Shown here one piece after another: positions 1 through 64,000 of a DNA stretch of 64,000 bases. Location: assembly GCA_031213475.1 (NCBI GenBank), contig JARUPZ010000008.1, positions 10,536,708-10,600,707 of the forward strand. The letters are read 5' to 3'. A program made the translations under genes and the position numbers. The DNA is from Nereocystis luetkeana. Taxonomy: Eukaryota > Sar > Phaeophyceae > Laminariales > Laminariaceae. Position 1 is the first letter of the stretch. Each line of letters starts with the position of its first letter. Below the pieces are notes generated by a model. It did no database searches, was not told where the DNA came from, and saw only the letters and a program-made list of their open reading frames with translations.

Positions 1-1270
1 GTGCGCTGCTGTACTACTGCGATTTTGCTGCTGTACTGCGATTTTGCTACCGCCCGACTGACTACTGCTGTGCCGTGATTTCGCGTCACTGCCTTAGTAC
101 GGTTATGCGTGGGTTTCTCGCTGATCCTATGCTAATTTCCTGTACTGCTGTACTGCGGTGTGTCTGTTAACGGTATGTTATTTCGTCTTCTGCACGTTTT
201 GCCGCTGTTGTTATTTTTCACTCTGATCATTATATATTTTTTTATTTTTTTATTTTTGCACTTTTGATTTTTCGCCACTGTACTACTGTGCCGTGATTTC
301 ACGCCACGGTAGTACGGTTATGCGGAGATTTCTCGCTGATCCTATGCTAATTTCCTCACTCTTGTCGTAATAAATGGGTCTGCACTTGAACGACATCCAA
401 GTCTATTGAGTCTGCGCCTGTCCTGGTTACATTAATTACTGTACTACTGTGCCGTGATTTTACGCCACTGTCGTAATAACCGGATGGGTCTGCGGTCGAA
501 GGACGACCACGTCTTTTGAGTCTGCGCCTTTCCTGGATGCATTACGGTACTGCTGTGCCGTTCTGGTCTTGAACCGAGCCTCCACAAGGTCTGCCCCTAT
601 CCTACCTACTACCTAGCATGCGTTCTGTTTTATTGGAGATGGGTCTGTGCCTTGTGGGGACGTGGTTACGGTCTCTGATCCGAGCCTCCATAGGGTCTGT
701 GCCTCTCCTACCTGTATTTTTTTTGTCACATATAGTGTAGAAGAGATAGGTATGTGCCTCGTGGGAGCGGTGTTGTCTCTTCACCCGTCGTGGAAGACAG
801 AGACGAAGTTCCACGAGGTCTGTGCCTGTCCTACCTACACGGTCTGTTAGTATGCTGTCTACTGTCCTACCTACACGGTCTGTTAGTATGCTGTCTACAA
901 TTTTACTTCGTTTATTTTGTGGGCGTACAGCTGCTGAGCGTATCCAGTGTATGCACTTGCCACCTGGAATACAATTAGTTGTCGATCCGATTATTCATTA
1001 CAGGTGTGAGTCGCGCTCAACATCTTACTCTGCTTCAGTTGGTTATACTGATTTTCACGCTTGTATCGGTGCTGATATCTGCACTTATCTCATTATGCTG
1101 CTCTGCTGCTGGTTGTACTGATTTTCCCGCTTTTATTGGAGTTGATATTTGTACTATTTTCTATGCTCCGCCATCGCAACATGTTCCTGCAACGAAGGGC
1201 GAGCGGGAGACAGGAACGGCCGGATGCATTATGATTTTCCTATCTCACCTTGTTGGCGCATGCATAGCAT
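1..1270. repeat. Degenerate dispersed and tandem repeats, no gene
   Basis: Short segments recur imperfectly. 'TACTACTGTGCCGTGATTT' and close variants appear near 60, 283 and 435. 'CGCTGATCCTATGCTAATTT' occurs near 120 and 333. A segment around 'GGGTCTGC...GAGTCTGCGCCT' occurs near 377 and 487. A block of about 40 bp containing 'ACACGGTCTGTTAGTATGCT' is tandemly doubled at 830-900. Open frames here are short and follow the repeats, so I see no gene. It may be retrotransposon flank or old LTR-type sequence; this is inference. Confidence 0.55.
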
Positions 1271-1277
1271 ATATATG

Positions 1278-1995
1278 GGTTTGTCTGAGCCTGAGAGGAC
1301 CATTGTTGCCGTCTCCATCCGGCAGAGAGATAGCAACAAGGTCTCTCTGGAATACTAATATGTGCGGCTGATCTGTACCGCCGATTTCAACACGCTGTGC
1401 GGGCAGCAGGAGATTAACACACTCTCGTATACCGCGTACATGTATATATGTGCTTACCGGCTGCTATTTTGCTGACGTCCCGTGTTCCACTGCTGCTGTA
1501 CTCGTCCTATATCTTATCTTGACATTCGCTTATCATTTGCCTGTCTGCGTATCGGCTGCTCTCGCCGTACGCCGCTCGTCAAACCCGCGACGCTTTGCTC
1601 TGCGTCGCTGGGAACGCAGCACATTTTGTTGTATGTTTGTGTTCGTTGTGTTCGCTTCATTTCTCGGATAGAGAGTGGATGCCCAGATTGGTTGGGTCTG
1701 CGCCTATTGGGACCGTTGTTGCTGCCTCCCATGCTGAAGGGAGACGGCAACCAGGCCCCTCTAGGCCTGTGCCTTAGCCACGGGGCTTATACCTGTTTTC
1801 TTTTCTTTTGGTTTCTTTTTATTCGCCCTCTTTTGTTTGTCTGCTCGTTGTTTGTTTCTTTAGACGGGGTGAATGAACAGAATGGTCGGGTCTGTACCTA
1901 TTGGGACCTTTGTTGCTATCGCCCATGCTGAAGGGAGACAGCAACCAGGCCCCTCTAGGTCCGAGCCTTGCCACGGGGCTTGCTGCCTGTGTTTA
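1278..1995. repeat. Three copies of a hairpin-bearing repeat
   Basis: A repeat of about 100 bp occurs near 1690-1795 and 1885-1990, with a more diverged copy near 1278-1350. Each contains an inverted repeat built on GTTGCNGNCTCC ... GGGAGACNGCAAC (for example 1718-1751 and 1912-1945). This can fold as a hairpin of about 12 bp around a short loop. The flanking 'CCAGGCCCCTCTAGG' and 'GCCACGGGGCTT' are also shared. No coding sequence is supported in 2000-2480. Confidence 0.6.
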
Positions 1996-2489
1996 TTTAG
2001 TTCTTTGTCGTTCGTCCGTTTTGTGGCTGTCATGTTTGATCTTGTTGTTTATTCTGTTCGCGAAAGTGGATAGTTCGGTCGTTTGTTTGCTGGGGTGTTT
2101 GTTGCAAACCCGCATGCCCGTGCACCCGACTGCGCTGGCTATGACCTTTACTGACACCCGTACTCTGTCGCATGTGTCCAGCAGTTTACCTGCGTCCCGT
2201 GTTCGCTGTGTATGTTCGTGTTCATCGTAGTTATTTTGTTTATTACCGCTTTGTTGTTTTCTCTTTAATTTTTGGCCGTGAAAAGGACACATCAAGGAGG
2301 ATCTTGCCCTGACATGTATGTGTCTTTTGCCTTTGCTTGACTGTTAGGCTCTCCAGTTCTCTTCCTCCCCTTCGCCTCGTTTTTCGCTTACATTCTCGTT
2401 GACGGGGGGAGGGCGACGCGTTCGTCGGAAGCCTGCGACGGCATGAAGTCACCGAGATCAACCGACCGGCTCAGATACCACCAACCCGG

Positions 2490-2673
2490 ATCAGCCTTGC
2501 CCCTGTTTCCGATAGGAATCGCTCTACGAAAGACTTTGGGTAGCGATCTCAGACCGTAGAATCAGGTGTACGATTACAGAGACCGCTACTGGCGAATACG
2601 CTACAGCGACCAGGATCGGGAGGAGCTAACCCGCCGCGAGATGGAGCAGTTGAAGACGTGGAGCGATTATTGA
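2490..2673 (+). pseudogene. Ty3/gypsy 3'-domain fragment (Tudor/chromo-like)
   Basis: From 2566 the frame reads VYDYRDRYWRIRYSDQD..EELTRREMEQL and stops with TGA at 2671-2673. It matches nearly residue for residue the end of the larger pol fragment at 4918-5012 (VYDYRDRYWRVRYTDNNWEEL). Upstream 'CTGTTTCCGATAGG' and 'AAAGACTTTGGG' are shared too, but the frame there is broken by a stop. It is a truncated second copy of the C-terminal domain of the same retrotransposon family, either an older element end or a partial duplication. Such Tudor/chromo-like C-terminal modules are known downstream of gypsy integrases; the assignment here rests on pattern only. Confidence 0.7.
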
Positions 2674-2739
2674 GCATCACGCCCAGTGGACCCTCGCTTT
2701 CCCGTGCGCCGTTTCTTCTCTTGTCTCGCGTTGCTGTTA

Positions 2740-3060
2740 CGCCGTTCCATCGCTATTCCGTGCCCCGTTGCCTCTCTACCTCCCTTGCCCGTGCGCAGCT
2801 CCCATGTCCCGGTGTCTTGCTCGTCCACAGCTTGCTGCACCGCTCCCTTGCTCCGACGCGGTGCGATCCCTCGCTCCGGTGTCTTGCCTGTCCGCCGCTC
2901 GCTGCGCCGCTCCCTCGCTCCGACGCCGTGCGTTAGCCCGTTCCAGTGTCTTGTTCGCCCGCCGCCCGCTGTGTCGTTCCCCCGCTACGACGCCGTGCAT
3001 TTCCTCGCTCCGGCGTCTTGCTCGTCCGTCGTTTGCTCGCTCGGAAGCCGTGTCCGTGCT
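2740..3060. repeat. Tandem repeat, about 67 bp unit, CT/CG-rich
   Basis: Imperfect units containing 'CGCTCCCTCGCTCCGACGC' and 'CCGGTGTCTTGCTCGTCC' recur with about 67-bp spacing (anchors near 2841, 2908, 2975). The array lies between the domain fragment ending at 2673 and the integrase coding region starting near 3085. It remains open in several frames, so the apparent N-terminal coding extension upstream of the integrase is repeat translation. Confidence 0.7.
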
Positions 3061-3084
3061 CTGCTCTATCGCCCCGATGCCTTG

Positions 3085-4502
3085 ATCGTACTGCCCAACG
3101 ACCAGATCTTGAAGGAGTCGACCAGCCGCTATATGGAGCTGTTGAAAGAGGTGCTTTCAGCAGGGGGGCAGGTTCCGCTGTCGTCGGGTAGGATGACGCC
3201 GGTCATCCACCGGGCGGTCGAGGTACTCACCAATCCGGCATCCCTCGCGAGAAGGCAACGGAACGACGCTCATCTGGGTCAGGTTAGCAAGCGTCTGCGG
3301 TTGGATAGCAATGCGAACGCCGCGGAAGTAGATGAGACTGGGTATAGTCTAGACGAGAACGATGTAATCAGATTTGCCGACGGAAAAGGTAGGAACCTGC
3401 CAGCCATACCCGAATCCATGGTTGCCCATGTACTCGCGTTGGTACACACTCTGCATGGTCACTCTGGAGTAGGAGCCACGTTAGCGCTATTCTTAAGAGC
3501 ACTTTCACTGGCCTTCAGTCATTCGCGACACGCGACAATACGTGTTGTCATGCGGTTGCAGGAGACGTAAACGACCCAACAGCAGACGCGTCGCAATGTT
3601 TCCCGGACGCGCACTAGAACCGTGGGATGAACTACAGATGGATATCCCGAAAATAGACACGCCTTCCCTTTCAGGTAACAAGTACGTTCCGCTGGTAGTA
3701 GATCGAGCCTCCAAGTTAGTTCCCTTTCGGTATCCCTCTAGAAACTAAGCAAGCAATAGGCGTAGCACGGGCGCTTACCGAGCTGTGCCTAACGTTCGGT
3801 GTACCCAAGACAGTACGTTGCGACGGCGGCAGAGAGTTCAGAGCAGAAGTAGTGATACACTTATGCCCTTGGATGAATGCGGACATAAAGTTCGGCCCAG
3901 CCGACCACCCGCGAGGACAGGGTTCTGTAGAGAGACTAGGAGGTTGGTTGCAGGAGCTGTTGGCAGAGCTATGTAGATCGTGGCCCGAGAGGTGGGACGA
4001 GTACGTATCACCGGCAATATGGATCAAACGCACTCTACCAGACGTGTCACTGCCTTCTAACATGACACCTTTCGAGTTGTTGTTCGGTCGCAAGCCTCGC
4101 ACGTCTTTAGACTCTTTGGTACCCCTGTCAGAAGAGACAGATCAGAGCGGCGGCCTGGACAACTTCGTGGAGCGCCGCAGACAGAACCTCCGAGAAGTCC
4201 GCCTGGCGCTCGAGAAGCGCGACAGCCAAAGAGTAACGGCGCGGGCCCGAGCCAACGCTGCCATCTCGAGACCATCAGCCGGAGTTATCGCTGAGAAGGG
4301 TAGCCTCGTGCTGGTGCGCGAGTCCGATAGCAGCAAACACCGCGACAGCAGAGGGAAGAAGCTGCAGCACGACCACTACACAGGCCCTTGGAGGGTCACG
4401 GAAGTATTACAGACAGGCCTAAGCGTACAAGTAACGATGCGAGGCAGAAAACAACGTACCCGAAATGTATCCACCGCAGATGTGAAGCCGTACCACCTCT
4501 GA
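3085..4502 (+). pseudogene. Ty3/gypsy retrotransposon integrase, two frameshifts
   Basis: Integrase of an LTR retrotransposon, which inserts the cDNA copy into the chromosome. Visible in order: the zinc-binding HHCC region (LHGHSGVGATLALFLR near 3445-3500, then CGCRRRKRPN near 3550); the catalytic core with its first Asp in LQMDIPKID (about 3640), second Asp in GVPKTVRCDGGREF (about 3800-3840) and Glu in PRGQGSVERLGG (about 3905-3940); and the SH3-like tail GPWRVTEV..VKPYHL. The reading frame changes near 3499 and near 3733, each consistent with a single inserted base. An in-frame TGA stands at 4500-4502. No Gag, protease, reverse transcriptase or RNase H is present upstream. It is a 5'-deleted, dead copy. 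Class-level assignment is firm; the lineage within Ty3/gypsy is not determined. Confidence 0.9.
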
Positions 4503-5012
4503 CCTCCGACACTAAGACACTCGATAGCAGACGAGTTTGCACAGTATGCGTGGGGCGCGGATTTCAAACTGCCAGTTGAAGGAGTCAATTCGCCACTGTT
4601 AGACTCGCTCGTGAGCTGCCGCAGATCGACCACTGCCTCCGGCACCACTAGATGGGAGTACAAGGGGAGATCGAGAGAGGGAGTAGAGACAGGATGGCGA
4701 ACTGAGAATGACGTGTTACAGAGTTTTACACCCTTGCAGTTGGACGGTTTCATCGCACTCTGGCACTTGTACAACCCCGACCCGACTAAAGACACGACCC
4801 CAGTCTCAGTCACCCCTCGTACGCCCGCCCTTCGTCGCCGCGAAGCCTTGACGCTGTTTCCGATAGGGTTTACCATCTGGAAAGACTTTGGCGGTGGGTT
4901 GCGACTGCAGGGGCAAGTGTACGATTACAGAGACCGCTACTGGCGAGTGCGCTACACCGATAACAACTGGGAAGAACTGACCCGTCGCGAGATGGAACGG
5001 TTGCAGGACTGA
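4503..5012 (+). pseudogene. C-terminal extension of the gypsy pol polyprotein
   Basis: This open stretch is in the same frame as the integrase tail and is separated from it only by the TGA at 4500-4502. The polyprotein therefore probably once continued to the TGA at 5010-5012; a CGA-to-TGA change would explain the break. The translation includes ADEFAQYAWGADFKLPVEG, then FTPLQLDGFIALWHLYNP, and ends with a compact domain QVYDYRDRYWRVRYTDNNWEELTRREMERL. That last module looks like a Tudor/chromo-type fold, often used by chromatin-targeting retroelements. The role is inference from position and composition. Confidence 0.7.
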
Positions 5013-5133
5013 AACGATCCACGCTCTGCATAGACGAAGATCTGCTCCTTCATCCGGCAATTCCGGCGAGGATCCTCCCCTGCGAAGACCTTCCCCTGCG
5101 AAGATCTTCCCCTGCAAACATCTATCTAATTCA

Positions 5134-5685
5134 TCTAGTGTTTCTGCTTGCTTTTTGTGTGTCGTGTTTCAACCGAAGAGGCCGTGTTGGTTCTTTTCCG
5201 TTTAGTTCTCTTGGTTTTCGATTATATTTATCTAGTGTTTCTGCTTGCTTTTGGTGTGTCGTGTTTCAACCGAAGAGGCCGTGTTGGTTCTTTTCCGTTT
5301 AGTTCTCGTGGTTTTCGATTTTATTTATCCAGTGTTTCAACCGAAGAGGCCGTGTTGGTTCTTTTCCGTTTAGTTCTCGTGGTTTTCGATTTTATTTATC
5401 TAGTGTTTCTGCTTGCTTTTGGTGTGTCGTGTTTCAACCGAAGAGGCCGTGTTGGTTCTTTTCCGTTTAGTTCTCGTGGTTTCGATTTTATGTATCTTGT
5501 GTTTCTGCTTGCTTTTGGTGTGTCGTGTTTCAACCGAAGAGGCCGTGTTGGTTCTTTTCCGTTTATTTCTCGTGGTTTTCGATTTTATTTATCTAGTGTT
5601 TCTGCTTGCTTTTGGTGTGTCGTGTTTCAACCGAAGAGGCCGTGTTGGTTCTTTTCCGTTTAGTTCTCGTGGTTTTCGATTTTAG
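5134..5685. repeat. 99-bp tandem repeat array, about six units
   Basis: A unit of about 99 bp containing 'TTTCAACCGAAGAGGCCGTG' and 'GTTCTTTTCCGTTTAGTTCT' repeats from 5134 with starts near 5231, 5330 (internally deleted), 5399, 5490 and 5589. A diverged partial unit lies near 5727. The unit is 33 codons, so the array stays open as an apparent 171-residue frame, but it has no other sign of coding. It begins about 120 bp after the pol stop and is probably part of the element's 3' non-coding region. Confidence 0.85.
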
Positions 5686-5689
5686 TTTT

Positions 5690-7025
5690 GCGTTTGCTTT
5701 TCGCCTTGCCTTGTAGGCTAGCTTATGGTTTTAACCGAGGAGGCGGAGTTGCCTTCTCTGTTGTGTTCGATTTTCGTTGAATTGTTGAGGACGCAATAGA
5801 AGCGATTTATATGCTTAGGCGTTAGGGGACGCTGCGCTTATTTCATCGCTGAATGAGCGTGGGGGAACTTTAGCCATAGAATAGTGGTCGGGCAACCAAA
5901 CACGCAGTGAAAAAGCAAGGGTGGGGGTTTTTCTCAGGGATTTCCCACTGATGGCCTTTGCGATTTCGGTTTGGTTGTTTATCCCTGAGGCCGTTATTTG
6001 TGTTAAAGGGCTTTGCGGCTCTTTAAACTTGGTTATAGTCACAAGATTGCGATAGCCTAATGCTCATTCCGTCATTCGCATTATGCTAGGGGGCATGTTA
6101 TGGTTCGGTTGACCGTTTCAGGAGTTATGATGACATAGAGGCGTTTTCATATTGTAGCGCCGTTCCGGACGGAAGGTTTCATCCCCCTTCCGTCTCACTC
6201 AGTTCCCGCGACCATCGCCACGGTCACGGAACAAGCAATCACTTACCATCTAGCCATCTCCAGTTGGAGCCTCTTCACAGAAGAACCACAAGCTCGCCCT
6301 ACTCTCCTGGAGACCTAGGAGCGCACCTCTCGACTCGGTCGGACTCAAGCTCTGCTCTGTCACTGAGGTTGGTCATTCATGTCTCGTCTTTGTGTTCCCC
6401 TTTTGGGTTATGCGTCTCTGAGTGGTAACCTGTGGTCCACAGCTGCCACTCCTACCAACCATTGCAGAACCCTACATGTGTTGCCTTGTGACAATGACTT
6501 AAGACCTCAGCCCAGGCAGCCAGCATCCGTTTCATATCTACCGGTGCTTGTTATAAACGTCGTCACACGTCGTCACTAGTCTTTGTAGTTTAACAAGTTG
6601 TATACCCTTCATGGGGAATAACCCACGCAATAATCAGGGACGTGGTATCATAACTGCTGCGCTGCACCTTTATTGTGACAGACAGCCCAGGAAGAGATAG
6701 CGATCGTTGATATTCGTGTGGTAGTAAGGTTCGATTGCTCCTTTTTTCACTGCATATCCGCGAGTCTTCACTCTGATAGCACTCCAGATAGCAGGCAGGT
6801 GTGTTCCTCTTTCGTTGTCACGACTACCGTGCGTTTCGTACGGTGCAGGCAGCACTTCAGACAGCATCCGCTGTAGTCAGCAGCCACGAGTTGGTTAGTG
6901 GTGGGAACGGGGGTACTCTTCTATGTTATAGTTGAGAGGATATACCCGCGGCCATGTTAGTTCAGTTTGCACATTGGTTTTAGCTCGTGTGCGCTTTCTT
7001 CGTCTCGTGTATTTTGAGGCAGCCG
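5690..7025. other. No gene seen; possible retroelement 3' flank
   Basis: No supported coding frame. A purine-rich stretch at about 5908-5927 ('GAAAAAGCAAGGGTGGGGG') resembles a polypurine tract of an LTR element. A 3' LTR could start downstream of it, for example near 6097 with TGTTATGG. No second LTR copy is in the window, so this cannot be confirmed. Confidence 0.3.
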
Positions 7026-7029
7026 AATT

Positions 7030-7145
7030 TTCGATTTTTTTTTTGTTTTTCGGATCTTCCTAGGGCTCCAGCACCTTTGTGTGACCACGGACTCCTTCGT
7101 CAGAGAGTTAATGTAAGAATAACAACAACAAACAAAACAAGTTCT
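7030..7145 (+). repeat. Dispersed repeat shared with 18450-18545
   Basis: About 90 bp, including 'TAGGGCTCCAGCACCTTTG' and 'ACTCCTTCGTCAGAGAGTTA', is almost identical to sequence at 18450-18545. Both are preceded by a T-rich stretch ending in 'GTTTTTCGGAT' and followed by AACAAC repeats. It is a dispersed repeat, probably the 3' part of a short retroposon. Confidence 0.75.
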
Positions 7146-7910
7146 GTGGTACAGCAGTGCAGATTTCGTCTTCAAATTATTATGCCGGATTTCGAGATGG
7201 AAACCAGGATACACACGACCAAATCCAGTAGTACTTCTTCATATCAAGAGCCAGGAGAGGCCAAGAACATTTACGAAAATTATTGAGATGCACCTGCGAC
7301 GGCGTACAGTAGTACAGTAGGCGTACGTGGTAGATATTCCTTCGTGTTCGTTCGTTCAGCACAATACAAAATAATCCGTATGTGTGTGTGTTCTTCACAT
7401 TAAACCGTTCTTTCTACCCGTCGACATCCAGCACAACCAGTGTCCGTGCCGATTCTTCAATCCTAGAAGAGATACAAGTTCTGTGGTCACAAAGCTACGC
7501 CACAGAGATACTACGTTGCCACGTGTGCAGTGTGAACTGCAGTGGCCAATGCAAAGCCATGTCATCATCCTATATACGACGGGCACGACATACGCAATCT
7601 ATGAAATAGTGAAACGAAAAGAAACAATCAAAGAGAAAACAAAAACAAGGTACCTCGTAGACAAATCGAAAGAGAAAAAGAAGAAAATGAAAGCAAAATC
7701 TAGGAGAAACAATCTGTCGTGCCCCCCCCCCGCAGGCGAGGTGGCCAACACTTGAAAAATAACGAGCTGGAGAAAAGAAATAAAAAATAAATAAATAAGA
7801 AAAAACACGACTGCTTGTAAACAGAGTAAGACAAAGAACCTAGGAAAAAAGTAACAAGGAAAAATAACAAAGGGGAAATAACAGGCAGACCAAAGCCCAA
7901 AGCACCTTCC
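7146..7910. other. No gene; A-rich low-complexity DNA
   Basis: Contains purine-rich stretches at 7605-7720 and 7750-7880 and a short C9 run at 7722-7730. Frames here are compositional and I see nothing coding. Confidence 0.5.
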
Positions 7911-7914
7911 AGGT

Positions 7915-8350
7915 GGCGGCAGCAGCTTGCTTGTGGTACGAGTAGTATAGCCAGGTTCTCCCTGCTAATAATCCGCCTGGTACCTTGCTACCCAGACTGC
8001 CGTCTCCGCCCTGCGTTCGTCAACTATGCCCAGCTCCTTGGCGTCAGACAATACGAAACGAGCAGAGCAGGTTCGCCTTCCAACCACGCCACACGGCTCC
8101 TTCATTCAGTACGGCTTATCGATCAGAAAAAAAGGAAGAGGAAGAGAAAAAATAATATAAAAATCACGGAGAGTCAGCGCAAGAAAGAAAAAAAAAGAAA
8201 AACAAGAAGAGAAGACAAGGGAAGACCACGTTCGAACCAGCTGCCCCGGTTGGTAGCACTAGTAGTATGGTCATATGTTCTACTTTCTAGTCGACTTGGT
8301 GCCTTGCTACCCTGTCTGCCATCTCCTTCCTACTTTCGTCTACCGCCGTT
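7915..8350. repeat. Diverged duplicate segments with purine tracts
   Basis: The segment 7920-8030 ('CTTGCTACCCAGACTGCCGT', ending 'GCGTTCGTC') is a diverged copy of 8240-8345 ('CTTGCTACCCTGTCTGCCAT', ending 'CTTTCGTC'). Each is associated with a long A/G-rich stretch (7750-7880 and 8125-8225). This suggests an old tandem duplication with a period of about 320 bp. No gene is supported. Confidence 0.5.
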
Positions 8351-8726
8351 TCCCTTCTACCCCTCCTGTTCCCCCCCCTCTCCGCATTCCCTCGGTCGGG
8401 CTTTCTGCCACTTTTCCTGTTGCCCCCTCCCCCCCCGTTCCCTTGGGCACCATCCACGGCGGATGCGCGGCGCTGCCTACTCATCTCAGCCTCAGCCTCG
8501 TGCCACCTCGCCATGAACCGTTTGGCTGCTTCAAGGATCCCTCGGTACCACTTCCCCGCCTTTTTTGCTGCAGTAGACCACAACGCGGTCTCAACTCCAA
8601 ACACCAAGGGGGCAACTTCCGTTGACCCTTCGGTGGCTCGGAACTCCCTAACTAAGGTCTTCGACTATGCATCTATGCCAAGTCTTACACCCTGTACAAA
8701 TACAAATACCAAATACAAATATTAGT

Positions 8727-9085
8727 TGCGAGTATTTGTCTAGGGGCAGTATTTGCCTGCAGACAAATATTTGCGCAGGTTCTCAGGAGAGTATTTGCCT
8801 GGAGGCAAATATTTGCGCAGGTTCTCAAAAAAGTATATGCCTGCAGACAAATATTTGCGCAAATTCTCAAAAAAGTATTTGCCTACAGACAAATATTTGC
8901 GCAGCTTTTCAAAAAAGTATTTGCCTGCAGACAAATATTTGCGCAGGTTCTCAAGAAAGTATTTGCCTACAGACAAATATTGGCGCAGGTTCTCAAGAAA
9001 GTATTTGCCTACATACAGACAAATATTTGCGCAGGTTCTCAAGAAAGTATTTGCCTGCAGACAAATATATTTGCGCATGCGGAGA
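8727..9085. repeat. 42-bp minisatellite, eight units
   Basis: Units containing 'AGTATTTGCCTGCAGACAAA' and 'TATTTGCGCAGGTTCTCA' start at 8748, 8790, 8832, 8874, 8916, 8958, 9000 and about 9046 (the last after a 4-bp insertion). The period is 42 bp, a multiple of three, so both strands stay open in several frames. Internal symmetry (GCAAATA/TATTTGC) gives each unit hairpin potential. A second array of the same unit lies at 9585-9722 with the same left flank, so the minisatellite probably sits inside a dispersed element. Confidence 0.9.
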
Positions 9086-9584
9086 TATTGACCTCTTCGG
9101 CCTACGAGTACGTATGTACATATATATACATGTGATACCACGTATGTATGTACATACGTATGCATTTGAGTGAGCCCGGTGTATTTTTGCAGCCGCAAAT
9201 ATCAGTGGTCCTGCACACAACCAAATCAGCTCCCCACCACGACACGAGCAACTACCGCGGGCTGTGCATGTAAAAATGCCAGCTGTCAGTGGCGAAGAAG
9301 CAAACGGCAATGGTGATGGTCCACTCCTATATCAATAGATTTTTATTTTTAAGATATGTTCTATGATACTAATGTCAGCTTATTTGTCTCGGTTTGGCTT
9401 TGGTTTGGCTGATATTTCTTATTTTTTTCCACCCCGATCAAAAGATATTTCAGATGCACGCTGAAGGGATTTGCTTCTGTATTCCGATACCAATCTCCCA
9501 TCGCATGACATACGGCTAGTCTCTCCCTCCTACCCTCCCCGCAGTAACAACAGCTGTTTTTTTCAAAGTAGTTGTCAGGACAAA
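9086..9584. other. Non-coding spacer between minisatellite arrays
   Basis: ACGTATGTA-type low complexity lies near 9108-9165. The rest is unremarkable and no gene is supported. Confidence 0.4.
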
Positions 9585-9722
9585 TACAATAATATTTGCG
9601 TGTATTTGACTAGGGCCAGTATTTGCCTGCAGACAAATATTTGCGCAGGTTCTCAGGAGAGTGTTTGCCTGCAGGCAAATAAATATTTATGCAGCTTTTC
9701 AAAAAAGTATTTGCCTAAGTCT
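9585..9722. repeat. Second 42-bp minisatellite array, two to three units
   Basis: The left flank 'AATATTTGCGTGTATTTGACTAGGGCCAG' parallels that of the first array, and the units match it. The middle unit carries a 4-bp AATA duplication. It ends in 'AAGTCTTACAC', which also occurs about 55 bp upstream of the first array at 8680-8690. The array abuts the LINE remnant. Confidence 0.8.
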
Positions 9723-9871
9723 TACACTGTCCGCCTGGTCTCGGGTTCTCCCCACCAGTTATCGTCCCGAACATTACCCGACTGGGTAATCGCTCCTTGC
9801 TTTGCCGTGCCACGACCCCGCAAAGAAGAGCCGCCGTTTACGAATGGTCGTTTCGATGCTCTCGCAACGTG

Positions 9872-10422
9872 TCATCTTGAGGGCCTTCGCGTACAAGAGG
9901 GTGGCATGGTCAGTATGAAGTCGGCGCTGGAAGCCAATGACTCGCAGCAGGACTTGACTCGCAGCAGGACTTGGTGGTGAGCCGTTCGAAGCTTGGCAAA
10001 GTGTTCCGCTCTGAGGGTCCACGTCACACACCCGTACAGCAGGGTCTCAATCACCTCGGCCTTCAGCATTCGGACTTTAAGGCTAAGGGGGGCGGTCGTC
10101 CTATCATACAACTCCGGGCCGAACCGTTTGAGGCATGCTCGCATGAGGCGGATCCGTCGGTCGATTTCGAGCGAGAGCGCAGCGTTTTCGTGGATAACGC
10201 CGCCTAGGTATAAGAACTGGGTCGTCTGCTCATACCTCTGCCCTGCCGCTTCGATGACGAGCGGTGGTGTGAGGGTTGTCCGGTCTGGTGTTTGTAGGAC
10301 CATTGTCTCAGTCTTCTTTTCCGACACCGTGAGGCCTGCTGCTTCGAAGACAGTCACGATGACTGTTATCATTTTGCGAGCCCTTCAGCCGACTTCGAGA
10401 CAATTCCTGCATCATCGGCGTA
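9872..10422 (-). pseudogene. LINE reverse transcriptase, YADD motif and C-terminal block
   Basis: LYADDAGIVSKSAEGLAK is followed by two consecutive stop codons (10366-10371). A one-base deletion in the preceding A run explains the break, because the next frame continues MITVIVTVFEAAGLTVSEKK and on to LYGCVTWTLRAEH. Confidence 0.85.
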
Positions 10423-10551
10423 CAACATACATGCCCCATACAGACCTTCGCACGCACGCCAATGGCTCCTCCTTCCCTGTTCGAACTACTCCAGCTTCAC
10501 TGAGTTGGACCAAATCCCTTACAATGGCTTGGTCTTGGCTGAAGCGTACTA

Positions 10552-10890
10552 CTAGTACACGACGTGTAACGCAGCAGCGAAGAACACGTTGAACAGTAAC
10601 GGCGATAGTACACAGCCTTGCCGCAGCCCCTGCGTGACATCAAACCATTCCGAGAGCTCGCCGTCATCAGTACGCACGCGAGCCCGCATGCCATCGTGGA
10701 AATTACGGATAATTCTCAGCATCTTGGTTGGTACCGGTACGCCAAAGCGTGTGAGTACCTTCCATAATAATAACAGCTCTTGGTCGACAGAGTCGTACGC
10801 TTTCTGCAGATCGATGAAGCACACGTATAATAAGGGGATTTTCCTCGGTCGTCCGAGCTCTTCTTGCAGCCGGCGCACGACGAACAACAT
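10552..10890 (-). pseudogene. LINE reverse transcriptase, palm block (motifs A and B)
   Basis: Contains [17 protein letters not shown] (first catalytic Asp) and [19 protein letters not shown]. These are diagnostic of non-LTR reverse transcriptase. The frame is lost just after LHVVY. Confidence 0.88.
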
Positions 10891-10891
10891 A

Positions 10892-11179
10892 TCAATCCTT
10901 GATCGTGCGGGGCGGAAGCCGCACTGTTTGTTCCTCGGGGAGGAATTCCTCGGTCTCGCAGTAGTTGCTGAGGCGGGACGCGACGATTTTCAACAACACT
11001 TTGCCTGCGTGGGCAACAAGCGAAATCCCTCTATAGTTGTTGCAGTCAGTTCGATCCTTCTTTTTGTGAAGGACCTTGATGATCGCATCTTTCCATTGCT
11101 GAGGGACTTCTCCTGTTAACCAAACATTGACAAGGATGTTGTGAAAGCGCTGGGCGAATGCGCCCACAGCATGATGCAT
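10892..11179 (-). pseudogene. LINE reverse transcriptase, N-terminal block
   Basis: Open block with [19 protein letters not shown], then [22 protein letters not shown] and EEQ. The expected 'CGFRP' motif after EEQ lies in another frame, so there is a frameshift near 10921. Confidence 0.85.
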
Positions 11180-11185
11180 CGCAGA

Positions 11186-12860
11186 TATATATGACTACTT
11201 ACTGCAGGTATTACCGAGGTCGCGCCTCATTACCACCAAATACAAGTATAAATAAGAAGAGTGGGGATAACAAGCGATATATGATTTTTTGCCCTGATTG
11301 TCGGAATAGCCGGGGTCACTAAGTAACTGGTTAGGCGAAGGACCCACCTCTTACCACAGCAGTACGCAGCCCAAAACGGACTAATGCCTACCAGGGTATA
11401 TAATAAATGGCGTAATACTATGCGGCAGGGCACATGGGCCGTTGGGCGTGAGTTCGGATCTTACGTCCACCATGAAAAAGCTTTTTGAAGAAAAGTAAAC
11501 TACTTCTTTCTCCTCGTCAAGAATCTGAAAATTATCAGAGGTTTGTGGAACGCGTTCCAGGGGATGAGAGAGTGTTGTTGTAAGCAGGGGTCTTTACAGG
11601 GGTTTTGGCAGACGATTGTTGAACTACATTATTACCACAATATATAGCCCAACGGACTAAGACATTTCAATCAAGGTTGTTACAAGGTACTTGTCCGTTG
11701 GGCTACGTACTGTTAAAAAAAATACCACCACCAGGTATAATAGCCCACATCGCCTACAACGCTGTCTTCCCTAGGCCCTGGAACGGACCGGACATGTATG
11801 TATGTGTGTATGTGGGCCCGCCAACAAGAAACACCTAACTAATCTGGGCAAGCCTGAGATTCTTATCGGGGCGCCATCTTCAAACAGTCTTGAGCATACT
11901 ATATAGGCTAATATATAGGATTTGGTGTAGGGTTCACCACTGAGCCATTTTTCTTAAAACCCTTTTAGAACCGGAGTCCCGTTTTGGGGACAATTTACTT
12001 ATAATTTGAGTGGATTGTCCTCAAATACGGGACTGCGGTTTTAAAAGCCAACTTTCTCCTTCTTTCTTCAAAAAGTAAGACTTTACGGTATGTATGTATG
12101 TACTTTATTGGGCACTTCCTTATTGATTGGCGGGTGGACAATAATACTGCAATTAAATTGATGCTTGCTTGTTCGCCGGATGTATAATATATACCCTGGT
12201 ATGTCTTTTGACCAAAGTGGCGATACTTTTATTAGGCAGACAGAGGCGATAAAGCCTGCCAGGCATTACTGCGAAAATCGTATCGCCGCAAGAGGGGAGA
12301 GGGGATAATATTCTAAACAAATAAAAAAGCGGTTTTCTCATACAACCAAATATATATACATTACAACACACACACATGTATGTATGTATGATATCTACAC
12401 ACATCATAGTACAGCAATATCCAATTTCGAAACGCGTATACGGTATACATCTATACTATGCATGATATATATGATGTGTGGTGGCGTGGCAAGGAGACAG
12501 AGAGAGGCATCGCATCATCGATATAGGCTCGTGCACACAGTAGTAGTATGGCGTGCACGAAAATTCGTGTACTTTATTTCCCTTGTGATCCCAACAGGAG
12601 GAAGCAAAATACCTGAACAACAGCATTTATTTTTCTATATTATTTTGTGTGTGTGTCTGCTGTGTGACTGGTGTGACAGTTTCATAGTTAGCTGTATAAT
12701 CTTCAGTGCATCCGGCTAGCTGTGTAGGTACGTAGTAAGCTGCGTGCTCGGAAGTGTACCGGTACACTTGTTTGTTGTAGGCGTTTCACAAACAGTGCTG
12801 ATGATGAGCGGTCTTTCGTGCACACAAAAAAAAAGACAAATACTTACATAATATATATAT
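11186..12860. other. Intergenic, repeats only
   Basis: A/T-rich low complexity, one family-2 fold-back element (11958-12050), ATGT microsatellite-like stretches near 11796 and 12090, and CACACATGTATGT near 12368. I see no gene. Confidence 0.5.
11958..12050. mobile_element. Family-2 fold-back (MITE-like) element
   Basis: Near-palindrome of 90-100 bp with arms of the type CCCTTTTAGAACCGCAGTCC / CGTTTTGGGGACAA and their inverted complement, around a short A/T centre. This copy carries small changes in both arms. Confidence 0.8.
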
Positions 12861-12939
12861 TATACCTGGTATATAGAACTACATACTTAGATCACAACCC
12901 CTGAGCGTGCTCGGTTGGTGCATCCCTGGCCTCTCAGAG

Positions 12940-13560
12940 CTCCCACTTCCAAACCGCCTCCTTTCATTACTTGCCGGACCTTTCCAGCAGTTCTTTGTTT
13001 TCTCGGTCCTTTTTTCCTTTTTCTTCTTTCGTTCCGTGTGCGAGCGTGTTCTCCGAGCACGGCATCGCGGGAGGACCCAGCACCGTCGCGGGTGCCAACG
13101 GGTGCTGGCGGGTAGAGGGGGGGTTGCAAGGAGCGCGGTCGCCGCTTTCGTGCCTAGGCGTCGCGTGTGCCTCGAGACACGAGGGATGCATGAACGGGCT
13201 TTGTCTGGGATGTTGATAGAGTATGTACGAGTTATAAAGGTCGTTCGGGAGGGCAAGACAATAGCCTCCTTTCATTGCTTGCCGGACCTTTCTTTTGCAG
13301 TTTTTGTTTTCTCGGTCCTTTCTTCCTTTTTATCTTCTTTCGTTTCGAGTGCGTGCGTGTTCTCCGAGCACGGCATCGCGGGAGGACCCGTCACCGTCGC
13401 GGGTGCCAGCGGGTGCTGGCGTGTAGAGGGGGGTTTGCAAGGAGCGCGGTCGCCGCTTTCGTGCCTAGGCGTCGCGTGTGCCTCGAGACACGAGGGATGC
13501 ATGAACCGGCTTTGTCTGGCTTCGATTTATGATTGTTGATAGAGTATGTACCGTTCGGGA
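12940..13560. repeat. Direct tandem duplication, about 310 bp
   Basis: Two copies, about 12950-13225 and 13263-13560, share 'CCTCCTTTCATT.CTTGCCGG', 'TTCTCCGAGCACGGCATCGC', the CACCGTCGCGGGTGCCA..GGGTGCTGGCG block, 'GGAGCGCGGTCGCCGCTTTC' and 'CGAGACACGAGGGATGCATG'. Identity over the last 190 bp is very high. Frames open in both copies are long, but the period is not frame-preserving overall and I see no recognisable protein. Confidence 0.85.
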
Positions 13561-14246
13561 CGGCAAGATAATATTCAAGCGGTGCTTATTTTTGCGACCA
13601 CGCTGAAGTTGAAAGAGGGACGTGTGCAGTTTGAACACCAGCGTTATCGAGCTGGCGAATGACGGCCACGGTGAGCACCGGGCTTCACGCGAGGCGGGCG
13701 ACAGAGCTGATTGTGGCAGAGAGTGATACAAGCTTTACCCGGACCGAATCGGTAGCGAGGTCGTCGCGAGAGGGGCGGGCGGCGTACGAGGCTGAGAGAG
13801 AACCTCTTCTGTGCGATTTTTTCTCTTCTTCTTTTCGACCGGGTTTAAGGTGTTCCAATCAGGCAGAACATTTATGCACGAGAGGGGACGGGGATTTTTT
13901 TTCCTTCCCGAGTTTTCGGTTTCATGTTCATTGTTTTTGCTTCTGTGCTGCACGTGCTTTCGATTTCTTCGTGCATACAGTACAGACATAGAGCATATCA
14001 AAAGAAGAAAATAAGTACAGACAGTAGTACCCTACCTGGGGTGTATGTACGTACGTACGACATCCGCGACGCGAAACGTATATGTGATGGCATCCAAGCT
14101 GACGTCGGAGCTGTTTTTTCCTGAAGCATGGCGGCGGGACTCTTGGCATTATCAAGTCGCCGGTTTGCAATCACGATCCTTGAAAAAACTAAACTCAATC
14201 GTGGACCTCTGTTCGCTTCGCATAATTTGATGTACTTTTTTCCTCC

Positions 14247-14293
14247 CTGAGCGAGCGTAGCGGGCGGCGTAGGCCGCCCGCGGAGCGAAGCGC
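14247..14293. other. GC-rich inverted repeat (hairpin)
   Basis: CGGGCGGCGTAGGCCGCCCG forms a stem flanked by 'GCGAGCGTAG' and 'GAGCGAAGCG', in otherwise A/T-rich surroundings. Function unknown. Confidence 0.6.
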
Positions 14294-14489
14294 CTTGTAT
14301 ATATTATCTTGTGGAAGAGGCATCAAACCTTGAGACATGCCCAGATAGATGTCGCTCGTATCCAGATCTTGTCGTTGATGACCCATACCTTTTCGGATTA
14401 TATCTCAATTATTTGACATCGGGGACAAAATAATTGTTGCCAGATTGAGATTTGGACGAAACGCCCCTTTTTTCTTCGACACTACTACT

Positions 14490-14602
14490 ATTACGGGGGG
14501 TCATAGTTAATAGGACCTATGGTGTACATAAAATACTATATATTTGACCATTTTTACTAACAGCAGTATTTGGTCCTATTATTGACTATGGTCCCCCGTA
14601 AT
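14490..14602 (+). mobile_element. Family-1 fold-back (MITE-like) element
   Basis: About 105-115 bp. The arms are ATTACGGGGGACCATAGTTA and GGTCCTATTAACTATGGTCC..CGTAAT around an asymmetric A/T-rich core (ACATAAAAACCTATAT...CCATTTTTACTAACAATATT). It cannot code for protein. Confidence 0.88.
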
Positions 14603-14810
14603 ATATATAATAGACAGTATACACTTTAAATAAAAAGGATCCAACTCTATTTCCATGTACAAATAAATATTACTACTTACTTTGAAAGAACACGAAGAAA
14701 ATGTTTTTTTTGCTGTGTGCTACTTGATGAGGCGCATACACATACATATATACACCACCAGGCCGTACTGCTGTACAACAACACCACCAGGCCTGGTAGG
14801 TATTAATAAT

Positions 14811-14924
14811 ATTACGGGGGACCATAGTTAAAAGGATCTACCAGGTATGGTATACATAAAAACCTATATGTTTAACCATTTTTACGAACAAAATTTAGTC
14901 CTATTAACTATGGTCCCCCGTAAT
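14811..14924 (+). mobile_element. Family-1 fold-back element with 9-mer insertion
   Basis: Same family as 14490-14602. Compared with sister copies reading ..GGACCTATGG.., this copy reads ..GGATCTACCAGGTATGG..: seven extra bases at a TA, making TACCAGGTA at 14839-14847. Confidence 0.88.
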
Positions 14925-16086
14925 AGTACACTCCAGCAACAAACATCGGTCGTGTGCATACCAGGCAAAAAAGCCAGATACATACGGGGGCAATGAGACT
15001 AACAGCCAGACCACCCACACACACCACACACCACGACCAAACAGCCAGCAGCAAGATGCGTCATGACATCGAGTATGTAATAGTATGTGGGGGGAAGGGT
15101 TGGAGAATAATATAGTGGAAGAGTTGCACGAAGAGCGAGACGGCAGGGACTCTCTCATAGGCACTACCGATAGCAGTGTAGACCAGCAACACCGCACGAC
15201 CTTCTGCGCGTTGAAACATGCGTGTAGCAGCAATAAACCAGCCATTTCGATGGACAGCGGGTTTTCAGTAGATTTCTGATGATGCTTGTTCGGGGGTGCT
15301 TAAGCAGGGGAGTGGTCGTTTTTTGGTGGACGAGCTGGAGGGATGTTGGTTGTATAGTAGTCTTCATGAGCGTCACATGCAGTTTTGATTTGTCGTAGGA
15401 TACTGCCGCGCTTTTGTTCTGGGGAGTTCTTCGCTTTCGGTTATTATAGTCGTTTCACATTACATATTGTCGGATGGCAAGCGTAATAATAATCGAGTAC
15501 TGGTATGTACCTTGTTGTGGTATGTAAACGGCCAACCATATATATGCGCGACTGCTGCTGTTGTTGTTGTGAGAAGGTTGTTGGAGTCAAGATTCAAAAT
15601 ATTCGAATGGAGAAAAATAATTTGGTGGAAATAATACCAGGTATGCACGTGTAGCGTATTTTTAAACTTTGTGGAAGATTCTGAAGAAAACTCCAGTTTT
15701 TATAATTATTTCCTCCGATCCCAGAACGATGACTCCGAGTCGTCGTGTTTGCTTTTTTCACGGCGCAGCCATACAAAACAACCACACACACAAAACAGCA
15801 AGCACACCACTAGGGGACGTGCAATGACCCAACACGTACTGGGACCCAACACCCACCGGTTGTCGGCCGCGCAAGTACTACCTGTCCAAGCGTCCTCCTG
15901 AGGCATCGTGGTTCGTTATCACAGACTCGCTTGTTGTCGTCTACCACCCGAGTTTATCTATTCTTATTGTCGTTATTGTTGTGGTTGTTGTACGTAGCTG
16001 AAAGGGCACAGCACCAACAGGGTATCCATCCATCGTCGTACCGTACGCTGGAGTTTTAATTTGTTATTGCGGCAGCAGCTTGCGAA

Positions 16087-16268
16087 ATGTCAACCGAGTA
16101 CAGCAAGGTGTGCCATGCCGGGTTCTTCGCGGCCGGCTTGCAGCCCTGGGAGGACGTGCAGAGCGTCTTCAGGGTGGTCTGCACCCTGGTCACGGTCAGC
16201 ATCTTCTCCTCGTGGTTCAGCAGGCGGGGCATCGGAAGGCTAATGCTTCTCTTTCTCCACTGGGTTGG
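16087..16268 (+). CDS. Gene A exon 1
   Basis: MSTEYSKVCHAGFFAAGLQP..., then helix 1 (VFRVVCTLVTVSIFSSWF) and the start of helix 2 (GRLMLLFLHWVG). Donor GTGAGA at 16269, phase 2. From RVVCT onward, 28 of 33 residues match gene B. Upstream the paralogues fall out of frame with each other (gene B has four extra bases), so the N-terminus is the least certain part. Confidence 0.85.
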
Positions 16269-19200
16269 GTGAGAGATGTACTTGTTCCCATACCAGGTAC
16301 TTTTTGCTGTTGTTGTTCCGGTGTGCACGCGTGATAAGGGGATCTTCTTGCTTTCTCTTTGGTTTGTACGTATCATACGTAGGGTTTGTTTTTTCTTGGC
16401 GCGTTGCTGATGCTAATAATCCTGCTCGCTGCTGGCCGCTTGCTGCCCTGTTGCATACTTCTCGGCACGAGGTATGTCCTTGTTGTACGTAGTCGGGCGA
16501 GGCTGCTGCCTGTAGCTTTTCCGGGTACATACATACATGCTGCTTGACGCATTGTAGCTACAAGAGGCCGGCTGCCGCTGGTGCAACGGCGCTGCCACCA
16601 GAAGCAGCTACTCGTCCACTCGCACACACGACATATTTGCCGGTCTGCCACTTCAACAGCAGTACGACTAATTTAAAAGACAACAGGACCTAGGTTCGAG
16701 ATCTTCGAGAGATTTCCGGCACCTCCAGCAGGCACCCGTAGAGAATCTGAATCATACGCACCTACGAACGTGTATTAAATACTAAGGTTAATAGTACACA
16801 GTCCCGTTTTGGGGACAAAGTACTTGGAGTTTGACCGATTTGTCCCCAAAACCGGACTGCAGTTGTTCTAAACGGGTTAATACCAGGTGCCAGTTACCAG
16901 GTATGTGGCTGCTGAATATTCATCGCTGGTACCAGTTATGGGCTGGTACGTATCTTCACGTCTGTGGCCGCATTCATCGCTGTTTCAAGTTCAAGTGTTT
17001 TTTATCTCGCCGGTGGTCCCGGATAATATTATGCGCCATCATACTGCGCGAAGCAAAGGGCCGAACGCGGTGAGAAACCAAGCCGGATATAAGAGCAAGG
17101 CGCAAAAGGGAGGAAAAAAAACATCTGATCGGTCGTACTCACAGCTGACGTGCGTTTTTTTTTTTTTTTTTTTAATAAATTTTTAAAATACGTGTGAATT
17201 CGACTGATTATATAGTTGATACTCAACTTTGCAAGCTGTGTAATATGTCTCGTCTAAATCCCATTTTTACTGAATTTCCAAATTTTAGGATGAGCCGTTC
17301 GCGCGTATTCTATACCAGGTATGTATTTATTTCCTTGTCAAGGATATAGACCAGTGACTCCCCTGGATGCTGCCCGGGTCAACAGGACAATATACAGAAT
17401 CGTTCTGCGCACTGATACTATATAACCCAGATAAGGAGGGAGGGTATTACGACTTTGCAACATGTTAAAATTCTTTTCGTTTTACGAATATTTTACAAAT
17501 ATTGGTTATAACCTAGTATTTTATAACATTATTAGGAAATACGTCAGCTGTGAGTTCGACTATTAAACATATAGTTTTGATACTCAACTTTTTTATTAAG
17601 AAACTAAAAGAGTACGTCAGCTGTGAGTTCAACCGATCGGCAGATCGATCGATACTCAACTTTGCAAAATTATGAAAAGAAGCTGTGAGTTCGACTGATG
17701 AAATATTACTGTTAATTTCAATACGTATTTAATACCTACCTGGTAGTTGTTACTCAACTTTGCAAGCACAATATATATGATGTTCTCACGTTAGCTCACT
17801 TCCTCCCTCAAACCCTGCGTGTGGTCACAAAACACGTACTACCTGGTAGGTTGTAAATCAAAATGCATCTTGATGGGAGAAATAAACCAGTCGGAAAATG
17901 TACGCACGGCAGTATCATATCATGATATCATACCAGTCCGCACGGGGAACGGGTATACTATCAATACAACGATCTGTGGTGGTGTACCATGCCTTATCAC
18001 TTGCAACCGAGTAACACCAGGAACATCCTCCAGTAGCCGGTCGCCCCGGTGGTTCAAGTGGTTAACCTCGAATTCTACTTGTTTGAGTCCTGGGTTCGAG
18101 CCCCAGGTGGGTCGGACTTTGACTTTATTATTTGCAAAAATAAAAAAGGATTCAATTGTTGAGAGCGCCTTGCAGCGTGGGTAGGCACAATTCGATGCGA
18201 GTCGACGAGGGAAGAAAAGGCTGAAATTTTCTCGCGATAAAAATGAAGGCACGTACCGTAGCGGGAAGGGGGGAGAAGAGCCTGCTATGTGACCCCGGAT
18301 CTGAGTTACGAGTTGGAAGGAGAGAGAGAAGAAGATGTGCGAAGATAATGGATGGGATAAATAAGCATAAAAATAAAAAAAACAATGGTGTGTATGTACG
18401 TGTACATCCAAATCACTATACGTGTATAAATACATATATATATATATATATTTGTTTTTCGGATTTTCCTAGGGCTCCAGCACCTTTGTGTGACCACGGA
18501 CTCCTTCGTCAGAGAGTTAATGTGAGAACAACAACAACAACAACAACATACACGATGATGGTGAAAAGGTCTATATACCACACCTATCGCCCAGAACAAC
18601 AACAGCAGAATAGTAGTAGTACAGAAACGCCGATATCTACTGCCGAAAAGCCAGGATAGGCGTAAAGGCATACGGACATCGACGCCTATATCGTCCGAAC
18701 AATGGGATGGTGAACTGTCGTTACCTATCGCCGTGAACCATAGGATAGCGTCAAAACCTGTCGATGCCTGTCGTCCTGATCAGTAGGATAGGGTCAATAC
18801 CTATCGTCTCGAACCATAGGAAAGGATCAATACCTATCGATGCCTATCGCCCCGAAGTATAGGATAGGGCCAATACCTACCGATACCTATCGACATGAAC
18901 AATAATAGGATCCCAATCGATGCCTATCGTTCTAAACAATAGGATAGATAATCGATGCCTATCGACGCCTATCGTCCTGATCAATAGTATAGGGTCAATA
19001 CCTATCGATGCCTATCGCCCTCAGCAATAGGATAGGATCAATACCTATGGATGCCTGTCGTCATGATCAATAGGGTAGCGCCAATACCTACCGATAGGTA
19101 TTGCCCACGACAATAGGGGGCGTTCCTAATTGTCAACACCCTATTTCCCGACCAGTACCTTACTGGAAATGCATATCGATACCTAATTGTTTGAGCAATA

Positions 19201-22200
19201 GCTTCGGAGATTATATGTCAACACTCTATTGGCCAAACAATAGGTCTATGAAAGCGCCAATCAATACCTATTGCCGGCCCACAATAGACTTTAAAGCCCG
19301 GCAATCAATACCTATTACAAGCTCCGATAGGCCTCCTATTGGAATAGGATCCTATCGATTGCCTATTAACCTCGAACCTATTGTCCAGGGTGAAAAAGCG
19401 AAAGAAAAAGGAAAAAAGGGAAAGGAAAGCACGAAGAAGGAACAGAGAAAGAATGAGGCAGAGGAAAAAAAGAAAGAAACAAAATAAAAAGAAAAACGAA
19501 GCAAACATGCGCTCAGGGCGCCGGCCGAGTCCCGAGGGCAAGGTTGCTGTTTGCTGGTACGACCAGTCCTATGATACAGCCAGCTGATGACCCAACATAC
19601 AGTATAGGCACGCCAATGAGAAATTGCCCAAGAAGAACATCATGCTCACTCTTTGGAGAACGCTAAGAAAATTGGGTGAAGAAAAACGGCTCAGTTGTGA
19701 ACTCTGCACTAAATCCTACCAGCCAGGGGGAAAAAATTGTTCGAAGATGACGACCCCGTAAAAATCTCATCCTCGTCCAGATTAAGGGTTTCTTGTTGAC
19801 AGGCTCATGCTGTAAGGACGTCGCAAGAAGACCAGACGGAAGGCAAGAAGACAAAAATAGGGTAGCGACAAAGAGCTAGTATTACGGGGGACCATAGTAA
19901 ATAGGACCTACGGTACATACAAAAACCTTTATATTTTCCTCTTTTTCTAACAATACTTGGTCCTATTTACTGTAATCCCCCGCAACACTCCGGGGCGAAC
20001 TCAACGTTTTTTTTTGCATCCCCGGCGTTTATTTTTGGGGGGGAGGGGGGCGTTCTCAAAGCCCGGAGCGACCACAGAAGATATTACAGTAATTAATTGG
20101 ATCAATGTACGAGTATTCCATGCGAGCAACAGTTTCACCGTATTGGGATCAAAAACTCAATGGATGCCATTAGCGCAGAAATCGAGCAAAAGGTTAAGCT
20201 GTTTGTTGTCAAAAAAAGCGACAGAAGCGGTACATGCATGAAGCGCTGGCTCGTTAAGAAGAACGCCTAACGTAAGAAAACGACGGGCGTTTGAGGTACC
20301 AAATGCGCAGCGACTCATTCGAGACGCCGCTGGGTCCAAGGCTCGGGGGCGGGGGAAGAGGATCCGCGGTGAAGGAGGCGTAGCAACAACCGCTAGGCCG
20401 GTTAACCCCTTTAGAACCGCAGTCCCATTTTGGGGACAAACCAGTCAAATTTTTAAGTAGTTTGTCCCCAAAACGGGACTGCGGTCCTAAAAGGGTTAGG
20501 AAAGTGAAGGCACCCGCCGAAACTTGTCATTGGTCTAATGCTTTGTTCCAATCTCTGTTTTTTTTTTTTCGCGTGTTGTGATGCCCTACATGCCTATTCC
20601 CAGACCCCCCCCCCCCCCCCCCCCTCCTGCCGTACCCTGCCAATCTACATCGGCTGCGTCACGGCATCGCGATATTTGTGGGACCCTTTGCTATTCTTCT
20701 TCTGTTTTTTTTTCTCTTCGATTGTTTCCCCCTTGATCCGTCCGCCTCTGTTTTCTTTATGTCTGCTGTTGCTGTTGTTGCTATTTCTGCCGCTGCTGTC
20801 TCGTTTTGTTCACCGCAAAACCTTTCCATCAATTCAGAATCGATACACCTTTACTCGACACTCCTGCCGACAAAAACATGCGACTTGCAACGTCACAAGT
20901 GAGCCCGCGAGCAACGCTAAAAGGGCGCATGGTACGGCGCGACTCACCAAGTATCGAACAATCCTCTAGCCCTTGCTGGTTGATTACGTGAACCGCTCGC
21001 TGTAGTTGCAATTTGTCGTACCACAAAGCTCAAGAAAGACCGGTACATCATTTCGGAACAATGCATGGCCAGACAGAGAGAATCGGCAGCAAAAATGAAA
21101 ATTCATCAGTATCGAAACGATGAGCAGTGAAAAGTGGACCCGCCAACTACGAATAAAGGCTACCGTTTCAGCCTCGCAGTTCCCTTGCCAACATACCGAT
21201 GGATGCCCCGAACAGGAAAAAATAACACCCCGGGGAATTTTTCCCATGTTTTTTTTTGTGGAAATATCACCCCCCTTACGGCCATGCATGATTATGAGTA
21301 CCCCCCCCCCCCCCCCAATCCGCCACCTCTGATAACGCCCCGGGATGTTAGTTTTTCAACAAGGCTGTTGAGGCGTCTCGGGAGGCGTTCACAGAGGATA
21401 CAACGGTAGTCTATTGAAATGCCCTACTATATATTTTACTGGTTTCCCATTGGGTGTCGGTTGGCCACATGTACAGAGGGGAAGAGATGCCGGTATATAC
21501 TCGTAACCTGTTATTACGGGGGACCATATTAAATAGGACCTATGGTAGACACAAAAGCTATATATGTCTCTATTTTTTCCAATAGCATTTAGTCCTATTT
21601 ACTATGGCCCCCCGTAATAGTAGATCTTATACATCGCATAGCCTTTGACGCTCCCCTCGGTGGGCGTTAAGGCACCCACATTGAGGCGAAAAACACACAG
21701 CTTTAAGGCCCATGCACACCCTTTTCGGCGGGAAACTACTTGAGCTTTGAGTGGAGGCGTGCCCGGCGGTACTACAGTAAGTGCTTGTACATAGATCCCT
21801 TGGCAACGATTTTCGTGTTCGAACATGACACCTCCAGAAGAGGCTCCCAAACGCAGGGGGCCGCGACGATTTATTTAACACGCGCCTTTGGCCCCGCAGG
21901 GAGAGCTAATTTCTTAGGAAAAGGGCGCAAGGTGACTAGAGTTTTTACGCTGTCCCCTGGTGTACGGAGTTCCCGTCTAACGGCATTGTTTTCGGGCATG
22001 AACATCTCTCGTTAACCCTTTTAGGGCTGCAGTCTCGTTATGGGAACGAAACACTCTAAATCTAAGTAGTTTATCCCCAAAACGGGACTGCAGTTCTAAA
22101 AGGCACTTACTTAGGACCCAGCAAGAAAAAAAAACATTGTTGGTATCTTCGGTGTCATCAACCGTCTAGGGGCAGCGCGAAGGGCCCAGAGGTGCGGGGG

Positions 22201-25200
22201 AGGATCACCTTGCACCCGTCCTGTATACGTTCGGCTCCAGCGTTGCAAATCGCACACGAACATCTTCCACCCCTCAGTCACGCAGTGGCCCTTCCATGCA
22301 ACCGTCACATTTTTTTTTGTGGTCAATTTTTCCCGCTGAAATCCCAAGGGGGTCAAGGCAGAACTCAACGCTTGAAATAGCGCCCTCTCCGAATAAGGGC
22401 CTGAAGGCATTGTTTAAGCCCAGCCTTCAAGACCGCGGCCTCACGTATGTGAGATACCTCTGGTACCTGGCGTATGTGAAGCATGTCGGAGGCATACACA
22501 TGTATATACCGAACATTTTTGTGGGCGCGTAGACTAGCTACAGACACCATTCGACGTCGGTCAACGAGGGGAAAAAGTGCTCAAGTTTATCTTCTCTTGA
22601 TCGGTATAAATGCTAGGGCACGCACCGTAGTGGGTACTTATTAATAGTGAAAGTTGCGACTACATTAAGAGGGAGGTTGATGGTATGGAAAAAAAGAAGG
22701 ACGGGAAAAAACACGAAAACGAACCCTGCAAACAGCCAGCCAGCAACAGATATCCATGTCTTCCTTCACGTAGAACGAGCAATGCATCCCCAGCAAGCAG
22801 TAGTAAAAAGGTGCGAGGTAGCCTCTCCTCTTGCATGCCTTAGATAGCCCGAATTATAGCGAGGGAGCGACCGACTTGTCACAAAAGCTCGGGAGGAGCT
22901 ACAGCAGCAGTATTGTACCTATCTATGTATCGACCCGCTATTAATAGATGATGCTGTACGTCCATGCTTACTTGTAACCACAGACGAGGACACTCATCAG
23001 CAGTAAGTTGGACTCCATATATGGCATGCTATTGCTACGACGGAAGATGATAGTGGTCAAGACCAAATTTGCCTCGTACCGTGGTAGAAATACTGGAATA
23101 CATCAGTTTTGGTGATCATGACGGGTCATGATTACCATACAGTAGTCCCCCACCACAAAATTTACCGTTACGGAGGAACATAGTAATCAGGATCAAATGT
23201 GGGTAGTAAAAAGTTGGAAGGAATGTATTCTTTTTTTTACAATATATTGGGCCCTGATTACCAGGATGTCCCCTAGTGATAAGTAAAAGGTACCGGTATC
23301 TGCCGGCATAACAAGTCTGCTGCACTCTAGAGTAGCTTCCGCCTCGTTCCAGAACTGCGGTGTGTACAATACTCGTGGTTGGGAGAACTCCGAGTTAAAT
23401 AAATGCTGTATTGAATAGTGTGCTTGCGAAACATCTGAAGCAATACGGTATACACGCATCGTCATCATTGAGATGGACTGGGTTCGGTCGATACCCAGCT
23501 TCTTTACGAGTGAAAACGCAACTGCCACCACACTGCTGTACACAACAATTCAATGCCGAACAAGCGCGCCCGACGTATATATATATATATATATATATGT
23601 ATATTTATATATCTATGTATAAGTCAACGTCCAAATTTGAGTATCAAGCACTCAAATGGTCGTTTCTTTTGCTCATGAATCTGGAATTAAACTATTCGTT
23701 GGTGCTGGACCGTATCCACAATTAACCTATTACGGGGAACCATAGTTAACAGGGCCTATGGTACACATAAAAACCTATATGTTTAACCATTTTTACTAAC
23801 AATATTTGGTCCTGTTAACTATGGCCCCCCGTAATAGCATGTATAACGCACCCGAAGCTGGCGTATCTGTGTGCAATACTATTATTACTGGGGAGTGCTG
23901 TAGTAAATAGGACCAAAAATTGTTGACAAAAAATAGCGAAACATACAGGTTTTTGTGTGCATCGTAGGTCCTGTTAACTATGGTCCCCCGTGATAGTTTA
24001 AAAATCTACATATTTTTTATGTTCTTTTGTTGTTCCGTTATATTGTTCTGGTTTTCAACGACAACAACAGCGGGCTCGTGCATCTGCTGTCGGGGATAGT
24101 GATGGCCGAGATGGTACTGGATTGCTGGGTTGGAGCGGAGCTTGTGACGTTCATCAAGGCCTTAAAGTTCTTGGAGCTGGCGGGGTCTAACCTGGTCGCG
24201 GTTACGAATCTGGCAATTTGCGCCAACCTCGCCCTCATCGTGCATGTGAGCATTAAACCATATATTTTGGTGTGTCTGGCACGTCGGAATATTTAGTGAT
24301 TGGTCTACTTCCGTCTCTGGTACCGGTACTATTGCCTACCCGGTACTTGTGGCATGCTATTGCTTCGAACTATGTGAGTCGGCAGGCTCAAGTTGAAGGA
24401 CGGATTTTGCTTACCCCCCCCCCGGCCAGAGTCGTTTTTCCGACCGGGACTCTTATGTGGCTCTTCTCTGAGTCCTCACGAACACCCCACCCAACGTTTG
24501 TTTTATCCTGAATTTCGTTTTTTTTTTAGAAATTTGAGCGTAGTTATTACCCCATTACATCAACTGTTATGAGCGGTTTTGGAGAGGCTCTTAAGAACTG
24601 GGTTGTTTTATCGAAAATGGGCGATTTACTCGACGGGACAGTCGAAAACGCCGGTAGGCTCCTCGAGATGCTCCCCTTAGCTTTCCGAGAGCTTCCTTGA
24701 GCACTTTCACGTTTTTCCAAACTCGCAGTTTGACTGTTTGTCCATAATATTGCCAGTTCTGAGGGCATCGTGATTTTTCAATTTTTCATCAAAAATCTTT
24801 ATGATCTCACATACAACCTTTTTTTTCACCCCCCAGAGAAAATCGATTGGCTGCTCCGAAAATCAAACTATGACTTTGGAGAAAAAGAAAACTCTCGGAT
24901 AACCCCGGAGAGCATTCTGAGGAATCTACTGGTGTCTGAGGCTGTTCCGCCCGGCAAAACGCGTTGATTCGGCCTGAAAACTCAGTTCCTGGGGCCCAGA
25001 AACATGTTCTTGTATTAAATAGTCTTACGCCACATATTGTCCGCGAACCAACTAAGCAAAGAAAGTGGGTCAGTCCTCGGGGAAGACATGAAGCACGTGT
25101 GAGCAAAATCTCAGCGTCCGTGGACATTACGATGTGTGTGCGGTATAAGTGCGCACATAGTAGTTTCAGTGTATATAGGATTGATTTTTGGCCTTATATT

Positions 25201-28200
25201 TTGCTCAATATTGAACATACGCAAGTCAGGTCTTCGAGCTTTAGGGCGAAAAGATGAAGACGCATGCCATGGTGTACTCGCAACCGGACCGTTCAGAAAA
25301 ATAAAATAAAAAAGCAAGTATTCCTACGGAAGCGCACGGTTGTTTCTGGCATATTTTCCAAGACCCGTGGTTGGTCAGGAAACATTTGGGCCGCTAGCGC
25401 CAGACCTACAGTAGAACCTCAACAGTAGAACCGGCTGTGTCGCCCTCTCGCGCTGTTAATGTCGGTCAGTATTATACCGAGCATATATATCCCGTTCGAG
25501 TAGATGCTGCTTCGTGGGGGAGGTATTTACGGGGGATCATAGTTAATGGGACCTATGGTATACATAAAAACCTATATATTCAACCATTTTTACCATCAAT
25601 ATTTGGTCCTATTAACTATGGCCCCCCGTAATAGTTTCCGTCGTTTAGCTTGAACCAGCTCGTACACAGTCGCCTAACCTACGCACTATTACCGGGGACC
25701 ATAGTTAATAGGACCTATGGTAGACATAAAAACCTAGATATATAACCATTTTTACTAACAATATTTGGTCCCATTAACTATGGTCCCCCGTAATAGTACT
25801 ATCTACGCGCAGTCTGTTTTGCCATGAATATGAGCAGTAGACTACCTGATACAACAGTAGGACTGTGGATCGGAGCAGGAGTTCGGTATAGCATATATAT
25901 ACGTATTGTTGTCAGAGTTCGCACGGGGCTTCCCAAGGGTGCCCGTGGTATCCCTCGGGGCTTCCACGGGAACCCACAGTATTTCGCGGTACTCCCCGGG
26001 GTACGGTGGGTAATCCCTGTTGTTCCAGCGGGATCCCACGCGCAAATCCACAGGAATCCATGTGATGCCACGTGATTCCGCGGGATGACCTGGCATCCCG
26101 GCGGCACGCGTAATGAATAGAACTCAAGCCAAAATAAACCTCGAGACCACACAGCAGTCCCGTGGGATATCCCGTGACCTTCCACGACCTCCAACGGCGC
26201 GCTCCACCGGGTGCGAGTCTCCTCATAAGACGGAGGTCTACGTGAGTCAAGTGTAACGGTTTCGATATACCTGATATCTGAGGAAACGAGAAGACGGCTT
26301 GCCTATCCGTACGATTGAAGATCAGCGCCAGTAAACACCCGAAACGCCTATTATAGGACTTCCCGGGGTGATACTAGGCGCGATTCCGTGGAATATCCCC
26401 GTAGATGCACGCGAAACCGCCTGGTGCTATCGGGACTCATTGAAATAGCCACGGTATCCCTGTGATGCTCTTATTGTAGATCCCGTGAAAACCAGTGGCG
26501 ATTCCAGCACGAGGAAAACCCCGATCGGGTCCTTGTAGTTCACATCTGAACCCGCGTTTTATACCGCTGGTACAAGAAATTCGCACCCTCCGCGGCTTCC
26601 GTCGTGCGCTGTATAGGCGGACTCTATTGGTTGGAAAGAGATTGTTCAAAATTCTATCAACCTCTCTTCAAATCGCGGAGTCCCATGGATTCCTGTGGGA
26701 ATCCTGTTGTACCCATTCTGTTTTGCTCGAATCCCGCGGCATCTCACGGGATCCCGAGGATTCCCATGTATATACCACGGTACATCAAAGTGTAACGTGG
26801 GTCCCCCTGGGACATCCTGTGGGAAACCGGGGAAAAAACCCAGCTACATAGCTATCGTTTGTTCGATAGTGCATGCTATTGGGTTTGACGAAGGCGATTC
26901 ATCGGATTCATCGGATTTCTCGTACAACCCGGTTCTCTTGGATCTCGAGCCAAATCGAATGAGCGAAGCGAGCCCCCCCCCCCCCCCCCCCGGGAGCTAG
27001 TGACGGAGGCGCTATAGCCGGTTATCAGATATGGCGAGTGCAACACAGAAAAATCGCAACCATTTTGCAATTCCGATGTTGACGGAAGCGTCCAATTGAG
27101 TCGTCCGATTGAATCATTCAGATGTCTCGGGTCAATCGGTCGTGAAGTAAGTGTAAAAATTGGGAAGGACGATGGCATGCTAGCCCAGGCCAGATTTCTT
27201 ATGTTGAAACTGGAGGGCTCCACTCTAAAACTGAGATAGTATAACGGCCCTAATGCTTTCAACCTTCCTGCGAAGCTGCTGGCTTGATTTCCTTGGTGCT
27301 CGTGGTCTTACGATTTCTACATACAAACCACTGGTACCGCTGTCCGGAGACATGAGGATCTTTCGAGACTGAACACTGTATTCCAAGCCCACCACCTTGT
27401 GCATTGCGGGGGAACTCCATTTTACTACGGTGTATTACGGCTCGTACCTTAGGTCGTACTGTACAATGTGCTACGTAATACACCAGTAGTAGCACGCAAG
27501 ATAATTTCACCCCCCGGGGGCGACCGCTCGAGGCAATGTTCTGCAAAGCGGACGGGGGTACCGGCACATCGAAGGAAGGTGACGGCTTCGAAGATAACTC
27601 GTCCAAATATATCCACGGACGCGCCGGTCGGCGTTTGCGCTCTCCTCCTCGTCGGAAAAAAACGGTTCGGAAATCTGCTCGAGCGCGTATATGTGTCTGT
27701 TGAATAAAATAGTCCACTGGCCTACTCTGCTTACGATAGTCACTGGGCCGGTGTCACACGCTATATAACCAACAAAGGATGTCTAGTGGGGTTCGAATCT
27801 CACCTTGCTCAATGCTTGTTTTTTTCGAGCGTGCGCGCCGGAGATCTCGCGAATGGTTCTGGTAGTATGCTCCTGGACACTAGTGCGTGGCGGGAGAAAA
27901 GGCCCCGGATGTCAATGCGTCACGGTGAGATATATCGAGCCCGAAGGTATTCATGGTGTTGGTTACCTAGAGCGTTACTAAGTAGGCAACTGGACTACTT
28001 GCGCGGGTAATGCGTTAGGAGACCGCCGCTTCAGGAGGTAGTTATAGTATTTGTTTTGTTTCCAGCCGGACTACCTCGTTGAAAGACCGCTGATGGTACT
28101 TGGACTGCGGGGGGGGCAGCACAAAAACGTTTTTGGTACGTTTGTTACGTGTGTGCGACCCTAAATGAAACGACGTCCAAGACATGTTTATGGTACTCAC

Positions 28201-31200
28201 GTTATTGCAGAAACAACGGCGTCGTGTGGGCTTGGATCCTGTTCGGCGCGACGGCATGAAGGAAGATCGATAGTGGACAGGCGGAGGTATTGAGGATAAT
28301 TCCGTGCGCGGTATAGAATGCGCGTCAGGCAAAATCGATCTTACACGAGTCACAACGAACATACATGCTGATGATCGGTGGGCTCGAGAGCGGCTAGAAC
28401 TACTCCGGGAGTGGGTTTGAGGGTTGGATAGGCTGCCTCAAAACCGTCCTACACCAGAGCTTTTACCTGGCACGCGAAATTAACGATAGCGTGTACCTGG
28501 TACAGCTTAACTCCACTGGGCCAAATCGACCCCACCCACCACACAACGCACATACTTCCTGATGTTGGGCGAACTCGAAAAATGCGAGGGTTACTCTGGG
28601 GGGGCGAAACAACTAGTTGACGGGTTGCATCAAATACCGCGACCTGTACATGAACGTTTTGGGGCTTGCCACAACACAGCACCTGGCACATATTTCAGTA
28701 TCGATCACGTGCATCCTCTCCGCATGAAGTTTAGTCGCACTTAATCGAACTCCCTCCTGGTGATGCATTGACCAGAGGCTTGTTGTACAACGCTTTGCTG
28801 AAATTCTTTGAGGGACCGAGAACAGCGGCTGGCTACAACAATGATCCAGCAGCTTCCCCCCGTTAGAACGGTCAGAGCCAGGAGAAAGAGGAGGAGCACT
28901 GCCTTGATCCTCGATCCTAAGATGTCGCGTGGCGGACGTAAGCTGTGGTCGGTGCTGTTGTTGCTTCCAAAGGACCAAGACAGCGAAAGAAGCAGCGGAC
29001 AGTATGGATTGAATAACCGCTATATTTGGTTTCTCGAGCGCCACGAGATTAATTCTGGGCGTAAAGGACGATATGACCTACCGACCTGCTGACGGCAGCC
29101 TCGGACGGGGCCAAAATCACTGCAGTGAGGGGGGGACAACTGCTTTGATCCTCGGCGGTGGAAACTTTCATGTATTTCCCATCCCGTCTCTACGGTATAC
29201 TTCTTTTGTTTTTCACACCTCAGACAGCTAATCGATTCCCACGTCACGGTCCAGATAACTCATGGCAGGTCAATTCCCGGTCATGCATGATCCACTACAG
29301 CTCATATTGCCGGTTCGGACCCGTACAGTTTTCTCGATTTAAATCAGGTTCCTGTGTGGGGTCTATCTGCACTACGCAGATCCCGCGCAGTCTCTCCCAG
29401 CCGCAGCCGATCCACTGGAGATAGATAGATAGATCACGACATGTTTGTACCATATCATGGCCTGACCGAGGTGTGTACCTTAAGTACTTTTTTCTAGCTC
29501 CCTCTCTTCTCGTAACTTGAAGTCTAGGAGGTCTTTTGCCCAGCCTTTTCCCACGCTGATAGTCGGAGCGAAATAGGTCCGGCTTCTATAAGGTAGTTCT
29601 TACAACGTTCGGGCGTGGCGATATGCGCACGTCTCATCAGCATCGTCGTTGGCAGAGAGAAATTTTGCTAGCGCATGCATGCAAAACAGCACTACACCCC
29701 CCTCCTCGGCGCGGTATTTCATATATCAGACTCGAAACAAAAAAAAACGGCATCCTGGGAAGAAGCCATTGATATCAGTATCCGGCATCGGTATTTTGTC
29801 CCTGGTCCGGCCTTACGCTGCCCTTTCGTTTTTCTGAACCCAACGTGTGGCCATGTTTTTTTTTTTTGGTACCGGGTGTGGCAACAACCTTTGCGTCGTC
29901 GCGCTTTTGTTTTATACAGAGCCACCGCACGATGACGCGCATCAAGAGCCTGTCGTCTTTGCGTATGGTGCTCTTCTTCCTGACTTTGTCGGTGGGGAGC
30001 GCAGCATCGGCGGTGCCTTACTGGGAGCGGTGGCTGATGAGCGGCACGGCTTTTCACATGGGAGGAACCACGACGGTGAGATGGAGGGGGCAAGCTTCCG
30101 GTCTCCATGTGCACGAGGCGTGCCGACGGAGGGGTGATACGATTTAGATAATACCTGGAATCATCTGTTTTTGTGATAGACGGGGCTTCCTGACTGACTA
30201 ACTATCTGCACCCAACGTCGTGTGCGTGCTTTACATTACATTTTCGATGCAGCCCGAAGGCCATGGGGAGTTTTGTCATTGGGTGAACTTTACAGGTATA
30301 TTCTAACACGCCAGGGGTTTTGGTGGAGGCGTAGAGCTACTGCAGTAGCTATCTCTTCAAATCAGGAGGAATTATCGAAAACCTGCAGGTGCTCCAGCAG
30401 CGGCGTACATATCACGCTTTTACTGCACGCACTTCATTTAGGATCCTTTCCCGTATGCGGTTGAGCTCATCAACTCGTTGCACGTGCTGCGATGAGGGTG
30501 AATAGCATATTTTCGTTTCGGCTGAATCTTTTTCTGATTAACACGTGTTCCTTATAACCTTGGAGAAACTTTCCATCGTCACTGGGTGCGGTATTAATTC
30601 ATTTCCCGTACGACAATGTGGAGGGCGCTATTCACTCAGGATGAAAATGCTGGCACAATTTGTCGAATACCACCAGTCGTATCCAATCGATTATCCTCCC
30701 GTGCGAATATTCAATCGACTACGCACTACTACTGGTTGCTGCACCACCGTTTACCCAAACAGTACACGTTGATACCTGCTGCGATATTGGTTTTCTATTA
30801 ATAAAACAAAAAAGGAAAAATACCTACCGCACCTTAGGCCGAGGTTACGCTCGTGTTTATTCTTGTATGTAATGTACTATTTATGTAGAGTTTCCTGAGT
30901 GTAGGCCCTAAAAACATGTAGGTGGTGCTACCCGTATACCGCACGAGTGGCACATATATGTAACTCCTTTTTCAGGACCGTAGTCCCGTTTTGGGAAAAA
31001 ACTACTTGAAAAAATGAGTGGCTTTGTCCCCAAAACAGGACTGCAGCCCTAAGGGCATTCGTAACGCCCATCGAGAGGCGTTCTGGACCTTGCCGCGCTT
31101 GGTCACAGGGTAACTTCCCCTTCTTCTATCTCGACCCTGTCTGCTGTGTTATACGTGTGCTGCAGCAGACCAATCCGTAACCTGGAAGTAAGATCGATCT

Positions 31201-33092
31201 CGTTCTAGGTCTCCCATTGCCTATGCGCGCCGCAAGCAGAGTCGCGATCCTAGGGCATGCACGTGTAGTGCAGACAGCACTGCGTTTCGGACGCTTAAGA
31301 TGCAATGAGCCTGGGCTGGTTGGTGCTATGGCCGATGCTTTTCCTACAGGCATTGGCTTTTAGGCTCACTTTTAGAATAAGAATATACCTATGTAGTTGC
31401 CGGTAAAGGACATGAATATCGGCGCAACTAAAGCTTGAACATAATATGGTGTGTTATCTGCGTATAGAAAACCCACTGTAGTCAATAGCATGTCGAAGTA
31501 TACATTTTACTGCGATTTTCTCGTCTAGACGTAGCAGATCTGCCTTTGGTCAATACTACTACTGCTGATTATGGAATAACCTGGTCTTCAAAAGGGCCGA
31601 GAGTCTATACCTGTGGTTGGTGAATTTGGCCAGTTCGTATGCGCCCATCACCTATACAGGTATTGCCGTTTTGTCTCCGTAAGTGTATGCTATTGGTCGA
31701 AATTCAGTTACACATATAAATATATATTCAGAATGTGTCGAGCGTTTCATAGCCTGTATTATAGAGAAGAGACGGTACAAGTAGTCCCGTCACAGTTCAC
31801 GGCTCCGTGCAGATCTCTACGAAGCGGAGCACCACGTGTGCGCGTGTTGGAAAGGACTCAAGGTGCTCCAGTTTGTATATAGCCGCACTACTGTGTATCA
31901 CGTACGACAGAAGTAAAACGAACGCGCGTGCCTCTTGGTCACGGTCTCGCTTTGCGTCTCTATCCAGGCCACAAACGACTGGATTATCGTATCCTACTTT
32001 CTTTTGGAGGCGGTCGTCAGTGTTTTTATGACGATTATCGTCTTGCTGCTGCTGCTTTTCAGGCGGTCGGAGCTTCGCCAGGTGAGTACGAAACGAGCAT
32101 AACCGTGAACCAGATAGGGATGTTCAGAGCGGGAACGGCCCACCCCTCGAGAAGCTTTACGTAATACACCAGCTCAACTACTAATTGTTAGTAGGTCTAG
32201 GTAAGCTCTTACAAGCGTCGTCTTCAGATGCGTGTGTATGTGCGGTACGCAAGCGACAAGTGAGGCCAGGTGGTTCCTGGGTAAGCGTCATGATGCATGA
32301 TGTCCCGGAAGGGAGTAGTGGACACGGGACATGTTTCGCGATCATCACGGGCCAGTGACAGAGAGCTCCAGAGACAATGCAGGGAAGCTGTGGCTTTGTG
32401 ACAGAGCGCTTGTTGCAAGCGCTACCTTCGGAAGACATGACTGAGCGGTGTGGATTACGCAAACACTACGTACAATACCGTAGTTGGGCACATAGAGTCC
32501 TAGCTTTCGTTATGGATCATCGTTTTTCCCGCTTCGGGAAATAAATGTCTAATTGAGACACATACTCTAGTTACACACCTGGTACGTACATATCGGAAAT
32601 AAATAACACACTTGAAACGCTAGAAGCACACACCATTCTGTCCGGGAAGTTAAGGACCGCCTGTTTTGCAGGACTTGTTTGTCCGAAACGGTCCTTCCAT
32701 TTACTTTCCGGGCAAACAGGTACACGCTTTGAATACGCACGTGTAGCGCCTGACGCGAGGATGCCCGTACTCGCACAATCGTTTGCCCCCCGATGTGGGC
32801 CTCGCCAAAGGTGTGGAGACTCCACCGCCGAATCAAGTACCACGTCGCTCTCACCGTCATCGCCCTCCTGGTGAACCTAGCCATCACGGTTTCCGGCTTC
32901 TTGATCTTGTTCGACGGCGGCCCTTTCTGGCTCATCATCATATCCTGGATCCTGCGGTACGTGCACATCGCCCTCGACACGCTCGTGCTCTACAGCGCCC
33001 TCGAAACCCCCGTGTTTCACCTACCGGCGAACAGCAACTTCCAAGATAGTAACGGCAACAGCATCCATCCGCATAGCGTCCTGCGGTACTGA
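16087..33092 (+). CDS. Gene A: seven-transmembrane protein, five exons, 302 aa
   Basis: Exons 16087-16268, 24071-24245, 29920-30075, 31968-32081 and 32811-33092. The phases fit (2, 0, 0, 0) and the sum is 909 nt including TGA. The start is the ATG at 16087; an in-frame TAA lies shortly upstream. Hydrophobic segments are at about residues 27-45, 51-76, 98-118, 133-153, 176-202, 220-243 and 247-271, giving a seven-helix membrane protein. It has a short N-terminus containing LQPWEDV, a short basic loop before helix 6 (RRSELRQVWRLHRRIK) and a 30-residue polar tail. A cysteine in DCWVGAEL after helix 2 is kept in the paralogue. The family is not recognised. Topology resembles a G-protein-coupled receptor, but no family motif is seen, so receptor function is only a hypothesis. 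A second copy, gene B, follows 4 kb downstream. Introns total about 16 kb and are full of repeats. Confidence 0.85.
16782..16881. mobile_element. Family-2 fold-back element
   Basis: CAGTCCCGTTTTGGGGACAA ... TTGTCCCCAAAACCGGACTG arms. A TACCAGGTG motif directly abuts its right end. Confidence 0.75.
17132..17240. repeat. Family-3 repeat, inverted pair
   Basis: An inverted 'GTACTCACAGCTGACGTGCG' at 17132-17154 is followed, after a T17 run, by a direct copy ending 'GTTGATACTCAACTTTGCAA' near 17235. The family core is ACGTCAGCTGTGAGTTCGAC ... TACTCAACTTTGCAAGC. Confidence 0.7.
17539..17767 (+). repeat. Family-3 repeats, three tandem copies
   Basis: Copies at about 17539-17590, 17613-17668 and 17681-17767 each begin (ACGT)CAGCTGTGAGTTC and end TACTCAACTTT(GCAA). 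The third contains a TACCTGGTA at 17737. The halves are imperfectly complementary (GAGTTCGAC / GTTGATACTC), giving a short fold-back. Confidence 0.75.
18036..18390 (+). mobile_element. tRNA-derived SINE
   Basis: The head has a Pol III A-box-like stretch (GGTTCAAGTGGTTAACC, about 18051-18067) and a perfect B box inside a T-arm (CTGGGTTCGAGCCCCAG, stem 5 bp, loop 7). The body contains 'GAGAAGAGCCTGCTATGTGA', 'CCCCGGATCTGAGTTACGAG' and 'GAAGATGTGCGAAGATAATG', and the tail is A-rich (AAAAATAAAAAAAACAATGG). An inverted copy of the body lies at 61245-61380. The cloverleaf is imperfect in the acceptor and anticodon stems, so this is a SINE head and not a working tRNA. Confidence 0.78.
18450..18545 (+). 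repeat. Dispersed repeat shared with 7030-7145
   Basis: Near-identical to the copy at 7 kb; here it follows the SINE tail and a (TA)n stretch and runs into (AAC)n. Confidence 0.75.
18680..19385. repeat. Degenerate satellite of CCTATCG/ATAGG motifs
   Basis: Units of about 50-60 bp with 'CAATACCTATCGATGCCTAT' and 'AATAGGATAGG' recur with drift over 700 bp. CCTAT and ATAGG alternate, so the array has many small inverted repeats. Confidence 0.8.
19881..19986 (+). mobile_element. Family-1 fold-back element (diverged)
   Basis: Starts ATTACGGGGGACCATAGTAA and ends TACTGTAATCCCCCGCAA. Confidence 0.8.
20402..20498. mobile_element. Family-2 fold-back element
   Basis: Near-perfect arms from AACCCCTTTAGAACCGCAGT to GGACTGCGGTCCTAAAAGGG. 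Confidence 0.88.
20605..20624. repeat. C20 homopolymer tract
   Basis: Twenty consecutive C, followed by a pyrimidine-rich 250 bp. Confidence 0.9.
21285..21316 (-). repeat. Family-4 repeat fragment with C16 tract
   Basis: CATGCATGATTATGAGTA followed by 16 C is the reverse complement of the poly(G)-headed start of the family-4 repeat seen at 53-62 kb. Confidence 0.6.
21513..21618 (+). mobile_element. Family-1 fold-back element
   Basis: ATTACGGGGGACCATATTAA ... ACTATGGCCCCCCGTAAT. Confidence 0.85.
22013..22104. mobile_element. Family-2 fold-back element
   Basis: TTAACCCTTTTAGGGCTGCA ... CGGGACTGCAGTTCTAAAAG; the left arm is mutated. Confidence 0.8.
23034..23277 (+). mobile_element. Two diverged family-1-related elements in tandem
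   Basis: Elements at about 23034-23150 and 23168-23277 have ACGGAGGAACATAGTAATCA / GGGCCCTGATTACCAGGATG style ends. They keep the plan of family 1 with a shifted consensus (CAGGACCAAA / GGTCCTGATTA). They form a related subfamily. Confidence 0.55.
23729..23835 (+). mobile_element. Family-1 fold-back element
   Basis: ATTACGGGGAACCATAGTTA ... AACTATGGCCCCCCGTAAT. Confidence 0.87.
23884..23994 (-). mobile_element. Family-1 fold-back element, inverted orientation
   Basis: The core reads in the opposite sense (AGGACCAAAAATTGTTGACA first, GGTCCTGTTAACTATGGTCC last). It lies 48 bp from the preceding copy. Confidence 0.8.
24071..24245 (+). CDS. Gene A exon 2
   Basis: Acceptor ACAACAG, donor GTGAGC. 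One base completes the split Gly codon, then GLVHLLSGIVMAEMVLDCWVG ... LAGSNLVAVTNLAICANLALIVH. It is 175 nt, exactly as in gene B, with about 81% of residues identical. Confidence 0.92.
25526..25632 (+). mobile_element. Family-1 fold-back element
   Basis: ATTTACGGGGGATCATAGTT ... AACTATGGCCCCCCGTAAT. Confidence 0.85.
25688..25794 (+). mobile_element. Family-1 fold-back element
   Basis: ATTACCGGGGACCATAGTTA ... ACTATGGTCCCCCGTAAT, 55 bp after the previous copy and in the same orientation. Confidence 0.87.
25920..26830. repeat. Region rich in CACGGGATTCC-type motifs
   Basis: Variants of GGGATYCCRYGGGA, CACGGGANCCC and their complements occur every 15-40 bp (for example CGCGGGATGACCTGGCATCC, CACGGGATCCCGAGGATTCC). 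This gives a degenerate, self-complementary satellite. The frames in it are not coding-like. Confidence 0.6.
26973..26991. repeat. C19 tract
   Basis: Uninterrupted cytosine tract within gene A intron 2. Confidence 0.9.
29920..30075 (+). CDS. Gene A exon 3
   Basis: Acceptor TTTATACAG, donor GTGAGA; 156 nt, phase 0 at both ends. Encodes SHRTMTRIKSLSSLRMVLFFLTLS (helix 4) and a loop with YWERW. The loop is the most divergent part between the paralogues. Confidence 0.9.
30076..31967 (+). other. Gene A intron 3 (1.9 kb)
   Basis: GTGAGA...TCCAG. Contains one family-2 element (30960-31056). Nothing else recognisable. Confidence 0.7.
30960..31056. mobile_element. Family-2 fold-back element
   Basis: ACTCCTTTTTCAGGACCGTA ... 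GGACTGCAGCCCTAAGGGCA. Confidence 0.78.
31968..32081 (+). CDS. Gene A exon 4
   Basis: Acceptor TATCCAG, donor GTGAGT; 114 nt. Encodes helix 5 (WIIVSYFLLEAVVSVFMTII and LLLLLF), then RRSELRQ. The last residues match gene B's RRSELRE. Confidence 0.9.
32082..32810 (+). other. Gene A intron 4 (0.7 kb)
   Basis: GTGAGT...CAAAG. No repeats of the named families, and no other gene seen. Confidence 0.7.
32811..33092 (+). CDS. Gene A exon 5 (last)
   Basis: Acceptor GCCAAAG. Begins VWRLHRRIKYHVALTVIALL (helix 6), then GGPFWLIIISWILRYVHIAL and DTLVLYSALETPVFHL (helix 7), with a polar tail ending LRY and TGA at 33090. About 80% identity to gene B through PVFHL; the tails differ. Confidence 0.92.
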   Translation: MWRLHRRIKYHVALTVIALLVNLAITVSGFLILFDGGPFWLIIISWILRYVHIALDTLVLYSALETPVFHLPANSNFQDSNGNSIHPHSVLRY

Positions 33093-35361
33093 CTCTCCGA
33101 CGTGGATGCGAAACTGAATTTACGACGGAGCTGACCAAACGCCAACCCGTTCCATGGCCGGGGGTGGCGCGCTGTACGCAGACAACGCAGCGCTACCGTC
33201 ACCACCATCACCACCGCCACTACCACCACTACCACCATCGCACCTACAGCGACGAATACCATCATACACCGCTATCACCACTGGTGGCGTTGGTGCACCT
33301 CACCCCTGGCGTCGAGCTCTGTGGAAGGGAAGCCTATTCTGCGGAAGGACAATGGAGTAGGAGGTAGAGGCGAGGGGGGGGGGGGGGGGGGTCTACGCGC
33401 GTGTCGCGGCCGTGTGGGTTGTAATGAGTGAGTGCCCAAGTGTCTTTTTTGTTCTTGGGCATACATTAGTATAGAGTGTGGTACCTGATAGGGATATACG
33501 CGCCGCTGTCGGTGGAGTCTCGACCTGAAAGCAACATACCCAGATCACCCCATTCGTAAGGTTTCGGTGTTTGTTTGTACGCGTGCGTGCGCAGATATGT
33601 CTTGTTTTTGTTACATTGCCGTTGGTTTTGCCTGATTCTGGCTGTCAGACGCTTTTTGGTGGGGAGTTATTCGCGCGTGTGCACATGTTGGTGTTGTGCG
33701 TTTTGAGTTATTGTTGGTATGGTTCACATATTGTGGATCGTAACCCTGTTTCGTAGAGGCTTTATGCGCGTCGCTGTTTTGTCGACATCTGCTTTTTTGT
33801 TATCATCGCGGAGTGCAGTGCACGACAAAACGAGCTGTTCTTGAACGCTCGATAAGTTAGTAAAAAAATGTGGTCTGAGGCACTGACCCTCGAGAGCCCA
33901 CACGCACGCGCAGGGCACATAGCTGCGATACGTACTTGCATGATTTTTTGCTGTCGCCGTTGCTGTCGTTGCTGTCGGGTACTGTTCCGATTGGGAGATG
34001 GGTGTTTCTTCAAAGCTTCATCCAGAGAGAGTGCCCGGGGGGGGGGGGGGGGGGGGGGGAGCAATGTGCTGCCTTGTCGTTGTTGATCTGTCGATGTAAG
34101 CCAACTTGTGTCATCGTGGAGGTGCTACCACTCTCCGAGAAATCCTCGCTATACGTTTTCTAAATAATTGCACATCCGCGAGTAATTTTTCAACGGTCAC
34201 TGTAGTGTGCCAAGCACGCACAACTGGTTAAACGTTTGGTGCTTGAAACGTTGGAAACGTGAGTGCATCTATGTTTGTTTTCGTGGTGTGTCGCGCAAGG
34301 ATGGTGAGTGATGATGTGTTTGCCTTCAAAAAAAGTTGAAAGGGATACCGAAGTGGGCCTCTCGTGGCTTGTGCGCACTCTCCGCCTGGCCCGCACGTAC
34401 TGTGCACGATGAATGTGGCGCGTATGGGAGGGTAGGAGGCGGAGAGGGTGCGGGTCGTATCTCTTTCAAGGCGACCCCTTTCTCGCAAGAAAAAGGGAAC
34501 ACTATTAATAGTCACGAGCACCACAACAAGTAGGCAGCTCTTCTTGTTTTTGTGTGGTGGTTCTCGGAACAAGTGTGGCAGTTAGTTTCAGGGAGGGGGT
34601 GGATGGGGGGGGGTCACGGGAATCACAGGTGCGTATCTTCCGTAGCTCCGATTTGAATTCTCGGGTTGCACAGTTTTTTTTTTATGTCGTTGCTTAAAGT
34701 TGTGGTGGAGTTGGTCTTGAAATCGTGTTGCGGTCACTGGGCCGTATAGATTGTTACGGGCGTTTTGAGGTGGCACATGTTAAAGAGACACGGCAATGTA
34801 GGTACGCCCGAAGATCAGCGCACACACGTGGCGTGTATATGGCGTACGGCATACCAGGTACTGGTTAATATACACGATTAATAGGCACATTAGAGACGGC
34901 TCGATATTGCCCGCATTATCGGTCGGGGGAAGACCAAGCGCGCGTTGTATTATTATGAGCACAAAAGAGGGCCGGTCGGCCTTCCCGGCGTTTGTGTGTC
35001 ATGTTACTTGGAACGCCCTTCGTTTCAGCATGGATGCAAAGGAGGCTGTAGAGGTGTCCATAATCCGGATAATATCGTCGTTCATGCGGCTGCAACTCGT
35101 ATGTATAGTCTAGAGCGCGCAATTTTTTTATTTTTTTTGGTGGTGGGCTGTTTTTAGTACCAAAAAAAATACGGATACCGTACCTGGTACCTGCTCTATA
35201 AACGATTGCAGCGAGCAGTCGGAATGCGCCAACAACGATATTTGCAAACCAAGTAAAGGTGCTTCTGGGCATGATGGGGCTGTCGAGCTATTGATACAGT
35301 TTTCCCGATCAACAAGCACTGTTGCTACAGTAAGCAGCCGCTGTTGTTGCTGTGTCCCTCT

Positions 35362-35459
35362 TTAACCCCTTTAGAACCGCAGTCCCGTTTTGGGGACAAA
35401 CTACTTGAAATTTGAGTAGTTTGCCCCCACAAGTGGGACTGCGGTTCTAAAGGAGTTAA
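35362..35459. mobile_element. Family-2 fold-back element
   Basis: AACCCCTTTAGAACCGCAGT ... GGGACTGCGGTTCTAAAGGA. Confidence 0.88.
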
Positions 35460-36654
35460 TTTAAGCTTATGTATCAGCTTACTATAATTTCGAGTGGTTT
35501 TTAAGGTATTAATAGCGAGTAACATCGGATACTTGAGACAAATCGATAGTCTTTCACGTGCGTGCAGTCTCGTTTTTCTGCGTGCCTGTCGAGTATTCTT
35601 GATAATGTTTACGGATAATAATAACACCTGCTTTTGTTTCACGGCGTCAGCGCTTCTGACGAGCCCCCGTCACTATAGCCACGGGGGGGGGCAGGGGGGA
35701 CGGAGGAGGGGGGGGGCTTACGGGCGCTGTCGGTAGCTTGCGGTCACGAGAGTTGTTTTTTGATAAAACGGTCGCATCTACCACCGGCCGTACATCGTTT
35801 GTCCTTGGCCCCTTGCGTTTGAAAACAACAAGCTGCGCTCAACGCTGCATAATATATACCGGTACGATATACATTATCGTGGATACCGTCGGTAGTTGTC
35901 GGCAACGAAACAAATCATGGATTCAACGGTCCCCTCTCCCCCAAGGTGACTACGTACTCGTTTGTGTGTGTTTTTTTCGTAGTGCACAGCAGAGGTGTCT
36001 GCCCCCTTGCCAGCAGCAGAGAGAGAAGCTAACACTACCCCATCACCCCCTTCCTTGTTTCTTGACTGACTGCTTGGTGGACCTAGAAAAAAACGAGCCG
36101 CGCCAGACCAGGTCGGTTACGAATACGCCGTGTGTATGCTTGCCAGGGGAGCAAAGCCTGCCACTCACTCACTGTCTCCCAGCCCCTGCCATCGCGTACT
36201 CCTCGACCTTCCCTGTTGTCAGAGAACGAGCCGCGCCACCGCTCGCAGCAAACAGCAACCAGCTACAGCAGTAGCTGTGCACTCCGTCCGTAGTTAGTTT
36301 TGGTTTCCGAGAATCACGAACCTAGCTGGAAAAAAAGTGGAAAAGTTCACTTCGTTTTGAGGTAACAGGCTGTTTTTTGTTGCCTGCCCGCCCCCCCGCC
36401 CCCTGCTTGTCATCATCCTGCTGCCTTCTTGGGTCCCACGTCGACCTGACCCTTGATCCCGGTCGGACCTCAGCCCTCAAAGACCTCTGGACTGAGCCTG
36501 GATACAGAAGATTGATTGCACTCGCAGGGATGAGGGCGGAGCGACCATGGTCCGCCACAGCAGCCGCGGCAATCGTGACAGCAGCAGCAGCAGTATAACG
36601 ACAGCACCGCTAGGTACAGTAGCAGCACCTTTTTTTATAAAATGATTAATATAA

Positions 36655-36725
36655 TACCAGGTATACGTCAGCTGTGAGTTCGACTGATTACATACGAGCT
36701 CGTAGTTGATACTCAACTTTGCAGC
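36655..36725 (+). repeat. Family-3 repeat with adjacent TACCAGGTA
   Basis: TACCAGGTA directly precedes TACGTCAGCTGTGAGTTCGA; the repeat ends TACTCAACTTTGCAGC. The sister copy at 41111 has no 9-mer at this place. Confidence 0.75.
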
Positions 36726-37255
36726 ACCTTTGTAAACATATCATGCGGTCATGTTCGGAATTATAGGTACAGCAGCAGCTAGCTGCAGTAACACCAATCA
36801 AAATAAAATCCCTACATACGTACGAGGACTGTAAAAAATCGATATATATATGCACAGGAGTATGCGTGCTTTTATGTGTAAAATTTTAGATTTTTAAATG
36901 CGCACAATCTGATTGTGATTTGATTCTTGTCCCAAGAGTTCTGCCGGACGTTCGCTGCGGTCCTTCTGCCCATGTTCTGTCCACACGCCCACATAACGAC
37001 ACACAAAGCACCCTGGAACTTACGATGGGCCAGCGCCCATCAAGCGTGGGCTGAGTGTGAGAGTAAAGCTGCCCTTGCAGCCCACTGAGAGGTATCGCGG
37101 CAAACCCGTGGCGCGCCTCTACGCTCGTGCACGCTTCGCGCGTGTTCGAGTGTTAGCTGAAGGCACACACACGAAAATAATCGGCGTAGTGTACTCGTAC
37201 GAGCACTTGCAGCGGGGGCAGTAGTCGTATTCATATATCGCTTTCATTGGATCTC

Positions 37256-37461
37256 ATGGGGCAGCAGCTAGCTCGCGAAGTGCCGATTGAGTACGAGAAG
37301 GCATGTCGGACTGGCTTCATCCACGCCGACTTGCCGCCCTGGGAGTGTATCCTGAGCGTCTTCAGGGTGGTTTGCACCGTGGTCACGGTCAGCATCGTCT
37401 CTTCGTGGTACAGCCGGGGGGGCATCGGAAGGCTGATGCTTCTCTTCCTCCACTGGCTCGG
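37256..37461 (+). CDS. Gene B exon 1
   Basis: Helix 1 (VFRVVCTVVTVSIVSSWY) and GRLMLLFLHWLG. Donor GTGAGG at 37462, phase 2. A CTG array and overlapping TACCAGGTACCTGGTA follow in the intron. Confidence 0.87.
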
Positions 37462-37700
37462 GTGAGGTTTGTGCATGCCGGCTTTCTACAGCAGTAGTAC
37501 GATACCAGGTACCTGGTAGTAGACTGAGACTACTTCTGTGCTGCTGCTGTGCTTCTTCTGCTGTGTTGCTGCTTCTACCGCTGTTTTAATGCTGATGGCC
37601 CTGCAAAAAAAGCAGAGTGTTGTGGTCTGGGCGCGTGTCGGCTAGTTTTACAAACGCTGCTGCTATAGCTATGCTGCTGCTGCTGCTGCCGTCGCCGTTA

Positions 37701-37792
<92 letters not shown>

Positions 37793-40700
37793 ATACCGCC
37801 GTTTGCTTTACGTGTAAAAATGATGCAAGAAGTGTGGCGGAGATTTAGATTTCCGGCGGGCGGCTACTTTGCTTGGCTACTACTCCTACTACTGCTGTAT
37901 TTTACAGTATTTATTTGTTTTATTTACCGTTTCGAATTTCTTTTTTGTGTTGTTGTTTGTGTGTTATCTCACCGGCTCCACCAGCTAACGACTACCTGGG
38001 TACCAGTGATATTCGATGTGCTCCAAGTGCGACACTGCTGCAGACCCCTACCTACTGCACTGCAACAGTATAATATTACTTGTACTTGATCTCCTGCTGG
38101 ATTTAGCATGACATGCACTACTACTGACCTACAGAATCAAGCGGAGCGAGCCGACAAAAGCGCGTGTAGGACCAGCTTTCAAAATATTTGGTGGAAACTC
38201 CCACTTATTCGAATAGATAGATAACTGCCGGCCCGCGAGTTACTACTGGATTTGGCTATTATTGTCAGGTGTATGCACTGCACTGCTGTACAGCATGTAT
38301 GCTGTACGCCGCAGGAAACAAATAAATGGCAAAAGGGCCCGAACATCGCGTGGAGATGCACACACCTCGTTAAACTTACAGTCAGTCAGCGCATACACAC
38401 CTCGTATAAAATCTGACTGTGTGACAGCCACGATGTATGTATGTGCTGTTGACAGGCGGACGCCCTGCGGAGTATTGTGCGGGGATAGAAAGACGGAACC
38501 CTTACGTACGAGTAGGGGGTGTTGTATGAGCGCAGGAGTCTATCTATCCTCTCTCGTCACGCTCGCACACGCTACGTGCCCCGACCTGGTGCTTCTCTCC
38601 CCGCTTACGTGTTTAGTACTGCACCCTACAGAACAATTTTCCTGACCTCCTCACTACCCTGGTTCTGCCGTGCACTTCTGTACTTCGATAAGCACCCTGG
38701 TTGCTGGTACGGTACTGTACACAGTAGTAGTAGTAGTCTATCAGGTACCGCTGTCGCCTACATACAGTAGTCTATCTCTCGTCTCCTAAGCGGCGTAACC
38801 TGTATCTACGCACCGGGCACATTCCGGGGGGGATTACTGTAGTAGTATGGTAATGTGTTCCCAAGTAAGTGTTCACACGCAAATAAATAGTTGGTACGCC
38901 AGGGTACGCCAGCTTCGAGTTCGGTTGGTCGATGTCAACCCTTCTAGAACCGCAGTCCCGTTTTGGGGACAAACTAGTCAAATTTCGAGTAGTTTGTCCC
39001 CAAAACGGGACTGCGGTCCTAAAAGCTTGGCAACAACAGCGGCATGACATTATTGCAGTACCGTCGGTTGTCGCGCACGTCCTTTAGTCGTGCATTCCTC
39101 GTCAAGGATATACCATCATCAGGCCAGGGCAGGCGACTCAATTGTGTACTATCTGGTACCTCTGTTGTTAACATTTCTTCAGAATCTGTGCTGCTTGTTT
39201 TTTACGTCAAGTATGTACGACTTGAAACATCCTTGGACACGAAACTTCCATGTTGTTTTTGGGAAACGCTCACCGACTGCTGTGTGAGCAGAGTAACGTT
39301 AGAAACGCCCGACTTGAACATTTAAAGCATTCTTTTATTTTCGAGTATATATATCGAAACGTGGTGTCGTTTCATATTAATAGCGTTTTTACTCGGAAGT
39401 CTGCTTATTATCGCTAGGGCTTGCCAAGTTACGTAACGAAAACCGCGCGAGGGGCCGCTGATTTTTTGGCGCCGCCAAAAAAAGCAGAAGCTATTACGGC
39501 GGACCATAGTTAATACCTGGTAGGACCAAATATTGTTAGTAGAAATAAATGGTCAAATGTATAGGTTTTTATGTAAACCACAGGTAGGTCCTATTATCTA
39601 TGGTCATTGTAAAAAAGTACTCGCTCGTAATCATTCTACATTTTATTTATTTGTTTAACTTTTCGATGTACCTCCCTTTACACACTAATTAATTCCAATA
39701 AATAAACTTGTCCCCAAGATGGAAGAAGGCCGATCTTGAAGGGGTCGATACGCCGTTTTGAGACGAGGCAAAAAGCGTGTGTCTGCCACCTGTCACGTTT
39801 GTTTCCGTTCTTCTTCCGTTTGTCACTTACTTGTTGTCCCTGTGTGTTGGGTGGGAAAAAAAATGATAAAAACGCGCCTACACACGGTTATTACTTGCAT
39901 GCAACACACAGCAGCAGCACGCAGTCTGCAGACCTACTTTTAACCCTTTTAGGACTGCAGTCCCGTTTTGGGGGCAAATTACTTCAAATTTGAATGGATT
40001 GTCCCCAAAACGGGACTGCGGTTCTAAATTAATATTATACTGTTCTTTGCTAATAATATTAAATACGTCCTTTAAAAAAACAAACAAAAAAAACATGTAT
40101 ACTATGTACACGTACGTGTGATGACCCTTGACAGTTGAATTAGTTCGATGTTTGAACAGTTGGAACAACTTTCGTACTTACTTTTGATCGTTCCGATATT
40201 CTTCTGATTTTAAATAATTAAAAAACTATATTCTTCTGATTTCCAACAAATTAAAATAAAAAAACAGCGGAGTCGTGCATCTGCTGTCTGGGATAGTGCT
40301 GGCGCAGCTGGTGCTCAATTGCTGGGTTGGCGAGGAGCTTCTCAACCTCATCAAGGCCATCAAGTTCTTGGAGCTAGCGGGGTCCAACCTGGTAGCGGTT
40401 ACGAATCTGGCAATCTGTGCCAACCTCGGCCTCATCGTGCATGTGAGTTTTCTTCTCTCTCCATGATATTTCTTGAAGACCAAGCGCTCGTCATCACGTT
40501 TGTTTCCGCCTGCCTGTTGGTGCGACTGCTGCAGCTGGAGGTACGTACTATAAAAAAAAAAAACAGGCAGGTCCTCCTGTAGACCACTGGTACGAGTACG
40601 AACATGGAGCACCTATAATATGATGCGTAAAGTATACCGATATCAGGTATCGCAGGTACATCGTAAGAGTTATCGTAGAGGCCCGAAGTCACCCGAATCA

Positions 40701-43700
40701 ACCCGCCACTCCGAAACAGAATAATACCGGGGCTGCAGGTTTTCTTCCGTGTATTCTCCTATTTTTTACTATGTACCTGGTATTAATTATACAGCAGTAC
40801 AGGCAATGGGAGAGCCCTCCACCTGAAAGGGGGAGCATATATATGGAGAGTGGCGCGGCGAACACGTTATACAGACGCCACCTCACCCCGGCTGTCCTTC
40901 GCGGACAGCTGGTACTGAATACCCTGTGGTACCTATTAAATTTAGTAGGAACACACTACTATTAACAATAATAGTCACCGCGGACATGGTCAAATACTTC
41001 TGTGGGGCAAACGAAACAACACAAACGGGATCCTGGCCCAGACTGGAATAGGTTTTGGTAAAATGGGCGCGTGGGTCTGTTGGCTCTATTTTTTTAATAA
41101 AATGATGAAATACGTCAGCTGTGAGTTCGACTGATTACAGAGTTGATACTCAACTTTGCAAGCTGCGTAATGTGCTCTATTTTATAATCCATGGGGAGTC
41201 ACCGGCCAGGAGTCCATCGCTAGGGAAATAATGGAAAACGCGCGGACGGTTCACGCAGCTTGCAAAAGTTGAGTATCGATCGATCTGCCGATCGGTTGAA
41301 CTCACAGCAGACGTACTCTTTTAGTTTTTGAATAAAAATGAAAATATGAAATACGTCAGCTTTGAGTTCGACTGATTGAATAATAGTCGAGTTGCTATTT
41401 GGAGTTTCAAAAACATCGCGTTATTACGAGTTGAGCCCATGCGGCGGGAAAGCATGAAAATGTATGCCTGGTTCAAATACAAGTACTCTGCGTGGTCTAC
41501 TATTAATAAGTAGCCGACTACAGTACTCTATGTTCGTTACACCCTGGTGCAATGGATGGATGCTCCTTTACACAAAAAGGCAGTGGGCGGTCATGAAAAC
41601 AAAATGACAAAGCACGTATAGGGAACGGAAGAATTTCGATACCTTAGGATCTCTCCTGCGATCCGGCCTCGAAGGGCAGCTATGACCATGACTAACTGTA
41701 AAAACCCCAAGAATCAACGGACACCCGGGGAACGGTACTGCACGATGAACTGCGGGAGTACGGTTTCTCTAAGCTTAAAATTGGGGTCAGGGCAGAACCT
41801 GGCAGATCGTACCTGGTGCCTGGTATGAGGGAGCTCGCGTGAATCTGCCGAGCACAGCCCTTGCTTTCGGCCGCACAGCGATCTGCAGGACTTCCAAGCA
41901 CAACAACCGCACACCACATAAGAAGATGAGAAGGCCTCTGGTTGGGGTTAGGGATGGGGCTAGGGCTGGAGTCGCGGGTCAAGGTGGTCAATGCCGTCAG
42001 CGGAAACTGATACCACCATCTTACTATATATCGCTGTCAGGGAATGCACCCCGCATACACATCCTCTCGCGGCCACATCCTACCTCGTTGAAGCATTGGA
42101 ACAGTAAAGTAAGCGAATAAACAAGTAGGCAGGAGGTCTGCGGGGCAGGTCTGCCGGGGTTGGGTATGAGCGGTCGAGGTCGAGGTATCACAGGAGGCGC
42201 ACCGCAAACGACGCCGTTAGGAAGCGAGTACAAAACTTGAAGCCTCCCGCACAACGTCACAAACACGAGTTAGTTGCGATATACATATATATATCATATA
42301 TATATATATTGTCGGTATATACGGAGCTTTCTCAATCTCGATGATTACATGTACTGCATCTGCATCCATCCAGACCGTTCCCACGGAGAAACTTGTCACC
42401 AACTAACTGTTCGCCGCAACCCCGACTTGCCCCCCCTTCGCCCACGAGCCCACAACGTGTGAGGTTCGAGCAGCGTAGGGAATAAACAGGTGCCTTATAA
42501 CCCACCAGGTATGCTGATCTCCAGCATCTGCCTCCACCTCCCCCCCTCCTCCGCGCGCAGGATTTCATGCCAGCCTGAAGCATACCAAGGCGCCCTCTAC
42601 ACTAGTATATATACTAAAAAGATATCTCTTGTCCGGACCGCTTTTGAGGAATACGCAGCCCTCGACCGCACATTGGGGCCTGAGAACCCCCCCCCCCCCC
42701 CTCATCGCATTTTCCCGCAGAATCACCGCACGGTGTCGCGCTACAAAGGCATGTCGCCCTTCCGAATGGTGTTCTGCTTCCTCGCCATATCCATGGGGAC
42801 CGCCGCAGCGCCGATGCCGTTCTGGGACTTGTGGACACTAACTTCAACGACGTTTCATCCGAGAGGATTGACGTTGGTGAGATATTTTTGGGTGGGTCAT
42901 TTTGCGAGCCTCAACGTGTACGAGCAGGGTACGTAGCAGTGAGTGTTTTGTACAGAACCCCTATGTGCCATCGGCCGCCCAAAGCATGACAGGCAAGGCA
43001 TGAGAGCGCGAAGCTGATTTATTGGCACTGCGTACGGGTGTAGGGGATGATTCCAACCTGCTCCCGCTTTGCAGAACCCCTTGCATTTGGATTGCCTTAG
43101 GCCGTTGGATTCGTCACCCTTTTGCACAGTGGGCCGGGGCTGCTTTCAGCGGCCGACGTTTCTGTGCTCGTGGTATGTTTCGTCCGTCGGATTGTTGAAT
43201 CTTTACCATAGGACCAGAGGTACCTCCCTACCTCCCGGCATACATTTCCTGGACGAGTATGCAGATTCTCCTGGAAATTGAAACCACAGCAAGCCGTGCT
43301 GTGTTTGATTTACGACTGCAATGCTCCGGCCTGAACCCGACCGATCTGTGCTTGATTTCCGAAACTGGTGCGTCTCGTCGGGGGGCCCTTTTCGAGATTG
43401 GACGGTTCATAAAAGCGTCCTTGCTGGAGTGCACCACCAGTCTTATCGAACATGGAAGGTGCGCTTCGACGCTTTGTTACCATATAAACGTACCTTGTGC
43501 TCGCGATCAGACTGGTACGTTAAGGCCACTGTCTCTCGCTATATGAACAGTTTCTACATACAGTAGTATTTATTTATATGCACTCACTACAGTTAAGAAG
43601 GGCAAATGGTTGTTTCGTACGTTGGTATTACGGGGGACCATAGTATATACCGGTAGGACCTACGGTACACACGAAAACCTATAAATTTACCCATTGTTAA

Positions 43701-46700
43701 TAACAATGTGAAGTCCTATTTACCGACTGTGGCCCCCCGCAATAGTATAAATAGGCGATTTCGCAGAAGACGGGGCAGAGCCATGGACGGCCATCGATCA
43801 CCTGTTAGAACTACGACACATTCATGTGCTGCTAGTCAGAAGGGAAAGCACGTATCATGCCCACCTCACCAACACAATATGACATGTAAAGTACAGATAT
43901 AGTCCTGGTATCGCCTATGGTTTCACCCGTCACGAGTCCATACACGATGCGTCTGCATGCATAAAATTGAATAGTGTCGCACGATATTGCGGGCCAGCTT
44001 TCAATCGTGACAGTTGTAGGTCGAGCAAGAAGCGCAAAAAAACGTGTATTATAATTCACGTGTGGCTGAATCGTCTCTTTATGGGCGGGCGGGGGGATCG
44101 GGAAGGGGGGGGGGGGTGTACTTATTTTCATGCATGGCCGTAGTCTTACGACCGTAGACAGGGGGCGGTGGAGGGGGGCGGGGGGCGTATGCCGAAGCGC
44201 TCATCGATTGTTCTTCATTTTTTTTTCATATGTCGCTCCGTTTGTTCGTTCGCTAGTCCGTGCGTCCGTCCGCGCCACTTCGGGTCTGCGTGTCGAACGT
44301 AGGCCCATCCGAACGTATACACTATGAGCGTACCCCGACTGCAAGATCTTTATATTGCTGGTGGCAGATCTCGGTATAGTACCCTGCGTGTCGTGCACTG
44401 AATGAAGCGGCCCGCTCCTGAGGATGGGTTTTTTTCAAGCCCGTTTCACGTTAACCTGCTGCTGTAGGCAGGCGTTGTGCAATGCGGGATGCGGGAGTGG
44501 CCTCACTTACTTGTAGACAGCCCAGAAAATTTTCTAGAACATTCGAGTTTGGTCGGGCCACTGTATGTTTTGTCTTGCGCGTACTACTGTACACACATGC
44601 TCCGTGCTGGAACCAGGTGTGGGCTATATAGTTGCCTCGCACCAGCCTGCCCTCTGCTTCTGCACTACTTGAGTAGAAAAGGCCGAACGCACGCGCCCTC
44701 CTGAGAGTGCGGCGCACGCTTTTTGTTTCGTCCGCTGGGCTCTTTTTTGTAGGTCCGTCGTTTCCTCATACCGGTGTACGTATCACATCGCCTCCCCGAA
44801 ACAAACGTTTAAATGCGCTGCTGTAGTCACACGTCACTCATAGTTTTTCGGGGTAACGCAGTTAATAGGACGAAATATGGTAGCGAACAGTACCGTAGTA
44901 TATAGGTCTTAGTGTGTAGGATAGGTCCTGATTACTACAGCCTCCCACTTTAAAGAATGAATCTTACCGGGGTAACACAGAAAGGAGGACTAATGACGCT
45001 TCGAAAAACTCCTGGAATAATATATGGGGGGGGGGGTTGTATATTGGGTCCTGATGTCCTGATCACTATGGTACCCCACTACCAATACAAAGAATGACCA
45101 TCGCTTTGGAACATCGTAATCAGCACCAACTGTGCTTGGGGTCATTCTTATCGAAGAAGAGTGTTTTTTCCCGTAACGCCGACATTTTCTTCGCGCTATT
45201 TTTCAATCTTCCATATTTTTATTTTGAAAACAAATCCCAAATATATAATATATATATATGTGAAATCTGGAAAACACGCTCTCCGATAAGAGTGAGCCTT
45301 GGTAAAAGTACTGGAATAACATATATGTATATATATGGGGTTTTGTGTATACGAGCGGTCCTGAGTACTATGGTACAACGCCCCAAAGTGTAACTACTAC
45401 GGACGAGCACAGCATATAGGACCAAATATGCCCAGTAAAAGTGCTGAAATATATGTACATATATATATGGGGTTTTTGTGTACATGACGGGTCCTGAATA
45501 CTATGATACCCCGTAGAATAAGGAGGTGTGTATCCTACGGTTGAACCACGGATCTCGTTTTAGCTCCACTCGTTTATGACGAGCCGAAAACGCGCGAACA
45601 GAGTCGACAGAGACGTGACCCGGCACAGGGGACACACCGGTTCACCGCACACGTTGTTTCAGGCTGCTCATCCGCCGAAGGGCACGAGGCAAACCTGCGG
45701 GCCTCCTCAGTAGACCTATCGTATGCAGGGATCTCAAGCCCCAATGCTTGCTCGACCCTTTTAAGGCTGCTGTCCCGTCCTGGGGACTAACCCCTCGCGT
45801 TATGTGAGTAGGTTGTCCCCAGGGAGCTGGAATGGAGTCCTAAAAAGTTGAATATGACTACACATTCTTACATGTCCATGTACCAGGTGTATTTGAATCG
45901 ACACCGTAGACTGTGCCGACGTGAGAGAGGCTCAGAGTCCGACCCTACCCCTCTCAAAATCATTTAAAACACTAAAGCAATGGCCTTTTCCTGCTGAAGA
46001 ACATGACGTGGTATTATTGCCGATGGGATGCCGATACCGTTTTTTTTTACCATCTATCTCACGATGATGACAGCAATAATTACGCGCCCATTGTTTTTAT
46101 CGCTCTTTTGCATCACCCCTATTGTCAGCCTCGAGGCAGGTGGGTTTCCATAGCCTTCTTCGTTCTGGAGGCAAGCGCCGGGTTTACGATGGGGATCATC
46201 GTCGTGCTGCTGCTGCTATATAGGCGGTCGGAACTTCGCGAGGTACGTATATATATACAACCGAATCAAATACTTTCGTGCATTTTTTCTGTTTTTAGGC
46301 CAGAGTCAACGGTTCGCACGTAATATATACGTATGTATGTGAATGTGAGGGCAGAGAGCCTCGGGGAGGCTCGATAATAATAGGTCTTTGGAATGGGCAA
46401 CCACTTTTACCCCCTCACAGCATGAGTCCCACCAGATCATCTGATACTGATACTCGATCTGTGATTCCTGAAGAGCTACACGAATTTGGAGTGGTTACCG
46501 CTTAACCGGTTATTATCCGGTTATCGTTCATCCGGTCATCGGTTGTCGGGCATCCGAGTATCGGTTATCGGTTATTTTATTATCAAGTATATCTCTTATC
46601 CGGTAGTCGGATTACGCTCATCACACCGATGCCAGTGTGGAGCAAGCCCTTTTTTTTTGCAGGTATTATGTTTTTGACTGGGTCAGCTCCGATTTCTTCA

Positions 46701-47703
46701 TTTATTTCGAGGGCCTGTACATACTTATTCTTCGGATGGTCTATTACGGGGGACCATAGTTAACAGGACCTATGGTACACATAAAAACCTATATGTTTGA
46801 CCATTTTTACTATCAATATTTGGTCCTGTTAACTATGGCCCCCCGTAGTAGCTGATGTACCTGCAGTGCGTCTGTAGGGGGATGGGAACGGAATTTTCTG
46901 CGACCTTCGGTATGGCATGAGGCTTGCCACAATAGAAAAACAATACTTTAATATATCACAGTTTTCTGTAAGGGTGTGTGTGTTCATGGCTAGCTCGATA
47001 AGTGTTTGTAGGCATGTGCGGCACACAATCTGTTCTCTATACTCTACACACAGGACGCGTTCTACGATAGAGGTAGCACATTTTAGCTAAAGGTTTTCTG
47101 AATGGCAGGGCTCCTTAACCCGAATTCGTCGGAATGCCATCCTTGTTCCGAAAACTGACGTTTCAGTACACTTGGGCCATGGGATTTTTCATCGGGGCGC
47201 AATTAATTTCATTTTTATTTATAGTATATTTTCGGGCGAGGTGGGGAGAACCTCAAAACAAATTGGGGTGAACCTCTATCGTAGAACGCCTCTCAGATAA
47301 CTGCTATTAGTAGTAGGTGCATACTACGGTGCACGTGCCAGGAATACACACCCGATACACATACATACCTTACGCGCGCGAGCCCGCGGTAAAACCTTCC
47401 TGTTGCTGCGCCTCTTCCTCCTTCAAGGTGTGGAATCTTCACCGTCGAATCAAGTGCCACGTCGCCCTTACCACCATCGCCCTCCTGGGGAACGTCCTCA
47501 TCACGGTCGCCGGCACCCTCATCGTGGTCAACGGGGGCCCCTTCTGGCTCATCAGCGTCTCCTGGATCCTGCGCTACGTGCACATTGCCCTCGACACGCT
47601 CGTGCTCTACATCGCGTTGGAAACCCCCGTGTTCCACCTCGAGAGTGACTGCCAAGATAGCGGGGGCGTCGACGTCCCCGCGGAGGTCAGCCTGCGATGT
47701 TGA
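37256..47703 (+). CDS. Gene B: seven-transmembrane paralogue, five exons, 308 aa
   Basis: Exons 37256-37461, 40268-40442, 42721-42876, 46129-46242 and 47428-47703. The phases (2, 0, 0, 0) are the same as gene A and the sum is 927 nt including TGA. The start is the ATG at 37256 (MGQQLAREVPIEYEK...), the first ATG in frame. Seven hydrophobic segments fall at the same places as in gene A. The helix-rich exons 1, 2 and 5 are 80-85% identical to gene A where they align. The exon 3 extracytoplasmic-type loop (FWDLWTLTSTTFHPRG) and the C-terminal tail (ESDCQDSGGVDVPAEVSLRC) diverge. That pattern, with no stop or frameshift, suggests two functional duplicates under selection. The family is not recognised; a receptor-like role is inference from topology. 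Introns are again repeat-rich but different in content from gene A. Confidence 0.86.
37702..37792 (+). repeat. (CTG)n microsatellite, about 30 units
   Basis: Uninterrupted CTG/TGC repeat of about 91 bp. It gives a poly-leucine frame that is not a gene. Confidence 0.95.
38936..39028. mobile_element. Family-2 fold-back element
   Basis: CAACCCTTCTAGAACCGCAG ... CGGGACTGCGGTCCTAAAAG; long, nearly perfect arms. Confidence 0.88.
39493..39613 (-). mobile_element. Family-1 element, inverted, with 9-mer insertion
   Basis: Reads CATAGTTAATACCTGGTAGGACC where the sisters read CATAGTTAATAGGACC. The extra bases form TACCTGGTA at 39514-39522. The right arm is mutated. Confidence 0.85.
39941..40028. mobile_element. 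Family-2 fold-back element
   Basis: TAACCCTTTTAGGACTGCAG ... ACGGGACTGCGGTTCTAAAT. Confidence 0.86.
40268..40442 (+). CDS. Gene B exon 2
   Basis: 175 nt; GVVHLLSGIVLAQLVLNCWV ... NLVAVTNLAICANLGLIVH. Donor GTGAGT. The acceptor ends AAAATAAAAAAACAG, lacking a pyrimidine tract, yet the boundary is the same as in gene A. Confidence 0.92.
41111..41400. repeat. Family-3 repeats: direct, inverted, partial
   Basis: Direct copy 41111-41168 (ACGTCAGCTGTGAGTTCGAC ... CTCAACTTTGCAAGCTG); inverted copy 41262-41326 (GCAAAAGTTGAGTATCGATC ... GAACTCACAGCAGACGTACT), closely matching the 17613 copy in reverse; partial direct copy 41352-41400. Confidence 0.75.
42687..42701. repeat. C15 tract upstream of exon 3B
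   Basis: Ends 19 bases before the exon 3B acceptor AG. Confidence 0.9.
42721..42876 (+). CDS. Gene B exon 3
   Basis: 156 nt; NHRTVSRYKGMSPFRMVFCF then LAISMGTAAAPMPFWDLW. The acceptor CATTTTCCCGCAG lies just after a C15 run that may act as its pyrimidine tract. Donor GTGAGA. Confidence 0.9.
43627..43743 (+). mobile_element. Family-1 fold-back element
   Basis: ATTACGGGGGACCATAGTAT ... GTGGCCCCCCGCAAT. A TACCGGTA stands at the position equivalent to the TA altered in the 39514 copy. Confidence 0.83.
44846..45515. mobile_element. Cluster of degenerate family-1-related elements
   Basis: At least four decayed units (44846-44955, 44964-45082, about 45099-45391, 45397-45515) share GGACCAAATATG and GGTCCTGA.TACTATG..ACCCC ends with TATATA-rich centres. 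They resemble the subfamily at 23.03-23.28 kb. Confidence 0.55.
45753..45851. mobile_element. Family-2 fold-back element, diverged
   Basis: GACCCTTTTAAGGCTGCTGT ... GGAATGGAGTCCTAAAAAG. Confidence 0.65.
46129..46242 (+). CDS. Gene B exon 4
   Basis: 114 nt; WVSIAFFVLEASAGFTMGII then VVLLLLYRRSELRE. Acceptor ATTGTCAG, donor GTACGT. Confidence 0.9.
46495..46620. repeat. Short TTATCCGGT/TTATCGGT repeats
   Basis: Variants of GGTTATCCGGTTATCGGTCATC repeat with about 10-12 bp spacing. Confidence 0.7.
46743..46849 (+). mobile_element. Family-1 fold-back element
   Basis: ATTACGGGGGACCATAGTTA ... AACTATGGCCCCCCGTAGT. Confidence 0.88.
47428..47703 (+). CDS. Gene B exon 5 (last)
   Basis: Acceptor CTCCTTCAAG. 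VWNLHRRIKCHVALTTIALL, then PFWLISVSWILRYVHIAL and DTLVLYIALETPVFHL; tail ends SLRC with TGA at 47701. Confidence 0.92.
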   Translation: MWNLHRRIKCHVALTTIALLGNVLITVAGTLIVVNGGPFWLISVSWILRYVHIALDTLVLYIALETPVFHLESDCQDSGGVDVPAEVSLRC

Positions 47704-47986
47704 CGGAGGTATGCTACAGAATAGGACGAGGACGAATCCGCCGTCGATATCGAGTGCGTCACGACGCGGACGATCGGGTGGAGAGCACCGCACGCTTCAT
47801 GGCCGGGTGTGGCCAGGGGCGGGGGGCGGGGGGCGGGGGGCGAGGGGTGCAGCGGGGTGGGTCGTGCGTGCGTGCGCCGGTGAGGATCGTTGTGACGAGA
47901 AGGAGTTAGATGAGCAACACCCCTGTCGTCATAGGTCGGGAAGGGGACGGGACGGGGCAACGCAGGGTAGACCGGCAAAGAATGTC

Positions 47987-48013
47987 GGGGGGGGGGGGGG
48001 GGGGGGGGGGGGG
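47987..48013. repeat. G27 tract
   Basis: The longest G run in the window, followed by GGGTT/GGGGCAG-like repeats to 48060. Confidence 0.9.
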
Positions 48014-48736
48014 TGGGCCAGGGTTGGGCAGAGTGGCCTGGGGTGGGGCAGGGTGGGGCAAACAAGACAGAAGCAGCGGCATCAATATTCGCCTTGTCGT
48101 CTCCCGTCTGAGCCCTTGAGCTGTGGAAAAGGGATGGCCGCCTCTGCATAACCCTACGTACGACGTAGAAACAAAACGTGGGCAGGAGCGATGGGCCTAG
48201 GCCCTTGTCGCTCTCGGGCAGCTTGAAAATCAAGCGGGTGCCCTAGCAAGTGCCAAATATTTGTCGTTTTGTTTGAGGCCGGCATGGTCGAATATACAAA
48301 ACGTGGTACGAAAATAACTGGCCCACGAAAGTGTTAAGTAAATGGCGTTTTCGTGCGTAACTGTTGTACAAGCATGTGGCACCCCCCGTCGAGGCTCGGC
48401 CTAAAACAGTCGTGTACCTGCAATCAGGGTGCCAATTTTACGGCGTATACGCGCACGCGCGTGTGCGTGTTGTTCCCTTGGGTTTTCGTTGGTTTGCTTT
48501 GCTATCACCGCTTACTATGGTGGCGAACATGTCCAAGTTCATGTTCGGTGGGTGTGCGTTATGTCATTGTGGATGGAGGCTTTTGATCGCGGCAGAGCCC
48601 AATGTTCTTGGGCGTTGCGGCCAGGGCGATGCTGCTTCAGTGTTTGGCAGATACGAACGCCGCGAGCATTAATCTTCGTATGGCTTTCGGTTAGTTTTGT
48701 TGGTGTTGTTCATCCTGGTGCTGCTGCTGTTGTCGT

Positions 48737-48738
<2 letters not shown>

Positions 48739-48788
<50 letters not shown>

Positions 48789-48830
48789 GCTGCTGCTGTT
48801 GTTGTTGTTGCTGCTGTTGTTGTTTGGTGC
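48739..48830 (+). repeat. (TTG)n/(CTG)n microsatellite
   Basis: About 90 bp of TTG with a few CTG units; immediately precedes a family-1 element. Confidence 0.9.
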
Positions 48831-48860
48831 TGTTGTTCATGTTCTCTTTGCTTATATTGT

Positions 48861-48967
48861 ATTACGGGGGACCATAGTTAATAGGACCTATGGTATACAT
48901 AAAAACCTACATATGTAACCATTTTTACTGACACTATTTGGTCCTATTAACTATGGTCCCCCGTAGT
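48861..48967 (+). mobile_element. Family-1 fold-back element
   Basis: ATTACGGGGGACCATAGTTA ... ACTATGGTCCCCCGTAGT. Confidence 0.88.
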
Positions 48968-51900
48968 AGTTGTTGTCGCTGCTGTTGCGTTATGTTTCCG
49001 GCTCGCGATACGTTTTGTTTTTTCAAGATTCGTTTGTATAGGTGGCACATACATACCTGTCCCGCGTCTTGCCCGCGCATAGGCATCCTCGGTCCGGTTG
49101 TGCTCTCCAGCTGGGGTCGTAAAGATAGCCGTGGTGCCTATCGGCGTTGGAGGTTGTAACCAACACTCCAGCCTCTGTAAGCTTTTACCACAGCGTGCTT
49201 CGAAAACAAAATGTATGTGTTGTGTTTTGCGGTTGAATGGGGTACAGTGGTGGGGTCGGAGAGGAAAGGAACGCGGGGGGGCACACGGTGAGCCTTAACT
49301 ATATACCAGTATATGCTTAGGGGGGGGTATTCGGGATATATATGAGCAGGAGAGTGGGCGCGTAGCCCATGAAATATATTCGTCCTCCTTTCGTTCGCGC
49401 AAGGTAGAACTGATGTTGTCTGTAACACACAAGTCTTCTTGCTTGCGCGTGGTCATTGCCGTAAGAATGGTAGCGGTTTCAGGAGGATGGAGACGGTGGG
49501 CACAGGGAGATACATTCACAACTGTTCTGTAGTTTGTCTACGGAGTTCTTGGGTGGTGCGGTTTTGTATTTCAAGTTTACTTCGAAGTATGATGAAGATG
49601 GTCCTGGAATTATGCAGTCAGTTCGCCGCATAGCTCGTTACGGGGTTCTCAAATCGGAACGGTTATTTCTGTACGCAGCAGAGTAGGTCCTGAAATGCAA
49701 TCAGCACGGCATTCACTATAATAGATAGGCATGTAGATAGGGATGTAGAGACACAGTCTACTGTACGTAGGCATGTACCAGGTACCTGGTACGCATTAAA
49801 TACTCATGATATATGGATACCACTAGTAATAATAAGCATGATACACATGATGGCTCAACGTAGCCCGCGTATAATGCAGGAGGGCAGGAACACTCGGTTC
49901 CCCCTTTGTGTGGGGGCAACAGTATGGGTATACTTCACACAGGACCGTGGCGCGTCTATCCTCTGGAGATGCGCATCTCGTGCCTTTTGCGCGTGATGGG
50001 CTGTTCGGTATAAGAGTCGTACGCGGCAGCACGATGGCACGAAATACTTAACATGTAAAGCGCACAGTCAAGCACGCGCTTTCGGTGCACGCTTTCGGTG
50101 CACGCATGATCTCGACTCGTTCTCTGCCGACATTGTGGAAGGCTTTTATACCTCGGACCTACAGATGATCGATTGTCAGTCGATGTTTTACATTAGATAT
50201 TTCAAAGGCAAAGAGATGGACATAATTCCGATATTGTATTATCTACAGCAGCCCATATTTTGCCCGGTAGGACCCGTATATATATGGTGCATGGTCTAAA
50301 GTAGCGCGTGTGTCTTGGGTTGGGTCTGTGCTATCCAGGTACAGGAGGTTAGAGGCTCGTCAATTAGGTGTCCACAGGCTCAACGTATCCCCCCCCCCCC
50401 CCGACTATTGATACAGTATAACTGTATTGTACAGGATTTAGAGTTGGTCCCACGGTTGAGCTGTGTTTCTGAACCCATTTTATAATTTGTTCGCCCCGGT
50501 CTGAGTCTCTTTTTCCTAGCATATTATATAACGTATGTCTTCACCTCGGGTACCCACTGCTGTATCCCGCAACCTCTCGCAGCAGCAGGCGAGGGACTCA
50601 ATGAGCTACCGTGGATACCAGATAGCTCATGGTCTCCCCGAGTTTTCTAGGGTTTTGCCCGTGCGACTGCGCCCAACCCCCGCATTTTCGGGGGCCCGTC
50701 GCTTTGTTAGAATAGGAGTGATTTGACTATTAATAATGAGTTGATTGAATACGTACCTGGTAGGGTAGGAGTTTTGCAGCAGTGGACGAAGTGTGAGTAA
50801 ATTAATTGCATGAAGACCGTCTTGTGACCTCGCCCTTATGGGGGGGGCATTTGGTTTGCGCTCGTGCTCTTGTCTGCGCCTTGTCGACTAGCTAGGGCCT
50901 GCCGTGCTCGGTCGTGCGACATGGCCATGGCGTGCATGTTGATGATACGGAAAGAAACAAACTATGCTACTCGTTGTGTGCAAGGGGCTGCCCGCATAAT
51001 AAGACGATATTTTCTTGGTCGTGTCAGCGGGTATACCTGGTACACCATAAAACCAACAGAACCATGTTGCGACTCTAAGTTTCATTCATCTCACTACAGT
51101 ACAGTGACCCACGCATATCATGCGGTGTTGATTATAGGTGCTGCCGTACCCACTGGGCTACAGGTATAATAAGCCTCGAGCCACCCTGTAGACCATCAAT
51201 GTATTGGAAAGACGTTAATCGAAACCTCAGCCGCGACGCCACACCATCACAAAACCAAGCGGCGGAACGACGAGGAATATTACTCGTGCAGTTGACTCAG
51301 TCATACAGGCGAGTGCTGATACGGGTACGAGTGATCCAACAAAATACAGCAAGGATTCGTAAAAGGTTACCACTGGGTTTGAGGTTCCTACTCACACTGC
51401 CCCACGAAGATAAATACCACATGACCTATAACCACGTAAAGCTCACCTTCCCTAAACCAATCCCGTTTCCGCAGCGCCTCGCGACAATGTTCTAATACAT
51501 CATCAGTACAATGTCTACGGGTGCGTATACGTATTGTATTCAAATCCATAACATTGGCCCACCCCGAATAGCCGTAGATGCAGACCGCTTCAGTGCTGTC
51601 GACAACGCCACATGTGGTGTGACCGCTGAGTGCGGGGAGCAGGCCACTCAGGGACGCTGATGCTGGGGTAGTTCCACATGCCTTCTGGGTCGATTTGGTG
51701 TCGTTTCTTTTTCGTCTACACCAGGAAGGCTCGAGATCGAGTCTACTGTAAGCATGTTGGGGCAATCCAGGTGTGTGCTCGACGAACCAACGACAGGGAC
51801 AAACAATATGATAGGATAACAGTCTGAAACACCTATGAGGTGCTCGTCGTTTCTATAAAAACGGAGCCCGGGTTACTTGATCGTGGGTATAACCTCGTAC

Positions 51901-52659
51901 AACCCAAAAAAAACACAGCTGCTCCTACTCCCTTGGCAAACCCCAAAATAGGGTATTCAATCATAACAGGGAAACTCCCAACATATTCCGAAGAGGTCGC
52001 CAGATCAAAACCCCTGAAACGGCATGCCGGTGATTTTTTTGCCAGTTGACGGTATAGGAACCAAATGGCTCAATCAGCAGTGCAGCGTGTTTGGTCACGA
52101 CTGGTTTAATATTTTGAATGTGATTGTTCGTGCCTCGTCGACCGAGTCCGTAGGACCCGCCGGAACATAGGCCTCCACCAGACATGAACCCGATGGATGG
52201 TACGAGAAGAGCGAGCGCAGACGGACTGGTCCAGAACTGCAATACACCGACACCTGACTTTCCTTCCCGCAACCTCTGCTTCTTGGAACCGCCGTCCTCT
52301 CGTGTGGAGATCGATGCACACCCTCGAGAACGAGCAAAGTCGCGCGTCGCTACGCCATGATCGGTAGCTTCTCCTAGGACACACTCTAGATAGCCTTCCC
52401 ACCCTTGTGGTGGCCAACACCGACCCGACGGCATCTACACTAACCCCGACCACCATCCAAATATCTCTCTGTAAGCCACGTACAGATGCGGACCCGGTCA
52501 CAAAAATGAGTCTGCACCGTCGGCGATCGAACGGCAGCAACAGCACTTGGACCAGCATCGGAAAGCTCGGCGGCGCTACCCCGGACAGAAACACGCAGGC
52601 CAAGCAAGGCGTCCTCCCCCTCCAACCTTCTCCCCCCCCCCCCCTCCCCCTCGCCCGGC

Positions 52660-52758
52660 ACCGCATTGTAGAGATGCGAGGGTCTATGGTCATACGACTA
52701 CGGCCATGCATGAGATCGAGTACATCTCTCCTATCGAGTATACTCCCCCCCCCCCCCC
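52660..52758 (-). repeat. Family-4 repeat, inverted 5' fragment
   Basis: Carries 'GATGCGAGGGTCTATGGTCA' and 'GGCCATGCATGAGATCGAGT' and ends in a C15 tract: the reverse of the start of the 62223 copy. Confidence 0.75.
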
Positions 52759-53276
52759 TCCCCCGTGCCCCTCCTGTCCAGCGTCACTGCCGCAAAAAGC
52801 CCTCCTCCCAAGTCTCCACAACTCCCGACGATTACCGCCAACGTTGACGTACGGCGGCCTCGGAGGCCGTCACACCGGCGCGGTCAAGCACGCCTCAAGC
52901 GCCCATGTAAAGACAGCCCTGACCCACGTCTCCACGAGCGCGCGCCTCCGCGCACCATCAGGCACCGCCTCGCTGCCTCGCGCTCGAGAGCCCTACCGAC
53001 CCCACTCGCACCGAGAACGAGGGACAAACCGAGGTATATTTCCAAACGAAGGACCAGACAAAAGTGTTTTATTGATTGCACCAGGGATTCGATAGTTCTT
53101 CTTCTGATCACCGCTGACCGCGAAGACCCAGGATTTCCAGTATTCTCTGGGCGTTTTCTTCCCACTGGGGTTCGGGGGCAGCAGTCAGCGCCCCCGGGAT
53201 TCCCACCTCCGCTTGGGCACCCTCGGGATCGCGGACTGCGTCAACCTACCGTAAACGTGAGCACGCGGTAGGGAAG

Positions 53277-53570
53277 GGGGGGGGGGGGGGGGGGTACTCA
53301 TGTCGTGCATGGCCAGATGACCATAGACCTTTGCATCTCCACAATCACAATGCCGGACGGAGCACGTCGGGTTTTCACAACCTAGTTCGAATTCTCTCGC
53401 ACCAAGCGCGAAGCGCTGTGAGGTGTTGGACTATTCAAAATAAGGGCGAGCTGCTGGATTCGTTTTTGAGGCGGACGTTCTTGCCGTGTGGATCACCGCT
53501 CCGAGCGAATCTATGTGAGTACTGGTGTCGTCACTTCCGGAGACATCAATGGGGGTAGCATGTCATCAGC
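53277..53570 (+). repeat. Family-4 poly(G)-headed repeat
   Basis: G18, then GTACTCATGTCGTGCATGGC, GACCATAGACC, 'GCCGGACGGAGCACGTCGGG', and near the end 'CCGGAGACATCAATGGG'. More diverged than the other copies. Confidence 0.75.
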
Positions 53571-53957
53571 GAACCAGAGCGTGGCAGAGCGGGGTACTCA
53601 ACCATGTACCCCTGACATGCATACATAAACCACTCGACGGGCGCCGATGCCGATACCACAGTGAACACGCCGAGCAGGGCAAATAAGAACACATAGCGCA
53701 ACCCCGGAACAGGGGAGGCGGAGTGGTGCAGCGGTAGCCTCGTAGTAACAATTCGTGGTGTGGGAGAGTAGAAAAGAGCCGACCACACATCACAAGAGGC
53801 GACGCCGATACTATAGCTGTCCCGCCGAGTGGGGTCCAGGAGGGACACATGTTGTCCGAGTTAGCCATACCCCCCGGGCCAGGGAAGGGTTATTTAAGGG
53901 ATGCGTGGGAAGGCGCTGAGGTAGCAAGACGTGGGCGCGATCGGCGACGGACTAGTC

Positions 53958-54360
53958 GGGGGGGGGGGGGGGGTGTACGTATTACTATGCATGGCTGTAG
54001 TCGTGACCATAGACCCTCGTATCCCTACAATGCCGGGACGGAGCACGTTCGGTTTTCACCGACCAGGTAGACATTGATTGCACCAAGCGCGAAGAGAAAC
54101 GTGAATAGGTGTGCGGCGAGTCACACGAAGGGTGAGCTGCATCCCACTAAGAACCGCTTGTGAGGGCACTCGCATATAGATGACAGCGTCAATTAATTAA
54201 TGTACTTGACGGTGTGGCCAATTACTGAGACAGCAATGGGAGTGCTGTGTAACTGCCTCGTGGGTGCCCTACCCTACGCACACTACGTGATACGATCCTT
54301 CCTCTTGTGCGGAGTAAAGGCTCTCCACCCCGTATAAAAATGATCTCACTCGACGACCAG
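53958..54360 (+). repeat. Family-4 poly(G)-headed repeat, long copy
   Basis: G16, then 'GCATGGCTGTAGTCGTGACC', 'CCTACAATGCCGGGACGGAG', 'GGTGAGCTGCATCC', 'GAGACAGCAATGGGAGT', 'AACTGCCTCGTGGGTG', 'CACTACGTGATACG' and 'TTGTGCGGAGTAAAGG'. With the 62223 copy it defines a unit of about 400 bp with no coding capacity. Confidence 0.8.
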
Positions 54361-55134
54361 CTCTGACCGACGGCCTAAAACAAAACAAAAAACCGAAAAA
54401 AAAAAAAAAAAAAAAGTACCCTGGTTGTCTAGCTCAACCAGTGAGTGGCATGTTTTACAGTGTCGTAGCAAACCAACGCCAAATCAACGAAAACGTATTA
54501 CACGGAGAGGGGGTGGAAGCGGCGGGCGCGAATGGAAGCGCTCCACCCCACTTTTGCACAAAAGACCCTGCACTAGCACCGAATACAATCGGTCGATTGG
54601 GCGAATGTCAGGTAAGCTTGCCGAAGGGAACTACCGAAAACAACACCTACACCTGAACAACGGGGATGTATCCACGATGTCCCCTCTAGACCACAACCGT
54701 CGCTTCATACGCATCATACGCATCATGCACATTCACGTATACGTGAAACCCCGGAATGTACCCATAAATGCCTCCTTGCAACCACAGGGCCTGGATGCGC
54801 CTGGATGCTCCCTTCGAAACCTGCCCGAAGGAAATGCGCTTGTAACGATATATCATAGGAGGCCATCGAAAGGCGACGTTCTGAAAGCCGCGAGGTAGCC
54901 AGGGTACCGGCGTCCACAGCAACAGCTACAGCGACAGCTGCAACGGGGGGGGGTGACAGAGTTGGACGGGCACTAAGCTCGAGCCTCTGCGGGCGCAATG
55001 CGCAACCGCGCACCAAAACCAACACTGGCGAGGGGGAGGGGGAGGAGGGGGGAACAGGCAACGCCATATCATACCTGGTACCTGACACAGCGGCGAAAAT
55101 GCTTCAACATCCGACTACTGTGATCGCAACTCAC

Positions 55135-55320
55135 CATCTTGAAGCACAGTTCCGACGCCCAGTATTCATCGAGCGACGCCAATTCCCCCGCGATGCTGAG
55201 GGTAGCCGTCACGTCCGTGCCCCCGAATGCCTCCACCACCTTGGAAACCCCGATAGCGTACGACAACGCGAACGGTGTAGGGCAAACGTTAGAGGGACCT
55301 GTAAACGACGTTGCCACTTG
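55135..55320 (-). CDS. Gene C exon
   Basis: Acceptor CCTTTTTCTTCGAG; QVATSFTGPSNVCPTPFALS, YAIGVSKVVEAFGG, TDVTATLSIAGELASLDEYW, ASELCFKM; donor GTGAGT, phase 0. An alternative acceptor TTTACAG lies 22 bases further in but would break phase. Confidence 0.78.
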
Positions 55321-58300
55321 CTCGAAGAAAAAGGCGATGACCGGCCAAGAAAATGATAGCGGCGAGGCACTGTGACGAGGGCGTCGTACACGTGAGAATT
55401 ATGCACGCGGAACTTTGCAAAAACCGCTCGACACCCGTGTGAAAAACGGAGACCGACGACAAGCGTCAAGAGGCAGGGAAGGAACACAACCAAACTTACC
55501 TCTACGGCAGGACGAGCAAAAACAAAAAAAAAAAACGTACCTGATATTCCCTATATGCCTACCAGGTACTGAGGGAGAGGCATATGTTACGGACGATTCC
55601 CGCAGGCGTGCACCTAGCCCGTCGTCACACAGGTGAATCGTTCCGCCAAGGAGCAACGACAAAAATAAACGAACTGAAAAAAAAACAAAAAAAAAAACAC
55701 GAGAGTGACGATGAGTGAAAACGATGTTTACGACGACTATCAGAACAACGAGGAGAACGATGTCGGGGTTCGGGTGCAGATACAGACGGCCAAACGCCTC
55801 CAACCAACCAAGCCCACTGCCTGCCTCAAAACAGACTCTCGAGCACCCCACACCGAAACTCGCGAGCGAGCAGCCGTGGTGTGCCGACCAGAAACAAAAA
55901 ACCGACCTGCGTGCAGAGACCGGTCAAGAGGTCGTTCGCATCGCCCACTATCCTAGCCCCGTCCTTCGCCATGTTGCTTCGCATGTTTTTGCCCGCCCGC
56001 GTCACGATATTTCTGCAGAATGTTCGAGGAATGTTACGGCGGGTGGCAGGCAAAGACGTGGGCCGCAAAACGGGTTTTATGGGGCGGCGTGGGGAGGGGG
56101 AACGGAGGACCGGAACGGGTGCAAGAGGGGCGTAGTCGTACGACGATAAACCCGAGCATCCCCCTATACAATACCGGGAGGGACCACGTCGGGTTTTCAC
56201 CGACCCGGCAGACATTTGCTATCAGCACTCGAGCGCGAAGCGAAACGTGAGGTATTCGGCGAGTCGCATGAAGGGTGAGCTGCATCCTACCAAGAACCGC
56301 TTGCAAGGCGGAATTGCACATGGAGGGCAGCTTGGGAGGGGGGGGGGGGGGGGGGGGCAAAAAAAACAAGACGAAAATAGGCCCACGAAAGAGGCTAGAC
56401 TGGGACCATAGGCTGCAGTCTTCGGTTTACATAGGTTGGTACTTTTATACCAAGTACCAGGTACATTACTATCCCTGTAGTTGGTATTTTATGGAGAAAA
56501 ATGGCGTTGGGGTGCATGTCGCATCCATGTCGGACAGAAAAGAGGTCAAGACGATAACCCCACGTTAGAAGAGGTCAAGCCGAAAGGACAAGCCGGCGTT
56601 CTAGACTGCCAGTTGCATCCACAGAACGCGCACTCCCATAACAGCGCGGGAGAGATAACACTCCGAGGGAAATCACTTTGCAACGAGTACGTTGCCTCGG
56701 CAATCAAACGAGGACAAACTCTATCGAGGGTGACACGCCACGGGACCGGCCGGCAGTGGCGAGGGCCTACGCAGCGCCAGAACCCGACTCTCCCTACGGC
56801 AACATCGGCGAGCGTGGCTAACGTCACATGCAGCAGGGCCCGGGAAAAATGGCTCAGAGCGTACCCAGCCATACAACGAGGGGCGGTAGGCGCATCCAAT
56901 GAAAAACAAACTGCGGGTCGAGGGGGAGCGGCGCCGCGCGGGAGGCATAGTGCGTGCAGACGCGAGGTGTAGGAGACGACGAAAGGCCGACCTCGCGGCT
57001 GTCTCCCCAGCACCAGCAGCTCACTAAAGTGACAAAACGGTACAGGGAAGGACAGCATTGAAAACACACAGAAGGAAGGGGCTGGGGGAGGCGGGTAGAG
57101 CTTACCACTGGGGAGTGGGGAATTTCCGCGCGCTTCTGCTGGAGCACGGAAAAGCTTTGCGAGGGTAACGGCCACACGACACGACCACGCCGACCGGTCG
57201 CAGCCGGAACGAAAAACAAAGCGAGCAAAGAAAAAGGGCGACCCGTTCCCTCTTGATGGCCGGAACCTGACACAAACACGTACATAAACGCTGCACGCAC
57301 ATGAGCGAAACCTTAAGCTCCTTGGCTACGACTTCGAGGGCGGCCGACTCGGAGACGCCGACCTTCACCGCCGTCTCCTTCAGGCCCTGCGTGGGAAGAG
57401 ACAAGCACCGGAGAGCGAAAAAAAAAAAAAAAAAAAAAAAAAAGCGGCGACCGAAGCCGCAGAGGGCGGAAGGCAAAGCCGGAGAAGGGGATAAGAGAAG
57501 ACCAGCTGCGCACGGGGAGGGGGGGGGGGGACAGGGGCTGTTAGGACACGCAAACTGCGGACCGCACACAAATCAACATAACAAGCCCAATCACGACCCC
57601 ATTAGAGTGTTCTGCCCCCCTCTTTAACCCCGCCGACGTTCATGAACAAAAAAAAAAACTCGAAGGGGCCGCGGTGACCGACCTTTTGAGGCCGACCACG
57701 CGACACGTCCGCCTCAGACACACACAGGACTCGCGGCGAGCGGCGACAACCTCCGCCGTCATCCTCCGACGTGTGTCTTGCGCAACCCCAAGCCCCTGGC
57801 ACCAAAACTCGAACGTCAGGCGGGCGGGCGGGCGTTGCTACTACTACGGCCCGGAAAAGATGGCAGGAGGAGGCCCGCGCGGTTTGACCGCTCGTCTGAT
57901 CGCCTCCCTGCCTGCACAGAGGCCTTCGCGAGCAGAGCAACCATAGCCCACGATGGATCCCAAAAAACACCACATATCCCCCTATATTTAATCGTGCACC
58001 ATGGTTGGTTCTTAGTCACCGTTAATAGGTTCCCTCGCAAACGTGCATCAAGGCCAAGAGGGGCCTTGACACGGTCCAGACGACCAGCCCCATGGCATGT
58101 TTACTGCCCAGCGAGTGGTCCGTCCCAGCAAGTGTAGGCAACCCAGCAGCCAGAACAATCGCCAGAGACACACTCTGATACGTAGACGTATCGTAACCGA
58201 TGCTCCCGGGGACGTATCTGGCTGTCGGAACTAGTTTCTGCTGTTGGAGCGGGGCTCACCTGGATTTCCTCCTGCGTGAGCGGCTCGGAACGGAAGAGCA

Positions 58301-59035
58301 CCGTCGGGGTTCCGTCGGCCGCCGTCCCCTACGGTGGCCCATAAGGAGGCGGAGCGTGGCGCCGGGGGGGGGGGGGGGGGGGGGGGGGGTACTCGATACC
58401 ATGCATGGTAGCAGTCGAATGACCATAGACCCTCGCATCCCTTCCTACAATGCCGGGACGGAGGACGTTGGGTTGTTACCGACCTGGCAGACAATGCTTG
58501 CTTGCACCAAGCGCGAAGCGCCGTGAGGTGTTCGGCGAGTCGCATGAAGGGTGAGCTGCATCCTACTAAACACCACTTACGAGGCGGACGTGCACATGGA
58601 TGGATGACAGGTTGAACGAGCTGACGAAGCTTCTGGTGTGGTCTCTTCCAGAGACAGCAATGGTAGCGCTCGCTATGTGACTGCCTTACTATAAAACACT
58701 ATCGATTGAACCAGTACGGGGGGGGCATAGTGGCCAGAAACCACGACGGGCCCAAAAAACATATATCCCTCCGTATGCGTACAAACCACACATATAAATA
58801 TGTGCATATAGATATCAGACCCTTCTGGAGGATGCCTGAGCGCGAACGGGGAAATCTCCAGCTCTGTCCTGGACTTTGCCCCAAGGACACACATCCATTC
58901 GGCTCGGCGGTTGGCCCTCGCTTTCTTTCTCGAACGCGGCTCCCGAGACCGCAGAGGTAGATCCTCGGGAGGCGGCTCTCGGCGACACTCTCAGCCGCTG
59001 GAGATTCAGAGAGCTAGTCGGCGATATTACTCTCA

Positions 59036-59074
<39 letters not shown>

Positions 59075-62000
59075 ATGGGGCGAACGTATCTTGGAAGCTC
59101 GGCTTCGGCGTTGAAGGTGGTCAAGTTGTTGCGGCGGCATTCGTGACGAAATCGGCCCGAGATTCTTCGGTTTTGTTGTGCTCGTGCTCGTACTAGTATC
59201 GTGCATACATGGCGGCACAACACGACAAAATCGAAACTATGGCGCCTGCCTGGCTTCGACATTCCACCCTCGCCGATCCTCCTACAGACGCTCCTTTGTT
59301 GCGCAAATGATCGGGTTCGATAATGCTCGTCTAATACTGCCAATCCTCGCTTCCATCTCCACCCTTCTTCGCGGAAGGTACGGTAACGTTTACACAGTTG
59401 CTGCTGTACGAGTACGGCCTTAGTTCTGACGATTCGATACTCCTGTAAACGCTGCTCCTGTGCTGCACAGATTATCAGGTTCGGTACTGTTTTTGCATCG
59501 AGCCGAGTGAGGCCCAAGGGTCTGAGACGAGACTGGGAAAGGAGAGACAAGACGCGAACATCCGACGAAAAGGAGTCTGACAGATGAAACGCACTGAGAA
59601 CTTATTGGTTGTTTAATTGCACGAGACAGCGGGGGACAAAAAAAAAAAAAAAAAAAAAACTGATCACAGAATGTCGCAAAACTGATATTACGGGGGGCCA
59701 TAGTTAACAGGACCAAATATTGTCAGTAAAAATGGTTAAATATATAGGTTTTTATGTACACCATAGGTCCTGTTAACTAGGGTCCCCCGTAATAGTGGTT
59801 TCTGACAGATAACGCCATCATAATTTGATACTGAACAAACTCTCACAAAGCACGCCCGAGAGACAAACAAGACAGATGCGTGTCCGTCCCGAGAAAAACG
59901 CCTCCGAGGGTGAGACTATCCTTGAGCACTGACTGACGCAAGGGTAAAAAACAACACATATTTTACAAGCGCACAATATCCCACTGCTTGGCATTATCTT
60001 CTGCAACACGTGGTGGCGGTGAGCTGGTCCTGTACTCATGCTCCCTGCAGAAGAAACCCCAGTATATTTAGTACGATCCAGGTATAACCTTACAAGTACC
60101 AGGTGGTACTGACGGAAAGAAGAGCGCGTTGACACCGATGTAGTATTTTCCTATCCAAAGCATGGGACCACCGGCACTCATGCGGGACCCTTGGCGCTCG
60201 GTTACGATTCTACTCATAATACACCCCCCACCGTGACTCACGTTCACCCTAAAAAACATTCGAGATGTGAGTGACTGTATATATCAAAGAAAACAAGAAA
60301 GAGCTGATTTTTTTGTCGTGATAAAAAAAGCAAGGCCCGAACAGTGCCATGGAGGGTGGAGGAGGGCCTCCTGTGTGGCCCGGCACCTGAGTTCCGACTA
60401 TTACGGGGGATCATAGTTAACAGGACCTATGGTACACATAAAAACCTATATGTTTACCCATTCTTACTAACAATATTTGGTCCTGTTAACTATGGCCCCC
60501 CGTAACATTACGGGGGGGCATATTAATAGGACCTACGGTACACACAAAAACTTACATATTTACCTATTTTTACCTACAATATTTGGTCCTATTAACTATA
60601 ATAGTCCCCCGTAATAGAGGGGAGGGGGAAAGGGAAGGCGGAGATAGTGAACGGGGACAAAAAAAGTGAGCGACATGGAGAGCATTGGGACTAATTCATG
60701 CATGGGTGCAATCAATAGATAGCTATCATCCTATCGATGGCGCACCGCGGCCATATCGATATGCAACTGCCGGTAGGACGTTTGTCGACTCCGTCCCATT
60801 GTTTTGGTCAGGTCGAAAATGTCCGGCTCTCCGAACACATGCGGTGCAGACGTGCGAGTCATACATACATACATACATACATACATACATACATGTTGGT
60901 GCCGTCTTGTGCCACATCAGAAGCGCACGTAGCCAGTCCGTCAAAGAAAAGAAAGCACAGCCAAAAAAAAACTCGAAACAGGGAGCGAGCAATGGAGAGG
61001 AGGAACAAAAGGCAAAAAAAAGGCCTCACCTGGCCTCGCAAAAGCCCAAGCAAAGAAGACTCGAAGATGTCCCCGCTGACGATCGAGAACGCGTTGGCCA
61101 TCGCCTCGTCCCCCATGCCCAGCTTCGCACACAACTGCGCACCAAACACCAGCATTGAGCACCGATCCAAGGAAATTAAGCGCATAAGCCGGAGGGCGGG
61201 AGGGGGTCGTACTCGTCTGTTGCTTGCCTTAAGTCATTTGACTTTTTTTTTTTTTTTTTTTTTTGTTCATCCCATTTATTATCTTCGCACATCTTTTTCT
61301 CTCTCTCCTTCCAACTCGTAACTCAGATCCGGGGTCACATAGTAGGCTCTTCTCCCCCCTTCCCGCTACGGTATTGGCAGTATTGACTACGCATTCCTGT
61401 CGAGACGGGGGGGGGGTGGGGGCGGAAGGGGGGGAAGCAGAAAAAAAACGATGGCAGCCGCACCGCCATCTCTATTGCTTCAGCAGTTTCCCACGTGCAT
61501 ACATACGGTAGTTAGATTGGAGCAAACGGAGGCATATTTCCCGAGCGGGGGAGGTTAATCTAGACCATTCGGATATCGTTAAGTCCTACGATCAGAAGAT
61601 AAGGGGAATCTTGAATTATTATTCTTTCGTAGAAAATGAAAAAAGATCTCGGGATAATTGTCCACGGTATGATTCATTCATGCGCTCTGACCCTAACTCT
61701 TCAATTGAAATTGAGGGCCAGGGGAGAACGGAGGGGGTGGGGTTTTAATACAAGTGGCTGGCCTTAACTCATCAAAGGATGAGAACGTCAGGGGACACCA
61801 AGAACAAACGCATCCTATGGAAAACAGTCGAAAGCTCCGCAGAGCTGTACACAGAAGGAGAAAATAATCATGTCATCTCCGCCCCGACCGAAAAACGCCT
61901 CCTGGCTCTTAGAAACGCCATCCTACCCTGCAGGAACGCCCTTCTATCCAGTGGGAGCTACGGTACTTCCGTAGCGGGTGTACAGCACGGCAACCATTTG

Positions 62001-64000
62001 AAAACCTACCGGACAAACGTCGTACCGCTACACCAATAGCGGTGCCTATCGGAAAAGTGTCAAAACATGAAAAAAAAAAACGATGACTCGCTAAAAACAA
62101 AGGTAGGCTGTGCGGCAGGCGATCGTGAGCTGGCGGCAGCCACGATGCCGCCTGTGTTAGGCTAGGAAAAACAGCATCGCGCGGGGTAGAGGGTGTTGGG
62201 GGGTAATCGATAGGAGATAATATGTACTCGATCTCATGCATGGCCGTAGTCGTATGACCATAGACCCTCGCATCCCTACAATGCCGGGACGGAGCATGTC
62301 GGGTTTTTACCGACCAGGCAGACAATACTTGCACCGAGCGCGAAGCGCCGTGAGGAGTCTGGCGAGTCGCATGATAGGTGAGCTGGATCCTACGAAGAAC
62401 CGCTTTTGAGGCGAACTTGCGTATGGATGACAGCTTCAAGGAGTTGATTTAATTTCCGGTGTAGGCATCTCCGGAGACAGCAATGGGAGTACTTTGTAAC
62501 TGCCTCTTGGGTGACTTATAATTAACACTACGTGATACGGTCAATTAACTTGTGCGGAGTAAAGGTTGTTCACCTCGCACAAACGATCTAACTCGACAAG
62601 AGGGGCGGGGGGGGGGGGGGGAGACTGCCTACCTCCGCTGTCTTGGACGACGGCTTTTCCATCCCGGACTGGATGAGCTTCTGCGAGGTTCGAAGACGGA
62701 AGGCGTTGAGCAGGGGTGTTGGTATGCAGAGGCGCTTGGAGGGAGCGGAGTTGTCTCTGTACTACGGCGACTGTTCTGACGCATGTCTGTCAAGTACAGA
62801 CGGTGGCATGGTAGTAGTCGTAGCAGTCGTGGTGGTAGGAGTAGCAGCATCAGCATCAGCATCAGCATCAGCAGCAGCAGCAGCAGAAGAAGAAGCGGGA
62901 GTAGCAGGCATGGTAGTACTCGTAGAAATGGTGGCGATACCACCCACGCGCATCCTCCGACCGTGACGAGTAATCGGCGAGGAGTCGACAACACAAACAT
63001 GCGATACGCAGCCACAAAAATAGGTAACCTTTCCCAAACGTGCTCGCCGCGCATCTTCAGGCAACTTCAAATCGAACCTCTCGCACGCGCGTTGAGCCCC
63101 CCCCCACCCCCCCCCCCCCCCCCCCCTGTCCCCCGCCCCGCGCCCCCCCCCCCCCTCCTCGAAACTCGTAGCGACCTCGACGAGCGCCTGCATGGACGTA
63201 CCTCGACAAGGGCCGAGAGGACACCGTTCATTGCAAGAGCGACGGCCTCCTCCCCATCGCTGTCGCTGTCGTCAACTTCCAGGTTCCACATGAGGTTGTC
63301 CCAGCTACGCCGAACGTCCACGAGGGACTCTGGGCAGCGCGAACACCCGGCACGGTACGGCAAGAGAAGCACGGAACGGTCAGAAGTAGGGGTGTGGTTC
63401 GGATATTTTTTTTTTTTGTGTAAAACATGTGTGCCCCTCTCCGGTGCTATCGCGTAGAGGGGGGTGGGGGGTGGGGGGGGGAAGGCAGCTCTGCTGATCC
63501 AGCAGTTGCGGGAAGCCTAGAGTGGAACGATCTCCCTCCGAAAAAAAAAAAAAAAAAAAACTTGTGCGGTAATAATAATGCGCGAGCGAAAACCGAACGA
63601 CAACGAAAATATTGCGCGAGCGAAAACCGAACGACACATGGACCGATCGCAGGCACGCCCTAGAGCGACCGGCAGACCAAGCGCGGGAGAGGACACCACG
63701 GCACCGACCGACCGACCGACCGACCGACCGACCGACCGACCACCATTCAAGACGAACAACAGCTGCCACCACCAACACCAACACGCACACGCACACGCAC
63801 ACGCCGCATGCCGCATGCCGCACGCAGCCCCCCCCCCGTCAAGCAGGCATTGTTTGACATGCACCGCGTGTCTCACCGTCGGCATCGAAAAGCCTCTGCG
63901 ACAGCTCTTCTGCCAACACCATCGAGTTCGACGCTACCGCGTCATCCCTGTACATGCCCATCACGCGGCGGAGCAAGCGACCGCCCATTTTCATCGTTCC
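55135..64000 (-). CDS. Gene C: unidentified multi-exon protein, both ends open
   Basis: Nine minus-strand exons with GT-AG borders and matching phases: 63877-64000 (runs off the edge), 63202-63329, 63029-63079, 62633-62680, 61030-61134, 58260-58328, 57312-57386, 57106-57138 and 55135-55320. The joined frame has no stop. The product (about 270 residues seen) is mixed-charge and helix-prone. It includes MGGRLLRRVMGMYRDD, an acidic DDSDSDGEE, LKLPEDARRARLGKKLIQSG, AKLGMGDEAMANAFSIVSGD, EPLTQEEIQGLKETAVKVGV and IGVSKVVEAFGGTDVTATLS. I do not recognise the family. The repeated Leu-Gly-x-(S/G)-x-x-x-A pattern recalls helical-repeat proteins such as plastid Tic110, but this is only a resemblance. 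No stop codon was found on the left, so further exons probably lie below 55135. Introns hold family-4 repeats, family-1 elements and a SINE piece. Confidence 0.7.
56128..56360 (+). repeat. Family-4 repeat, partial, ending in a G tract
   Basis: 'GACCACGTCGGGTTTTCACC', 'GGCGAGTCGCATGAAGGGTG' and 'AGCTGCATCCTACCAAGAAC' match the other copies; truncated on the left, and a G19 tract stands on the right. Confidence 0.75.
57106..57138 (-). CDS. Gene C exon (short)
   Basis: Acceptor CCGTGCTCCAG (or three bases later at the second CAG); QKRAEIPHSPV; donor GTAAGC. Confidence 0.6.
57312..57386 (-). CDS. Gene C exon
   Basis: Acceptor TCTTCCCACGCAG (good pyrimidine tract); GLKETAVKVGVSESAALEVV, AKELK; donor GTTTCG. 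Confidence 0.78.
57418..57443. repeat. A-run beside gene C exon
   Basis: A run of about 26 A (T on the coding strand) about 30 bases upstream of the exon 57312-57386 acceptor, probably part of its pyrimidine tract. Confidence 0.7.
57751..57795 (-). CDS. Possible extra gene C exon
   Basis: Between a TTTTGGTGCCAG acceptor and a weak GTTGTC donor lies an in-phase 15-codon stretch, GLGVAQDTRRRMTAE. It would fit between its neighbours without changing frame but has no independent support. Confidence 0.3.
58260..58328 (-). CDS. Gene C exon
   Basis: Acceptor CACCGTAG; GTAADGTPTVLFRSEPLTQ, EEIQ; donor GTGAGC; phase 0. Confidence 0.75.
58364..58700 (+). repeat. Family-4 poly(G)-headed repeat
   Basis: G26, then 'GATACCATGCATGGTAGCAG', 'CCATAGACCCTCGCATCC', 'AATGCCGGGACGGAGGACGT' and 'CAGAGACAGCAATGGTAG'. 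Lies 36 bases from the gene C exon at 58260-58328. Confidence 0.8.
59037..59074 (+). repeat. (CTG)n microsatellite, about 12 units
   Basis: TGC repeat inside a gene C intron. Confidence 0.9.
59687..59793 (-). mobile_element. Family-1 fold-back element, inverted orientation
   Basis: ATTACGGGGGGCCATAGTTA, AGGACCAAATATTGTCAGTA ... GGTCCTGTTAACTAGGGTCC. Confidence 0.86.
60401..60615 (+). mobile_element. Two family-1 elements head to tail
   Basis: Copies 60401-60506 and 60507-60615 abut directly, sharing 'CGTAACATTACGGGG' at the junction, both in the same orientation. Confidence 0.88.
60860..60894. repeat. (ATAC)n microsatellite
   Basis: CATACATACATACATACATA pattern over about 35 bp. Confidence 0.9.
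61030..61134 (-). CDS. Gene C exon
   Basis: Acceptor GGTGCGCAG; LCAKLGMGDEAMANAFSIVS, GDIFESSLLGLLRGQ; donor GTGAGG. Confidence 0.78.
61245..61380 (-). mobile_element. SINE body fragment, inverted
   Basis: Reverse complement reads 'GGGAGAAGAGCCTACTATGT', 'GACCCCGGATCTGAGTTACG' and 'AGATGTGCGAAGATAATAAA' with an A-rich tail, matching 18268-18370. The tRNA-like head is absent. Confidence 0.8.
62223..62600 (+). repeat. Family-4 repeat, long copy
   Basis: Starts GTACTCGATCTCATGCATGG; shares all internal landmarks with 53958-54360, including 'CACTACGTGATACGGTCAAT' and 'TGTGCGGAGTAAAGG'. Here the head lacks the long G tract; a G run (62609-62621) follows on the right. Confidence 0.82.
62633..62680 (-). 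CDS. Gene C exon (short)
   Basis: Acceptor ACCTCGCAG; KLIQSGMEKPSSKTAE; donor GTAGGC; phase 0 at both ends. Confidence 0.7.
62848..62892. repeat. (AGCATC)n/(AGC)n repeat
   Basis: Short microsatellite in a gene C intron. Confidence 0.9.
63029..63079 (-). CDS. Gene C exon (short)
   Basis: RFDLKLPEDARRARLGK; donor GTTACC is weak. The acceptor GTGCGAG is preceded by G-rich sequence without a pyrimidine tract, so the left border is tentative; phase fits both neighbours. Confidence 0.6.
63099..63155. repeat. C-rich tracts in gene C intron
   Basis: Two long C runs within a 122-bp intron (63080-63201), which are G runs on the transcribed sense strand. Confidence 0.85.
63202..63329 (-). CDS. Gene C exon
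   Basis: Acceptor CGCTGCCCAG; two bases complete Glu. SLVDVRRSWDNLMWNLEV, DDSDSDGEEAVALAMNGVLS, ALVE. Donor GTACGT, phase 0. Confidence 0.82.
63703..63742. repeat. (GACC)n microsatellite
   Basis: About ten ACCG units within a gene C intron. Confidence 0.92.
63877..64000 (-). CDS. Gene C exon (partial, enters from the right edge)
   Basis: Encodes MKMGGRLLRRVMGMYRDDAV and ASNSMVLAEELSQRLFDAD. Donor GTGAGA, phase 1. Whether the Met is the start is unknown because the frame is open to the edge. Confidence 0.75.

Follow-up and report, generated by a model that had tools for sequence, protein, structure and literature searches.

A family of predicted seven-helix, receptor-like membrane proteins in the brown alga Nereocystis luetkeana

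The window analysed here, a stretch of 64,000 nucleotides of the Nereocystis luetkeana genome (GCA_031213475.1, contig JARUPZ010000008.1), carries two five-exon genes, A and B, from a family that numbers eight loci or more. Judged from their sequences, it is somewhat more probable than otherwise that the encoded proteins are seven-helix receptors working like G-protein-coupled receptors (GPCRs). The best reading is a lineage-restricted GPCR-like receptor family, in which the part running from the fourth predicted transmembrane helix (TM4) through the following loop to TM5 is the most variable among A, B and a third member, C. Brown algae, whose complex multicellularity arose separately from that of animals and plants, possess heterotrimeric G proteins, and to our knowledge the receptors that feed these G proteins are poorly known. 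The present family is bounded, with eight or more loci of which six have been mapped exactly exon by exon, and with its invariant residues and its variable module it supplies direct receptor candidates.

Gene structure and extent of the family

Gene A (16087-33092, plus strand) encodes 302 amino acids and gene B (37256-47703, plus strand) encodes 308, each from five exons (Table 1). The ten exons lie where the preliminary description of this DNA had placed them, in the same order and on the same strand, with exons 2 to 4 equal in length between the two genes, matching splice phases (2,0,0,0 in each) and spliced frames whose only stop is the terminal one. As the exons of A and B were located by similarity, their equal lengths are no independent proof of the models; independent support comes from the splice sites, the codon signal and the paralogs. 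All eight introns carry GT-AG ends, the donor of A exon 1 being GTGAGA in phase 2. The two other forward frames of the joined exons are interrupted by 13 and 5 stops in A and by 9 and 5 in B, and the GC content at codon positions 1/2/3 is 0.53/0.40/0.81 in A and 0.58/0.42/0.80 in B, with 0.45-0.51 in the introns. Sensitive blastn between the two loci yielded five exon blocks which overrun the exon edges by at most 18 nt; the remaining matches were dispersed repeats, low-complexity stretches and a few short weak matches (E 0.007-0.3), apart from one self-match where the two query regions overlap.

Table 1. Exons of genes A and B in the window and exon plans of the modelled paralogs elsewhere in the genome
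Feature	Location	Strand	Content	A/B blastn block
A exon 1	16087..16268	+	start ATG; predicted outer N-terminus with the conserved Cys9; TM1; first part of TM2	16069-16273
A exon 2	24071..24245	+	175 nt; second part of TM2, outer loop 1 (carrying CW) and TM3	24063-24250
A exon 3	29920..30075	+	156 nt; inner loop 2 with HRTM..K, then TM4 and the greater part of outer loop 2	29917-30026
A exon 4	31968..32081	+	114 nt; last part of outer loop 2, then TM5, which carries the invariant Glu185	31990-32083
A exon 5	32811..33092	+	basic inner loop 3, TM6, TM7 (R258, H261, D265), C-terminal tail, stop	32808-33022
B exon 1	37256..37461	+	N-terminus, TM1, start of TM2	
B exon 2	40268..40442	+	175 nt	
B exon 3	42721..42876	+	156 nt	
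B exon 4	46129..46242	+	114 nt	
B exon 5	47428..47703	+	includes stop	47425-47639
C	contig C9	-	exons 182, 175, 156, 114, 276 nt; 300 aa	
D	contig C16		exons 128+69, 175, 156, 114, 345 nt; 328 aa	
E	contig C16, ~45 kb beyond D	same as D	exons 200, 175, 156, 117, 369 nt; 338 aa	
F	contig C3		exons 212, 175, 159, 230, 274 nt; 349 aa	

B has its ATG 24 nt before the position that aligns with the start codon of A, and the N-termini of E and F are similar in length to that of B. A search for a common 5' exon upstream of exon 1 in A and B returned nothing above shuffled sequences (best real score 32; ten shuffles 25-33), and as C, E and F likewise start in exon 1, such an extra exon is not needed. 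The introns measure 7802, 5674, 1892 and 729 nt in A and 2806, 2278, 3252 and 1185 nt in B, and mostly exceed the mean lengths of 1,057 bp for Saccharina and 703 bp for Ectocarpus given in passages of PMC4421812. The family illustrates how short exons set far apart can escape single-exon searches.

What had been described as a pair proved to be part of a larger set. Searches of the 465-Mb genome (1987 contigs) with proteins A, E and G, whose match counts are lower bounds, gave at least eight loci, A to H. Protein A produced at least 26 exon matches and protein E at least 31; among the E matches listed, all but one fell in A to F or in a copy on contig C446, which is 100% identical to the opening 7,675 bases of the E stretch and was excluded from the gene count. 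The lone extra match led to a diverged locus, G, on contig C1 with five collinear exon matches, and protein G (at least 15 matches) in turn reached H, about 60 kb from G on the same strand. The exon plan of A and B recurs unchanged or almost unchanged in C, D, E and F. Exon 1 of D is divided by an additional intron (C16 7690436-7691516), and F has exon 4 joined to the start of exon 5, without intron 4, and a different intron before TM7 (C3 ~3409.9-3411.1 kb); these two plans represent intron gain or loss inside a small family. G and H retain HW or HY in TM2, CW, KF.EL and R/K.VH...DT, the TM7 pattern R-x-VH-x3-DT being preserved even in the diverged G. G and H, traced short of their last junctions, are scored as loci and not as modelled genes, and either could be a pseudogene. 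Scans with two peptide patterns each confirmed no relatives in viral contigs or in prokaryote genome contigs.

Predicted topology and comparison with known seven-helix classes

Hydropathy averaged over the family shows exactly seven windows (24-42, 54-72, 102-120, 135-153, 183-201, 225-243 and 251-269 in A numbering). B alone also gives seven and A alone eight, the extra one (76-94) being weak (1.23) and unfavourable on the octanol scale; the helix count comes from simple hydropathy. When loops 1, 3 and 5 are taken as inner and the N-terminus with loops 2, 4 and 6 as outer, the inner/outer counts of Lys plus Arg are 12/4 in A, 10/7 in B, 10/6 in C, 10/6 in E and 11/6 in F, and 6/5 in D counted without exon 1. 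An N-terminus outside and a C-terminus inside are therefore predicted for all six proteins, weakly for D and B. The C-terminus extends 27-64 residues beyond TM7 in the six modelled proteins. Exon 2, folded alone with a two-row alignment, was modelled as one long helix with a mean pLDDT of 71, a result that does not bear on the helix bundle.

The six complete proteins A to F have 64 invariant residues in common. Eleven of these that are polar or charged lie inside the helix ranges, and eight of the eleven are six or more residues away from either end of the range. Notable invariant polar residues within helices are H58 and H65 (TM2), N107 and N113 (TM3), E185 (TM5) and R258, H261 and D265 (TM7). 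C9 and C79 are notable among the other invariant positions; each is predicted to lie outside, and an outer Cys9-Cys79 disulfide is likely. The inner face carries conserved basic stretches, H.T....K in the loop after TM3 and R..E.......H.RI before TM6. Conservation clusters on one face of TM6 (p 0.003) and nearly so in TM5 (p 0.051); clustering was not significant in the other five helices. Taken as a whole, the anatomy appears to fit a receptor best, with seven helices in the N-out orientation, a short N-terminus, basic inner loops and a variable module on the presumed ligand side, and the polar core may be likened to the TM2-TM3-TM7 core of known GPCRs.

Much of this evidence would also be expected of a seven-helix transporter or enzyme. 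If the proteins were a lineage-specific transporter or channel, the invariant His, Asn, Glu, Arg and Asp residues would line a substrate or proton path and TM4-TM5 would tune the substrate, a reading which draws on the several invariant charged or polar residues inside helices and on receptor families having returned no match. We consider it unlikely, though worth retaining, because neither SWEET nor PQ-loop proteins, which are seven-helix transporters with Pfam models, are among the Pfam matches, and because the short N-terminus and strongly basic inner loop 3 suit a receptor at least equally.

The Pfam search of the six proteins (D lacking exon 1) at E up to 10 matched five families, none over the cut-off and none a GPCR family by name, the best sub-threshold matches being CLLAC (E 0.0089 in D) and DUF1182 (E 0.026 in C). 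NCBIfam and PHROGs gave nothing better than E 0.19, and PDB chains searched by sequence gave no match. As HMMER run with family alignments of two or six rows may overlook distant relatives, the family is an orphan at this sensitivity, which is not to say that homology is absent. Class A GPCRs are marked by E/DRY at the inner end of TM3, NPxxY in TM7 and a Cys pair between TM3 and outer loop 2. The family has neither DRY nor NPxxY, and outer loop 2 contains no Cys in either A or B; the place of DRY is taken by an SHRTM-type sequence (SHHTM in D, NHRTV in B, SHRTI in C) and that of NPxxY by D265-T-x-V-L-Y270. The Dictyostelium cAMP-receptor family PF05462 was not among the Pfam matches of the six proteins, and over the whole genome it gave none, the controls giving no signal either. 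Microbial rhodopsins carry their retinal lysine within TM7, and no Lys occurs between W255 and L273 in any of the six proteins.

The spacing of the invariant residues in TM2 and TM7 also recalls the CREST hydrolases, whose TM7 signature is HxxxH. In a CREST-like intramembrane metal enzyme of the alkaline ceramidase or adiponectin-receptor type, a metal would sit between H58/H65 of TM2, seven residues apart, and H261/D265 of TM7, four apart, all invariant in the six proteins. It is an improbable identity for the family, as all six have HxxxD, with Asp and not His four residues after H261, and as the ceramidase and HlyIII-type families, both represented in Pfam, are not among the matches.

In the open-access literature, a body mostly without subscription journals and preprints, no title or abstract start among the matches listed describes a brown-algal family of this kind. 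The family is probably present in published brown-algal annotations under uninformative names.

Divergence of A and B and the selection acting on them

A and B are identical at 195 of 298 aligned residues (65%), with 42/61, 47/58, 23/52, 19/38 and 64/91 residues in common in exons 1 to 5. The per-exon dN/dS check proposed in the preliminary description gave 0.42, 0.28, 0.66, 1.00 and 0.56 (Nei-Gojobori; overall 0.55), hence ratios that are not near 1 across all exons; exon 4 stands at 1.003 unrounded and no other ratio exceeds 1. Purifying selection acts on the two genes overall (Fisher test of synonymous versus nonsynonymous changes with rounded counts, p 2.8e-4), and the description of A and B as real duplicates of a seven-helix, receptor-like type is supported. 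By the same test, constraint on single exons was significant for exon 1 (p 0.019) and exon 2 (p 0.003) and fell short of significance for exon 3 (p 0.24), exon 4 (p 1.0) and exon 5 (p 0.065).

The membrane segments had been put at about 80% identity. With helix limits set by the analyst, this holds for TM1, TM2, TM3 and TM7 (84, 86, 96 and 88%), less well for TM6 (64%) and not for TM4 (50%) and TM5 (46%); outer loop 2 stands at 33%. The divergence extends over TM4, outer loop 2 and TM5, a whole variable module in place of the single loop proposed earlier, and exons 3 and 4 together evolve faster than the rest at nonsynonymous sites (p 1.2e-5) with no significant difference at synonymous sites (p 0.36; counts rounded). 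The dN/dS of TM4-loop-TM5 and of the rest is 0.80 and 0.40 for A/B, 0.58 and 0.25 for A/C, 0.57 and 0.30 for B/C, 0.44 and 0.26 for E/F and 0.48 and 0.40 for A/E. D/E provides a counterexample, with 0.24 against 0.27 (D without exon 1), so faster evolution of this module is not general across the family. The faster exons 3 and 4 of A and B may reflect either relaxed or diversifying selection.

Another reading is that A and B include at least one decaying copy, whose fast exons 3 and 4 would mark loss of function after duplication and not a new specificity. The ratio of 1.00 in exon 4, the overall value for A/B beside those for A/C (0.35) and B/C (0.38), and the want of significant constraint in exons 3, 4 and 5 taken individually all point that way. 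Even so, decay seems very unlikely to us, since the frames are intact across five exons, the splice sites are intact, GC at third positions is near 0.80 in both genes and exon 2 is held at 0.28.

The duplication had been called recent, which is not supported by a synonymous distance of 0.44 between A and B nor by the trees. Synonymous distances alone (B/C 0.66, A/C 0.74) suggest a grouping of A with B, whereas all four unrooted iqtree trees join B to C, which lies on another contig, with support of 96 (codons), 88 (third positions), 89 (first plus second positions) and 97 (protein). The same trees, into which D entered without exon 1, set D, E and F apart with support of 100, 69, 100 and 100. 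The conflict between distances and trees would fit either a slowly evolving A branch or gene conversion acting on A and B.

G-protein context, a proposed receptor model and other elements of the window

The genome contains sequences of the signalling partners that a GPCR-like receptor would use. G-alpha gave 14 exon matches at four places, five over the cut-off, against 1/14 and none over the cut-off in the controls, and RGS gave one match over the cut-off. Passages of PMC3879662 describe the expression of six G-alpha paralogs in Ectocarpus gametes, together with putative GPCRs, of which three are male-specific and three partial ones are raised in females.

If the receptor reading is right, an external cue would bind the outer half of the helix bundle, presumably at the plasma membrane, in a pocket formed by TM4, outer loop 2 and TM5, which is the most divergent part among A, B and C. 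The signal would then cross the invariant polar core (H58/H65, N107/N113, E185 and R258/H261/D265) to the conserved basic inner face, which would receive it and engage heterotrimeric G proteins. Going further, we suggest tentatively, and at somewhat less than even chance, that these proteins form an uncatalogued brown-algal receptor class which signals via G proteins and whose copies are diverging in their TM4-loop-TM5 ligand module. They would in that case be concrete candidates for the chemical senses of brown algae, for instance for gamete pheromones or cell-wall oligosaccharide cues, for which we know of no receptors. Should they be transporters or enzymes instead, their value would be that of a new orphan membrane family.

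Among known systems, class A and cAMP-receptor-like GPCRs resemble the family in having seven predicted helices, an N-out/C-in orientation by charge, a short N-terminus, basic inner loops and polar residues in TM2, TM3 and TM7, in a host with G-alpha and RGS sequences; they differ in that the family has no detected sequence homology to them and lacks DRY, NPxxY and the loop-2 Cys. The gamete GPCRs of Ectocarpus, such as Esi0104_0023, are likewise brown-algal receptor candidates beside six G-alpha paralogs, some being male-specific or male-raised, a likeness drawn from their description (passages of PMC3879662). The GPCR-bigrams of oomycetes and other protists, for example GPCR-PIPK, are seven-helix receptors in stramenopiles (passages of PMC5784254); unlike them, the family has no kinase or other large added domain. 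The same passages leave their presence in brown algae open because few genomes had been sequenced (PMC5784254). Choanoflagellate families such as GPRch3, found only after wide protist surveys, offer a precedent by description (passages of PMC12716839).

Besides, the EsV-1-7 repeat (PF19114) was abundant in the genome: 150 of 1718 candidates were scored and all 150 were over the cut-off, with 0/14 in the controls, the counts being of repeat units, several per gene, and not of genes. Many of these repeats lie on many contigs in open frames of 400-1700 codons. The EsV-1-7 family is expanded in brown algae and patchy in other eukaryotes and viruses, according to passages of PMC7457493. Its abundance here suggests a brown-algal genome.

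The window holds no Rfam or tRNA match. Retroelement remains occupy 2674-5012 (plus strand), with an integrase-like frame recognised by eye, a weak integrase zinc-binding match (E 0.23) and, in the frame that follows, a PTM/DIR17-type Tudor match (E 4e-5) below the cut-off; the integrase frame had no match in viral contigs. A reverse transcriptase, of LINE type by eye, lies in broken frames at 9872-11194 (minus strand), with RVT_1 at E 6e-14 in 10552-10989. A palindromic MITE-like element of about 110 bp with ends CTATTACGGGGGACCATAGTTAA occurs at 46740-46852 and at 14 other near-full places in the window, also in introns of A and B, and, by eye, beside exon 3 of G. Another palindrome, about 100 bp long, has TTAACCC-like ends and may be of piggyBac type; it lies at 38932-39032 and at eight other places, starting near 11958, 16799, 20401, 22011, 30970, 35364, 39942 and 45752. 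A tandem repeat array with a spacing of mostly 43 nt is found at 18681-19115, and two further arrays, at 5139-5663 and 8740-9170, consist of repeats which are open in frame as judged by eye from the list of open reading frames.
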